Below, piece by piece: positions 1 through 64,000 of a stretch of 64,000 nt of DNA. The stretch's first letter is position 1, and every line of letters begins with the position of its first letter. The notes under the pieces are model-generated. The model searched no databases. It saw only the letters and a list, made by a program, of their open reading frames with translations, and was not told the DNA's origin. Origin of the DNA: Caenorhabditis remanei (taxonomy: Eukaryota; Nematoda; Chromadorea; Rhabditida; Rhabditidae); assembly GCF_010183535.1 (NCBI RefSeq), contig NC_071331.1:3968001-4032000 (forward strand), in the 5' to 3' direction. The position numbers and the translations under genes were made by a program.

Positions 1-1
1 A

Positions 2-1498
2 ACTTTCATCTGGAGCGATTCGTTGTGTTGTATTGATCAGATTCACAGCAATCGTGCCAGCAATGTCTTTGCAAGGAATCGTTTACGAAAGATAAAAGAC
101 ATGGCTTTAGATGTCACGTTCTCTCATGTTCCGGGTAAATCGAATCCAGCTGATGTTCTGAGCAGAGGATGCACTACCAATGAATTACGATCGGATGATC
201 TTTGGTGGAACGGTCCATCATTTCTCTTGAACCACGAACTCCCCCTTCGCCAGTCGAGTGTTTCGGCGTCAAGAGCTTCACCCATTCTGAGCAGCATTTC
301 GACAGTCACCCCACCACCTACGACTTCCCCACTCATATTGGACATCGACCCACATCGATTCAGCTCGTTTCATCGACTCATCAACACTATCCTGCTCATT
401 CTGACGTTCGTAACCAAGTTTCCTCGAGAACAACTACGAAATCGTGCTAAAATGGTTCTGATCAGGCTTGCACAACAACTTCATCCGCCCGACAACGCGA
501 CCATCGACAATCTACATTTGGTTTCTGATGGATCATTGTGGTATTATGAAGGAAGGATTCCAAGTCATCGACAGCCGTATTTGCCCGCTCATCACATCGG
601 AAAACTTTTTGTTCAAGCAGTTCATGAGAAGTATCATCACAGCAGTCCTCGTTATACTCTGTCAAAAATCAGGAATGAAGTCTGGATTCCGAAAGGACTT
701 TCCTTTGTGACAAGATGTGTCAGACAGTGTAAACAATGCCAAAGAAATGCTACCAAACCGATACGACAACCTTCGTTCCCTCCTTTGCCATCCTCCAGAA
801 CAGAGTTTGCTCCACCCTTCACGACTATTGGTTTGGATTATGCTGGCCCAATCCAGGCACAAAGTCGAGGACAATCACAGCCGTATTGGTTTATCGTTAT
901 GACATGTCTCACCACAAGATACACGTACATCGATCTGGTCGACAGCCTCAGTGCCTCCTCTCTGCTGAATGCGCTCCGTCGATTTTCAGCGCTGTATGGA
1001 ACACCAGCAACGATCATAACCGACAATGCTCGTCAGATGCACATGATGGATGATTGTCTCAAGGAATTGAAAGAGCAGTCCAAAAAGCCGTACTTCAACA
1101 GTTACGATTGGCCAACATTCAAATTCATTCCAGCTTTGTCACCATGGCAAGGCGGTGTCTACGAACGGATTGTGGGGATCATCAAAAGATGTCTTGCGAG
1201 AGCTGGCACACACAAATCACTTTTCCAATTGGATGATCTGATCACGCTGCTCAAAGAAACTGAGGCCATAATCAACGATCGGCCACTTACGACAGTGGAT
1301 ACGGATACGAATCTTCTTCCTCTTCGACCATGTGATTTCGTCCACCCGAACAAAAGACGTACAACATTGCTGTTGGCAGATGAGAATTTCGACGTTTCTT
1401 CTCTCATCAATACTCACTCGACGTTTGTTGAAAGCTGGATGAGCTTGAGTTCTATCACGACAAAGCTTCGGCAACGTTGGAACGAAGAGTATCTCTAA
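2..1498 (+). CDS. BEL/Pao polyprotein fragment: RNase H tail and integrase (partial)
   Basis: The frame is open from base 2, so the 5' end is missing. It begins in the BEL-type RNase H, with a WSDS motif near bases 11-22. An H2C2 zinc-binding integrase N-terminus follows (HEKYHH near 625, CxxC near 729-741). The DDE core comes next: the first Asp in GLDYAGP near 838, the second in ITDNARQ near 1018, and Glu in GGVYERI near 1153. The frame ends at a TAA (1496-1498) inside the conserved C-terminal part of integrase. Downstream residues continue in the same frame, so this is a single nonsense codon and not the natural end. The element is probably not autonomous as it stands, unless the stop is suppressed. 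Confidence 0.88.
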   Translation, partial: TFIWSDSLCCIDQIHSNRASNVFARNRLRKIKDMALDVTFSHVPGKSNPADVLSRGCTTNELRSDDLWWNGPSFLLNHELPLRQSSVSASRASPILSSISTVTPPPTTSPLILDIDPHRFSSFHRLINTILLILTFVTKFPREQLRNRAKMVLIRLAQQLHPPDNATIDNLHLVSDGSLWYYEGRIPSHRQPYLPAHHIGKLFVQAVHEKYHHSSPRYTLSKIRNEVWIPKGLSFVTRCVRQCKQCQRNATKPIRQPSFPPLPSSRTEFAPPFTTIGLDYAGPIQAQSRGQSQPYWFIVMTCLTTRYTYIDLVDSLSASSLLNALRRFSALYGTPATIITDNARQMHMMDDCLKELKEQSKKPYFNSYDWPTFKFIPALSPWQGGVYERIVGIIKRCLARAGTHKSLFQLDDLITLLKETEAIINDRPLTTVDTDTNLLPLRPCDFVHPNKRRTTLLLADENFDVSSLINTHSTFVESWMSLSSITTKLRQRWNEEYL

Positions 1499-1552
1499 CT
1501 TCTCCAGGACAGAACTCAAAGGGAGCATCGTCAAGATGCTAAGGCAGTTCAG

Positions 1553-3856
1553 ATGATTCCCCAAGTCAATGATATTGTCATCATCGAAGAAGATGGTCAC
1601 AAGTCGTCATGGCCCATGGCTCGGATCACAGAAGTCGGATCGAGATCGGCAAAAATGATCACGGGAAAAACCAACCGGCTCATTGAAAGACCATTCAAAA
1701 AGATATATCCACTTGAAGTGCGTCCATCTGTTTCATCCGAGATAAAGACTACACCGACGACAACATCCTCTTCTACCCAGGCTTTGCCCATGAATCCACA
1801 AGCAATCCCTCTCCAAGCAGCTCACGAACAACCTATTGCCAAACGGACTCGAAGTAGTCGTATACTTCTCTCATCAACAACCCTGTCTCTGGTTGTTGTT
1901 TTCTGCCTCCTTCATTCTGTCACCGCAACAGAAACTTTGGACGGTTTCACACCTCAACATAAAACCGCTGGTACTTCAATCGTCGACATCTGGAACACTA
2001 TCTCTTCACTTGTGACGGACATCGCAATCCACCTGGGTTATAGTGTCATGTTTCTCGGAATTATTGCAACACTATACTGCTTCAGCATTCTCCTCCATGT
2101 CACGGACCTCGTAAGGATATTGGTACACTGGATGGTTACCCTTTTGCGGAAGTTGATTTCTACGGTTATACGAAAGTGTAGAATCCCCAGACCATCCAAG
2201 CCGGTTACAAGGACTATTGTCATGTTGCATTTCGTTCTGCTCGTCTACGGATGCAATGATGTCAACCATGCCAGATCGGATGAAACCGTTTGCTACAATC
2301 GTAATGCTGAAGGAAATGGAACTCATATGGAATGCGTGATAAACAGTGTGTCACTCATCAATGTTCGATCTACTGGATCTATCACATGTCTTCATTTTGG
2401 AGATGCCCAACAGCCGGTGCTCACTTTGAAAATTGAAAGTGACGCGATATCCACCTCATGCCAGAAGAACACGTTATTCTTCAGTCGGGACTTTAAGCTG
2501 GATTACGAATACATTCAAAGATGTGACATGAAAGGTTCCTGCTCTGAAAAACAGTGCACAACTTTGGATCCCGATCAAGATCTGCCGGAATTGTCAAATC
2601 TCGCCAAATCAAAACCAGGATTTACCGGATGTTTACCAGGCTGTGGATGTGTGAACTGTGGATGTCTCTTTTGTGATCCCAGCTGTCTTTTCTATCGCAC
2701 ATACGCCACACCAACCTCTAACACCATTTACGAAGTATTCCACTGTCCTTCCTGGACTCCGAAATTGCGTGTCAAGATTACGATTAACAACAGTTCCTCC
2801 ACGACAACAAATTTGAGTCCCGGCGTCCGCTACATGATTCCAGGAACCAACATTTCATTGACTGCAATTGGTCTCGTTTCTCCTCCAATTTCGGCCCACT
2901 CCGCCAACTACATCCATGCTCGATCTCCTGACGGACAACTTCTCTGGACCGCATTGACCTTCAATCCTGCTGCCTCCCCTGGAACGCCCACGAAAGGATT
3001 CGTGGGAGAATTGATGTGTCCTACAAACAGTGATGCTGAGGATTTCAACTGCCAATTCGACAACGCATTATGCAGATGTGTAGGATTTTCTACTTCGGTT
3101 CAATGCATTTGTCGTCACCAAAAGATGAAGGATTTCCAGCTGAAGAACAAACTGCCTTTTACGTCATCGAACCATCAAATCAAATTCAATGACGAAACGG
3201 AACAAGTTGAAATTGATTCGACCTATGATGGAGTGATGGGAATCCAAGTGGACGCTATCAATGCCAGTGTGAGTAGGTTCACCGAAATTTCCAGATGTGT
3301 CACCACTCAAGTTGAAACCTTCAATGGATGCCTCTCGTGCCACACTGGTGTCAAACTCCACCTCAAATGCCACTCTTCAGTCAAAACTTCCACGCTAGTC
3401 ACTTGTAGTGACTTTCATGCCAATATCGCCTGTGGACCTGACTCCCCCACCACTGATCTCCAATTTCACGTCAAAGCCGTTGGCCTTCAGTCGTCTTCTC
3501 CTTCAACCATTGCCATCAATTGCTCGTCGGATTGCGGACATCGAGTGGAGTTTGTCGTTCGAGGCACTGCCGCTCCAAACCCTGCTTTTCTGCTTCAAAA
3601 TGGTTCGTTCTCATTCTCCTCCATCTACGAGAGAATTATTCAAGAAGACATTTTCCCTTCCCTCTCCTCTCTTCCTTCTTTTATTGGCTCGTTCATAACC
3701 GATCACATCTTTGGTAGTCTAGTCCCCTTCCTCCTACTGATCGCATTTGTAGTAATAGTAATCTTTATTGTAAAAATTGTAGTTTTTCCCTACTGTAGGT
3801 TATTTAGTTCCCTCCCTAAGTCCTCGAGACGTTTTCGAAAATCTAAAAGAAATTAG
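1553..3856 (+). CDS. Integrase C-terminal segment plus phlebovirus-like envelope glycoprotein
   Basis: This frame is the same as that of the upstream pol, separated from it only by the TAA at 1496-1498. From the first Met, residues 1-55 resemble the DUF5641-type C-terminus of BEL integrases. Hydrophobic segments lie near residues 104-124, 161-185 and 220-234; one probably serves as a signal sequence. A long Cys-rich ectodomain with several N-glycosylation sequons follows, including a dense Cys cluster near 355-375 typical of phlebovirus G2-like class II fusion proteins. A transmembrane anchor lies near 730-755, followed by a short basic tail. Family knowledge suggests membrane fusion; whether this copy makes particles is unknown. 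No internal break is visible in the env part. Confidence 0.82.
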   Translation: MIPQVNDIVIIEEDGHKSSWPMARITEVGSRSAKMITGKTNRLIERPFKKIYPLEVRPSVSSEIKTTPTTTSSSTQALPMNPQAIPLQAAHEQPIAKRTRSSRILLSSTTLSLVVVFCLLHSVTATETLDGFTPQHKTAGTSIVDIWNTISSLVTDIAIHLGYSVMFLGIIATLYCFSILLHVTDLVRILVHWMVTLLRKLISTVIRKCRIPRPSKPVTRTIVMLHFVLLVYGCNDVNHARSDETVCYNRNAEGNGTHMECVINSVSLINVRSTGSITCLHFGDAQQPVLTLKIESDAISTSCQKNTLFFSRDFKLDYEYIQRCDMKGSCSEKQCTTLDPDQDLPELSNLAKSKPGFTGCLPGCGCVNCGCLFCDPSCLFYRTYATPTSNTIYEVFHCPSWTPKLRVKITINNSSSTTTNLSPGVRYMIPGTNISLTAIGLVSPPISAHSANYIHARSPDGQLLWTALTFNPAASPGTPTKGFVGELMCPTNSDAEDFNCQFDNALCRCVGFSTSVQCICRHQKMKDFQLKNKLPFTSSNHQIKFNDETEQVEIDSTYDGVMGIQVDAINASVSRFTEISRCVTTQVETFNGCLSCHTGVKLHLKCHSSVKTSTLVTCSDFHANIACGPDSPTTDLQFHVKAVGLQSSSPSTIAINCSSDCGHRVEFVVRGTAAPNPAFLLQNGSFSFSSIYERIIQEDIFPSLSSLPSFIGSFITDHIFGSLVPFLLLIAFVVIVIFIVKIVVFPYCRLFSSLPKSSRRFRKSKRN

Positions 3857-3913
3857 AAATATCCCCCCTATCTCTCTCTCTCGCCTTTTCCCTCTCTCTC
3901 TCTTTCTTGGAGT

Positions 3914-4202
3914 GTCAAGTGATTTCTGAACACTTGATCTTCTGGGAAAAATTATCATATGAAATATTTCCATATGATAATTTTCCATAAGAACTAATTA
4001 CAATAAATTCATATATGTTAATATTCTATGTATAAAAGGGGGAAACTATTGTATTTGGGATCGTTTTCTATTCGTTTAAGTATTGTCAATAAATTTGGTT
4101 ATTCTGGGAATTCGTCTTCGTCTTATTCTCTATCTATTGTATTCGTGCTGGTGGATCAGCTTTATATATATATATAACTGTCATTGGGACAGATTCCTGT
4201 TG
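3914..4202 (+). repeat. Candidate 3' LTR
   Basis: The segment begins TGTCAAG and ends GGGACA, matching TGT...ACA termini. It contains a TATA box (TATAAAAG, 4031) and an AATAAA signal (4088) in the order expected of U3-R-U5. The alternative that the purine run near 4036 is the polypurine tract and the LTR starts at about 4051 cannot be excluded. Confidence 0.35.
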
Positions 4203-4724
4203 ATTCCAGTGTCGGAATTCAACACTGCTTCAATGAGAACGCTCCTGCTCTTGTTCGACCTAATCATGTTCTTGGGTACAGATGAACATAATTACTCTGA
4301 AACAATTCACAATCAGAAGGCGTTTTTATGGAAGAATTGGCACCGGAAGCCGTTTCAGGTGGTTGGGTGCCAAAAACCACTCAACGTACAGTCGACCAAC
4401 AATTTTTCTGGAAATGTCAGGGAAACGAGGTCAGACTGACTAAAAACGTTTTTGAAACCATATCAAAATGAATTTGTAAGACTTTGACCAAAAAAAAGAG
4501 TTCTTCCAAGTGGAACGATACTTTTGTGGAATCGTCAAAATCGAAATTTTTGATTTTCTCAAATCTGGGTCACGGTGTAAGAATAAAAACACATGGACCC
4601 GAATTCTGTTTGAATATAAAGTATTTTTCATGTGGACACCTTTTTATAAAAATTAAGGTGAGCCCTGTTTTTCGAAAAAAAGAGGGGTGGAACGATACTT
4701 TTGTGGAGTAGTGTACTGTGCTAA
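4203..4724. repeat. Repeat remnants between LTR and duplicated segment
   Basis: No credible gene is seen. A 21-bp motif containing GGAACGATACTTTTGTGG occurs twice in direct orientation (4512-4532 and 4688-4708) and looks like terminal sequence of a mariner-type element. Confidence 0.4.
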
Positions 4725-5934
4725 AGACTTAATAAATTCTAATGGAATAATTCAAATCTTAATTGTAAATATCCTAGTTGGATCGTTTAATTAAAATTTC
4801 AAAATTATTCGTTTCTTTAAAATTTCAGTGATACAGTAGAAAAAGTTACGTTTAAATTTTAGAGCATAATTAAGAAAAAATCGACTCAGCTAATCGATTT
4901 TAGGCGAGCGGTTGGGAAGATGATGGTGTGAAGGAGCATTAGGGAAGGACACCGTTCATTATCTCTGTGTCTTACACTCTCCCTCTCTCTCAATCTGTCT
5001 TTTACCAGAGAATATGTGTGTGTGTGTACACATGTACATAAATTTTCTTAGGACGACCAATACACCTCTTGGCACTTTGCCAAGATCGTGTTGTGAGAAC
5101 TAAAAAAGTTATCGGAAGTTTTATGCGTAAATGGAACTATGACTTATCACTATGAAAAAATTGTGAGTTTGTGTTAGAAAACTGGGTGAAACGGAAAATT
5201 GTTCAAATTTTAAAAGTTAAATTAATACATTTTTCGAAAACATGGTGACGTAAAAAATAAACGGCGGAAATCACAACCCTAACTATAATACATTGTGTTG
5301 TGGTTTTTTCCAAATTATATACAGAAATAACACTGAGATTTCTAAAATTTGTCGTTGAAATGTAGAAACTGAAACTGTGATTTTTAAAAAAAATTCTAAC
5401 TGTTACCAAAAAGAAACCTATTTCATAAACCCCATTAAAAATAATCAAATACCCGTTATTTAGTGCTCAAACCTTTGTCATTTTGAGTTATAAACTTCAA
5501 TTCACCACCAATTTAACTTTCGATAAGACGGCCAACACGTTTACTTTGCGCCCACAGACAGTTGCTTATCAGTGAAGACCTTTTTTCTGTTACAACACAA
5601 ACAGATAGGTAATTGGTGGTAACAAGAAATTATTAATAGTTCAATGAAATTTTTAAAAAAGTCTTAATTAACGAAAAAACGATTAAATTATAGCAGAGTC
5701 TTTTCACAAAAAACCTTATTGAAATTACGAAACCTGAAAAAACTGTAAATTTGCAAATTTTTAGTCAAGAATTTATTGAAAAACGCATTTTCAGCCGTTT
5801 TTATGTCTAGAAAATGAATATTAGATGAATTGTCATATTTTTTTCTCTGTTTTCAGTATTTATGAATTATGTTTGAACTTACGGCTATTTACATTCACCA
5901 TTCAGAACCGAAACGCTTTGTTTTTGCCAAAAAA

Positions 5935-6000
5935 CTGTTTCAGAACCACATTATCTGTGAATATTGAACGATTTTGCAATTCGTGAATTTCTTTCAATCT
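5935..6000 (+). ncRNA. Candidate 21U-RNA (piRNA) locus
   Basis: Core CTGTTTCA at 5935-5942, CAAT start context, U at 5980 (offset 38 from the end of the core). Predicted RNA 5980-6000, beginning TTCGTGAATTTC. The promoter half is conserved at 18742, 19098 and 19716; the payload is not. Confidence 0.65.
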
Positions 6001-6240
6001 TTTCCAAATTACAGAACTTAAAATTATGGGACGAACAATATTAGGCTCGGCCAACATCATGACTACAAACTGGCTCCGTGTCATGAATTATCGAGATCTC
6101 CGCTTATTAGTCTGACTTTCACATTAACACTTTGGTGTAACAGTGGAGAAAGAAAATAATCAGTTGCTAATCTGACTATAATTTTCTACTTTTTTCGTTT
6201 ATTGCACTGGTATGTACTTGAATTTAATGTTATATATGTA

Positions 6241-6641
6241 CAGTACCAGCCAAAAATCTATCATATTTCAGTGGTAAATGTACAATTTTGAGAGTCAAAC
6301 AACTTTTTATGGGATTGAACAGATCAAAAGTAACTCCATTTTTGTAGTTGACAACTTTTTTGTACAGACGCTCCCTAGAAACGTATGGTCATTTTAAAGG
6401 GACAGCTCCAAAATCGCTCAATTTTGCACGGGTCAATTTAGGGAGAAATTACTTTGTCGATACGTAACTTTCTAGGAAGTGTCCGTACAAAAAAGTTGTC
6501 AACTAAAAAAGTTATATTCTTGGTCTGTTCGATTCCATAAAAAGTCATATTGTTGGAAAGTTAGTTTTACCATGACGCACTCTCAAAGTTGGGCATTTTC
6601 AACAGAAAAAGGCTAAAATGATAGATTTTTGGCCGGTACTG
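6241..6641. mobile_element. Mariner-type MITE (CAGTACC family), copy 1
   Basis: Terminal inverted repeats CAGTACCAGCCAAAAATC and its near-perfect complement are flanked by TA on both sides (6239-6240, 6642-6643). The interior carries the family hallmark, a T-rich stretch reading roughly GTTGACAACTTTTTTGTAC, and its complement. The equivalent place in duplicate copy 2 (near 20015) is empty, so insertion followed the duplication. Confidence 0.85.
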
Positions 6642-6688
6642 TAACTACAAATTTTTCAAAAAACTAAAAATTGCAAAACCGAAACATT

Positions 6689-6757
6689 CTGTTTCATAGT
6701 GCACATAGTTTTGCTGAAAAGACAGTCAAAATTCATTGGACTAGTTAGGATGACGAT
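6689..6757 (+). ncRNA. Candidate 21U-RNA locus
   Basis: Core at 6689-6696, CATT context, U at 6737 (offset 41). Predicted RNA begins TGGACTAGTTAG. Orthologous position in copy 2 is 20081. Confidence 0.6.
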
Positions 6758-7220
6758 CTGCCGAATCTGTGTAGACACTTCCATGCACCTGTCCTTTTTG
6801 TAGTCTCTCTACGAGTAGATGACCATCACGTAGCAAATAGAGAAGAAAACGGAGGGGACCGTGTGAATCTTATGTGGTAATGGAGGGAGATAGTATCGCG
6901 TTGGAAAGGAGAGAAGTGTAAACATTACAAAATTGGGAGGATATCTAGAGGGAAAAAGGTACTGCAGTATGTAGCTATAAGACATAAAATACTGTTAATG
7001 AACCACGTATTGGAGAATTTGTGCCAGCCATATCAATATTCTACCAAGATAGATTATATTTTACTACTTTTAAAAACGGAAAATTGTTTCTTTCATGGTT
7101 TACTGATTTGGATTTTTTTTCTGTTTTGATAATTGTATAAACTTCAAATCATTAAAATGATGACGTTTCGCAAATTCTTCAAATATCTTTGATAGATACT
7201 GCTTCTGACAGCCTTTCTTA

Positions 7221-7598
7221 CTAGGGAAGGTCATGGACTCGGTCTGGAGTTATGTGTCGTGACCTATATCATTTGAAAGCTGAGAAAACGCTGTTTCCAA
7301 ATATGTATTCAGTTTTTGCCCTCGAGGCCTGGTAGTCTAGAAAAACAAGGTCAAAGCTAGAAAAATGACAAAATTATTGCCTTTTTAAAACGCGAAAATT
7401 GCAAAAAATTTCAAAACATTTTTTCCCGTGTTAAAAAGGCAATAATTTGTCATTTTTTCTAACTTTGACCCCGTGTTTCTCAAATACCAGGCCTCGAGGG
7501 CAAAAACTGAATATATATTTGTAATCAACGTTTTCTCAGCTTTCGAATGATATAGGTCACGACACATATCTCCAGACCGAGTCGAGGACCTTCCCTAG
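7221..7598. mobile_element. Palindromic MITE with TTA target duplication
   Basis: Arms of about 180 bp run from CTAGGGAAGGTC to GACCTTCCCTAG, flanked by TTA at 7218-7220 and 7599-7601. A 3-bp TTA duplication suggests PIF/Harbinger mobilisation. Part of the same family lies at about 14686-15275, where a mariner MITE has inserted. Copy 2 of the segmental duplication lacks it. Confidence 0.75.
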
Positions 7599-8949
7599 TT
7601 AGATAGTAGTTGACTCTCATGTTAAAAATGTAATCAGACCATTATGAACTGAAAACTTTTCCGTGTTTTTTTTAATTAAAAAAATATTCTTATAATTTTC
7701 TATGAATAAACTTTGAATTTGTTTGAGCTAGTTTCAAGACTTTATCTTTGCTAATTGCTACCCGAAAATACAGTTTCAGAGGTCCCATAATTATGCTGGA
7801 GTGAGTGTCCAGGTAATTCATGCATATTTAAGGGAATAGAATAATATACTGTTTTGAAGAAAAGATAAATTTTAACTCATTTTCTGGCAGTTTAATGGAA
7901 TTTCCACAGTGTACATTATCAATGAAACTCGATTTTTTATTGGGAAGATTTATTGTTCTTGGCTCAGCGGGGCGTACACACTTTCTCTGCCGACCGAGGT
8001 GCATTTTCCTCTTTTTATTTTTTTCTACCGGGAAATATATTACTGCAATCTAAACTGAATGTACTTAAAACAGACAGAAATGATAAAAAACGGAGCAGGT
8101 GCGCTCTGCCTTTACACATGCTTGAAACAAAACTGTTTTTTTATTCAAGAAGAAAATGACTGAAGATCAGGAAAAACGACACTGAAAAGAATACGGAATA
8201 ATATATGTGCCCCTATCCGGTGAACATGCCTTTTTTTCCGATTTTAAGAGAATCACCATTGACGATTATAGTATAGTACGATTATAGTAAACAATCTTTT
8301 TGAAACATAAAAGTGTTTATTCTGACTTGTTAATTATGAACAGACAATTTCGATAGGCTAAAAATGATTCATCAAAAATAAGTAGACCCTGAACGATCCT
8401 TGTTATCTAGGTTTTGTTACAGATTTTTTTTGAAAATTCAGGTTGTTGCAAGATTTTTCCAACCTTTGGCTAATTAAAAATTTGAAGAAAAGAAAATGTC
8501 GATTCGGTTGCATTTCCTGGAATATAAAGTCCTCATGTTAGTTCATTCGTTGCACATGTGGAACAGAAAAAAGCTTGGAGTTTGAGAGACGGCGGTAGAA
8601 GAAAAAGAGGCGATCGTTTTGAGAGTAACTGTTACATTTTTATTTGATCTTTACTGTTACAGTGATTTATTATTAAAAAATTTTACTGTTACTTCATAGT
8701 CTTTTTTGGTGGGTTTTTATTGTAAATCATTAGTACCGAAGAAACATATATTGATCTCAGGTTCCCGAGAATGTAGTTTTCTGGAAAGCAGACATTCTTA
8801 TCATGGATTTTTAATTTCTAACTCCTCTCTTTTATAATAAAGTTGTTAAAAAAGTAGTAGGTGGCATTGAAAACCCGAAACAATATATCTTCAAGCGTTC
8901 GTAGAATCTTAAACAACAGTTGTGAGATAATGATGCGAATGTGTTCCCT

Positions 8950-10840
8950 AATGTTACGGCTTGATAAAATATTTTTAATAGTTATGACCAGAATAGTGAA
9001 ATTGAAGATGTGATAGACAATTTCCCAGTGGAACAGATAACTTTATCGGGAGAAAATGAGAATTCTGAAACATTAATTAGAAGTCATTTCGATAATCTAG
9101 ATTGAGTTTTTTTCTGTTTCGAATTGCTTACATAGTTATAAAGATCATTTTGAAAATCGATCGTTGGCAATTTACTTTATCTGCCCAAAATATGCAGGAT
9201 CATCCAGAAACTCTTAAAAACGTCTTTTTAACCTTGTTTTACTTTACAGATCTTCGACGTAGCGGTTCGAGAGACACTTCGAAAACAGAAAAAAGCCAAA
9301 ACCACAATTTTGTAGAATTTTGTGAACTTTGTGAACTGCAAGCAAGTCATGAATATATATATTTACCTATGTTACCAAAACTCAAAAATGGTCTCATTGG
9401 AAAACTTGCCAGTGAATTGGAACAATTTTCATTTTTCAAGAAATGATTGATTCAACTTTGAGGTTTGCTTCTTTACTCAAATTTCGATTTTTTCATTTTA
9501 AAAAGTGAGATACTAATCAAGATACAGATCTATATCCTTCACTAATTTTGAACTACAATCAGCATAACAATAAACCCAAACTTTATATTTGATTTTTTCC
9601 GAATATAACCTTAAAGGTTATGCTTTTTTTGCTGTTTCATATCCCCCATTATTAGTTCTTTCTTTCTGGTACGATTACTAGAAGTTCGCGACTGCCTATT
9701 ATTATTTGGTTTAACATATAAATAGCAAAAAATATAAATATCAAATTCATTGACTGATTCAGCAAAATCATTTACTATTTTTATTTTTCCAGGTCTTGTT
9801 ATAGAATCGACAAAATATACACCCACAAGAAGAAATGTATCCTATTTTTTAGTTATATTTATTAATGCGTAGGATGTCGATGCTAGTTGTTTTATTCAAC
9901 CTTAATTTCATAGTTTGCGAAAAAATCAAGTTTCATTACCTGTACTTGGTTAGACAAACGATAATTCTGGATTGGTTTCTTAAAACGTTGTGTTTTGGAA
10001 CTTTTTCATTCTTAGCAATATTGAAAGACATGCAGCTTCTTTTATCTCTTTTTTGTGAAACCGCATAATTTATTATGAATGGATGTTTCATGTAATTGCT
10101 ATCAGAATATTCTTAGAACCTCCGATTATTCAAAACATGATTTGTATGGAAATAAAATATCAAACATCAATTATTTATTTGGTTCAAAAACACCATTTTT
10201 ATTGAAAGAAAAGGAAATTTATTGAAAAAATGAAAAAAACAAAGGTTCTCTGATTATGGGAAAACATGGCAAAGAGTATATCCATTCCTTGTAAAATTCA
10301 CACATATGAATATCAGGAAAGTGAAACAGGTAAATAATTTTTTTTTATATGTAGTGAAAAATGATCGCGTAATAATACTACCATCTTTTTGGAATGTGGG
10401 CATGAAAGGTCACGGATTTTTAGTTTTCGGGAAAATGGAAATTTTGGTCAAGGGATATAATGATGTCAGTTAAGCGATTTCTTGAAGAGAATAGCAGCGA
10501 AAAGAAGGGACAACGAGGAGCCCGAGTGGAATATATTAAATACACCTAGTATGCGTAGATGAGCTGACGGTCTCAATTATGATTTCAGAAAAAAGTGGAG
10601 GTTTTTTTATTTTATCAACTCTGTCGAATTTATCAACTCTGTAGAAAAATGTGTTCTATATATAGTAGCTGACTGAAACCGGTGATGATTTAAAAAAAAA
10701 ACGTCGATTTCTGAAAAACCAAAAGATACTTTTTACAACGCAACTTATTTATTTAGAAAAAACGTTGAGAAAACAAAGAAATAATTAAAGTTAAACATCG
10801 GAGCAAGGATTCAATAAAAGATTTAAATTTAAAAAAAACA
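8950..10840. other. AT-rich non-coding DNA
   Basis: Only short frames with no conserved features are present, full of A and T runs. It holds the locus at 9632 and an orphan core at 10322 (minus) that lacks a start context. Nothing else is recognised. Confidence 0.6.
9632..9699 (+). ncRNA. Candidate 21U-RNA locus
   Basis: Core 9632-9639, TACT context, U at 9679 (offset 40). Predicted RNA begins TAGAAGTTCGCG. Confidence 0.6.
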
Positions 10841-10841
10841 G

Positions 10842-13800
10842 TTATTTCTTGCCATGACCTTGATTTGAATTTTTGTCCTGAAAAATTGGATTTTAATACT
10901 AGTTTGACCCAAAAAAGAAAGAATTTACCCTTAGCTGTTTGACCGCTGCTCGAGTGGGATGCATTGATTGTCCGATGAGTGCAATTAGCTCCTGTCGGGC
11001 CACAGAGACTTCTCTTGCTCTTGAAGCAGCGACTGGAGCAGGGACTGCAGGAGGAGCGGATGGACCTGGAGCCGAACGACGGGGAACAGCTGGACGAGCA
11101 GGGCGAGGAGTTGCCGGAGCCAAAGGAGATACCGCACGGCGACGCGTCGAAACTGGAGCCACCGGGGACAACGCTTGACTCGCACGTCTCCGTCGAGTGG
11201 TCGAGGAATCGACGACTGCTGGAGCCGTAGGAGCTGCTGGAGGCGCAGGAGCTGGATCCACATTGGCGGCTGCTCCAGCATCATTATTCTCTCGTTTGCA
11301 ACTACGTGCATACGCTGCTTGTTCCAGACGTTGGGCTCTTCTATTCTTCCTTCCGGCTAGTGGAGCTGCTACACGTCTAGCATCTCTATCACTGCGACAA
11401 TCGGTTCTTCGCGACGTGACAGCAGAAGAGTTTCCAGATCGTGTGTTCTGAAAATAGGGATGGGTTAATTATTATTAAAATTTTCGGTTTCGTCATCATT
11501 GTAGAAGTCAATCTCTAGGGACATCACGGATAGTCCGGTAATTGTAGGCATAAAGTGCATAAATACTTACCTGGACACTGGCTACAGGAACTCCTCTTGA
11601 CTTCTTGGCGACTCGATAGAGCATTCTGGTCGGTGGAGCAAGTGTAGCTGGAACGTCAACTTGCACTGGCTCCGTGAGATCGAGAGCTGCTGATTGTCCG
11701 ATTCTCATATCAGGGTGACCGTTTGAAGCAGGTTGAAGGCGTCTTCTAGTTGATGGAGCAAGTGTTGCAGGACTGGCAGTGGCTGGAACAGCAGCTACTG
11801 GAGCTGCAGCCTCCTCAGGTTCATGAGCTGCTGCTTCTGGAGCATCAATTGGCTCTGGAGCTTCCATCGGTTCAGGTGCTGGCTCTGGATTGCCATTCTC
11901 AAAAGAGAAATGAGTAATAGTAAGCTACGGCGTGGAAATTTCAAGACTTTCGAAAACAAAATTTTGAAGAAAAAAGCTTACATTTGAACCAGTAGATGAT
12001 GAAGCGACATCATTCACGGCTCTCGGCGATCTGGCTTCTCTTGGAGCATCCACGACTGGAGCACCGTCTGAAAGAATTATTTAAATTTTTGTACAAATTT
12101 TTGGACAATACCATTTTCAGCCGGTTCATCGATCTCTGCTTGATCGTCATTTTCAGATTCCGGCTTATCAAGTGGAGCCTTTTCCAGTGGCGTCTCCGGG
12201 ACTGGTGCTACTGACGTCATCCTCTGCAGCCATTGATCCTCGACGGAGCACTTCTTCTTCTGGAACACATGTTCGGGGCAGAATTTCTCATCCGACTCCC
12301 AGAAGTCCGGCTCCACAGGGAGAGTGACCATACTATTCTTTGTGATAGCCTCATTGCTGGTGACAAAGATGTGGAGCTCTTCACCGCAGAAAAATGTGAG
12401 ACGGCAATTTGGTTGGCACGATCTCTTCATATTTTTTGCGAGGGTGTCCTGTTCCCGCGTCTCCAGACTGAGAGGCATTCCATCAATTACGATATGATGT
12501 CGTTTACTCCTTTCGGCGTTCTCTTCACTCCGTTTCTTGAAATAACCAGTCATCTCGAACAGCAACTCATCCTTCCCAACATCCTCTTTCAATAAGAGGT
12601 TACATGAAAAGGGTTGTTTAGTGACTCTCGGATTGTTTTTGATATTCGAAATGATCTCCTGATGATGGGCTGATGGGATGGTGAAGCGGGGACGGAGGAT
12701 GTTTTGTGCTTCCTCCGAGTACTCATTGTGGAGTTTTGGAGGTGGTAAGCGATTCTGGAAAAAACACGGTTTCAGTTTTCCATTATTTGAAAAAATTTTA
12801 TTTTCATGGCATTAGGAATGTTATAGTGATTATCTCACAATGTCAAGAATTTAAAAAGTGGTGGGATCAAGAGCAAATCTTACTGTTTCTAGTTGACAAT
12901 TTTTTTTGTACAAAGCCTGTCTGAAGAGTCACATCATTAACTTCTTAAGATGAACCCGTACAAAAAGGTGGTAAACTACAAAAATGTAACTCTACTGTAA
13001 AAAAATAAAGTTCAGAAAAGGAATTCGCAAAAAAAAATTCGCGGGCTGAATCGCAAGTGCGGCAGGGAGTTAACTGCAAGCGGATGAAATTCCTCCCAAT
13101 TTTTTAACGAGTAGCATGGAATTTTTAGATAAACTCGTGTTTTAATCGATGTTTTCTACGACTTTTGCAGTATGTCTGCAAAATTTTCACGTTTAATCAA
13201 CTGAAACATGTTAGAAAATCAGCTGAAATTACATCGCTTGGAGTTTAAGCTCCGCCCACAACTCCCTGCCGCACTCTCATTTCAGCCCGCGAAATATTTT
13301 TTGAAAATGCTCACAAAAGTTGGCCATTTTCAACTAATAACTGCTGTTTCTAAAATATTTGAAAAGCAGGTGCAATGAGTTCTATTTTGATCCTATTGGC
13401 TCTAATAGTTTTTTCACGTAAAAACTACTCACTGCAGATCCGGATGACGATGAGTTGAAGATTGGTAGGGGAAAATTCAGACGAGGCGCTGGTAGGGACG
13501 TGACAATTGGATCACGGAGGACGATAGGATGGATGCAAGTTATTGGAGGATCGGCAAGTTTTGGAGAATTCGTTGGTACTTGAGCAACTGGAAGATTCTG
13601 AAACAAAATCTATTTTCGATTCTCCTAAATTTTCTATTTTCTACGGGCTCCTAGAAACTAGACTTGAAAAATTACGGGTCGAAAAAATTGCTACCGGATA
13701 TAATGATTGAGCTTTTTCACTAAAATTTTTTTCATTGTATTTTTTCAGTACTGAATTTCCGGGCCAGCAAAAAAAAACTTACACTTTCATTTTCATGATT

Positions 13801-15645
13801 AGAGGATCCTTGGTTTTCACGTCCCTGAAGAACATCTTCTGGAGCATTCGGAACTTTTGGTGGTCCACTAGAAGAAGAATCGGATGATGACGGTCCTGCA
13901 AATCCAGCCAACCTAGGGACGATCGGTTCGATGTTTTCGATCTCCTCTCCCGAATCCGTTAAGGTGACAACAGTTGTGTAAGCAGCCTAGAAGGAAAATC
14001 AGTAATAACAACGAAAAAATTGTTTTATTCTCACCGGACTCTCGTTCTGCGCCTTTCTCAATAATCTCTGCTTCTCCAATGGGCAGTCTTCCGGGTTCCA
14101 TTTGTGGAGAAGGCATTTTAATTGGTTTTGGAAGTCAAGGCAATCCGAATCAAGAGCCAGCGTCACCTCGTCCCCTCTCTTCATTGGTTTCCGAGCAACA
14201 ACAATCAAATGAAGCTCGGAGCCGAATAGGTGACGGAGCTCGCATGTCGGCTGGCAGGACCGACGGATGTACTTTCCGACGGTCTCCGTTCTCCAGACCG
14301 ACATGCAAATCTGCTCCTTGTCTCCTCCCAATTTGATTCCATTATAGAGGTGGTGACAATTTTCGCCTTCCATTTCTGATCTCTCCTTGACTTCTGATTG
14401 CAAATAGATCCTTCCCGTCATCTCAAGGATCCATCCTCCGGTGCCGATGTCCTCCCTTACGATGACTCCGCTCTCCTTTTCCATCTCATCAATGAGTCTT
14501 GCTTTCTGCTTTTTGCGGAAAGCCAAAACTTTTTCTCGAACTCCAGCTGGTCGCTCGCCGACGAGTTTGGCGTGGAGGAATCCTTTGACAATTGGGGTGT
14601 ATTCGTTGACGGCGTCTTTGAGTACCGCGGACAAGGTGCTCTTCTCATTACTGTTTGGGATCTGAAATTGGGAAATGATTGGAGACAGTTTGGAGTTATG
14701 TATTGGTCGTGACCTACAGTACCACTCAAAAGTATATTAAGTTTTGCCTATTCAGTTGAAAAGGTCCAATTTTGAGAGTATCTCATGGTAATATTGATTG
14801 TCCCATCAAGTAGATTTTTAATGGATCGTACAGATCAAAAGTAGAGCTTCATTTTTGTAGTTGACAACTTTCTTCTACGGACAGTCCCAAGAGAGTTATA
14901 GTTCATTTTAAAACGACAGCTTGAAATCGCACTATTTTGCATTGAAAAGGGCCGATTTGAGATTTTGAAGATATGTAACTTGCTAGGGAACGTCCGTACA
15001 AAAAATTTGTCAACTACAAAAATGGAGCTTGTCTTTTGATCTGTTCGATCCATAAAAACGTATTTTGTGGGACAGCTAGTTTTACTATGACACACTCACA
15101 AAGTTGGGCGTTTTCAACTGTAAAAGGCAAAACCTAATATACTTTTGAGTGGTACTGTATATCGTTGGAATGCAAAGAAAGAACCGATTCCAAATATCTA
15201 TTCAATTTTTGCCCTCGAGGTCTGGTATTCGAGAAAAATAAGGTTATAGTTTGGAATTATTACCTTTCCTAAAAAAAGCTTAAATCCTTATGCTTAAGGC
15301 TCCAAGTACCTTAAAACGTAGTTTATATGAAAATCATGTCAAGACCGTCAGGATTATACCAATACCTTAAGATTTGGTTGAGTTTTTAGAGAGTGGAAAG
15401 GATTTGAAAAAAAAAGCAGAAATGTTTTTTTGTTCAAAATATTTCCCTGGGCCGGGCCAAAAAGGCTTGGCCAAAAACGCGAATTTTGTGTCTATTTGTA
15501 CGTCGGTGTGTCCAAATGTCCAAAACTCCCAAAACTTTGTTATGTTTCCAGAAAGTTACAAAGATTTGAAAATTTTCAAACAACTTACCGTGCGAATTCT
15601 TAATTTTCCATTTTTCGAGAAGTAATGCATATTGGTAGCTGACAT
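10842..15645 (-). CDS. Protein with two tandem divergent SET domains (SET-9/SET-26/MLL5-like)
   Basis: Spliced model on the minus strand, exons in order: 15645-15589, 14661-14035, 13986-13783, 13597-13433, 12754-12112, 12067-11982, 11897-11571, 11447-10929, 10877-10842. All introns are GT-AG, phases agree, and the total is 2664 nt (887 residues). The start ATG (15645) lies just after an acceptor at 15680, a likely trans-splice site. SET-like domain 1 spans about residues 84-196 with RRSCQPTC (152-159). Domain 2 spans about 406-497 with KRSCQPNC. The RRSC-P signature replaces the NHSC of active SET enzymes and resembles the MLL5/SETD5 and nematode SET-9/SET-26 group, in which catalysis is doubtful. 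No PHD finger is seen. Residues from about 520 on are Ala/Pro/Arg-rich and low complexity. Likely role: chromatin-associated, probably non-catalytic. Confidence 0.8.
13026..13311. mobile_element. Palindromic MITE in SET gene intron
   Basis: The arms share TTCGCGGGCTGAA and GTGCGGCAGGGAGTT with inverted copies on the right, ending in CTCCGCCCACAAC. The same right half occurs at about 34990-35060. The element sits in the 13432-12755 intron. Degraded mariner-MITE sequence lies at about 12870-13000. Confidence 0.6.
14717..15157. mobile_element. Mariner-type MITE (CAGTACC family), copy 2
   Basis: CAGTACCACTCAAAAGTATA termini are inverted and flanked by TA on both sides (14715-14716, 15158-15159). 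It is inserted in intron 1 of the double-SET gene, inside a remnant of the palindrome family seen at 7221-7598. Confidence 0.85.
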
Positions 15646-15681
15646 TTTTCTTCAATGAGTTCGTGGAGAAACGGAAGTTCT

Positions 15682-16068
15682 GAAAAAGTTAGGGATCAAT
15701 TAGAAAGAAAAAAAAGTACGAGAGAAATAGACGGCAGAACATACACTCAAAAAAAAGAAGAGAAACTAATTGTAAGATAAGAATCGGGTTGGCGGGAGAG
15801 ACGGACACCCATTCCCCCTTTTTTCTCTAACCGTCTCTATTACATCACACACTGTCTAACCGTCCAAGGCACCACCGGTCTGTCAAACAGTTTTATGTGA
15901 GAGGGGTGTTGCGCCCAGCGCGTCGCACCCCTCATGAAGGGACAGTGACTTTTTAGAACACACACGAAGGTTGGCATCGTGCCAAGATGGTGAGAGAGGG
16001 GGTTCCGCATAAGATCAAAGTTTCGGCGGCTAATCAAAAAAGTTATAATGATTTCGAACACATCTGTG
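15682..16068. other. Upstream region of the double-SET gene
   Basis: No coding sequence is seen. An imperfect inverted pair near 15780-15960 includes GAGGGGTG...CACCCCTC. This is where the minus-strand gene's promoter should lie; no specific element is recognised. Confidence 0.35.
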
Positions 16069-16315
16069 CATACTTGTTAAGACTGGGCTTTGTCAGCGAA
16101 ATTAAGGCCCGGATAATTGGTGCCAAAATTCAAAATTCAAAATTTTTCGATATTTTTTCGCGAAAAAGTCAAATTTCTGACCGTGACTCAGAATTAGAAG
16201 AATTTCGGAAAAATCATCAAAAATATTGACATTTTCGATAAAAAATAGAAAAAATGAAAAAAAAAATTGGTTCTTTTTTTTCAAGCCGGGCTTACGGGTC
16301 TTGACAAGTATACAT

Positions 16316-17138
16316 CAGGGCTCTGCGGCAACAGCTTTTTTCGGCAATTCGGCAACTCGGCTACTAGCCATTTGATGCTTCGGCAACTCGGCAACTTGCC
16401 GAAATTGCCATTCGGCAACTTTCGGCAACTTTCGGCAACAATTGCATTTTTTACAATAGTCTAATAAAAAACCATGTTTACTTAAAATGAACAACAAAAA
16501 TCAGACTTGCAACGGGCCGGGCCGGGCCGGAATGAAAATTCAGCACTGAAAAAAATTCAATTTTTTTTCGAAAATTTCTTGAAATATATCTTTTTTTGAA
16601 AAATATTTCTTAAAAACAATTTTTTGTAGGTTTCGAAGGTTTTTGAAAGATATACTTGAGGAAAAATATGAACAATTTTCAGAAAAGAAATTTTAGGACA
16701 AAAAATTGTAGTGAAAAAAGTTCAAAAATTCAAATCCGGGCCGACCGGGCCGGGCCGGGCCGGAGCTTTCTCGGCCCGGCCCGGAATTTTGCAAGCCTGA
16801 CAAAAATGAACAAGAAAATTCGTGAAAACACAAAAAAAAAATTAAAAAATCAATCGTTTTCCATGAATTTGATGTTATTCGTCAAAAACAAATTTTTTTT
16901 TGAAGTTTTCAACTGAGGTCGATTTTCTGGAAATCAGATAGATTTTTTTTCAACAAATTTGTCACCTACAAAATGATAAAATTGTTGCCGGATTGCCGAA
17001 AAAAAGTTGCCGAAATTCGGCAACCTCAAATTGTTGCCGAAATATGAGTTGCCGAATTCGGCAACGGCAACTCGGCAACTAAAACTTCGGCAAATTCGGC
17101 AAATTCGGCAATCGGCAACTTGTTGCCGCACAGCCCTG
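16316..17138. mobile_element. hAT MITE, glyph CAGGGCTxTGCGGCAAC
   Basis: Inverted ends CAGGGCTCTGCGGCAAC and CAGGGCTGTGCGGCAAC are flanked by a perfect 8-bp duplication GTATACAT (16308-16315, 17139-17146). The interior consists of many TTCGGCAACT units. Non-autonomous: no transposase frame. Confidence 0.85.
16502..16799. mobile_element. hAT MITE with CCGGG-rich ends (nested)
   Basis: Inverted ends CAGACTTGCAA / TTGCAAGCCTG are flanked by a perfect 8-bp duplication ACAAAAAT (16494-16501, 16800-16807). GGGCCGGGCC arrays lie just inside both ends. Sister copy at 41179-41595. Confidence 0.85.
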
Positions 17139-17867
17139 GTATACATCTTTGTGAGGACTCTTCTTACGCTCCACCCACTTTGGCAACAGTGCGGCATGGT
17201 TTTGTCGCGCCTTCCTTTCTAATCATTTTGAGCTGGATTTTGCAGAAAAATGGTGGTTTTTTAGCTTTTTTATACGAAAAGACAGGAAAATGTTATTCGT
17301 TAAGCCAAAAATTGAATCAAAAATGGAATTCAGTTTTGGCGGAAAAAGTGTGCGGTAAATTGAGAAAGTCCGCATCACAAAAATGTAATGTTTTGAATAC
17401 ATATTAAATTCTAATAGAGTTACTAAAATCTTGATTATGAAAAGACCTTGATTATGATTTTTCTGAAAAAAATAGACTGGATCATTAAAATTTCAAAATT
17501 ATTGGTTTTTCTTTAAAACTTCAGCGATACAGTAAAAAAATGTATGCTTTCAGAAAACTTCTGATAACTTTAGAACTACGCAGGAGGAAAACCAGATAAG
17601 AAATTTAGAAAAACGACTCAGCTCATCGATTTTAGGTGAGAGGTTGGTAAGAAGACAGTGTGAAGGAGCAGAAGGAGAGGACACCGTTCACCGTCTCTTT
17701 CTCTTGGACCCTCTCTCTCTCTTTTTCAATCTGTCTTTTACCAGAGAATGTGTGTGTGTGTCTACATGTACATAAATTTTCTTTCTAGGACGACCGACAC
17801 ACCTCTTGGCACTTTGTCAAGATTGTGTTGGGGTAATTCTCCGGGTTTAATATTCTGAACCTATTTA

Positions 17868-17934
17868 CTGTTTCAAACGGTTATTATGAACCGAAAATGT
17901 TGTCAGAAAATAGTTTCGTAGCTACTGAAGAAAA
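17868..17934 (+). ncRNA. Candidate 21U-RNA locus
   Basis: Core 17868-17875, TAGT context, U at 17914 (offset 39). Predicted RNA begins TTCGTAGCTACT. Confidence 0.6.
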
Positions 17935-18741
17935 CTCTAATTTTTGTTGAAGAAAGCGGAAATGCACTCAAGATAACCTAATGAAATTTTTGAAAACGTC
18001 GGGGTAGACTTTTAAAGGCAACACAAGATGAAAATGGGAAAAAGAGCACTCCGTGTATGTGAGCGGTGAGAAATTAGAAGGAAGACACAGATTAATGAAC
18101 TGTGGGAAAAATTATGTAATGTCTTATTTCATATATTAGTATAAAAAATATTTTCATTTTTGAAATGTAGAAACTGAAACTGTGACTTTTAAAAAAACCG
18201 TAACCAAAAAGAAATCAGTTTTGTAAACCCCATAAAAAATAATCCAATGGCCGTTATTTAGTTCATCTAAATTATTAAATGAGAAATTTAATTCACCACC
18301 AATTCAATTTTCCATGAGATGACCAACACGTTTACTTGTCGCCCACAGAAAGTTGCTTATCAGTGACGACCTCTTTTCTGTTACAAGACTTACAGATAGG
18401 TACATAATTGGTGGTAACAAGCAATGAGAAATACAAATCATTTTTTTTTCAATGAAAATTGAAAAAATCGGTTTCCTCAACGAAGCAAATTATAAGAGAG
18501 ACTCGATACAAACCTTATTGAAATATTGAAATTCTGAAACATGAGTTTGCAAGTTTTTAGACAAAAATGTTTATAAAAATTACATTTTCAGATTTTTTAT
18601 GTCTGGAAAAGGAATATTAGAGGAATTTTCATAATTTTTTCGCTGTTTCCAGTCTTTATGAACTATTTACTTACGGCTATTTTCCATTATCACATTCAGT
18701 ATTTTTGAACACAATATTATGTTTGTTTTTGTCAAAAAATA

Positions 18742-18808
18742 CTGTTTCAAAACCATATTATCTGTGAATACCGAACGGATGTTGGAATTAATCAAAAACA
18801 TTAAACAA
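18742..18808 (+). ncRNA. 21U-RNA locus with altered start context, perhaps dead
   Basis: Core 18742-18749 and the promoter half match 19098. The start context is GAAT where its sisters have CAAT, so the pyrimidine three bases before the expected U (18788) is lost. Confidence 0.35.
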
Positions 18809-19097
18809 AATTAATCAAAAACATCCACAGAAAATATTTATTTCAATGAAAATTGAAAAAATCGGTTCCTCAACGAAACAAATTATAACAGAGACTCGAT
18901 ACAAATCTTATTGAAATTTCGAAACATGAAAAGTGTGAATTTGCAAATTTTTACAATTACAACTTCTTATCCAAAAAGAATTTTTTGATGAATTTTTTTT
19001 TCTCTGTTTCCAGTCTTTATGAATTATGTACTCCCGGCTATTTTCCATCATTATTAGTCTGTAAACACAGTACTATGTTTGTTTTTGTCAAAAAATA

Positions 19098-19164
19098 CTG
19101 TTTCAAAACCATATTATCTGTGAATACCGAACGGATGTTGCAATCGACTGATTTTTCGCTGTAA
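19098..19164 (+). ncRNA. Candidate 21U-RNA locus
   Basis: Core 19098-19105, CAAT context, U at 19144 (offset 39). Predicted RNA begins TCGACTGATTTT. Confidence 0.65.
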
Positions 19165-19715
19165 AAAACGTGAATTTATTCAAATTTTGTAAGATAACCT
19201 AATGAAATTATTGAAAACGTCGGGGTGCACTTTCAAAGGCAATTAGGTACAAATGTAAAAAAGAAAGCACACTGCTTATATGAGCGGTGAGAAGGTAGAG
19301 GGAACACACAGATTAATAGACCTCATGGGAAAAATTATGGACGGTTTTATGGTTTGTGTGTTTATTTTTTTAAATAAGGAAAATTCAAACTGTAACCAAA
19401 AAAACATGTTTCATGAACCCCTTAAAAGTAATCCAATGGCCGTCATTTAGTTCTCGAATTGTCTTTTGAAACTAAAAACTTCAATATTGAAATTTTGAAA
19501 CATGAAAAGTGTGAATTTGCATTTTTTTTAGACAAAAATGTTTATAAAAATTGCATTTTCAAATTTTTTATATCTGGAAAAGTAATATTAGAGGAGTTTT
19601 CATCATTTTTTTTCGCTGTTTCCAGTCTTTATGAATTATGTACTCCCGGCTATTTTCCAATATAACATTCAGTTTTGTTTGAACACAGTATTATGTTTGT
19701 TTTTGGCAAAAAAAA

Positions 19716-19782
19716 CCGTTTCAAAACAACATTATCTGTGAATATTGAACGATTTTTGCAATGAAATATTTAAACGTTTACA
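19716..19782 (+). ncRNA. Candidate 21U-RNA locus, variant core
   Basis: The core is CCGTTTCA (19716-19723), one base from consensus. Spacer and CAAT context are conserved; U at 19762 (offset 39). Payload begins TGAAATATTTAA. Confidence 0.4.
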
Positions 19783-20080
19783 ATTTTTTTTCAACTAGAA
19801 CTTAAAATTATGGGACGAAAAAAGTTAAGCTCTGCCATCACTATGACTACAAACTTCATGAATTCTCTATGGGTTCGAATTATATCACTAATGCGTTACT
19901 GACTTTCACACCACATTAACAGTTTGGTGTAACAGTGAAGAAAGAAAATTTTCAGTTACTGTCTGACTATAATTTTAACATTTTTCGTTTATTGCACTAG
20001 TAGTTAAATTTAATGGTAGATAACTAAAAATTTTCTCAAAAAAAAAAACTAAAAATAGGATTTTGCAAAACCTAAACATT

Positions 20081-20148
20081 CTGTTTCAAAGTGCACATAG
20101 TTTCGCTGGTAGGACAGACAAAATTAATTGAACCTGAGAAAAGATTCC
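20081..20148 (+). ncRNA. Candidate 21U-RNA locus
   Basis: Core 20081-20088, TAAT context, U at 20128 (offset 40). Predicted RNA begins TTGAACCTGAGA. It is the duplicate of the 6689 locus with a different payload. Confidence 0.6.
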
Positions 20149-20632
20149 GAATCTGTGTAGACACTTCCATGCACCTATCTTTCTTGTAGTCTCTCTACGA
20201 GTAGATGACCATAAGATATGACGTAACAAATTGAGATGGAAACGGAGGGGACCGTGGGAATCTTATGTGGTAGTGGAGGGAGATAATATTGGGTTTGAAA
20301 GAAGAAAAGTGTAAACATTGCAAAATTGGGAAAATATCTAGAGGGAAAAAGGTATAGTATGTATGTAGCTATCTGACGGAAATTACTATTGTTTTGGTGA
20401 AAGTGTGAAACAGGTTAGAAAATTAAGTTGGCTCATCGAAAAGTCTTCTTATCAATATTTCATGATTTTATAAAATGGAACTGTTTTTCTTTTACTTTAT
20501 AATGATTTGGATCTTTTTTCTCTGCTTTGATAATTGAACAAGTTTCTAATCATAAAATTTTTGACGTTAAACGATGAAAACTCTTTATGAGATAATAGTT
20601 GATTCTTAAGTTAAAAAGTAATCAGAAATTTA

Positions 20633-20853
20633 TAGCGCTCGAAATGGGGCGTCCCCGATATTTTCCGGTCATTTTGGAAAACAGTCAATTTTTGTCAGGG
20701 AGTAGTCAAACTTTCACAGAGCCTGAAGACATAGCTGGGGACGCGATTTCCAAAGTTTCAAGAATTTCGGTTCATTTTTGACTGTTTTATGACAATCCGG
20801 TACGCGCGGGACGGGGACGCGAGACGTCCCACCGCGTCCCATTTCAAGCCCTA
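20633..20853. mobile_element. hAT MITE with GAAATTTA target duplication
   Basis: Ends TAGCGCTCGAAATGGGG and TAGGGCTTGAAATGGG (inverted) are flanked by GAAATTTA at 20625-20632 and 20854-20861. It is absent from the matching place in copy 1. Confidence 0.8.
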
Positions 20854-21281
20854 GAAATTTATAAACTGAAAACTTTTCCGTTTCTTTTTTAAATTAAAAA
20901 AGTACCATTTCAATTTTTCGATGAATAAACTCTCAATTTGTTTGGGCTAGTTTCAAGGCTTTACCTTTGCGGATTTTAATTGTAATCCAAAAGCGTAATC
21001 AGCAGTTTAAAAAAACCTGAAAATGCCGTTTCAAAGGTCCCATAATTTAGTTGGAGTGAGTGTCCAGGGTTGCATATCTACAAAAAAAAGCAGTATGAGT
21101 AGAAACCGATTTAAACCAAAATATTTCTTGTTTTAAAGAAGCGATAAATTGTTACTCATTTTTTGACATTTTAATGTCTTGTCTGCTGTGCAAAATATCC
21201 ATGAAACTCCTCTAAAAAGGTCAACCGAAAAAAGCCAAAAAGTAGTAATTTACTTGGATGCGACAAAAAATTAGATATCAT

Positions 21282-21512
21282 TCTTATATATAAAAGACAA
21301 GTGGTGTTTGTCTGTCTGTCTGAGGCACTGTCCGCAGCGGTTTTGGAAAGAGAAGAGAAACTGAGCCAGCGGGCAAAACTGAACTAGCGTGCTTTGGACA
21401 ACGACCGCCGCTTTAAACCACTCGGCCATGCGGGCACATTCGAAAGTCAATGACCACGTGAATGAAGAGAGACCAGCCTGCTCAACCGCCGAAGGCGGGG
21501 GAGACAGGCTGG
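21282..21512. mobile_element. Small non-autonomous Helitron-like element with tRNA-like core
   Basis: Starts TCTTATATATAAAAG and ends with a GC hairpin (CCGCCGAAGGCGG) followed by CTGG and T, as Helitron 3' ends do. The flank at the 5' end is T, where A is expected, so the boundary is uncertain. On the minus strand an A-box-like GGCCGAGTGGTT lies near 21420, suggesting tRNA-derived sequence. Confidence 0.5.
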
Positions 21513-21655
21513 TATTTACATAAAAGAAAGGTTGTTACTGATTAGATAGCAAATTACCGGTCATGTTTGTGCAGACAACACGTTAGTGTTACCACTGGCT
21601 TTGAAGTTAAACTCATTCAATATGTGGTGATTGGGGTAAACTTTGAGAACATGTT

Positions 21656-21722
21656 CTGTTTCATCATGGGAAAATTACATCTGAAATTTGAAGTCTAGCA
21701 TTAAAGACTACACAATCGTTGC
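21656..21722 (+). ncRNA. Candidate 21U-RNA locus
   Basis: Core 21656-21663, CATT context, U at 21702 (offset 39). Predicted RNA begins TAAAGACTACAC. Confidence 0.6.
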
Positions 21723-23519
21723 TCATATTCAGATAGACACGCTACATCAAATTCTCTAATATAATTTCTTTTTAAGTTGGAAGAAAAGTAACATATTCGA
21801 AACATAACTGTTTTGTTTGATATACGAGGAAAATTACTGAAAAACGGGAAAAAAGCGACTGGAAGGAATACGGAATAGTCTATGTATCCCTATCCTGTGA
21901 AGAGTCTCTAAACATGCTTTTTTTCCACTTCAAGGGGAATATAGTTATGAATCTAGTACTAGACCACTGCTCATTAGAATAACTAACACCTTTTTTAAAC
22001 ATATTCGATTTTATTCTGAATTGGTAACTATTAACATATGATAGACCACAATGATACAGTTAGATTCTACTAACAGCAATTTATTCACCAAAGGAAACCC
22101 GAACCTAGGATCAAAAACTATTTAACTATTTTATGTTGTCTAGGTTTTGTAACAGGGAAAAAATTAAAGTTGCAAGATTTTTTGAATAATTGTCTAGATA
22201 AAAATTTGAAAAAAAGGAAAATGACAGTAGCAGTTTCTAGAATATGAAGTCATTCTGTTTGTTCATTTGTTGCACATATGAAACAAGAAAAGCTTGGAAT
22301 CTGAGAGACAACAGTAGAAGAAAAAAAAGCAATCGTTTTGAAAATAACTGTTTGATTTTTGTTAGGTCTTTACTGTTATAGAAAACAGTGATTTATTATT
22401 GAAAATTATGCTGTTACTTCACAATTTTTTTTATTTTTGGTTTTACCGTAAATTGATTGTTCTGACGGATAAATTCAAGTAATTCTTAATTTTGTAATCA
22501 AGAAACCGATATTGATCTCAGGTTCCTGAAAATGTAGTTTTCTGAAAAGCAGACATTCTCATAATAGATTTTTAATTTCTAACCCCTATTTTTCATAGTA
22601 AAATTGTTAAAGGGTGAAGAATTGCATTGAAAACTCGAAACTCAATACATATTCAGGCGTTCACAGAAACAGTAGAATCTTAAACAACAGTTGTGGGATA
22701 ATGACATGAAATAACATATTTTACATATCTATTGTTGAAAAACAGATTTGCTTTTACGAAATCTTTTTTAACACATCGTGTACCGATATCACAGTAACGG
22801 TTTGGTAGTGAAAGAAGAAGTGTTTTCAAAACAGTAAAACAGAAATTTACGGAAACAAGCGAACAATTAGTTTTTGATAATCATTATGAAGAAAAACAAC
22901 CAACAAAGCGTTAATTTGTGTTTTGAAAAAAACTATTTTATGACTAAACGCACTGAAACAACATTCCTTCCGTCATTCATGTCCCTGAAACACCTTCTGT
23001 TTTCCGTATATTCAAAAATTGTCTTCTCTGCAATACAACCGTTCATTCAATTTGTTCATGCTGCTTAATCCCTGAAAAACTTTATCTTTCAAATATTTGC
23101 GGTTACAGATGTATGTTAGCTAGACGAGGTTAGTCGAGAAGCCATTACTGGAAATATCGGAGAAAAATCAGGACAGAAATTTACGAGAACAAGCGGTCGA
23201 CCATTTTTCACCTCTTCACAACTTTTAAAATGTTTTTTGTTGTTTTTTAATGTTTCTGATTTTTGTTGAATATGATATATATTTTGAAGACGTGTACGAA
23301 TTATTTTTAATTGCTTTCCTGTGTTCAACCGTTTCCCAACAACAAGGCGACCCTTTAGCACACACTTGAAACATATTCCTTGTAAAAAATAATGCGAATG
23401 ACATTTTCATAAATACTAAATCTCTATTTCAATAAATTAATTTGTCCTATAACATTTTTTCAATAAGATAAGCAAATAATCCAATCAACTATTCTTTTCG
23501 TGACTCCGGTAAATCAGTT

Positions 23520-23587
23520 CTGTTTCAGCATCTTCACTTCTCGTCTCTTACAGTGCCAGTTTCTAGTTTTGATGTAATTTCGAGCTA
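23520..23587 (+). ncRNA. Candidate 21U-RNA locus
   Basis: Core 23520-23527, TAGT context, U at 23567 (offset 40). Predicted RNA begins TTTGATGTAATT. The promoter is shared with 28171. Confidence 0.65.
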
Positions 23588-23828
23588 ATCGAAACAAAAA
23601 ATCCTGGTTTCATAGAAAATGACAAAAAATCAAAACATTTTTGAAATTTGAGGTGAGAGGTCGGAAAGACGACTGTGTGAAGGAGCAGGACGGGAGGACA
23701 GTGTCTCTTTTTCGTCAATCAGAGAATATGTGTGTGTGTGTACACATGTACATAAATTTTCTTAGGACGACCAACGCACCTCTTGGCACTGTGCCTGTTG
23801 TTTGAATGGAATCTGCGTTGGTTTGAAC

Positions 23829-24103
23829 CATACTTGTCAAAAATCGGGCCGGACCGAAATTTCTCTCTGCCCGGATTCAAAAATGTGTACTCATTTTGTA
23901 ACACAATTTTCTGAAATTTTTCGAAAATTTAGAGTAAAAATGCTTAAATTATCATACATATTTACTTTTTTATTGAATTTTGAATTTTTATTTGAAAACT
24001 TTTTTTCAAAAAATTTCCAAAAAAACATCAAATTTTCAAAAATGTTTCAAAACGGGTCGAGATTTTTCCTGATTTTGGCTCGGCCCGGCCCGTGACAAGT
24101 ATG
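23829..24103. mobile_element. hAT MITE, CATACTTGTCA ends
   Basis: Perfect inverted ends CATACTTGTCA / TGACAAGTATG with 8-bp duplication GTTTGAAC (23821-23828, 24104-24111). GC-rich CGGCCC blocks lie near both ends. Inserted just upstream of the core at 24114. Confidence 0.85.
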
Positions 24104-24113
24104 GTTTGAACCA

Positions 24114-24180
24114 CTGTTTCAAAAGGTTTTGATAAATTAAAAAGGTTGTCAGATATTATTAAGTACATGATGTATGACAA
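24114..24180 (+). ncRNA. Candidate 21U-RNA locus beside a hAT insertion
   Basis: Core 24114-24121, TATT context, U at 24160 (offset 39). Predicted RNA begins TAAGTACATGAT. The hAT element ends 10 bp upstream of the core and may have split the wider promoter motif. Confidence 0.5.
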
Positions 24181-24943
24181 ATCTGTAGAACACCATAGTT
24201 TTTGCTGTAGAATACGCGAATTTATTCAAATTTTGTAAGCTAACCGAATGAAATTTATGAAATCTTTGGGGTAAACTTTCGAAGGCAACACACGATGAAA
24301 ATGGGAGAAAGAGGGCGGTGATAAGGGAGAGGGAAGACACCGAATAATGGAGTACGGTAAAAAAATATTGACGGTTTCATGGTTTGTTTATTTACATTAC
24401 GATACACCTGGTGTTTTTAATTTTGAGTATATCATCTTTGTAGAAATACAAACTGTTAGCAAGTCGAAAATTTAGTTGCTCATTGTTTTTTTTTCAATTC
24501 GAAGTTTCCTTTTATCATTTTTTCGATCAATAAACCCTGTTTCTTTACTACTTGAAACATAATTTTTTTCCTGATATTAATTTTGTTATCAAAATAATCA
24601 CTGTTTTGATGATTTGATAAACCACAAATCATCAAACTTTTGACGTTTAATCGATAACGATTATGGAAGTTTGATAATTATGAACTGAAAACTTTTCTTT
24701 CCAAGGAATTCCTACTTTTCTTAAAATCATATAAAGTTTCTGTTACAGTAAGCTTATGAATAGATTCTCAATTTGTTTGCGTTAGTGTCAAGAGCGCTAA
24801 TAAGCAGTCATCAAACCCAAAAAATGCAGTTTCAGAAATCTCATAATTTTGAAAAGGCTATAAATTGTTGCTCTCTTTCGTTTGGTCACTTTAAATTTTT
24901 AAAAATGAAAAAAAAAGCCAAAGTGAAATAATTCTCTTGCCGA

Positions 24944-25270
24944 GACGGGCCGGCCCGTAACTCGCGTCAAACTCAATATTATGAGCTCAAAAATATACCA
25001 AAATGTAGATCTCGACGAGTTCTATGTCGGTGACCTACTACGGGCCGGATGGCTATTGGTTAATGGGCCGCGAGCCGGAAAAAAAGTGCCAAAAAACGCG
25101 AAAGTGGCCAAAAAAGCTATTCTAGCCCGGCCCGCGGCACATTAACGAATATCCATTCGGCCCGTAGTAGGTCACCGACATAGAACTCGTCGAGATCTAC
25201 ATTTTGATATATTTTTCAGCTCATAATATTCGGTTTGACGCGAGTTACGAGCCGGCCCGTGTCGGCCCGT
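24944..25270. mobile_element. Palindromic MITE, GGGCCGGCCCGTAACTCGCG ends
   Basis: Arms of about 140 bp mirror each other around 25107, including GTAGATCTCGACGAGTTCTA and its complement. A half-copy lies in an intron of the ELM2 gene (about 32590-32700). Confidence 0.7.
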
Positions 25271-25375
25271 TTCGGACTGGTTTGCAAGTATGTTAAAAAC
25301 GGGTGGGTATTATATTTAGGTAGAAAAAAGGTTGTTACCGATAAGATAACAAATTACCGGCCATGCTTGTAAGCC

Positions 25376-26101
25376 TGAATAAAAGACTAAAAATCGAGCA
25401 AAACGTCTGGAAGTGTTATGGATTGAATTCTTCTCCGCCAAAGTGAGCTGTACATTTCTGTCGATTGTCGATCCAATTTGTATCTCAAAATATTTTTTGT
25501 TTGCACCATCATTGGGCCATGTTTTATGAGAATACTAAAAACATTCGCTATCCGAATTCAATTTTTTTTAAACAAAAATCGACGCAGATTTAGGGGTTGA
25601 GAATAAAATTCTCTTGAAGGTAGGTTCGGAAATTTGATTCAAGAAAGTTTGCTTTTTTCAATGTTTCTTAATTTCTTTAAATATGAAATGGTTTAATGAT
25701 CCATGTTGTGTTAACAATGTAGCGTAGACCTCACTCAAACTTTTTTTCAATTCCAGTTACTCAGTGCCACTTTTGGTACATCCATTTTTTTTGTGATTCA
25801 ACTGTGTATATGTTCATTCTTTTCAAGACAAGAATAAATTGTTTTTAGCTGCTTTCCTGTGTTCAACTGTTTTCCAATAACCTCTGTTTTGACAAGGCTA
25901 TGAACTTCTCGGCAAACTGTTGAAATTGATACGGAAAAAATTCCAAATCCTGCGCAAAATTACCCTCAAAATATCAATTTGACAGGCCGAGTTTTTGCGA
26001 TGTATGGTTTAACAATTCCCTGAAGGAGGGTTTTCGTAGGACAGATATGATCCATGTTTCAGGAACACGCTAATTATCATAATTCAGGTCAGATTTTATT
26101 A
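25376..26101. other. AT-rich non-coding DNA
   Basis: No gene or exact piRNA core is seen. A block near 25848-25880 resembles 23305-23340, so it may be another decayed part of the duplicated segment. Confidence 0.4.
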
Positions 26102-28052
26102 TCTTTACTAATAATATTCAACAGATTCCGTCTGTGTATTTATTTGTTGGCAGCCATAACTCCCTCCGTAGTGGACCGATTTTTATGAAACCTGGATAGA
26201 TGTATTGGAAATGTGTCTTAGTTGATGCCCGAACTTTTCTTTTTTTGAAAAAGTTGACTTTGACGTCTTCTGGAGACGATGCCGATTTCTACAGTAAAAA
26301 GCGTTGAGAAAGGTGTGTCCCGACAGGGTGGTAGAAAACTCAAAGCTACTGACTCGGTGTTTCTTGACTGCATTTTCGAGAGCGCCCCGACCGCGCGAAT
26401 TTGGTGTAGCGGTCTACGTAGATGACTCTTACGCATGGGGTGGTAAGTTTGTTCCCGCCAGGTCGACAATGTTTTTTTGGTTTTTTGTTTTGATAAGGAG
26501 ATGGACAGCCAGTATACAAAAGATGTGAATAACTGTTATAGTCGAGGTTTCGTATGGCAAAACGGTTGTGACTTTTTTGACACTGACCACACCTCTACAT
26601 AATGAGTGCTTGAGTTCCATCTTTGACCGTGTTTAAAATTGCAATCACACAAACGCCGAGCCAGGAACAGATGGCAGTTAACAATAAGACTTTCGTCCAC
26701 AGCTTCATGAGGGAGAGAGGCGGCTTTGCCGTCGATCTTTCAAAAACTTTAAAAAACACTGTAAGTACATTATTTCCGAGTGCCTTAAGAATTCTCTATA
26801 AATTTGCACCCCGATAGTTTCGAATTTGCTCTTTTGAATGATAATAGTCAAAAAGTGCAACTCACGAAAAGTTGGATTTTTTGCTTCGAATGTTTTGCTC
26901 ATTTTTTGAAGATGTGAATAGGAAAGACTCCAAATTCCTAAGTTTCAGTAAAAAATGTTCAAACCGAGAAAAAATAGTAGAAAAATAACCGCAAAATGAT
27001 TTCGGTAAAGGTTTCTCAGTCTGAAACCAAAAAAGTCATGCACTGTATTCAATACGATTAATTCTGAGACCTCAAAAGTATCCACCATCAAAGAAAAGTA
27101 TCCACCATCAAAGAAACGCCGGAGGTGCTGTTAAACTCCTAAACTTACTAGAAGTATAATGAAAGAAAGAATACTACTCAAGAAGCAATAATGATTTGTG
27201 AATAAAGGACTCAGTCGAAGCTCGGCTATTAAAAAAAAAGATAAATTCTAGGATGATGGTTTGGTGAAACATGGTCTTAGTCTGCCATATCCAGAGGAGG
27301 GAGGCGGCATTGCCGCAGATCAGTCAAAAGTTTAAAAATATTATTTAAAAATCACTTGCCATTTGAGGAAAGTAAAAGGAGAGTTCCCAAGGTCATGTTC
27401 TTCTAAAATAGTGCTTTAGATAAATAAGAACAAATGAATAGAGTTCTGATTGGTGAAGTGAAAAATCGCTCAAAATCCATATTATATCAGGGTAGAAAAA
27501 GTCCCTGAGACTTTTTTTTCGAAATCGCATCAGAAAAGCAAAGACTTTACAGTTGTGCTTTACCGGTACGGACTGTTCAGCTAATAAAGTCAACCATCAA
27601 GTCAAAAATACAATCTAGAAGTAGAAGAGAATTCTGAGATAGTAGCCACCAAATGAAAAGCGCCGCAGGCGCTGTAAAACCCAAACGGGTCGTGTAGAAA
27701 ATGAGGTTGAGCAGCCGTCGGGCTGCGTTAATTTAGCAGTAATTGGAGGAGGGAGGCGGCATCGCCGCCGATCAGTCAATAAATTAAGAATTTATATCTG
27801 AATGACCATGAATGTTACTTTTAATGAGGAAAACATAAGAAGAAAGTTGCCATTGGTGTGCTCTGCTCTGCCGGAACGGACTGCTCAGCTAACAAAAAAT
27901 GATTAAAAGTTACATTCAATTCGAAAGAAATAGGAGGAATTTTGACGCCCTGACTGTTCGAATCATGTAAGAAGCGCCGCAGGCGCTGAAAAACTGAGAA
28001 GGGTGATGTAGGGAAGGAGGTTGAGCAGCCGTAGGCTGCGACAACCGACTGG
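26102..28052 (+). mobile_element. Non-autonomous Helitron (copy A)
   Basis: Begins TCTTTACTAATAATATTC after an A (26101). Ends with hairpin GCAGCCGTAGGCTGC, a short spacer, CTGG, then T (28053), as Helitrons insert between A and T. The interior has repeated GC palindromes GGCGGCATCGCCGCC (near 26718, 27302, 27751) and GCGCCGCAGGCGC (near 27660, 27972), plus a tRNA-like stretch at 26401-26463. No RepHel frame. An inverted sister copy lies at 44718-46426. Confidence 0.8.
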
Positions 28053-28170
28053 TTAACTCTATTTCAAATTTCAATCAATACAGCGTTCAAAATGTTGAGA
28101 CGCACTTTAAACATATTATTTATTTAAAATATAATGTAAATTATATGATTACAACTACCGTATCTAGTTT

Positions 28171-28238
28171 CTGTTTCAATAACTTCACTTCTCGTTTCTC
28201 ACAGTGCCAGTTTTCAGTTAAGACTTCTGACAATGCAT
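28171..28238 (+). ncRNA. Candidate 21U-RNA locus
   Basis: Core 28171-28178, CAGT context, U at 28218 (offset 40). Predicted RNA begins TAAGACTTCTGA. Promoter paralogue of 23520 with a different payload. Confidence 0.65.
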
Positions 28239-28555
28239 TTGTTTCACACACAAACCTTACATCAATTTTTTGAGATTTGGGGACCCCCGCGTCCCGAATG
28301 ATCATAAAACGTCTAAAATATACTCCGATTCTCATAAAATTTTGAAAATCACTCGCCATATTTATTCTTTTTTTGTTCTGGGAAAGTTTTATTGTAATTT
28401 AACCAAAGCTCATTGTATAGAAATTGTACTACAAAATTTTGAGATGCCCGTTTTAACGCTCCGCTACGTTTTGTCTGACTAACAGTCAGTGTCAGTGTGA
28501 AAATGCATTAGCAAAGACCTCCCATCCATGATAAGGGCGCATCTATTAGCTCGGC

Positions 28556-28670
28556 ACAGTCCTTACAACTGCGCTCCACCGAAATGCCCTCTCACTTTCT
28601 CTGAGTCTCTCAATTTGGCACACAATAATTCTCTGTTTCGGTAGAGCGCGGTTGTAAGAACCGCACGTTG
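28556..28670. mobile_element. Short palindromic MITE, CTTACAACTGCGCTCCACCGAA ends
   Basis: CTTACAACTGCGCTCCACCG and its near complement CGGTAGAGCGCGGTTGTAAG bracket about 110 bp. A diverged copy lies at about 30705-30820 and an end fragment near 53388-53410. Confidence 0.6.
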
Positions 28671-28941
28671 CTAATAATTTGTTCGAAATGTGTCGCTATA
28701 GGTTTTAATTCACAACCTAGCTAAATCACCAAAGCCACACGGGCTCTTACAAATAACAGTCGTCTCCACTAGACTACAACTTTTGACGAACAATTCATTA
28801 GCCAATTCTACGTAACCTTCCAACCTCTTCTCCGGTTAACTCCAACAACCATCAATATACCGAATGAACGTGACCTTGACGATCTGACCTTTTGATAACC
28901 ATCTGCCCCACATCATTCTGCATATAAGGAATATAAGGAAA

Positions 28942-29087
28942 TGGAATTAATGGGAAACTTCACTCTTGCTTCAAGAAGCCGTCACCACTTCCCTGCCAAC
29001 CCGCCGTCTGAGATGTCCTCCCCGTCGATGTCGTTTATGGAAAAGAAGAAGGAATCGTTGAAGGATAAAAGGAAAAACCCTTTTGGT
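28942..29087 (+). CDS. Orphan first-exon-like frame
   Basis: ATG GAA TTA ATG opens a 48-codon frame rich in Ser, Met and Lys that ends at a plausible donor (CCTTTTG|GTTAGT). A mariner MITE begins six bases later. No matching downstream exon was found; splicing to the acceptor at 31111 would enter the frame that stops at 31246. It may be a remnant or alternative 5' exon of the ELM2 gene downstream, or chance. Confidence 0.25.
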
Positions 29088-29093
29088 TAGTTA

Positions 29094-29549
29094 CAGTACC
29101 GCCCAAAAGGTTATCAACTTTGGCTGTTTTCAGTTGAAAATGGCCAACTTTGAGAGTGTGTCATGATAATACTGATTCTCCCACAAAGAAAATTTTGTAT
29201 AAACCATACAGAACAAAGATTGATCTTTATTTTTGTAGTCGACAACTTTTTTGTACGAGCACTCTCTAGCAAGTTACGTTTAAACAAAGTAATTTCTCCC
29301 TCAAATCGACCAATTTCAGTGCATAATGACGTGATTTTTGAGCAGTCGTCTTAAAATGACCATTACTCTCTAGCGAGTGCTCGTACAAAAAAGTTGTCGA
29401 CTACAAAAATGAAGATCTATCTTTGTTCTGTATGGTTTATACAAAATTTTCTTTGTGGGAGAATTAGTATTATCATGACACACACTCAAAGTTGGCCATT
29501 TTCAACTGAAAACAGCCAAAGTTGATAAATACCCTTTTGGGCGGTACTG
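29094..29549. mobile_element. Mariner-type MITE (CAGTACC family), copy 3
   Basis: CAGTACCGCCCAAAAGGTTA and inverted CAGTACCGCCCAAAAGGGTA ends, TA on both flanks (29092-29093, 29550-29551), long interior palindrome. Confidence 0.85.
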
Positions 29550-29551
29550 TA

Positions 29552-31110
29552 AGTCTAATAAAGTTGTTCATAATTTCTCCCTCCTGTTCTCGCCAAACTC
29601 ATCTGACTTGGGTTCCGCGCCCTATAAGTCAGAACAAAATTGTCTCGAAACGGAAAACATGATTTGCAGTTTTTTCAGACCTGCAAAGCTCGAAAATACG
29701 AAAATTGATCTTTTCAACTACGAGACCATTCCGCGAATTTCCCAATAAATTAGATGCGCCTTTAACACCATCTGGCAAGTATTTGTGTGTTTTGTGTCCT
29801 TACACACACCAACGCTCATCGACGCACAGGGTGTACTCACACTCTCTCATTCGTTCTCTCGTTCTCCTCAATGACCTTTTTTTCCTATTTTTTCGCTAAA
29901 CGCGCATTTTCTTATTTTCTTTGTTGCTGTTTATACATTTTTTTACTGTCAATAGATTTTGAATTTACTTCAAAATGAAAAACGATTGAAAAGATTTTTA
30001 GAAACTCATCAAATTGGTTCGAAACAGAAAAAGTGTATTGCGCAGTTATTGATTTTTCGGTATTTTATCGTTTATGCGATAAAAATGCCATGGTCTGATT
30101 TTTTTTTTCCATTTTCTCTCAATTAATATGATTTTTCAAAGTCGGTACGGATCTCAACAAATTTTCCAAGGTACGGTCCGGTTTCGAAAAAAGTACCGCT
30201 TTTTGAATTTTTTTTTGCAAAAAAATAAAATTTTGAGTTTTTTCCAAGTAGCGTTGCATGCCCGTTGCAGTTTTAGTCGAAAGTTACAACAAATAAACGT
30301 TAAATTTGAATTTGAAACTAAGCCAAGCCTTTTTTGGCACCGTGCCAACCGTTGTGCGACGGAGCGCGTTTTCGCAATCTTACGCCTCGCACTGCTGTGA
30401 ATCAAAAATGATCGCTTTGTTGACAACTAAACAAATTTTGGTTTTAATCAGAACCATGCTAGAAAATTCGGCCTAAAATCACTGAAAAACTAGAAAAACT
30501 AAAAATTTAAATTTTGGCGCCAAAATGTCTGCGTCAATTTTTCGATCCGCATTCAAAATTTAATCCTTGGGGAACATTAGTTGTCCTTTTTTTGCTGAAT
30601 ATTCAAATATCTGCTTTACGTGATAAACACAAATCTATCTCATGTCCCACCCCACTCATTATTGACGTCCAGTAGAGCGCGTTTTCTCATCGTCTCTATT
30701 ATTAGGTTCTTACAACTGCGCTCCACCGAAATCCTCTTGATGAATGCTTTTTTTCTCTGTGTCTCACAATTTTGCACACCATTTTCTTCGGTTTCGGAAG
30801 AGCGTGTTTGCAAAAAGCGTGTCGTGCTAATATTTCATCGACTCCGCTACCCCTTTCGTTGCTGTACTACTATTACTGTTTCGCCAAGTTAATTATTTCT
30901 TATTCACATTTTACATGTACTGAACTGTGATTCCCCCGAAAAACCAGCCGAAATTCAATTTTGACGCCTGATAGCACACTCACGAGAAACGCGCCAAGAC
31001 TACGCTTTGCGCTTTTCTGGATACATTTCTACTCTTGTGACCGTTAATTTTCCTTTTCTCCTCTACGTCTTCCCTTTTCACCCTAACCCTCAATCAATAA
31101 ATTGTTTTCA
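29552..31110. other. Intergenic region upstream of ELM2 gene A
   Basis: AT-rich, with short frames lacking recognisable features. It contains the diverged MITE at about 30705-30820. The 3' end runs into TTGTTTTCAG (31102-31111), the likely trans-splice acceptor of the next gene. Confidence 0.5.
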
Positions 31111-32164
31111 GTTTCGCCAATGCAACCGAACCGTCCCCCTGCAATGCCGCATTTTCGCCAGGGACTACGACGAGCCGTTCCAATGAACTCCACCGAGACC
31201 TGGATACGACATATCAATTCTAAATGCCGCCAGCGCATTGCCAAATGATCTCATTTTTCAAAGATTTCAACGTGCTCCTCCTGCAAGACCCCCAGGACCA
31301 CCTGTGTGTATCACGTTGGATTCGGATGGAGAGGAAGTGGAGCCCGTAGCCAAAAAAGCACGACAAATCACGGATGAAGTGATTTGTCTGGACTCTGACA
31401 CGGATCAAGCCGACTCGGATTCAGATGACGTGATCATTTTGGATTCGGACTCTGATGCTGGCTTGGAGTCAGATTCGGACGATGTGGTACATGTTCAGAC
31501 AATTACCTATTCGAGAGTGGGTGACAAGTCACATGAAGGTAAGCGACATTGAGAAGCGTAGAAAGTTTTTTACGGGTGTTTTCCAGGCTTGCAAGTTGGA
31601 GCCGATGCAGTCAAAGCTGAGCCAAAGCCAGAGCCCGCTGAAAATCCTGGAACAAGTCATCCCACAACACCATTGGGAAACGAATCTGGGCCAGTAGAGG
31701 TAACAGTAGCGGCGGAAATTGCAGTGCTTAAGGATGAAAAGAACGAAGTGCTGGAAGCAATGCCAGAGTCTGAGCCCGAACCAATGCCGGAGCCAGAGAC
31801 CGTCGAGCATCCGGAATCTAGTCATGAGAAATCCGGAGCTATGCCAGTACAACTAGCAGCGGAAAATCCATCAGAAATGCTGGAGGTCGTGTTGGAGCAA
31901 GAGCAAGAGACCGTTGAGGAATCAGAATCTGAGGATCGACCAATCTTACCATCATCCCCGCAATCACCGGAGACTGGAGCACAGCAAGAAAAGCCTACAA
32001 CACTATCCACAGATGGGTCTAAGCCGGCAGATGAGTCGGAGCCAGCACTACCTGAAATGTCGTCAGAACTTGGACATCCGGACGACGAGCGAACTCCAGA
32101 CGTATCCGCGAGGACAGATGATGAGCCAGACAGAGGTGAGATCACAAATACACGTACTTGCCAG

Positions 32165-32590
32165 AGTTGTCCGGAATCCGGATTCCGGAAATTCCTGATT
32201 CCGGAATTCCGGGTTTTTTTGACATTCCGTTCCGGTTCCGGATTCCGGATAATGAATATTTGTTCCGGAATTCAGAGGTTGAAATTTGGAAAGTTTTTTC
32301 AGTTTAAAAGACATCTATAGTAATTCTTTTTCGTTTTTGATCCTCAAAAGTAGTTTAAAACTTTATATATCATTGAAAACATCCCAAAAAATGACTAGGC
32401 CTTGCAAATTTATCGAATCATTCCGAATTCCCGATTCCGAAATTCCGGAATTCCGGGTTTTTTTTGTCATTCCGGTTCCGGATTCCGTATTCCGGAAAAT
32501 GTAAAATCTCATTCCGGAAATCGAAAAATGTCATTCCGGTTCCGGATTCCGGATTCCGGAAACTTAAAAATGGCATTCCGTACAACTCTG
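32165..32590. repeat. CCGGATTCCGG-rich element in gene A intron
   Basis: Ends CAGAGTTGTCCGGAATCC and inverted CAGAGTTGTACGGAATGCC look hAT-like; the flanks GTACTTGC and GTACCTAA match only partly. Two blocks of GGATTCCGG units surround an AT-rich centre. Confidence 0.55.
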
Positions 32591-33504
32591 GTACCTAATA
32601 GGTCGCGAACCTAGAACTCTTTGAGATCTACATTTTGGTATATTTTTCAGCTCATAAAATTGTGTTCTCAGCGAGTTACGCGCCGGCCTGTTTGGCGCGG
32701 TTTACAAAAACGCAAATAGAGATTCATCTTCAATATATTATTTTCCAGATGTGTTAGTCGAAATGCACCATGAACTTTCATCACCAAATGCGTCAGCAAT
32801 CTCCAAACTCGGACCAGCAGAGCAATCTGAATCTGAAAACAAGGAGAATCAAGGCGCCGACACATCTGACAGTACTCCTCAGAGAATTCTACGCTCCCAG
32901 ATATCAAAGACTTCTCCGAGCCAACCAGAGGTGAAAGAGAGCATTTATGCGAACAAGAAAATCCGAGAAGGCGCGGATTACCAAACCGTTATGCAACCAC
33001 TCTTAGAAGATCATGAACCCCCAAGTGTTCACTACGACAAGGAATGCGAGGAGAAGATTTGGTCTCCAAGAATCTTCGACGTGGAGCATCCCGAAATGGA
33101 GGATCTATTCATCGAGCAAACTCGAGTTGTCTACTGGAAAGCCATCTGGCGTCAATTCAAGGGGCGGATTCTATTCGAAGACGCTCTTCAGCACCTGATG
33201 GAGAATGACTATGATTTTGCGGCAAGTTTGGAAACTATTGATAGGTGTCTGGAGAAACGACCTAATTTGATGAAGCATCCGTGTATGGCGCAGGCGGCAC
33301 GACTGGTGACACATGGACTAAAGGAGACGGTATCGATGAGAAGGCTCCGGAAGTTGGCGGTAAGTATTTGCGAGCTAGGAATCAGGGCTGAGCGGAAGGA
33401 AGAAGGCGAAACGGAAAATTCTCAAAAAAAAAGTGCCAAAAAGCGGAGAAGCCCCTAAAAATGGGTATATCTGTGTTAAATTTTGTTTCTTTGTTGGGTT
33501 AATC

Positions 33505-33915
33505 CATACTTGTCAAAGTTCGGCGCCAAATTTTGAAAAAAATCAACAATTTTCGATGAAAATATGAAAAAAAATTGAAAAAATGTTCATTTTTTGAAGC
33601 CGGGCCTTTCCGGGCTTTTCCGGGCCTTTTCGTGATTTCCGGGTCTTTCCAGGCTTTTCCGAGCCTTCGGGCCTTTCAGGCTTTTCCATGCTTTTGAGCC
33701 ATTCAAGGCTTTTCCGGGCCTTCACGTGCTTTTCCGGACTTTCCCCGTCCTTTCCGGGCTTTTCCGGGTCTTTCCGGGCCTTCGGGCCTTTTCGGGCCTT
33801 TCCGGGCCCTCTGGCCTTTCCGGGTCCCTCCAGGCCTTCCCGAGCTTTTTCGGGCCATCGATTCTTTTGGGGCTTTTTTGGGCCTTTCGGGCCTTTTCGG
33901 ACCTTGACATGTATG
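33505..33915. repeat. CGGGCCTTTCCGGG tandem array in gene A intron
   Basis: Ends CATACTTGTCAA and TTGACATGTATG match the family at 23829. The interior has expanded into degenerate 10-20 bp TTTCCGGGC units. No clean target duplication. Confidence 0.55.
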
Positions 33916-34831
33916 AAAAAATTAGTATATTCCAGTAAACGAACAAAAATTTCAAACGGATACTCTCTGGCGGAATCTCGCTCAGCCCTGCTATGAACGG
34001 CCCCAAAATCTAATTCAATTTTTTCAGCTCCCCAACTTCCAACTCCCCGAAGTCCACCACTACAGCTTCAAGTTCCTCAATCTCTGCTTGTTTTCAAAGT
34101 TTTATGAATCCAAGTGTCTATGCGAAGAAGCCCTCTGCAAACCAATGGACTTCGAGCCTCGATATGGATGCTCGAATTGTACCAAGCGACCGATTGAAGG
34201 CAATCCGTTGTGTCTGATCTGTCAGACTTATCAAGAACTCACTGGAGAAAAACGTCCCGCCAGAGACGTTTATTTTACGGATGAGGAGAAGGAGTTGATT
34301 GAGAAGTGGGGGCAGATGGAGGAGCAACGCCTCGGAAGGAATTTGACAAGAGAGGAGTTCGAGAAGCTTCTGGAGAAGGAGAAAGTTAAGAAATGGATGA
34401 AACTGGAGATCACAGAAGAGGAGAAGCTCATGCTGAACTTCCAGCATCCGAAAACTGCTGAGAGTTACTCGAGAATGAGCAACAAGGTGAAAGCAAAACA
34501 TTTCGTGAAGTACTTGAAGCCATTCGTCCTTCCGTTGTTCCCGGCGTGCAAGTGTGACGAGTCGAAGGAGAGACAACTGATGATTGAGAAGGAGCATCTC
34601 TTTGTTCCGGAGGTACGGGAGACATTTTCTTAAAACTAAACGAAAATATATTTTCAGATACCCAATGAGCCCGAATACATTCGTGAGGAGGAATTCAATC
34701 CGTGGGTCGATGGATAGATGTTTTAATCACCTCTCCATTATAATAACTGTTGTGACTGGGTGTAATAATTGAAAGTTTTATATTTGTTATTTATACTGGT
34801 ATTGATGTTTTATAAAAGTTACTGTGTCTAG

Positions 34832-34898
34832 CTGTTTCAATTTGCTTATTTTCCAAGTTCCATAAATGATATTGCAATAATCCTATCACTTCGTACTG
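34832..34898 (+). ncRNA. Candidate 21U-RNA locus in gene A 3' flank
   Basis: Core 34832-34839, CAAT context, U at 34878 (offset 39). Predicted RNA begins TAATCCTATCAC. It starts 115 bp after the gene A stop codon. Confidence 0.55.
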
Positions 34899-34903
34899 TG
34901 AAA

Positions 34904-35087
34904 AAATAAAGTTTCGACAAGGACCTGCAAGCGGCGCGGTTCTAAATTTGGAAAAAACAACTGGAATTAGAACCGCGCCGCTTATTCAAGCTTGCAGTTT
35001 AAGCTCCGCCCACAACTTTATGCGCTTGCGCGTTGCAGCGCGCGAATTTTTTTTTGAAAATCCTTGTCGAAGCTTTATTTTTTTGAC
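34904..35087. mobile_element. Palindromic MITE
   Basis: Ends AAAATAAAGTTTCGACAAGG and inverted AAAATAAAGCTTCGACAAGG. The inner CTCCGCCCACAACTTTATGCG relates it to 13026-13311. It begins about 6 bp after the predicted 21U-RNA. Confidence 0.65.
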
Positions 35088-35337
35088 AGCACGCAGAAAG
35101 AAGTCAAAAAGTGCCGATGGGAGACGGCACTGTGCTGTAGCCGAAAGAGATGAAGTGTATGATTTGTAGAGACGTGGAGGCCAGAAGGATTAGGAAAATG
35201 TCCTGGACAGGCTTCGATGGACTTTGACTCAATGGAATTTGGGTGACTTCACTACTAGATCAAAGTATTAGGCTGTCGCCATAGAAATATGAATATTATT
35301 TACACTCTTCTTTTCCAGAATTTTCAATTACAGCCCA

Positions 35338-35404
35338 CTGTTTCAGAACATCATGAAATATTCTTAGTTTTTATGAAAAGTGCTAAGGAATCTTTACAGT
35401 TTCG
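35338..35404 (+). ncRNA. Candidate 21U-RNA locus
   Basis: Core 35338-35345, TGCT context, U at 35384 (offset 39). Predicted RNA begins TAAGGAATCTTT. Confidence 0.55.
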
Positions 35405-36827
35405 CATGTTATGATGAGCAGTTTTGATTATTAGATGACTTGAGGCTTCACACTATAAATCAGGAAAGTAAGACTACGTTGTACAAATGACAAAGAACGC
35501 ATTGTTCATATTCCTATGTAAATATGTATACTAACCTGAAAAATCAGCACAAAACGGTTTCAACAACAGCGCTCTATTGAAATTGGGAAAATGTGTGTGA
35601 CTGAAGTCATATTTATTTATTTCATATTATGATACTGCAAACAATTCTAAAAACTTCAATTATTGCTCTAAACGAAAATGAAAATTTATTGGAAAAATCG
35701 AGAAATCGAGAAGGGGGGGGGGAGGCGCCTAAGCCCCGCCCACTTTTTTTGGCCCAGCCATACATACTTGCCGGGCCGGACCAATTTGAGAATTTTCACC
35801 GGCCCGGCCCGGCCCGGGTCACAGTACAAAAATTTGAATTTTTTTTGATTTTTTCGCAAAAAAGTCGAATTTTTGGTTTTTACATATCGATAAAACTCAA
35901 GTGTACATAGGATTTTTGACTATTTTTGATGAAAATTTCAAAAAATTTCAAAAATTTTGTGAAAAAATTGTGCTCATTTTTTGACTCCGGGCCGACCGTG
36001 CCGGGCCGACGTGCCGCTCGTCCCTGGTCTAAAAGGACAGAAAATAGGATTTTCTTCTTCCAAAAACAATTTTTTCACCAATTTTTCCGAATTTCATGAT
36101 ATTTTCTCTTGGAGTCTCTGAACTTTTGCAAAAAATTTACTTCCGACTTCCGACTTCCGACTTCCGACTTCCGGATAAGATAATTTTCACTTCCCAACAT
36201 CTCTGGTAGAGTTGCTGCAATAAAACATTGAAAGGATAATGTACCTCATTTTTCTAAATTTTACCATTTCACCAATTTCATATGCAACTTACTATTTTCC
36301 ATATTTTATTACGAACATGTAATGAACATAGTTGCCTTTCCTAGACCCACCAATTTCTAAATACGCGCGGCGCGACCGCCAACGCACACCGACGCTCATC
36401 GCCGCAAACGTCTCACGCACAACACGCTTTTCTTCAGTCTCTGCACACTTTTTCAATTTTGTTTTTCGCTGTTTCACTACGCGCTTTACTACCTTTCGAT
36501 TTTTTAGTTTTCAGTAGTCCCAAATAATTTTTTTCTGTAAAACACGAGAGAAATTTTGAGGGATATTGGTAATTATCGATTTTTCGCTGTTCCGTCTTTC
36601 TGATGAATTTTTTTGTTTGATAGCAAATTTTAGTTTATCCCTTCAAGAAGATAATTTTGATTCTCTCAAAAATTTTTTTCAAAAATTTCCGCCTGATAAA
36701 TCGCTAGCGCCATTTCTGTTGTTTTGTTTTTTCTCGTTTTATTTCTCTGTTCCCCTTTGATGTCGCCGACACCCGCGCTTTTCCACCACCTTTATAACCG
36801 CCCTCCACCTTGTTCACTTTTGTGACC
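35405..36827. other. Intergenic region between the ELM2 paralogues
   Basis: No gene is seen. A CGGGCC-rich element with ATACTTGCCGGGCC at its left end lies near 35760-36025, and a short CTTCCGA microsatellite lies at about 36142-36177. Confidence 0.5.
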
Positions 36828-36893
36828 GCGTGGCCTAGTGGTTAAAGCAGCTGCTTTTGGTTCTGAGGGTCACAGGTTCGATTCTTTTTGGGG
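36828..36893 (+). tRNA. Degenerate tRNA-like sequence
   Basis: An A-box-like TGGCCTAGTGGTTAAAGC and a B-box GGTTCGATTC are correctly spaced, but the T-arm and acceptor stems do not pair well. Probably a tRNA pseudogene or SINE head just upstream of gene B. Confidence 0.3.
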
Positions 36894-36947
36894 CGAAACT
36901 TTTTTCTTTTTTGTTTTCGATTAATAATTCTAATTTTCAGTATCAGA

Positions 36948-39900
36948 ATGTCGCCAACCATCCCCCATCGATTTAGACGTCATGTTCAAATGTCAGATTT
37001 CGGTTCCGGGAGACCAAGACTACAATCGTCTCTAGCAAAGACACCACGTGAATACATCTCAGTGTCTTCGGATGAGGAGACAACGGAACCGCCACCAAAG
37101 AAGCATCGAGTCGGCACTCCAGTCGTCGTTTGTCTATCGGATTCAGATGTGGATTCAGATGTGGAATCGATTATCATTTTGGATGATTCTGATGTGGATT
37201 CCGATGCGTCGATCATCTGTTTGGGCACAGACGACGGTTCAGATTCAGATGTGGAAGTCCGGCAGGTAATCTGGAATATCGATTTGACAGCGGATGACAA
37301 GCCGGATATTGTTGATTTAGAAGGTTCATTTTTATCTTGTTCTTCAATTATAGGTTTTTTTTTCTTTCAGATTCCGATAACGAAATTCGAGAGATATCGA
37401 TCATCGTTACGCCGGCACCGATTGAGAGTTTAGAGAATTTAGAAGTGCCTCCTGGAACACCGGAATCAGAATCGAGCAATAAGGAAAATTCTGAAATGGT
37501 TGTGGAGCAGGTCTCAGAAACTAGGAAGACTCCAAAATCTGGTCCATCTCAAGGTGTCTATAGAAATCTCCGCGCCCGTCCATCCATCTCCATCTCTTCT
37601 GCTACAAAACCAAAAGTGCAATGTTCAAAGCGGCGTAAATCCAAAAGATTGTCGCCACAAGCTCCGCCCCCTTCTGATTCTAGAGACGAAGGAGACGATC
37701 ACCCGATCGGTGACGAGTACCAAGCCATAATTCCACTACTTCTGGATACGGATCCAAATGACGATTATGGAGATGACAATGAGTATGAGGAGGATATATG
37801 GACACCAAAGAGATTTGAGATTGAGGATTCTGAGAAGAGAAAAGAAATGGAAGACTCATTCAACGAGCAGATCAGAAGTGTCTACTGGCTCGCAATCTGG
37901 CGTCAATTCAAGGGACGGATTCTATTCGAGGATGCACTTCAGAATCTGAAAAAGCATGGATACGATTTTGCGGCGAGTCTGCAGACGATTGATCAGGTTC
38001 TGAAGAAACGACCGAATGTGATGAAGCATCCGTGCATGGGACAAGCGACACGAATGGCGAAGCATGGATTGAATGAGATGGTGACGATGAGAGAGCTGCA
38101 GAAAACTTTGGTTAGTTAGCATTTTTAGGGGGATTGGTCTATAACCAAAATTAGAATAAAAGACAATCCTGGCCTAGGATCCGCCAACTCGGCCATTGCG
38201 ATTTTTCTGCACGAACTCGGACACAGTCGAAACGAGTGCTACAGTAGTATTTTGCGGTTCGTTTCTTGTTTCGACTATGTCCGAGTGACGTCATTTTCGT
38301 GCCGCAAAATCACGATGGCCGAATTGACGGATCCTAGGCTAGGACTGTCTATTATCTCGATAATAGGAAAAGGTTGGAACTTTTAGAAAAAAAAGTTGTA
38401 CTCTAACGGGTTTCAGTAGAAAATGACAAACTTTGAAAGTTTGTCACGCTATAACTGATTCCCCAATAATTACAATTTTTATAGGAGTTATAGATCAAAT
38501 CTAGAGCTTCATTTTTGTAGTTGACAATTTTTTTGTACGACCACTTCCTGAAAAGTTATAGTTCATCAAAGTTACTTCTTCACAGAATCGGCTCTCTAGC
38601 TATTGGCGGACTATAACTTTTCAGGAAGTGCTCGTACGAAAAAGTTGTCAAATACAAAAATGAAGCTTTAGTCTTCATCTATAACACCTAGAAAAGTTGG
38701 TATTAAAAGATGATCCCAGGCGCAGTGACACACTCTCAAAGTATGAAATAATCAGTGCTCCTTAAAGAGTTCTGAAATCAAATTTTCGCTTCAGATTATA
38801 ATAATTCAGACAAATTTAGAAAACTCTTATTATTGGCATATTAAAAAAATGATGAAAATCGCTCTGAACGCCGAAACTCCCGTTCTCCTGACCCTAAATG
38901 AGCCTAGGTGGAAGATTTTTTTCACGCAGCCGTGTAGTCCTCTCGGACAAGATTTTTGGCTCAATTCCTTGTTTTCTCATTTTTCCAATAAATTGTTTTC
39001 AATTTTTCAATCGAGGAAAAATAGAAGAAAAAAAAACTACAAAACGAGAAAACGAGCTATTGAGCAAACATCTTGTCCGAGAGGACTACACGGCCGCATG
39101 GAAAAACTCTTCCACCAAGGCTCCTTTAAAGTCAGAAAAAGCGTTTAGAAAGATTTTTAGCACATGCGTCATTTATAAAAGTTTTTGGAATTTTCTGAAG
39201 TGTCTTAATCTGAAATCAAAAATATAAATTTTTCCAGCTCCCCAACTTCCTCCTCTCCGAAGTCCACCACTACCGATACCAGTTCGTCCGATTCTTTATG
39301 TTCCAACACTACTGGGACCGCCCGTGTCTCTGCGAGCACGCTCTCTGCAAGGCAATGGACTTCGAGCCGCGATTCGGATGCTCAAATTGTGCGAAAGACT
39401 GGAGACATTTCGAGAAAGGAGATCCGATGTGTCTGATCTGTCAGACGTATAAGAATCTGACTGGAGAGATGAGACCTGTGAAGGATACGTACTTTACGAA
39501 AGAAGAGAAGCAGTTGATTGTGAAATGGAATGAGATGCAAATGGAGGCGGGGAAGGTTCTCAAAAGAGAAGAATTCGAGAAGTTGATTGAAGAGGAGAAG
39601 GTCAAAAGATGGATGAACCTGGAGATCACTGAAGAGGAGAAGCTTATGATGAACTTCCAAGATCCCAAAAATGTAGAACGGTATTCCAAAATAGCAGCGA
39701 AAGGAGAATATTTGGTGTCCAAGTTAAAGCCATTCGTCCTTCCGTTGTTCCCGGCGTGCAAGTGTGACGAGTCGGAGGAAAGCAAACGGATGATTGAGAA
39801 AGAGAATCTTATTGTTCCAAAGGTAAACTTATTTTTTTGAAAGTCTACGAAAAAAAAATCAGCTCTCATTTTTGCATAAAATAATGTACAGTACAGGTCA

Positions 39901-40693
39901 AAAGATTGTAAACTTTGATCGTTTTCAGTTTGAAATTGTCCAACTTTAAGAGTGTGTCATTGTGATGCCAATTTTCTCATCAAACCGATTTTTAATGGAG
40001 CACACAGATCAAAAGTAGAACAAAAAAAGTTGTCAATTGAAAAAAATAAAACTCTACTTCTGATCTGTATAACTCATTAAACGTCTAATTGATGAGACAA
40101 TCAGTTTTACCACGACACACTCCAAAAGTTGTGCATTTTCAACTGAAAACGGCCAAAGTTCGTATACTTTTGCACGGCACTGTATGTGTTTCCTAGAGCT
40201 CATTTTCATATGGAAAATTTTTTTTATTCGGTCTGAAACCTGTTGAGATGGATCGCAGAAGACTTCGGGCATTTCGCTGGCCTAGAAATTGGATTTCGGC
40301 CATGTTGGGCTTTCAGGTTTTCGTCATTTTTCTGCCAATTTTGTAGTGTTCCTTTCAATTTTGGTAGTTTTCTATTAAACTCATTGAAAAAAACCACAAA
40401 AATAGAGAAAAAATGAAAAAGTGAACATGGCCGAAGTCGAATTTCTAGGCCACCGAAATGCAAAAACTCATCTGCAATCGCTCTCAGCAGGGTTCAGACT
40501 GAATAAAAAACTCACAGACACACATAAATTATTCACTGAAAAAATCAGTTTAAAAAAAAATTCACCTATTTTTTTCCAGATCCAGAATCCTGTATATGTA
40601 TTCAAATTCGAGAAGAAGTTCAACCCGTGGGTCGACGAGGAGATGTATAAGAAGAAACGAAAGACAACATACCGAAAAAATCGTAGAAAGTGA
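36948..40693 (+). CDS. ELM2/GATA-like zinc finger protein with SUMO-interacting motifs (gene B)
   Basis: Exons 36948-37323, 37371-38110, 39238-39822 and 40580-40693 sum to 1815 nt (604 residues), all phases consistent. The ATG follows a TTTTCAG acceptor by 8 nt, a likely trans-splice site. Residues 60-110 contain hydrophobic-acidic motifs (VVVCLSDSD, IIILDDSD, IICLGTDD) typical of SUMO-interacting motifs. An ELM2-like domain spans about 239-335 (DEYQAIIPLL...EDIWTP...GYDFAASLQTID). The third exon encodes a Cys-rich segment with CSNC-x13-CLIC, like the GATA finger of MTA/EGL-27/LIN-40 proteins; the SANT domain expected between them is not clear. Exon 3 is exactly the same length (585 nt) as exon 4 of gene A, showing tandem duplication. 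Likely a nuclear HDAC-complex-type co-repressor. Confidence 0.8.
38163..38349. mobile_element. Palindromic MITE in gene B intron
   Basis: Ends AGACAATCCTGGCCTAGGAT and inverted AGACAGTCCTAGCCTAGGAT. A decayed mariner-type MITE follows at about 38370-38760. Confidence 0.65.
38926..39100. mobile_element. Palindromic MITE in gene B intron
   Basis: GCAGCCGTGTAGTCCTCTCG and its near-perfect complement bracket an AT-rich centre. Confidence 0.6.
39889..40182. mobile_element. Mariner-type MITE (CAGTACC-related), copy 4
   Basis: Starts CAGTACAGGTCAAAAGATTG and ends in inverted CAGTGCCGTGCAAAAGTATA, with TA flanks. It lies in the last intron of gene B. Confidence 0.75.
40198..40520. mobile_element. 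Palindromic MITE in last intron of gene B
   Basis: Arms contain GGCATTTCGCTGGCCTAGAA and the inverted partner TTCTAGGCCACCGAAATGC. A larger relative lies at 46536-47177. Confidence 0.65.
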
Positions 40694-40872
40694 CTTTACT
40701 GTACTATGAGCGATTTTATTATCCCTTTTTTCTGTATTTTAGCTTTAAGAGTTGATTTTCTAAATTAAAAATTTTGAACCCTTTTTCTGTTGAAAACCCC
40801 AGATTGTGAATACGAATTATATAAACAGAATCTCTTTTCATCGAAACCCATTTTTCTACTTCCGTATCACAC

Positions 40873-41045
40873 ATGTGTAGAAAGTTCACTGAAGTACTCT
40901 GATATCTTGAATACAAAATATCGCACCAATCTCTCAGCAGAGCTTAAAAATACTAATGGTTTTCTGAAAACCAAAAGGACCCAATGTAAACTGGATAAAA
41001 AAAGAAATGATAATCAAATATTGGAACAGTGAGTTTTACGCAAAA
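40873..41045. repeat. Dispersed repeat R1, copy 1
   Basis: Shares GAAAGTTCACTGAAG...ATCTCTCA and the tail TGATAATCAAATATTGGAACAGTGAG with 57768-57935; the first part is also at 53270-53332. An exact core at 41061 follows, without a YRNT in the usual window (nearest at offset 45). Confidence 0.7.
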
Positions 41046-41178
41046 TATTGGATATCGAAACTGTTTCAAAATGTGGTCAAATTTTAGAGTTAGTTTGTTG
41101 GAAGTTTGTCATTACGTACTATTCAGTTACAGCATACATAGTTAATAAGGACATTTCGAAGTTTTAAACAAAAAAACA

Positions 41179-41595
41179 CAGACTTGCAACGGGCCGGGCC
41201 GGGCCGGAATGAAAATTTCTAGGGCCCGGCCCGGCCCGGCCCGGCCCGGCCCGGTGGGCCCGGAAGTTCAGTACTGAAAAAAATTCAAATTTTTTTTTCG
41301 AAAATTTCCCGATTTTTTTTGAAAAATATTTCTTAAAAACAATTTTTTGTAGGTTTCGAAGGGTTTTGAAAAATATACTTGAGGAAAAATATGAACAATT
41401 TTCAGAAAATAAATTTTTGGACAAAAAATTGTAGTGAAAAAAGTTCAAAAATTCAAATCCGGGCCGACCGGGCCGGGCCGGGCCGGAGCTTTCTCGGCCC
41501 GGCCCGGCCCGGCCCGATCGGGCCGGGCCGGGCCGGGCCAAAACCGGGCCGGGCCGGGCCGGGCCGGCGGGCCGGCCCGGAATTTTGCAAGTCTG
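41179..41595. mobile_element. hAT MITE with CCGGG-rich ends
   Basis: CAGACTTGCAA / TTGCAAGTCTG ends with perfect 8-bp duplication AAAAAACA (41171-41178, 41596-41603). The CCGGG array is longer than in the sister at 16502. Confidence 0.85.
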
Positions 41596-41603
41596 AAAAA
41601 ACA

Positions 41604-42099
41604 TTTTGCGGCCTACTTTTTTTTTTCAAAAATTTCAGTTTCTGCACCAAATTCTCAATAGGAAAAGGTAAACGTCACTAACTTTGACGCAAAAAACCAT
41701 AAACATAATACTAAAGAAACAGTGAAAAAGAAAGAGTTTCAAGAACTTACAGTTTCAATATATGAATTTTATAGCGAATTTGTGTTCTGGTCGCTTCTTC
41801 CGTGTCTATGTGAAGGCAAATCCAAAAAAGATTTTTTCTTCTACAGAATACGTGTTCCTTATTCTCATCAACTACTTACTTCCTGTTAACTCATAAAAAC
41901 TGAGAAAGAAGCCGAAGGACAAAAAAACTTTACAATAATTATGAATTATACTTCAAATAATCAATAGGACCAAATCTGGAATTCCACACTTCTAAACAAC
42001 AAAAACTCGAGCTTCGCGTCTAGGAATCAACGAACGTTGCCGGACGTCGGCTGTGCTCTATAAGGTTAATGTAAAGAAAGAGAGAGTCGAATTTCGGGC
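41604..42099. other. Non-coding spacer
   Basis: AT-rich DNA between the hAT element and the tRNA-like gene. No gene or piRNA core is recognised. Confidence 0.45.
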
Positions 42100-42170
42100 G
42101 CACCGGTAGCACAGTGGTAGTGCTGCGGAGGCTTAATCTGTAGACGGTGGTTCGATTCCACCCTGGTGTC
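42100..42170 (+). tRNA. tRNA-like cloverleaf, Lys(CTT)-like anticodon, unusual G33
   Basis: Acceptor GCACCGG pairs with CTGGTGT (wobbles allowed). D-arm GCAC-AGTGGTA-GTGC and T-arm GGTGG-TTCGATT-CCACC are perfect. Anticodon stem GCGGA/TCTGT encloses loop GGCTTAA. Counting gives CTT at 34-36, but position 33 is G, whereas tRNAs have U33. TTTTT 6 nt downstream is a suitable RNA polymerase III stop. Either a tRNA pseudogene, a SINE head or an unusual transcript. Confidence 0.55.
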
Positions 42171-42447
42171 ACCGATTTTTGACAAAACTCTTTCTTACAA
42201 CCTTTCGTGCGAAAACATCAACCCTATGGTCCGATGAAGGAGCAAGATCTCCAAATTTCTTATATGAATACATCTACGATACGCACTAAAATCGAGGATT
42301 CCAACCTTTCTGAATTATACTTCAAATAATCTTTTTTCTATGTTTCAGATAACAACGAAAGGAGTGTAAATTTTTCAAAAAGTATTATTTCACGCTGTTT
42401 GGAAACTGTCAAATAATCCATAACATACATTTTTAGAGAACCTGAAA

Positions 42448-43775
42448 ATGGAGGATCCAAAGAAGGTGGCCGCCGAGACCGAGTCTTATCGCAAGATTGC
42501 CTTTGCAGGTAAGCTGGGGTGCCAGTGGCGCGTTTTCATGAAACTTTCTGTTACGAGTCTTTAACTTAAGATTTTCACATCAATATACCTGATTTCACAA
42601 GGATCACCGAATTTGTGAAACCAAAAATTTCATTTTTCCAGGTATCGCAATCTCGACTGTCGCCACTTTGACCGCCATCTTGGCCGTCCCAATGTTGTAC
42701 AACTACATGCAACACGTTCAATCCTCCCTTCAAACTGAGGTTGACTACTGCCAACATAGAACTGATGGTCTTTGGGATGAGTATAAGAATGTGAGTTGAG
42801 TTTTTGTGATTTTTGAAAATCACACTTTTGGTACTGTTTCAATTTTCTTATCTTCGTTTGAAATTCGCCCTGATTCATTATCAGATCAGTGAATTTTTTC
42901 AGTTCCAAACCCTCCACGGAGTCAACGAACGTATCCGTCGTGCCGCACGTCGCCATACCGGAGAGGTGACTCGCTCGAAGAAGATTCGTCGTCAGAATGA
43001 AGACGAGGAAGTTGAGATTATCTATGTGGATGAGGAAGGAAATGAGGTGGAGGATCAGACACCAACTGCTGCTCCAACCGGTGCTCCAGCTCCAGTTGCC
43101 CAAGCTCAAGTACCAGCATCTTCTTTCACCGCTGCTCCACCTGCTCACAGATCACCAGCCTCATTCGCTTCATCATCTGGATCCTGCTGCTCATGCGGAG
43201 TTGGACCAGCTGGACCACCAGGACAGCCAGGGCAAGACGGAGCACCAGGTAATGATGGAAACCCAGGAGCACCAGGACATCCAGGACAAGACGCTGCTGA
43301 TGATTCTCATGCTTCTGCCGACTCTTTCTGCTTCGATTGCCCAGCTGGACCACCAGGACCATCCGGTGCACCAGGACAAAAGGGACCATCAGGAGCACCA
43401 GGAACTCCAGGACAATCCGGCGGAGCTGCTCGTCCAGGACCACCAGGACCAGCTTGACCACCAGGACCATCAGGAAATCCAGGATCCAACGGAAACCCAG
43501 GAGCACCAGGAGCTCCAGGACAACTCGTCGATGTTCCAGGAACTCCAGGACCAGCTGGACCACCAGGACCACCAGGACCAGCAGGTGCACCAGGACAACC
43601 AGGACAATCAGGAGGAGCCTCTCAACCAGGACAACCAGGACCACAAGGAGATGCAGGAGCACCGGGACAACCAGGAGCTCCAGGACAACCAGGTCAACCA
43701 GGACAAGATGGAGATAGTGGATCCGAGGGAGCTTGTGATCATTGTCCACCACCAAGAACTGCTCCAGGATACTAA
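42448..43775 (+). pseudogene. Cuticle collagen with nonsense codon in the Gly-X-Y domain
   Basis: Exons 42448-42508, 42642-42790 and 42903-43775 would encode 360 residues. The order is that of nematode cuticle collagens: N-terminal cytoplasmic part, transmembrane anchor (about residues 18-44), Arg-rich cleavage region (ERIRRAARR), Cys-containing non-collagenous linker, Gly-X-Y blocks broken by Cys-bearing spacers, and a short Cys-containing C-terminus (CDHCPPP). A TGA at 43455-43457 (codon 255) falls where a Gly (GGA) is expected; after it Gly-X-Y continues in frame to the natural TAA at 43773. One G-to-T change explains it. Splice sites are intact. The gene is a recent pseudogene, a null allele, or a sequence error. 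Confidence 0.85.
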
Positions 43776-44073
43776 ATTGTAGTTTGTAGTCTGCTATATT
43801 CAAATCTCAAATTGTCTTTCCCTGTCATGACATTGGTTAATGTTTGTATGAAGTGATTTTTCTCAAGTATTCTGTAATTTTTTTTTAAGATTTTAAAAGT
43901 TTTTTCTTATTTTTCACAAATGTCATTTCCAACGTGAAAAAAGTAATTTTTTCAAAAAAACTTGTTAGCCTATGAAATTGGACACGTGGTCACATTGTTT
44001 TTCTAATCTTGATGAAAAATCTATTCTCATCAATTCAGTTTGTTTTTTCACAATTTTGGATTTGCGAATCATC
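43776..44073. other. Collagen 3' flank and spacer
   Basis: AT-rich, no feature seen. Confidence 0.4.
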
Positions 44074-44717
44074 ATGAGAGGTGAGTTTTTAATTTGGTTT
44101 TGCGATTTTTTGCAACTGAAGTTGCGGAACATCGCGGAGCCATGATATTATGAGCCTATGACATCCTCAACAACATGAATCTTTTCCAGCGATCCTCGCA
44201 TGCATACTGCTCGCCGGAGTGTTATGTCAAGAGCCACCACTCCTGAGACCTCCAATTCTCGACCGGATGAGTTCTAACGGAGCCACACCACTGGAGAAGA
44301 AACAAGTGTTCACTCAACTCAAGAATATCATCAATTCAGCCCAGCTTCCTTGGTATAAGGCAAATCTGCATAAAGTAGTCAAGGACAACGCAGCATATAA
44401 ATATTCTGTAGATGTCGGAGGCGATGTTGGTGCAAAAGCACTCGAAGAGCTAAAGGAAATTCGCACAAAGTCAGAAAATCCGCAGAATGTGTTGGATTTT
44501 TTGGAGATATGTATGGAATTCATGAATAAGAATACGATTCCCGACACTTCGAAGTGGTGGTTCTTCAATGAAGCAACGATACTTATGAACAGAGGTTACA
44601 AACTAGAAGAGTTCAAGGATTTTTTGATTCGTGGAGATTGGATTCTACCGGTGAATGTGTTGGAGGCATTGGAGATCCTGTACAGAACTCCGACTAGAGT
44701 TCTTCAACCATATGAAA

Positions 44718-46426
44718 CCAGTCGGTTCACGTCGCCTAACGGCGACTGAACCTCCTTCTCAACACCACCCTTCTAGGTGTTACAGCGCCTGCGGCGCTTC
44801 TCACATGGTTCAAACAATCGTGGTCTCAGAATTCTCTTTTTCTTCTGGCCCTATAACTTTTCTTCGATTGTTGGTAGTTTTTATTAGCTGAGCAACCCGT
44901 TCCAGAGAGAACAATTTAAACACTCCTACTTTTCTGATAAGATTTCGACAAATTACTTCAGAAGAACAGGAACGTGGTAACTCTATTTACCCTCTCATCA
45001 ATAGACAGGCGATCCTCTAAATATAAAGTTTTAACTTTTGATTGATCGGCGGCGATGCCGCCACCCTCCTCTGAATATGGCAAATATGGCAAACTAAGGC
45101 CATATTTAAACAGATTCTTATTCTAGAATTTGCTTCTTTTTTGAAGGTAACCGAGCTACGACAAAGTTCCTCATTCAGAAATCACGGGTATCAGAATTAA
45201 CTGTACTTAATACAGGGAATGTGTTCTTTGCCTGACTGAGAAACCTTTTACCAAAAGAGAATTTCTTTTTCTCATCTTCAAAAGATGCGTTTAAAGTATT
45301 CTTTTAAAGATTTTGACTTATCAGCGGCGATGCCGCCTCCCTCCCCCAAATTCTTTAAAGATTTTGTTTCATATACACGGAAATCTTATTTTAGTTTAAT
45401 TTGATCCAAAACGTTCTGCTTCCTAAATTTTGGACTGTTCGGCGGCGATGCCGCCTCTCTTCTCTAGAATACTTCGAAACTAAAACTATTTCACATATTT
45501 CTAAGTTCAAAAGTTAAAGAAGCCCCTTATTCAATCTATTTTGATTTCAATCCTTTTCATTCGTACCTGAGTGCTTCACAAAAATTTTCAAAGTTCTTAA
45601 AGAAAACAAAACTCTTGATTCCCCTAAATATCTCACTCTTAACATGTCTACCTACTAAGTTCCTGGTCGTTTTCTTTTATTTTCTCTATTGTGATTGTGT
45701 TAGTGGTTTTTGGCTCATCATCTCAAATAAAAACTAACTAACTAAAAAAAACAAAGAAAAACATTTTGAGTTTTTAAACGATTGGCGACAATGCCGTATG
45801 ACTTCCCCATGAAAATTCGGACGAAAGGTTTATTGTTAACTACTATCAGTTTCTGACTCGGTGTTTGTAGGATTGTGAATTTTTAAACACCGTCAAAGTT
45901 GGACCTCATTCATCCCTTCTGACAGAATTGTAGCGGTGTGTACAGAGTCAACAGAAAGATAGCTACTCCACCCTTTTATTCTAAAATCTCGACCATAATT
46001 ACAACTTTCATATACTGACTGTCTATGCTCTTATCAAAACAAAAAAACCAAAAAACTTTTCGGACCTGGCGGGAACGAACTCACTACCCCATGGGTGAGA
46101 GTCATCTGCGTAGACCGCTACACCAAATACGCGCGGCCGCGGCGCTCTCGAGAATGCAGTCAAGAAACATCGAGTCAGTAGTTTTGAGCTTTCAACCACC
46201 CTGTCGGGACACATCTTTTCTGAACGCTTTCTACTGTTGAAACCGACATCGTCTCCAGAAGACGTCAAATTTGATATTTTTGAAAAAAGAAAAGTTCGGG
46301 CATCATCTAAGGGAAATTTCCAATCTATCTATGTAGGTTTCATAAAAATCGGTGCACTACGGAGGGAGTTATGACATGCAACAAATAAATCGACAGACAT
46401 ACTCTGTTGAATATTATTAGTAAAGA
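44718..46426 (-). mobile_element. Non-autonomous Helitron (copy B) inside gene C
   Basis: Reading on the minus strand, it begins TCTTTACTAATAATATTC after A and ends with a GC hairpin (GTCGCCGTTAGGCGAC), then CCGACTGG before T: the same termini as copy A. It carries the GGCGGCATCGCCGCC palindromes (near 45050, 45330, 45440) and the tRNA-like block near 46063-46135. No transposase frame. Confidence 0.85.
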
Positions 46427-46535
46427 TTCCAAAGATTCCTTCCGAGATAGTCAAGAATGTACATGTGGCACCGACTGATCCAATTGTCGGACCAATCGGA
46501 CTAGTCACGTTGTCAAGTGAGTGGAATGAATTAGG

Positions 46536-47177
46536 AGCTTAAAGGTGGACTAAACTCAACTCTGATATTTTCATAGAATAATGTACCTGTGAGTTCATTT
46601 TCATATCGAACGAATTTTAAAAATCGGTCTGAAACCCGCTGAAAGCAATCGCCGGTGAGTTTGGGCATTTCGCTGGCCGGTGAAAATTGGCGTTATGCCC
46701 CAGAAATTCGACTTCGGTCGTATGTTCATTTGTTCATTTTCGTGAGTTCATTATCATATCAAAAGACTCGAAAGACTTTTTTAATTCGGTTCAAACCCCG
46801 CTGAGAACGAGCGGCAAAAAGTTTAGGCATTTCTGTGGCCGTGGAACATGCTAGAACTTTTTTCGAAAATGTTTTTTTGCTAGTTTTCATCGATTTTTTC
46901 TACCATTTTTGGAGAATTTCTATCAATTTTTGCCGTTTACTTTCAAAATTATTGAAAGAACACAACAAATATGAACGAAAAGACCGACAAAATTTGAAAA
47001 AATCAACATGGTCGAAGTCGAATTTCTAGGGCACCGAAATGCCCAAACTCACCGGCGATCGCTTCCGGCGGGTTTCAGACCGATTAAAAAAATCCTATCG
47101 ATATGAAAATGAACTCACAGGTACTCATACATTATTCTATGAAAAAATTAGAGTTGAGTTCAGTCCACCTTTAAGGA
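46536..47177. mobile_element. Palindromic MITE in gene C intron
   Basis: The arms start CTTAAAGGTGGACT and end AGTCCACCTTTAAG, with inner pairs such as GTGAGTTCATTTTCATAT. It fills most of the 46517-47231 intron. Confidence 0.7.
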
Positions 47178-47926
47178 CTTTAGCAGCTTTCAGTATTTTG
47201 TATTACCAGAAGATTCTAAAGATTGTTCCAGGCTATGAAAAATTGAATAAGGATTGGGAAGCGGAACCATTCATACGAACCGAGTCGATGTTTCACATTT
47301 TGAAAGATTATGGGAGTATCGATTATGTAAATCGCTACTTGCGTTTTCTGAAAGAAATGATCAAAGCAAAAACTTCTGGAGACTTTTGAAGGATTTTCTT
47401 GATTGTTAGAGACTTGAAAAGATATGGGAAGGATCAATATCTGAAAGACTTATTTGATCTTCGAGAACATGAAACCAGTATCAAATTGATGGAAGAAGTG
47501 GTCAACGCGTATTATTTGAACAACGGACGGGATATCGATCCTCTTCAAAATGTGTTGCGTGGCCGTCATTCCGAATCGCTTCTTCACTTCATTGATTTAC
47601 TCAAAACAACACCTAAAGACCGTGTCTACGGGCAGTCCGGTCTAATGGAATCGTTGAGAAACGTCGCCAGAATGAGTTTGCAATTGAACGACGCACAATT
47701 CTCTATGATGAAAAAGTTTCTTGTGACGGCATTGAGTTTCAATGAACAGGTCTTAAGAGATCTGGTATACGTTTTTGATAGTCCAAGGGAGATTTGTGAA
47801 GAAATTTGGGTCCCGATCGAGTCGGACACAAAGAAAAAAATTAAAGAGCTAGTTGAAGAATTGCGTCTACATTTCAAAGTCTCTTTCTGTGTTACTCGCT
47901 GGAGAATCGAAGAAAACACCTATTGA

Positions 47927-48684
47927 ATGATGAAATAAATGTTGTAAAACTCTTTGTTCTTTCTTCTAGAAGCATAAAAATTAATTCAATCAACTGTGCC
48001 TGCAAAGATTTTAAGCAAAAGAGTTAGCGGAATCTCGTACATCACGGGGTAATAATAAGGAACCTCGCAAAAACGCGCTCTACTGGCTAAACGAGATGGG
48101 CGCGTGTGGTTTTCAGCCGCGTCGCGACGGGCTGTATTGGACGCAATGATAAAGCTCTTTTCTCCACTAAAAACACAATAAAATGTGTGTCCTTCATTAT
48201 TTTTATACTTGTCATTTGACGGGCCGGGTCAAGGAAAAATTTTGCCTACTGTGTAGAACTAATAAAAATCATCAATTCAGTCGAATTTTCGCAGAAAATG
48301 CCCCAATAAAATTTGAAAAATAACAACGTGACACCTTGGTATTCCAGTTTTTTTAATCTTTATTACAAATCTATTGCCATTAAATTTAGTTTGGATTTTT
48401 CTCCTACTACAAATTTGCGATTCAAAATTAAGCTTTCTATCCGGACGGGCGTTTCTGCGGGCGGCCCTCGCCCGCCCGGGCGGCGACCCGCCCGTGCCCG
48501 CGTAGCCCGCCCTAGGGTAAACTGGCGTGACAAAATTTTTCTCCTTAATTTATTTTTTCCATATTATCTTATGTAATTTTGTCGAAAAACCAATCGCACT
48601 CTCTATTCAATTAAAAAAAAAGAAAAAAAAGTTTTACAGCAAAAAAGTTCGAACTCGAGAGTATCAAATTCAAAAACAGAGTTG
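47927..48684. other. Intergenic region with GC-rich repeat
   Basis: No gene is seen. A GC-rich CGCCCGCCC block at 48445-48520, flanked by CTTTCTATCCGG, is an inverted relative of the block at 50725-50830, so the two bracket the long palindrome. Confidence 0.5.
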
Positions 48685-50650
48685 TTAAGACGCACTCTCT
48701 GACTCCTTCGATCACCCATAGTCACACGAAAAAAGTTGACCATCTCCGATTTGCCCATCCTTTCGATCAGAGATAGTATCAAGTGTCCTCAGCAAATTGG
48801 GGTATTTTTTGGCCGGGTCCGTCACCTGGGTACCTAGAAAAATCAAAAAATCGATATTTTTCGAAAATTTTTCCTGAAGTAGTTAGGTATGAAATCTTTA
48901 TGGGAAATTGTTGTAGACACTATTTTAAGCATTTTTTGTATTCAAAAGAAAATTCCAGCTCAACACCTTCATTGTGAAAATTATCAAAATATATGAAATT
49001 TTCGGGTTTTTTTCATGAAATCGTTTTTATCTCGACAGGGACACGAGAAGACGGGCTTTTTTATTTAAAATTCGAAATCTACATGAAATTTTGTATCGGA
49101 AACATGCTGTCCCTACTTGCATCTCTAGGACCCAAGAACGGTTTTTATGGGAAGTATGGGAAAAAAAGCGATTTTAATTTTCGAGCCCTCCCCGTAAATC
49201 ATTTTTATGGTTCCGAAACAATGGTTTTTTGAAATATTTTATTGAATCATTTCATTTTACTTCAGTCCCAACACATTTTTCGATCATACTACAAAAAAAT
49301 ATTTGAAAAAGTTTGAATTTTTGATTTTTTGAAATTTTTCCCTGAATTGAATCTTTCGAACGGAAATATTAAGGATAGCATCATAAAGTTAAGAGAGTAT
49401 GATTGGAACATAATTTATGTTTATAAAACAACTGATTTTCATCATTGGGTCATCTGCAATTTACGCTTTCAAGGTGAAATTTACCGAAATGTTCAACTAG
49501 GAAAGTTGGTGCAATGGTACGTCATATTTGCATATTTATTGGACAGAGGACTGTGTTGAAAATGACAGGAAAAGTAAGAAAACTACAAAAATTAAATAAT
49601 GAAGCAAGATTTTCAAGAAAAAAATATAGAAAAAATAAGACTCATGCATGTTCAATGGTCTGAACTTTTTGTGGAAGTCAGAAAAGTATTTTTGTCTTTT
49701 TTCTTGAAAATCTTGCTTCATTATTTAATTTTTGTAGTTTTCTTACTTTTCCTGTCATTTTCAACACAGTCCTCTGTCCAATAAATATGCAAATATGACG
49801 TACCATTGCACCAACTTTCCTAGTTGAACATTTCGGTAAATTTCACCTTGAAAGCGTAAATTGCAGATGACCCAATGATGAAAATCAGTTGTTTTATAAA
49901 CATAAATTATGTTCCAATCATACTCTCTTAATTTTATGATGCTATCCTTAATATTTCCGTTCGAAAGATTCAATTCAGGGAAAAATTTCAAAAAATCAAA
50001 AATTCAAACTTTTTCAAATATTTTTTTGTAGTATGATCGAAAAATGTGTTGGGACTGAAGTAAAATGAAATGATTCAATAAAATATTTCAAAAAACCATT
50101 GTTTCGGAACCATAAAAATGATTTACGGGGAGGGCTCGAAAATTAAAATCGCTTTTTTTCCCATACTTCCCATAAAAACCGTTCTTGGGTCCTAGAGATA
50201 CAAGTAGGGACAGCATGTTTCCGATACAAAATTTCATGTAGATTTCGAATTTTAAATAAAAAAGCCCGTCTTCTCGTGTCCCTGTCGAGATAAAAACGAT
50301 TTCATGAAAAAAACCCGAAAATTTCATATATTTTGATAATTTTCACAATGAAGGTGTTGAGCTGGAATTTTCTTTTGAATACAAAAAATGCTTAAAATAG
50401 TGTCTACAACAATTTCCCATAAAGATTTCATACCTAACTACTTCAGGAAAAATTTTCGAAAAATATCGATTTTTTGATTTTTCTAGGTACCCAGGTGACG
50501 GACCCGGCCAAAAAATACCCCAATTTGCTGAGGACACTTGATACTATCTCTGATCGAAAGGATGGGCAAATCGGAGATGGTCAACTTTTTTCGTGTGACT
50601 ATGGCCTGTTGATTGATGCTCGATCGACTCTGAGAGTGCGTCTTAACCAC
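48685..50650. repeat. Long near-perfect inverted repeat
   Basis: Left arm about 48685-49625, right arm about 49697-50650, spacer about 71 bp. Apart from the outermost ~50 bp the arms are almost identical; only a couple of single-base differences were noticed. Transcription would give a hairpin with a stem of roughly 0.9 kb. No transposase or coding function is evident. On the minus strand the outer right edge carries a tRNA-like A box (GGTCTAGTGGTTAAGACG). Confidence 0.9.
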
Positions 50651-50724
50651 TAGACCAAACCTTCGCTTGATGATAGCGAGGGGGAAGAGGGTGAAGAAAG
50701 GAGGGTGTCACGCAAAGAATGGTG

Positions 50725-50830
50725 GGGCGGCAGGGCCGCCTTAGGGCGGGTCGCCGCCCGCCCTAGGGCGGGTCGCCGCCCGCCCTAGGGCGGGTCGGGC
50801 GGGCATTTTGCCGCCCGGATGGAAAGCCTA
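50725..50830. repeat. GC-rich GGGCGGGTCGCCGCCC array
   Basis: Tandem CCGCCCTAGGGCGGGTCG units end in GGATGGAAAGCC, seven bases before the start codon of gene D. It probably derives from a MITE also present at 48445. Confidence 0.6.
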
Positions 50831-50836
50831 TTCAAA

Positions 50837-51489
50837 ATGAGAGGTGAGCTAACTTTTCACAGAAGAGAAACAAAACATTTTGATTTTTTGCAGGAATCCG
50901 CATCTGCCTTCTCCTAATCGTATTGCCTCTCATGGCACTTCAACAATCATCGAATCAACAAAGTTTTATTGATCAGATGAGCAACAATCCAACTATATTG
51001 TATGAGAAGTATCTGGTGTTCACCGAATTGAAAACTCTCGCCAATCATGCGGCTGAGCAACGTTACATGCTCAATCTGAACGAAGTTGTTCGAAATCCTG
51101 TGATATACGCAAATGCCAGTGAAATTGGAGGTGAAATCGGTGCGAAGGCTGTTCAAAACCTGAAACTAGCATATCGGAGCTCCAAGGATCCAGAGAGTTT
51201 TATCAGTTTTTTGAGAACATGCTTGGAATTTATGAAGAAAATGAGTGTTTCATTTAATTGGTTGTTCTTCCAAGGAGCGATTGAACACATGACGAATGGG
51301 AAAGATGTGTCGCAGTTTAAACGATTGCTGAAAAGTGGAGAATGGAATCTTCCGGAGGACGTGCTGATGATATTGGGAGTTTTTGACGAGCCGTTAACGA
51401 CAACACCCGCTATCACAACCACCACAATTGCGCCATCGACAACTGAGCCACCCGATAATTTTGTTTTTGAACCGCTAGGTGAGTGGTGA
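50837..51489 (+). CDS. Secreted helical-repeat protein, single unit (gene D, likely truncated)
   Basis: Exon 1 is 50837-50843 (ATGAGAG), exon 2 is 50894-51489; 603 nt, 200 residues. The tiny first exon, its phase and the following signal peptide match gene C exactly. The body aligns with gene C unit 1: EIGGEIGAKAVQNLK versus DVGGDVGAKALEELK, and NWLFFQGA versus KWWFFNEA. A Thr/Pro-rich tail follows. The last codons overlap a good donor (CTAG|GTGAGTGG, exon end 51478) identical in phase and context to the donor ending gene C exon 2, so the ancestral gene probably went on. No downstream exons were found, and the present stop (51487) arises by reading into the old intron. Family and function unknown. 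Confidence 0.7.
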
Positions 51490-52536
51490 TAAGCCGATAC
51501 GCTGCCGGTCAGGGTTAACTGCTGCAGCGTCTCCAGCATGTTTTGAAACCAGATACATGGAAACAGAGTTGAGCGGAATGCGGTTTAGGAAATGGCGGAA
51601 GAAAATATCTTAAAGGAGAGCGGACAGCTAAAATAGTTTTTTCTTATTTGTCTAAAATAAAGGTACTGGGAGTGATATTCTGATACTTGAAAGATCATGA
51701 AACTTCTTCTTTAACCTTGAAAACTGACATCCCAATTAGCCAACGACAGTGAGCGATGAATCAACTTCCTATAGGACAAAGGGGAGGCGGAGCCGGCCGT
51801 CTCATTTGGCGACTGGTAGAGCACAGGTAGTTGGCCAGCGACGAAATACGGACCATATACGCGTCCGCGCCGGACTTTTCCCCCAGTTTCTACAGTCAGA
51901 TTGTAACACTTAGAATTTTCAATAAAATCGGTGAACTTGGAGAATCGGATTGTTTCACAATGTCTATTGTTTATGGAAAATGTAGGTTAAAAAGAGGGCT
52001 TCATTTTTGTAGTTGACAACTTTCTTGTACGAAATCTACCTGAATGGATACAGACCGTCAAAGTAAACACTTCGAAAATCGCAATGTTTTGTATTGAAAA
52101 CTTTCCCGATCTGTAACTCTCTAGGGGGTTCTCGTACAAAAAAGTGGTCAACTATAAAAATGAAGTTCTAGTTTTTTTCTACAAATTCCACTAAAAGAAA
52201 ACATTGTCGGGCAATATGTGACACTAGGGACGCGCTCTACAAGTTGCCTATTTTTACTGGAGTGTAACATTGTCACAATCTGTATTTTTAGCGTTGTATC
52301 AAATGAACAGAGAAGTATAACTTTTGATTTCACTGTTTCATTTTTAGAAAAAAAACGGTTTAAAAAATAGCGTTTTTGTCGTAATTTGTGGCGCATTGTG
52401 TGCAAACACCGTCACGTCAAAATACACGGTCCCCGTATAAATCTACATCGTTTGAACTGTCCGGCCCCCTTTAAAATGGCGGAAAGCGGAAACCATGAAA
52501 TTTTTACACTAAAAGTGAAAAGTGTAAATTATTTCG
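51490..52536. other. Intergenic, decayed MITE
   Basis: A degraded mariner-type MITE (TTTTTGTAGTTGACAACTTT and its partner) lies at about 51970-52270. No homologue of gene C exon 3 is seen. Confidence 0.45.
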
Positions 52537-53133
52537 AAGTGTCTGGTGTCGTTTTCAATCGTCTAGTTTTGAAACGTTCTGAAGCCAGTTCCAACACACT
52601 TCCTCATACAGTACCGGACAAAAAGGTATCAACTTTGGCTGTTTTCAGTGGAAAATTACTAACTTTGACAGTGTATTTCGGTGTCATCTGATTGTCCTAT
52701 AAGTTCAATTTTGTACGGGCTGGACAGAGCAAAAATAGCACATCATTTTTGTAGTTGATCATTTTTTTGTAGAAACATTATCTTGAAAGTTATAGGTTGT
52801 CAAAGTGAAAGTCTCCAAAATTTCGCTAATTTGCATTGAAATTAGTCGATTTCAGGGAGTAATGGGTTTCTTTACCTGTAACTTTCATGGTAGTGTCCCT
52901 ACAAAAAATGGTCAACTACAAAAATGGTGTTCTATTTTTGCTCTGTCCAACCCATATAAACTTGAGTTTATCGGACAATCTGGTGACACCGAAATACACT
53001 GTCAAAGTTGGTCATTTTCCACTGAAAACAGCCAAAGTTGATACCTTTTTGTCCGGTACTGTATGAGGAAGTGTGTTGGAACTGGCTTCAGAACGTTTCA
53101 AAACTAGACGATTGAAAACGACACCAGACACTT
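52537..53133. repeat. Palindrome of about 70-bp arms, split at its centre by a mariner MITE
   Basis: AAGTGTCTGGTGTCG...CACTTCCTCA on the left (52537-52606) is repeated inverted on the right (53063-53133). The MITE at 52609-53061 sits exactly between them. Confidence 0.8.
52609..53061. mobile_element. Mariner-type MITE (CAGTACC family), copy 5
   Basis: CAGTACCGGACAAAAAGGTA ends are inverted and flanked by TA on both sides. Close to copy 3 in sequence (TATCAACTTTGGCTGTTTTC). Confidence 0.85.
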
Positions 53134-53332
53134 GCAACCTGTGAACACAATGATTGACGATGTTTTTGAAATATTTGCTCACGGTTTCAAGTTGTCATGT
53201 TCCAGAAATTATTTGGTGTGGCGAATTGGAAGAATAAAGACTGACATTCCAACGCTGCTAGCTAGAAAGTTCACTGAAGAGCTCTGATATATTGAATAGA
53301 AAATATCGCATCAATCTCTCAACCGAGCCCAA
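53134..53332. repeat. Dispersed repeat R1, copy 2
   Basis: Starts GCAACCTGTGAACACAATGA and is nearly identical to 57640-57835. Confidence 0.85.
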
Positions 53333-53559
53333 AATGCATGCGAAATTGAGAAACTCATAGAAAAAGAGGCATACTTCAAGGACACTTCGGTGGAGCGCAG
53401 TTGTAAAAACTGTCTCGAGCTAACACATACAGTTAATCGCTTGGTTTGCCGGTTTAGAAGAAATCAGTTATCTGCGAGCACTAACCATATATTCTATGAA
53501 CAGTTTACATTGAGTACTAAAAAAAACGAGAAAAGTAATGAATTTTTTCATATTTGTCC

Positions 53560-53627
53560 TTTTAACTGAATGTCACGGTAACAATCGACTCTGGATTTTT
53601 GAATATTAACATAAACATTTGAAACAG
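53560..53627 (-). ncRNA. Candidate 21U-RNA locus
   Basis: Core (as TGAAACAG) 53620-53627, TGTT context, U at 53580 (offset 40). Predicted RNA begins TACCGTGACATT. Confidence 0.6.
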
Positions 53628-55470
53628 TAAGAAACTGTGAAAAAAAGTATTTTGATGTCGAAAAGCGGTAAAACGAGATCGGATCAATCAGGAACAATAA
53701 ATTCCGATTTTACAGTAGCCAGAGATTTTGCATTTGAAAATAAACAAATTATTAAGATTTAGATCCAACCTAGCATCTATCACGGTACCACAAAACAGAT
53801 TCTATTTTCATCAAACCCAAAATTGATTTACACTTCCATGCTTCATCTCAGAAATTCGACTATAAATTTTCAACTGTTTCCTTCAGAGGTTATAACTATT
53901 CACTGGCAGTTGGGTGTACACATCATTTCTAATTGTTCATAATCCATCAGTAAACCTGGAGAACGCAACATGAGTGAGCGGATCTTCGATTAATTTTGCG
54001 GGGTATATTGATTTCTTTGAAGAGGTGTAGTGAGGGCTCCCAATGTTTGAAAAATTTCAAGAATCGGAATATATAATTTGTTTGGCAGTCGTTGTCAGCT
54101 TACGATCGGGCCAGTTTTTTTTTCAAAATGGGTGGTACATTTATTGACAGTTTTATGCTTATAATTTCTCAACGTAACCGTGAAAAAATCAGTTTTTTAA
54201 GTTTAAATTTTTTTTTAGTGTGTGGATGAATGATTGAAAGCGAATAATTGGGAAAAACTAGTGATCAATTCGAATGATTTGAACATTAAATACCGATGCA
54301 TGAATTCAATGCAATCAAACTGAAACTGTGTAACATTCTATGATTTCTTATAGAAAATTTGTTCAATTCATCTGTTCCAATCATGTTTTATTGCTGCCAG
54401 GACTCTGAAATTCGATAATGATTACAATTGAAACGTTTGTTACGATTATCATGATTTCGCGTATCATTTCGACTGCAGTGTTGTTGGGAATTCCGACTTC
54501 CGGATAAGAAAATTTTCACTTCCCAACAACTCGATTCGACTGTATAAATGACTTAACAAAAGCTTTTATATATTAAAGTGCTTTTTGGATAGTTTTTGTC
54601 ATATAATTATCACATTTGGATCGCTCAGAGATTGAGTAGCCGATTACTTATTTTAAATGTAAACATGTGATAAGTAAATTGGTAAACAGAAAAAAAGAAC
54701 AATTAGTGTTTCATCATCATTTTATTCATTTCGGTGAGTGTCTTTCTATTGATCAAGCTTTACAATTTTCAAATAACCAGCTTGCAATTTTCTTAAAGAA
54801 AAAATGCAATTGCGCAAAATAGTGATTGAACCAGAAATGATTTTAATATGAAAAAATTAGTTGAATACCAATACCGCAGAGAATAACCTAGAATTTAATA
54901 TCTGAAAAATCTCTGAAACCGTTGAAACTGAAAAGCCAAGAAACTTTAATCACTCTCTTAATTTCTAAATTTCTTTATTGAAAGATTATGCGCAATGCTA
55001 AGTGAGAACTAGTACTGTTAAAACTGACACTACCAATAATTTCTGCTTTGGAACCGAAAAATTTGAAGAACACGTTTTGTAACATTATTGAATACAATAA
55101 CTATATTATTTTGCTCTGATGGAGAAAACAAGATTCTTTGTAACACCAATTTTCTGAAGTATTACGTCGACTACCAATGGAAAAATAATTATTTATGTGA
55201 AGCTGCAACCAAGCCTCAGGTACAGTAAGGATGAATGTATCTCCTGTTTCGCAATTACAAAATAGATTAACACTATTATTCAATGTCACTAAAAAATATG
55301 AATTGATGAAAAAAAAACCACGAACATTTGAACAAAATTCTATATGATATCACGTTCAGTTATAGTTGTCAACCTTGTTGTCATCAGAAAACAGAAAACT
55401 TTAGATAAATTTTTCAACTTATTGGTACTTACAATTACTGTTGTTCGTCAACTGCAGAACAAGTTTTTTT

Positions 55471-55538
55471 AAGAGTTTTAAATTGAAAGTATCAGATTAC
55501 AACTTTCAATTTGTTTAAATTATGAGCCAATGAAACAG
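55471..55538 (-). ncRNA. Candidate 21U-RNA locus
   Basis: Core 55531-55538, TGAT context, U at 55491 (offset 40). Predicted RNA begins TACTTTCAATTT. A further minus core at 55795-55802 has no YRNT in the window. Confidence 0.6.
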
Positions 55539-57267
55539 CAAATATGAAACTGAAAACAATTTATGCAGAACTGATGTAACTGGGAAAATAAGTAGTCTCA
55601 AATTAGATAATAATTTTAAAACCTGAGTGGTATCATTGAAAAAAAGATATTAGAAGCAAAAATGAGACCATGAAACATTGAAAGTACCAAGATAAACAAG
55701 TATGCGCGGTGAATAACTGAAACTGTTACAAATCATTGATAAGTGTTGAACCTGTTGAAAAGATTTATTGGAACTGTCAAAAAAACTAAACAGTTGAAAC
55801 AGCCAGTAGAAATGGGAATAGTAAACTTCTTATAGTTAAAAACAAATTTATGTACTTATTCAGTGAGAAAGGTATCATGGTCACTTTCGAGACAGATGCA
55901 GTTCGACTTTGTTCACATTTGGTCAACAATGATAAATCCAATCAGGTGAATATATACAATTATAACTATCTTATAAAACAGTGTTTCACAACTCGGAAAG
56001 TGTTTTCTTTTCTTAATAACGGGAAGCTATTACATTTACACGAACCCTTGCTGGTAAAAATGGGCGAAACCCCGTATTTTACCACGATTTAAAATTATTT
56101 TACTACGGTTTTTCATGCTTTCAACTGCGAGACCCATCCGAACAAATTCCTTGTGCCTTTAACATGTTTCGGCAAGGGTTCCGAGAATATCTGATTTTAG
56201 TATCACATGAAAAGACTTGCTCGGTTTTACCAAATGCTTGTGATTTGTTTTTGGTAACGGTAGAAAAGTACTAAGGGAATTGAACTAGTAGCTTTCGTAA
56301 TTGTTTTAAGTTCCTGATATTGACTATTCATCAAACCTGGAATGTCTTTTTCATCATGATGTTTATTGGGAAGTATTTTCTTGCCGGAGGTTCGATAGCT
56401 TAATATGAGGTTTTGTCAGTTAAGAGTCCAAGAAATTTATCTGTTATGTTGGGTATCGAACTTCTGCACTCCAAAATAATACCTTTTGTTTCTTTTCCAC
56501 TGAGAGAAATTGAGCTACTTTTATAATCTCGTAAATTACAAAAGTATACAGTTTCAGTTTAATGGTTTACTTTCGATATGTTTTAACTTCCAGTGCTTCT
56601 TTTAGAACTCTTCTCGTTTTTCAAGTGGCTTAAATAGAATAAAGATCGCAACTTTCTACTGATAATTTTTGCAAAAACTGGAATCCATGACAGCAGAATA
56701 TGAATTCAATTAGCGAAATTTTGTGTCATAACAACTGACTATGCATGTGGAATACAGAGATAATATCGATTTGATCATGCCGTGATAAAAGACGAATTGA
56801 ACATCTTTGGATTTTTACTTTTGACTGTTTCGGAAATTCATTATTGTTCTTGTTTTTAGAATAATTTAATGTAGGACCATCCAGTATTTCAAAAAATCAC
56901 TGAACAAAACGGGGAACTTATTTTTGGAGCTGAAGAAACAGAGATAGATAAGTTGATGAAGAAACAAAGTGGTCATAATAAAAATGATGCAAAAAAAAAC
57001 TAATAATACGATTATGTGAAACCTGTTTTGTTCAATTTCTTTATCCAGATGCCCTACTATTACAGGGCCAAGTGGGAGAGATTGTGTGGTAGATTTGAAA
57101 ACAAATTAAATAAATGATTTTTTTTTACATCAGTGCAGCAGAAAAATTAATTTCATTTTCTTATATTGGAAAGAGTCACGCCCATTCGAATATTCAACCG
57201 GAGAAGGTTGTTGATTTCGAATATCCAGCGATATGGAAAATAGTAGAAATCACGGTGTAAATATCAG

Positions 57268-57334
57268 CTGTTTCACAAAAAGCAGAAAATTTCTTTGTGC
57301 CAGAGCCATTCATTCCCAAACATCCACATTTTCA
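57268..57334 (+). ncRNA. Candidate 21U-RNA locus
   Basis: Core 57268-57275, CATT context, U at 57314 (offset 39). Predicted RNA begins TCCCAAACATCC. Confidence 0.6.
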
Positions 57335-57639
57335 TCACAAAAAGTATAAAAATCTCTCGAAGAATCGAATGAAATTTCAAAAATTCAGTTCGCAGGAATG
57401 CACCATCACTGATATTTTGAGAACAAAAAATCGTGTGCTGTAAACAAATTTTTGCTCAAGAATAGCAGAAATAGTTCCCAGAATCAGTCAAGATTTTCAA
57501 CTTGGCATTCTCAATGGACAGCTGAACACGTCTTCTTTTAAAGAACAACAATAGATTTCTCTATTTCAATGTCTCTAACCACTTCAACCTTCTAGTGCAG
57601 CTTTTCTGAAAATTATGAAACATTAAAAAAAATATTTTG

Positions 57640-57935
57640 CAACCTGTGAACACAATGATTGACGATGTTTTTGAAATATTTGCTCACGGTTTCAAGTTGT
57701 CATGTTCCAGAAATTATTTGGTGTGGCGAATTGGTAGAATAAAGACTGACATTCCAACGCTGCTAGCTAGAAAGTTCACTGAAGAGCTCTGATATATTGA
57801 ATAGAAAATATCGCATCAATCTCTCAACCGAGCCTAAAAATACTAGTGGATTTCTGAAAACCAGAAGGACACCAATGTAAACTGGAGAAAAAAAGAGTTG
57901 ATAATCAAATATTGGAACAGTGAGTTTACGCAGAA
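57640..57935. repeat. Dispersed repeat R1, copy 3 (longest)
   Basis: Contains both the part shared with 53134-53332 and the part shared with 40873-41045. Confidence 0.85.
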
Positions 57936-58055
57936 TAGAAAATAGGAAACTCTGAACACTATTAATTACATTAAAATCTTCTTAACTAGATAATCGATTA
58001 ATTGAAAAATAACCGGAACTGAAAAAACAATGCTTAAGGATTTCTGGAAATAAGG

Positions 58056-58121
58056 GTAATATGGTTCCGAAATACACTAGATAATATAAATTTATAATGT
58101 GAAAAAAAGTTTCTGAAACAG
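58056..58121 (-). ncRNA. Candidate 21U-RNA locus
   Basis: Core 58114-58121, TAGT context, U at 58076 (offset 38). Predicted RNA begins TGTATTTCGGAA. Divergent from the plus-strand locus 50 bp away. Confidence 0.6.
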
Positions 58122-58170
58122 TAATCATTATCTAATTGGTGTTTGAACAGTAAATCATGTCGCCTGTTCA

Positions 58171-58237
58171 CTGTTTCAAAAACATCATGTTTATGTAGAT
58201 GAAATCTTAATTTTGCTTTTATTACGGAATCGGAGAC
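58171..58237 (+). ncRNA. Candidate 21U-RNA locus
   Basis: Core 58171-58178, TGCT context, U at 58217 (offset 39). Predicted RNA begins TTTTTATTACGG. Confidence 0.6.
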
Positions 58238-60041
58238 GAATTTCATTTGAATTCTCTTTTAAACTTCACAAAAACAATTTTGCAGCAGTTTGAGTGTTCA
58301 TAGGAAATCCCAGAAGTCCAAAAATTCAAAATTTGTGAATACGGAAAATGTTATTTTTGAAAACTTGAAATTGAGTAGAAAGGAACGAATCGTTCGTATA
58401 TCGACAATCTTGTCTGGTTTGAAATTGCTGAAATTAAATTATTCAAATTTGTACAAAGAAATTTTACACAAAATTTTGTTTTTATCAATCAAACAACTAC
58501 GTTTTCCACTAAACCTTATTCACAATCAAAAACATTTTCCAAAATGGAGACGTTTCAAAACATGCATGAAACTGAAATAAGTTGCAAAACAAGGAACCTC
58601 TTAACCGATTTCACTATTTGTGTAGCTTTTTAAACCACTGCTTTGGTGTATTTGTACTAATCCTAGTCCTACAGGCGTTATGCATATCTACGAAATTGGA
58701 AATAACGATAAAATAATGTTAATGGAAAAACCGCGAATCCGGTTCTAGTCTTAAAATCTGTTCCACAAGTTTCTGAATCCCAAAAATGTTACAAACCAGT
58801 TTCGATTTTGTGGTTTTTGTAATTGAAAATTTACAGAAACCGGCATTTTTAAAATCAAATCAGTTTCATAGTTTAATTGAAAATGAGAGAACACACACTA
58901 TTGGCAGTCGGAAATTATATAGAGAAAATCCAAAATCCAGGTTTTTGCATAATTATTATATTTGGTCTGATTATTTCGTTTGGTCTAAAATAATTGTAAC
59001 ATCCTTTCCAAAACGTTTAGGTCAATTACGTGAAACACATTTTTTCACTGTTTCTATAAAATTTCAACATTGTCCTAAAATTTGTCACTACTGATTGAAT
59101 CCATCTTTTACTGATCACTTGTGGTACCTTGTTTCATGTTGCAAACGCTTATGTTCCGAGCTCACAGCGATTGAAGCAGTCGTGTTGATGTCATACTCAA
59201 AATCGAAAATTTTTAAAACATCAACAATAAGAAATTGGAAAACTACACTGATCGTATAATTATCAAGCTTATAAGAAACAGAAAAATTATATTTTTCAAA
59301 CTGGCTTTCATAACGAGATAAGAGATACAAATTAAATTTAAGAGTGTGAATTCCTGGTTTGTGTATCGTAATTTTTGAGCTCAATACGCCAACTTTGAAA
59401 AGGTCAGAGCAAAAAAAATGCATTTAAAATAAATGGATTGGCCACCAATGTAACTATTTTCCATTTCATTAGAGAATTGCTGTATTCATGTAATGAATTT
59501 TTCAATAAGTACGATACAATACAATGAATCCAACAATTACTGAATCAGCGGCAGGTTACAATCGGAAACGGACAATATAACATCTCGAAGTTTACCTACA
59601 ATACCAAATAAATCTTGAGAAACAGAAAACAATGTGAAAAAGCCCAAACCAAACAATTTTTGAAGAAACTGTTAGGTGAGTCACCAATCCCAGAAAACAC
59701 CTGCATTACTAACTATCAATGTGGCTAGGAAACGTAGGACCAGTGGTTTTTAAAATGAAAATTAAATCAAAAGTTTGATACTTTGCAGTAGTCCTACCTA
59801 AATAAGAACTAAATCATGAACACTTCAACAAACATTCATACTTCGCCAGATTTTAAAAATAAATTCGGTCTTTGAAGTGATCAACAATTTTGCCAAACAA
59901 ACAATAAGAAGCACATTCAAAACAGAAAAAAAACCTGGAAAAGTTAGATAAGCTCAACTTTTTTTAAACAAAAAATACAAAAAAAATGTTCGAAGTACGA
60001 AGAAATGTGCGGTTTTTTTCGTGTTCAAATGAGTTGTATGA

Positions 60042-60110
60042 CATGTATTACCTGATTATACAGTAATTAAATAAATTTTTGGAAAAATTGAAACAATTGT
60101 TTTGAAACAG
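60042..60110 (-). ncRNA. Candidate 21U-RNA locus
   Basis: Core 60103-60110, TACT context, U at 60062 (offset 41). Predicted RNA begins TGTATAATCAGG. Confidence 0.6.
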
Positions 60111-60297
60111 CAAAAAAATTGGTAAAGGTGTGAAGATTGATGGAAAAAGCAACAAAAAAACACTTTTTTTTTTGTTGATATTTCGCATAATGTTGTTTAA
60201 AACGAAAGGCAGTATTATTTACTAAAAATCGATAACAGTTGAATCTATAATAGTTAGGCCAAAACATACAAAGCGAATATGCATGACAAGTATTGGC

Positions 60298-60364
60298 CTG
60301 TTTCAAAAGAGTCACTTATGTGAAGACTTGATGTTTCACACGTTCCACTGATTACGTTATAAAT
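60298..60364 (+). ncRNA. Candidate 21U-RNA locus
   Basis: Core 60298-60305, CGTT context, U at 60344 (offset 39). Predicted RNA begins TCCACTGATTAC. A strong hairpin starts 7 nt after its end. Confidence 0.6.
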
Positions 60365-60370
60365 ATTACT

Positions 60371-60424
60371 AAAACAGGAATCAGTTGTAGGAAATCCAAG
60401 TTTCCTACGGCTGATTCCTGTTTT
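60371..60424 (+). other. 24-bp hairpin followed by a T run
   Basis: AAAACAGGAATCAG...GTAGGAAA (60371-60394) pairs with 60401-60424 in RNA with two G-U pairs and a 6-nt loop. A run of T follows. It is too short for a typical miRNA precursor; role unknown. Confidence 0.5.
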
Positions 60425-60585
60425 TTTCTGCAGTGTTTTCGACAAGATGATTCATCTTCTTTCCTAGCAAATTATGACATAAAAGAAAAAAAAATGTTAA
60501 TGGGTTTTGCATCAAATAATATCTCCGAAGCAGAGATTATCGATTTGATGGAACGGAAGAAAACATTTATTGATGCACAATTTTG

Positions 60586-60653
60586 AAAGCGGGTAAAAGG
60601 GGAGAATTAGCAGAACGATGAGTTTAAAGCAAAAAATTTTAGTTTTGAAACAG
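60586..60653 (-). ncRNA. Candidate 21U-RNA locus
   Basis: Core 60646-60653, TAAT context, U at 60606 (offset 40). Predicted RNA begins TTCTCCCCTTTT. Confidence 0.55.
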
Positions 60654-62569
60654 TGGAAAAGAGATGTTTCCTCTCAGATATGATTCGAATGAAATTGGAA
60701 AAGTTATTTATTTCCTTTTTTCAGTTTATCCGGTTCTATTTTGGAAACTGACGCGTCTTACTCTTATGATGGCTTAATATGGAAGGTGTAAAATGAGAGG
60801 AGCAATCAAATTTGTGAAAGTGATTTCACTGATAGCGTTGATTTGAAACAAAAAAAGAACTGGGTAACAAAAAAACCAAAAAAGTTGAGGTGAGTTTCCA
60901 TTAATTTTTTCCAATTATGTTTAATGGTAGTAACTGGATTTATAGACTCGTTTTGTTGATTGAATCAATTATTCAATTCATTGTTATTTGAGATATTGCC
61001 TACGTGGGATTGAGATGCTCGTCATGTGCCTGAATGATAAGTTTTTGGGAACAGAAAAAAAATCGAGAAAAGAAAGTCGCATTAAAAAACTTACAGTTAT
61101 CGAAAAGTTTGAAATGGAATTCCGGAAACCAACCTCATTGATCCTATTGATGAGTGACCGTGTTTGACATTAGAAGAAGGGGATTCAACGGGTTGTTGAA
61201 GGAAAACGTTAGAAGTACTACACATTTCATTCATTTTTTCATTCGTTGATTATGAAACTAATAAATTTTTGCCCATTTTTTCTTCGGTTTCACTTTGATG
61301 GTTAACAGTTCTCCACTCAAAACGGTCTAGTATATAATAAGGATCAAACTGAAAATAGAACGTTGTAAGATCATAACCTTGAGTTTTAGATGGAAGCTGA
61401 TGATACATCGAGAAAACAGGTTTTTGTTTTTTGATTTTTTATCATGTTTCATGTAGAGGATAGTAGATATAGCAAGCTACGTAAGCAATTAAATAGAACT
61501 TGAAATCGGAGTCTACGAATTCAGGAAAGTTGAATTTGTGGGAAGAGCTCGATAAGTTTTTTTTTGGTACTGTGTTTTTAATAAAATGATCTTCAACAGT
61601 TAATTCTATCTATTTTCAACAAAAAATGCAAGTTTTTGAATAAATCATTTGTCCCACCATCATTAGTCAAATCGTCTTTTTTCATTCAGAAACGAAAAAT
61701 TGGGTTTGTGAAACCGATTTTCTCCATTCTACTCTGTCTCGGGCACAAAATTGTTGGAGAGAATCACGCATCTGACTAGTAAACTGTTGTTCTCAATTCC
61801 TCCAGTTTAAGGCAACTATCTGAAACAACTTTATTTTCAGAGATAAGTTTACTTTTTGTAGAGACTGAACGGTTTCTGAAATACTACTTTTACGACTTAC
61901 AGAAATTTACAAATATTCTCGAAAATCCAAGAATAACTTAATTCTCGAAGTTTCGTTCTTCCAAACATCTGCACTTTTCTAATATTTAGCTTCTATCTTT
62001 ATCAACTCGTGCACTATACTCACTGATTGATTGACAGTTATCGTTGAACTTTTTATGATTTTTCTGAAAAAGATAAGTATATGTTACGTCAGAGATAGAT
62101 TACGGTGCACTGTAAACACAATTCAAACTGACAAGTATATTGACTAACGGTAAAACACTGTTTCTGGAAACTGTAAAATTTAAACATGTAATTCAGTTGG
62201 TCGTTTGAAGTGTGACTGATGAGGGAGACTGATATTTCAGATGTGTGTATGCATTTTTACGTAGTTCATCGTGGAAACTAGCTCCTTTTCAGAATGACTT
62301 GCTCTTCGTGACATGTTCTCCTTTTCGACCATTAACTTATGCATTTGTTGATACTATTAATAAAGTAGTTGAAACTGGAGAACATTTTCTGAGTTTCAAT
62401 AGTACAACATCTGTAAAACAAGTAAATGAGACACCATAAGTACACATTCAACCAAATAAAAAAGGCATACAAATGTTTCAGTGTGACGATGAAATTGACA
62501 AGTTACATTTTTATATGATTATGCGAACCAGTATAGGGCAGTGACAAGTTGGGAACTGTTGACAAGGGT

Positions 62570-62634
62570 GAGAATACTTGTTACTTGTTACTGTCTACTG
62601 TTCATTGTTCAAGTTTACAATAAATTTGAAACAG
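62570..62634 (-). ncRNA. Candidate 21U-RNA locus, tandem unit 1
   Basis: Core 62627-62634, CAGT context, U at 62590 (offset 37). Predicted RNA begins TAACAAGTAACA. Confidence 0.65.
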
Positions 62635-63012
62635 TCCATCATTTATTTTCAGAACTTTGCTGGGTATTTAGGTTAGCATAAAAGTATCTTTAGCCATATT
62701 GCAATCCAGAAAAGGTTTTTCTACTCTGTTTTGCTCAGAATAATTTGTTTTTCGCATTCGTCAATTGGTTGACAGACTTCAATTTTTGTGAAGCAGAGGT
62801 TTATAAACTGGAATATTACTGCTGGTGTACGGACTTTATTGTAGAGAATCAATAACTTGATTATGAAACTCAAAAAAAAAAAAGAATTTTTGCAGTTTAT
62901 CACCTGTCATAAATTACATCGTGATTGCGTACCTAAGTTTCAGTCTATTTCGAAATCTCATCATTCCTGAACGAATACTGAAGATTTTGATTGAATTATT
63001 ATATAGTCTTCG

Positions 63013-63077
63013 ATGTCCATTAACGACATACCACTGTCTACTGTCCATTTTTCAAGTTTACAACAAATTTGAAACAG
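63013..63077 (-). ncRNA. Candidate 21U-RNA locus, tandem unit 2
   Basis: Core 63070-63077, CAGT context, U at 63033 (offset 37). Predicted RNA begins TGGTATGTCGTT. Confidence 0.65.
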
Positions 63078-63438
63078 TCCATCTTTTATTTTCAGAACTT
63101 TGCTGGGTTTTTAGATTAACATAAAGCTATCTTTAGCCATATTGCATTCCAGAAAATAATTTTTCTACACTGTTTTGCTCAGAATAATTAGTTTTTCGCA
63201 TTCGTCAGGCTCCAATTTTTGTGAAGCAGAGGTTTATAAACTGGAATATTACTGCTGTTACACGGACTTTGTTGTAGAGAATCAATAATTTGATTATGAA
63301 ACTCAAAAAAAAAAAAGAATTTTTGCTGTTTATCACCTGTCATGAATTACTTTGTGGTTACGTACTTGGATTTTAGTATTGTTTGAATACCAATCCTTTC
63401 TGAACCAATACTGAACATTTTTATTGAATAATTCTTTT

Positions 63439-63503
63439 TGTCTTTTTTTTATTCGATCACTGTCTACTGTTCATTTTTCAAGTTCACAATAAATTTGAAA
63501 CAG
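63439..63503 (-). ncRNA. Candidate 21U-RNA locus, tandem unit 3
   Basis: Core 63496-63503, CAGT context, U at 63459 (offset 37). Predicted RNA begins TGATCGAATAAA. Confidence 0.65.
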
Positions 63504-63611
63504 TAAATTTCCAACTTTCACTTTCATTTTGCTGGGTATTTGGGTTAACACTCAAGTAATTCCTATAAAAGATATATTTGAAGCCATATCAGAATCCAGA
63601 AAAAATATTGT

Positions 63612-63679
63612 TTTTATTCTGGTCTATTCGAAATAATTCACTTTTCTCATTAGTCAATAGGCCAGCTTTTGTGAAACAG
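63612..63679 (-). ncRNA. Candidate 21U-RNA locus, gained in unit 3
   Basis: Core 63672-63679, TATT context, U at 63632 (offset 40). Predicted RNA begins TTCGAATAGACC. Units 1 and 2 have TGAAGCAG here, one base from the core. Confidence 0.6.
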
Positions 63680-64000
63680 AGGTTTAAAAACTGGAATGTG
63701 CGTGCTTCTACGTCAGCTTTATTGCAGAAAATGATTAATTTGATTATAAAACTCTTTGTCGAAAAGGTAAAAAAATTGAATTCTGAAAAGGTATTATGAG
63801 ACAAAAATTATCAGATACTTTTTATTGTTGTTTTTGGAAAATCATAATTGATGGACGGCAAAGAATATCATCTGGAGAATATTCAGGACTACATGGTTAA
63901 CAAAATCGGTCGGTTCATTAGGAATGATTGTTCCAAACCGTGTTTGCGGAACAAGTGCGCAAATAGTCGTATTCATCCAATTAATAATAAAAATGTGCTA

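What the first reader, a model, noticed from the sequence alone, without database searches (positions are those of the whole stretch)
4725..64000. A type I piRNA (21U-RNA) gene cluster fills the gene-free DNA
I read at least 29 exact CTGTTTCA/TGAAACAG octamers; about two are expected by chance in 64 kb on both strands at even base composition. All lie in non-coding DNA at 5.9-10.3, 17.8-28.2, 34.8-35.4, 41.1 and 53.6-63.7 kb, and none in recognised exons, the retrotransposon or the Helitrons. In 24, a T in YRNT context sits 37-41 nt past the core, mostly 39-40. This is the known Ruby-motif architecture of Caenorhabditis piRNA genes. Individual loci here appear undescribed.
Basis: partly seen in the sequence, partly recalled or inferred. 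Interest (0 to 1): 0.9.

Follow-up and report, generated by a model that had tools for sequence, protein, structure and literature searches.

The report
Worm piRNA gene cluster, chromosome IV
This stretch of Caenorhabditis remanei chromosome IV looks packed with tiny piRNA genes of the known nematode kind, and comparing duplicated copies suggests that the predicted 21-letter guide changes faster than the DNA on either side of it, a possible clue to how worms renew their genome-defence repertoire.

Summary
The window has 33 exact CTGTTTCA octamers (4.1 expected, maximum 9 in 100 shuffles). In 26 of 33 a YRNT thymine lies 37-41 nt past the octamer (background 0.31, P about 3e-8), peaking at 39-40. 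All six chromosome lengths match C. remanei PX506; the window is IV:3,968,001-4,032,000. Longer motif words concentrate on chromosome IV (78 of 79 for the one word listed in full, reversed 0). The type I piRNA cluster reading is supported, but no small-RNA data could be checked. C. remanei 21U-RNAs were already known (PMC6468775), so the cluster is a new member of a known kind.

What appears new: many of the genes lie in local duplicates on IV:3.46-4.92 Mb. Between paralogs, octamer and spacer are kept up to the predicted 5'U, the next ~20 nt diverge, and in many pairs homology resumes by about +25. Mean identity is 0.71 in the mature segment, 0.91 in the spacer, 0.90 downstream (30 pairs, 16 genes), the lowest of 190 offsets. 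Reversed-octamer controls show no dip. Three of 13 families lack it. Selection and local mutation are not separated.

The parts
5935..6000 (+). predicted type I piRNA gene, octamer to U+20 (U 5980); family A
   Evidence: paralogs
6689..6757 (+). predicted piRNA gene (U 6737); family B
9632..9699 (+). predicted piRNA gene (U 9679); paralogs not searched
17868..17934 (+). predicted piRNA gene (U 17914); family E
19098..19164 (+). predicted piRNA gene (U 19144); family A
20081..20148 (+). predicted piRNA gene (U 20128); family B
21656..21722 (+). predicted piRNA gene (U 21702); the paralog shares only octamer to about U+3
23520..23587 (+). predicted piRNA gene (U 23567); family D
24114..24180 (+). 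predicted piRNA gene (U 24160); family E
28171..28238 (+). predicted piRNA gene (U 28218); family D
34832..34898 (+). predicted piRNA gene (U 34878)
35338..35404 (+). predicted piRNA gene (U 35384); substitution-only island against L076
36469..36535 (+). possible piRNA gene (U 36515); no clear island
42834..42899 (+). possible piRNA gene (U 42879) in what reads as a collagen-gene intron
57268..57334 (+). predicted piRNA gene (U 57314)
58171..58237 (+). predicted piRNA gene (U 58217)
60298..60364 (+). predicted piRNA gene (U 60344); homology with C4:4872729-4872881 ends at about the U
53560..53627 (-). predicted piRNA gene (U 53580)
55471..55538 (-). predicted piRNA gene (U 55491)
58056..58121 (-). 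predicted piRNA gene (U 58076)
60042..60110 (-). predicted piRNA gene (U 60062)
60586..60653 (-). predicted piRNA gene (U 60606); mature segment identical in its paralog L067
62570..62634 (-). predicted piRNA gene (U 62590); tandem family C
63010..63077 (-). predicted piRNA gene (U 63030); tandem family C
63436..63503 (-). predicted piRNA gene (U 63456); tandem family C
63612..63679 (-). predicted piRNA gene (U 63632)
18742..18749 (+). octamer of a family A copy without YRNT at 37-41
10322..10329 (-). octamer without YRNT at 37-41
20406..20413 (-). octamer without YRNT; no island in paralog
41061..41068 (+). octamer without YRNT; no island in paralog
52333..52340 (+). octamer without YRNT
55795..55802 (-). 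octamer without YRNT; no island in paralog
1728..1735 (+). octamer inside the retroelement ORF, no YRNT; probably chance, outside the finding's span

Best explanation
The non-coding DNA is part of a type I piRNA (21U-RNA) cluster on the left arm of C. remanei chromosome IV. Each CTGTTTCA-like octamer with a start at the right distance is the promoter of one tiny gene, and Pol II starts two nucleotides before a U about 37-41 nt downstream. In C. [quoted passage not shown] these steps are inferred here from that work. About 22 exact-motif and roughly 60 one-mismatch genes are estimated in the window. Many of the genes multiply by tandem and segmental duplication inside the cluster. After duplication the promoter is kept while the mature 21 nt diverges faster than its flanks. 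The divergence pattern is shown in sequence; its cause (diversifying selection or local hypermutation) is inferred.
For: Motif excess 33 vs 4.1; YRNT spacing 26 of 33, P 2.6e-8. Replication in 20 independent 10-kb samples of C4 (0.1-13.1 Mb): 66 of 84 sites with YRNT at 37-41, against 31.4 for other 5-nt windows; 8 reversed octamers in the same 200 kb. Whole genome: 19,000 octamers vs 6,781 reversed; TTTACTGTTTCAGAA 79 hits, 78 on chromosome IV, reversed 0. Chromosome identity by six exact lengths. Copies of families A, B, C and D found only on IV:3.46-4.86 Mb. Paralog identity without the self-match: up 0.843, spacer 0.908, mature 0.709, down 0.895 over 30 pairs and 16 genes; mature below downstream in 13 of 16, Wilcoxon P 6.7e-4; collapsed to 13 families 0.729 vs 0.895, 10 of 13, Wilcoxon P 0.0017, U+1 the lowest of 190 offsets, 1 of 20,000 random-offset draws as low. 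Reversed-octamer controls under the same filter show no dip (0.872 vs 0.844, 6 sites; 0.869 vs 0.886, 12 sites).
Against: No RNA, ChIP or population data. 7 of 33 octamers lack a YRNT at 37-41. The octamer also occurs off chromosome IV (the capped list shows only places on C1), and the per-chromosome count of the octamer itself could not be obtained; the three extended words used for mapping do not occur in the window. In the C4 samples 4 of 8 reversed octamers also have YRNT at 37-41, all at offset 39 (about 2.4 expected). Three of 13 families show no island (34832, 36469, 60653), and the sign test by family is weak (P 0.046). Out of sample, one-mismatch motifs plus YRNT dip less (0.776 vs 0.868, 13 of 19 sites; the mature offset ranks 21 of 175), and one-mismatch sites without YRNT also lean lower (0.803 vs 0.879, 5 of 6).
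Confidence: 0.9

Rival explanations
1. The octamers are carried by dispersed transposons or repeats, so the cluster is only a repeat landscape.
For: Several octamers lie in repeated DNA: families A, B and C within the window, including a 433-bp tandem repeat, and family D.
Against: The matches found for A, B, C and D are only on C4 at 3.46-4.86 Mb (the tool calls its repeat counts lower bounds). The two widely dispersed elements seen in the window hold no octamer. 23 of 33 octamers lie in no within-window repeat at E 1e-10. YRNT spacing replicates in other C4 samples.
Confidence: 0.04
2. A fossil cluster: real piRNA promoters by descent, but mostly silent now.
For: No expression evidence. 7 of 33 octamers lack a YRNT start. 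Some paralogs have a changed octamer, for example CCGTTTCA or TTGCTTTA.
Against: In paralog pairs the spacer is better conserved than the far upstream flank (0.908 vs 0.843), and the mature segment alone is accelerated. Related clusters are active in C. elegans and C. briggsae (PMC9683057), and C. remanei makes abundant 21U-RNAs (PMC6468775).
Confidence: 0.05
3. The mature-segment island is a mutational hotspot at the paused Pol II start site, not selection for new guides.
For: The island matches the transcribed 20 or so nt; some copies differ there by small indels; the mature/flank ratio is similar at 4% and 9.5% flank divergence (3.6 and 3.4).
Against: At least one pair differs in the 20 nt by substitutions only (35338 vs L076, 7 of 20). 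The four closest copies (6689/L049, 35338/L075, 34832/L074, 60653/L067; 96.5% or more identical over the homologous stretch) show no change in 80 mature positions, fewer than the 6 or so that a steady 3.5-fold rate would give by my rough arithmetic. No mutator is known to me for these loci (recalled). These data cannot exclude it.
Confidence: 0.35
4. CTGTTTCA here marks snRNA-type or other promoters rather than piRNA genes.
For: The Ruby motif is related to the SNAPc motif of snRNA promoters (PMC6436959, passages).
Against: Rfam at gathering scores finds only one tRNA in the window; density and YRNT spacing fit 21U genes.
Confidence: 0.02

Closest known systems
C. elegans type I piRNA (21U-RNA) clusters, chromosome IV 4.75-7.5 and 13.5-17.5 Mb
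   Same: CTGTTTCA core about 35-42 nt upstream across an A/T-rich spacer, YR initiator, chromosome IV (PMC9683057 and PMC3597512, passages).
   Different: Here three motif blocks on IV (about 0.7-13, 18.9-20.4 and 23.1-23.9 Mb by three motif words). Mature sequences were not compared with C. elegans here.
C. briggsae type I piRNA clusters, IV 0.02-7.1 Mb and 13.0-15.0 Mb, I 9.8-12.0 Mb (PMC9683057, passages and section 5)
   Same: A left-end chromosome IV cluster, and a second right-side block with A/T-rich flanks around the motif, as in L047.
   Different: No chromosome I block seen here: the one fully listed motif word has 0 of 79 hits on C1. That is one word, so not a full test.
C. remanei 21U-RNAs profiled by small-RNA sequencing (cited in PMC6468775, passage)
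   Same: Same species; [quoted passage not shown] elegans and C. briggsae are reported there.
   Different: I could not reach the reads or locus lists, so no listed U position is matched to a sequenced 21U-RNA.
C. elegans 21U loci shaped by transposon insertion downstream of the motif (Bagijn et al. 2012; seen only as described in a PMC3597512 passage; paper not held)
   Same: Promoter kept while the transcribed segment is exchanged.
   Different: Here, in many pairs, the change is confined to about 20-25 nt and flanking homology resumes, so no transposon insertion is seen in those pairs.

Membership tests
Type I piRNA (21U-RNA) gene cluster | CTGTTTCA core motif enriched over chance | tested here: met
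   33 vs 4.1 expected; genome 19,000 vs 6,781 reversed
Type I piRNA (21U-RNA) gene cluster | T in YRNT context about 35-42 nt downstream of the core | tested here: met
   26 of 33 at 37-41, peak 39-40; 66 of 84 in independent samples
Type I piRNA (21U-RNA) gene cluster | Megabase clusters, on chromosome IV in Caenorhabditis, depleted on X | tested here: met
   By extended motif words: 78 of 79 hits of one on IV, 0 on X and V; 100 of 100 listed (of 200) of a second on IV; 95 of 100 listed (of 149) of a third. None of the three words occurs in the window; the octamer itself could not be counted by chromosome. The C4 samples give 85 octamers in 200 kb, the window 33 in 64 kb, the genome mean is 0.15 per kb
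Type I piRNA (21U-RNA) gene cluster | Intergenic or intronic, both strands, not exonic | tested here: met
   1 of 33 in a long ORF although about 12 of 64 kb is ORF by my rough list; 21 plus, 12 minus
Type I piRNA (21U-RNA) gene cluster | A/T-rich spacer and A/T-rich DNA after the 21 nt | tested here: inconclusive
   GC 0.256 at -30..-21, 0.34 at 0..+19, 0.293 at +20..+29, 91 genes; differences small and not tested for significance
Type I piRNA (21U-RNA) gene cluster | 21-nt 5'U RNA bound to PRG-1 | not testable with these tools
   no small-RNA or IP data held
Type I piRNA (21U-RNA) gene cluster | Capped 25-29 nt precursor starting 2 nt upstream of the U | not testable with these tools
   no csRNA data held
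Type I piRNA (21U-RNA) gene cluster | PRDE-1/SNPC-4/TOFU binding in H3K27me3 chromatin | not testable with these tools
   no ChIP data held

The most novel reading that the evidence does not exclude
Nematode piRNA genes are built for guide turnover. Local duplication copies promoter and surroundings, and then the 21-nt mature segment alone diverges about 3.5 times faster than neighbouring DNA (13 pairs with flank divergence under 12%), by selection for new specificities or by a start-site-linked mutator. The piRNA repertoire would then be a germline analogue of hypervariable receptor loci, and this would help answer how new piRNA genes arise.
Probability: 0.45. Interest if true: 0.82.

Novelty: new member of a known kind. 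Interest (0 to 1): 0.55.

Why it matters
A 2022 study of C. [quoted passage not shown] it also says that individual piRNA sequences are possibly not subject to positive selection (section 5). Duplicate piRNA genes inside one genome give a direct test: promoter and downstream DNA act as rulers around the guide. If the guide is accelerated relative to both, rapid piRNA turnover is not just absence of constraint. The listed U positions and paralog pairs can be checked with C. remanei small-RNA and population data.

Tried and rejected
Repeat or transposon origin of the octamers: rejected. snRNA promoters: no snRNA found in the window. I first read family A and C alignments as homology that simply ends at the U, perhaps an inherited tandem-duplication breakpoint. 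Further copies showed homology resuming 20-30 nt later in many pairs, so I changed to a hypervariable segment; in some pairs (60298 vs L067; 21656 vs L070; 34832 vs L073; family C) homology does not clearly resume and a breakpoint remains possible. Whether close copies speak against a mutator is left open: the mature/flank ratio is similar at 4% and 9.5% flank divergence, but the four closest copies have no mature change. Targets: 26 predicted 21-mers against all DNA fetched by then (0.72 Mb counting both strands) gave, beyond exact matches, 3 places with two and 2 with three mismatches, against 1 with three for shuffled 21-mers; I did not trace each place and name no target. No printed report of mature-segment acceleration between piRNA paralogs was seen in the listings; two searches returned no paper at all, their term sets being narrow. 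The library lacks most subscription journals.

Rows dropped: one search used 84 of 85 sampled octamers. Searches included one self-match (42834 against L001, the window's own locus); one search repeats them without it and its numbers are used: 85 pairs and 28 genes in all, 74 pairs and 24 genes with YRNT, of which 30 pairs and 16 genes pass spacer at least 0.70 and downstream at least 0.78. Unfiltered (74 pairs, 24 genes) mature 0.641, spacer 0.867, downstream 0.735, upstream 0.805; by 18 families 0.680 against 0.750, Wilcoxon P 0.019, 25 of 20,000 random draws as low. Reciprocal within-window pairs count once for each gene. One search also drops near-identical copies: mature 0.730, downstream 0.895, 15 genes. 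The gene-to-family assignment is mine by inspection. Paralogs of 9632, 10329 and 52333 were not searched in the genome; the 100% identical inverted copies of 60110, 60298 and 60653 were not fetched. One-mismatch estimates use 14 of the 24 possible forms.
Full report
WHERE. The window is G000:C4:3968001-4032000. The six long contigs have lengths 17,247,545; 19,935,723; 17,877,849; 25,790,997; 22,502,457; 21,501,900, identical to chromosomes I, II, III, IV, V and X of C. remanei PX506 in Table 1 of PMC10461856 (section 6 read). C4 is therefore chromosome IV, and the window lies in its left arm (arm ends at 8.6 Mb in that table).

OBSERVATION. One search finds 33 exact CTGTTTCA, against 4.09 (sd 1.89, maximum 9) in 100 dinucleotide shuffles. 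A YRNT thymine at 37-41 nt follows 26 of 33 (random positions 0.3127; P 2.6e-8), with 10 at offset 39 and 10 at 40 against a mean of 2.5 at distant offsets. By a rough ORF list of mine (12.1 of 64 kb), 1 of 33 octamers is in an ORF: 1728, in a retroelement ORF with a Phlebovirus_G2 domain, and it has no YRNT.

REPLICATION. Twenty 10-kb samples of C4 from 0.1 to 13.1 Mb hold 85 octamers and 8 reversed ones. Of 84 usable, 66 have YRNT at 37-41, against 31.4 on average for other 5-nt windows; of the 8 reversed octamers 4 do, against 2.4. Ten 2-kb pieces (five from C4 outside the motif blocks, five from other chromosomes) hold 2 usable octamers in 20 kb, both with YRNT at 37-41. Genome-wide there are 19,000 octamers against 6,781 reversed; that listing is capped and shows only places on C1, so the octamer itself is not restricted to IV and I could not count it by chromosome. 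Three extended words map the stronger motif: TTACTGTTTCAAAAT 200 hits (reversed 3), the 100 listed all on C4; TTTACTGTTTCAGA 149 hits (reversed 0), of the 100 listed 95 on C4, 3 on C2, 2 on C3; TTTACTGTTTCAGAA 79 hits, all listed, 78 on C4 and 1 on C2, reversed 0. The C4 hits form three blocks: roughly 0.7-13 Mb (the window lies inside it), 18.9-20.4 Mb and 23.1-23.9 Mb. None of the three words occurs in the window itself.

DEGENERATE MOTIFS. In the window plus 20 samples (264 kb), several one-mismatch octamers also carry YRNT at 38-41 far above the 0.265 background: CTGTTTCG 25 of 30, CCGTTTCA 22 of 30, CAGTTTCA 44 of 63, CTGTTTCT 26 of 38, CTGTTTTA 21 of 31 and ATGTTTCA 31 of 59, against 92 of 118 for the exact octamer; others are near background, for example CTTTTTCA 17 of 74. 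For the window alone, subtracting background gives about 22 exact genes and 61 from 14 one-mismatch forms; this is an estimate. In C. [quoted passage not shown]

DUPLICATION. Families A (5935, 18742, 19098, a copy near 19.7 kb), B (6689, 20081) and C (62634, 63077, 63503; a tandem repeat of period 433) have 11, 5 and 4 genomic matches, self included, all on C4 between 3.46 and 4.86 Mb. Family D (23520, 28171) has 6, all on C4 between 3.48 and 4.83 Mb. Larger parts of the window have paralogs at about 3.48, 3.51-3.56, 4.52 and 4.82-4.92 Mb, and on the unplaced contig C137 (listings capped). Dispersed elements (about 26.09-28.05 kb; 35.76-36.01 kb) carry no octamer.

THE MATURE SEGMENT. I fetched short paralog slices and aligned gene-paralog pairs anchored at the octamer (85 pairs from 28 genes once a self-match is removed). 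Restricting to pairs with a YRNT start and homology on both sides (30 pairs, 16 genes): upstream 0.843, spacer 0.908, mature (U+1..U+20) 0.709, downstream (+31..+90) 0.895. In 5-nt bins identity is 0.94 just before the U, then 0.75, 0.67, 0.69, 0.77, then 0.83, 0.88, 0.91. Mature is below downstream in 13 of 16 genes (Wilcoxon P 6.7e-4). Collapsed to 13 families: 0.729 against 0.895, 10 of 13, Wilcoxon P 0.0017, sign test P 0.046; U+1 is the lowest of 190 20-nt offsets and 1 of 20,000 random-offset draws is as low. With all 74 YRNT pairs (18 families) U+1 is again the lowest offset, 25 of 20,000, but the contrast with downstream is smaller (0.680 vs 0.750, P 0.019), because in some pairs homology does not resume. 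Four genes without YRNT show no dip (0.913 vs 0.783), a small set.

CONTROLS AND WEAK POINTS. With the same filter, reversed octamers with YRNT give 0.872 vs 0.844 (6 sites) and without YRNT 0.869 vs 0.886 (12 sites), so the filter alone does not make the dip. The exact-motif set without near-identical copies gives 0.730 vs 0.895 (15 genes, 12 of 15, rank 1 of 175). One-mismatch motifs with YRNT, an out-of-sample test, give 0.776 vs 0.868 (13 of 19 sites, rank 21 of 175): same direction, weaker. One-mismatch motifs without YRNT give 0.803 vs 0.879 (5 of 6 sites), so that contrast is not clean. Three of 13 families show no island (34832, 36469, 60653); 34832 and 60653 are represented there only by copies at least 96.5% identical over the homologous stretch. 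By flank divergence, mature/flank ratios are 3.6 (below 6%, 5 pairs), 3.4 (6-12%, 8 pairs) and 1.8 (above 12%, 17 pairs). A clear case is 35338 against L076 (IV:4.527 Mb): flank divergence 5.6%, spacer identical, 7 of 20 mature positions different by substitution, homology resuming after.

MECHANISM. Shown in sequence: octamer, initiator, spacing, clustering, duplication, local divergence. Inferred from C. elegans and C. [quoted passage not shown] Integrator-dependent termination is from an abstract seen in a search listing (PMC7917550). The cause of the accelerated mature segment is open: diversifying selection for new guides, or mutation tied to start-site pausing.

WHAT IS KNOWN. C. remanei, C. 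brenneri and C. briggsae express 21U-RNAs with largely the features of those of C. elegans, individual sequences are not conserved, and C. remanei has 2-3 times more of them than the hermaphroditic species (PMC6468775, passage). C. briggsae clusters, including a chromosome IV 13-15 Mb block with A/T-rich flanks, are mapped (PMC9683057, passages and section 5). Motif alleles are under selection inside clusters (PMC6436959, section 12). The cluster in this window is therefore a new member of a known kind. I saw no printed report of accelerated mature segments between paralogous piRNA genes in the search listings (searches returned nothing), in a library that lacks most subscription journals (Bagijn et al. 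2012 is not held).

VERDICT. Observation confirmed, interpretation supported; the cluster alone is ordinary for the genus. The accelerated 21-nt segment raises the interest, subject to confirmation with sequenced 21U starts.

Noticed in passing
L047 (C4:23500001-23504000): 28 usable exact octamers in 4 kb in both orientations, many in a T-rich/A-rich context (TTTACTGTTTCAAAAT), partly in what by eye look like collagen-gene introns; YRNT at 37-41 in 19 of 28 against 10 for other windows. Far denser than the window and reminiscent of the C. briggsae IV 13-15 Mb cluster with A/T flanks.
   Followed up: partly
window 59629-62500 and C4:4034251-4037123: An inverted copy of at least 2.87 kb at 100% identity lies just beyond the window end: a very recent inverted duplication or an assembly artefact. 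It holds copies of three predicted piRNA genes.
   Followed up: no
window 26090-28055: Dispersed mobile element with copies on several chromosomes, up to 95% identical on C4; it holds no octamer, and a predicted piRNA gene (28171) sits about 120 nt outside it.
   Followed up: partly
window 35763-36009: Short dispersed MITE-like repeat, copies 84-94% identical on all six chromosomes.
   Followed up: no
window 1499-3856: Open reading frame of 785 aa with a Phlebovirus_G2 fusion-glycoprotein domain (E 8.6e-89), as in envelope-bearing nematode retroelements (recalled). Described only.
   Followed up: no
window 42800-43300 with L002-L006: Collagen-like gene with copies on C4 at 3.51, 3.54 and 4.84-4.85 Mb and on unplaced C137, up to 99% identical: gene and piRNA DNA appear to be duplicated together.
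   Followed up: partly
window 13999-14736 and 37316-38119: A SET-domain ORF (Pfam E 3.9e-8) and an ORF with a weak ELM2 match (E 4.5e-5) among the piRNA genes; part of the latter had no protein-database match at E 0.001.
   Followed up: no
window 41496-41575: ARAGORN tRNA-Gln call in a GC-rich tandem repeat without Rfam support, probably false; tRNA-Lys(CTT) at 42100-42170 is supported by Rfam.
   Followed up: no
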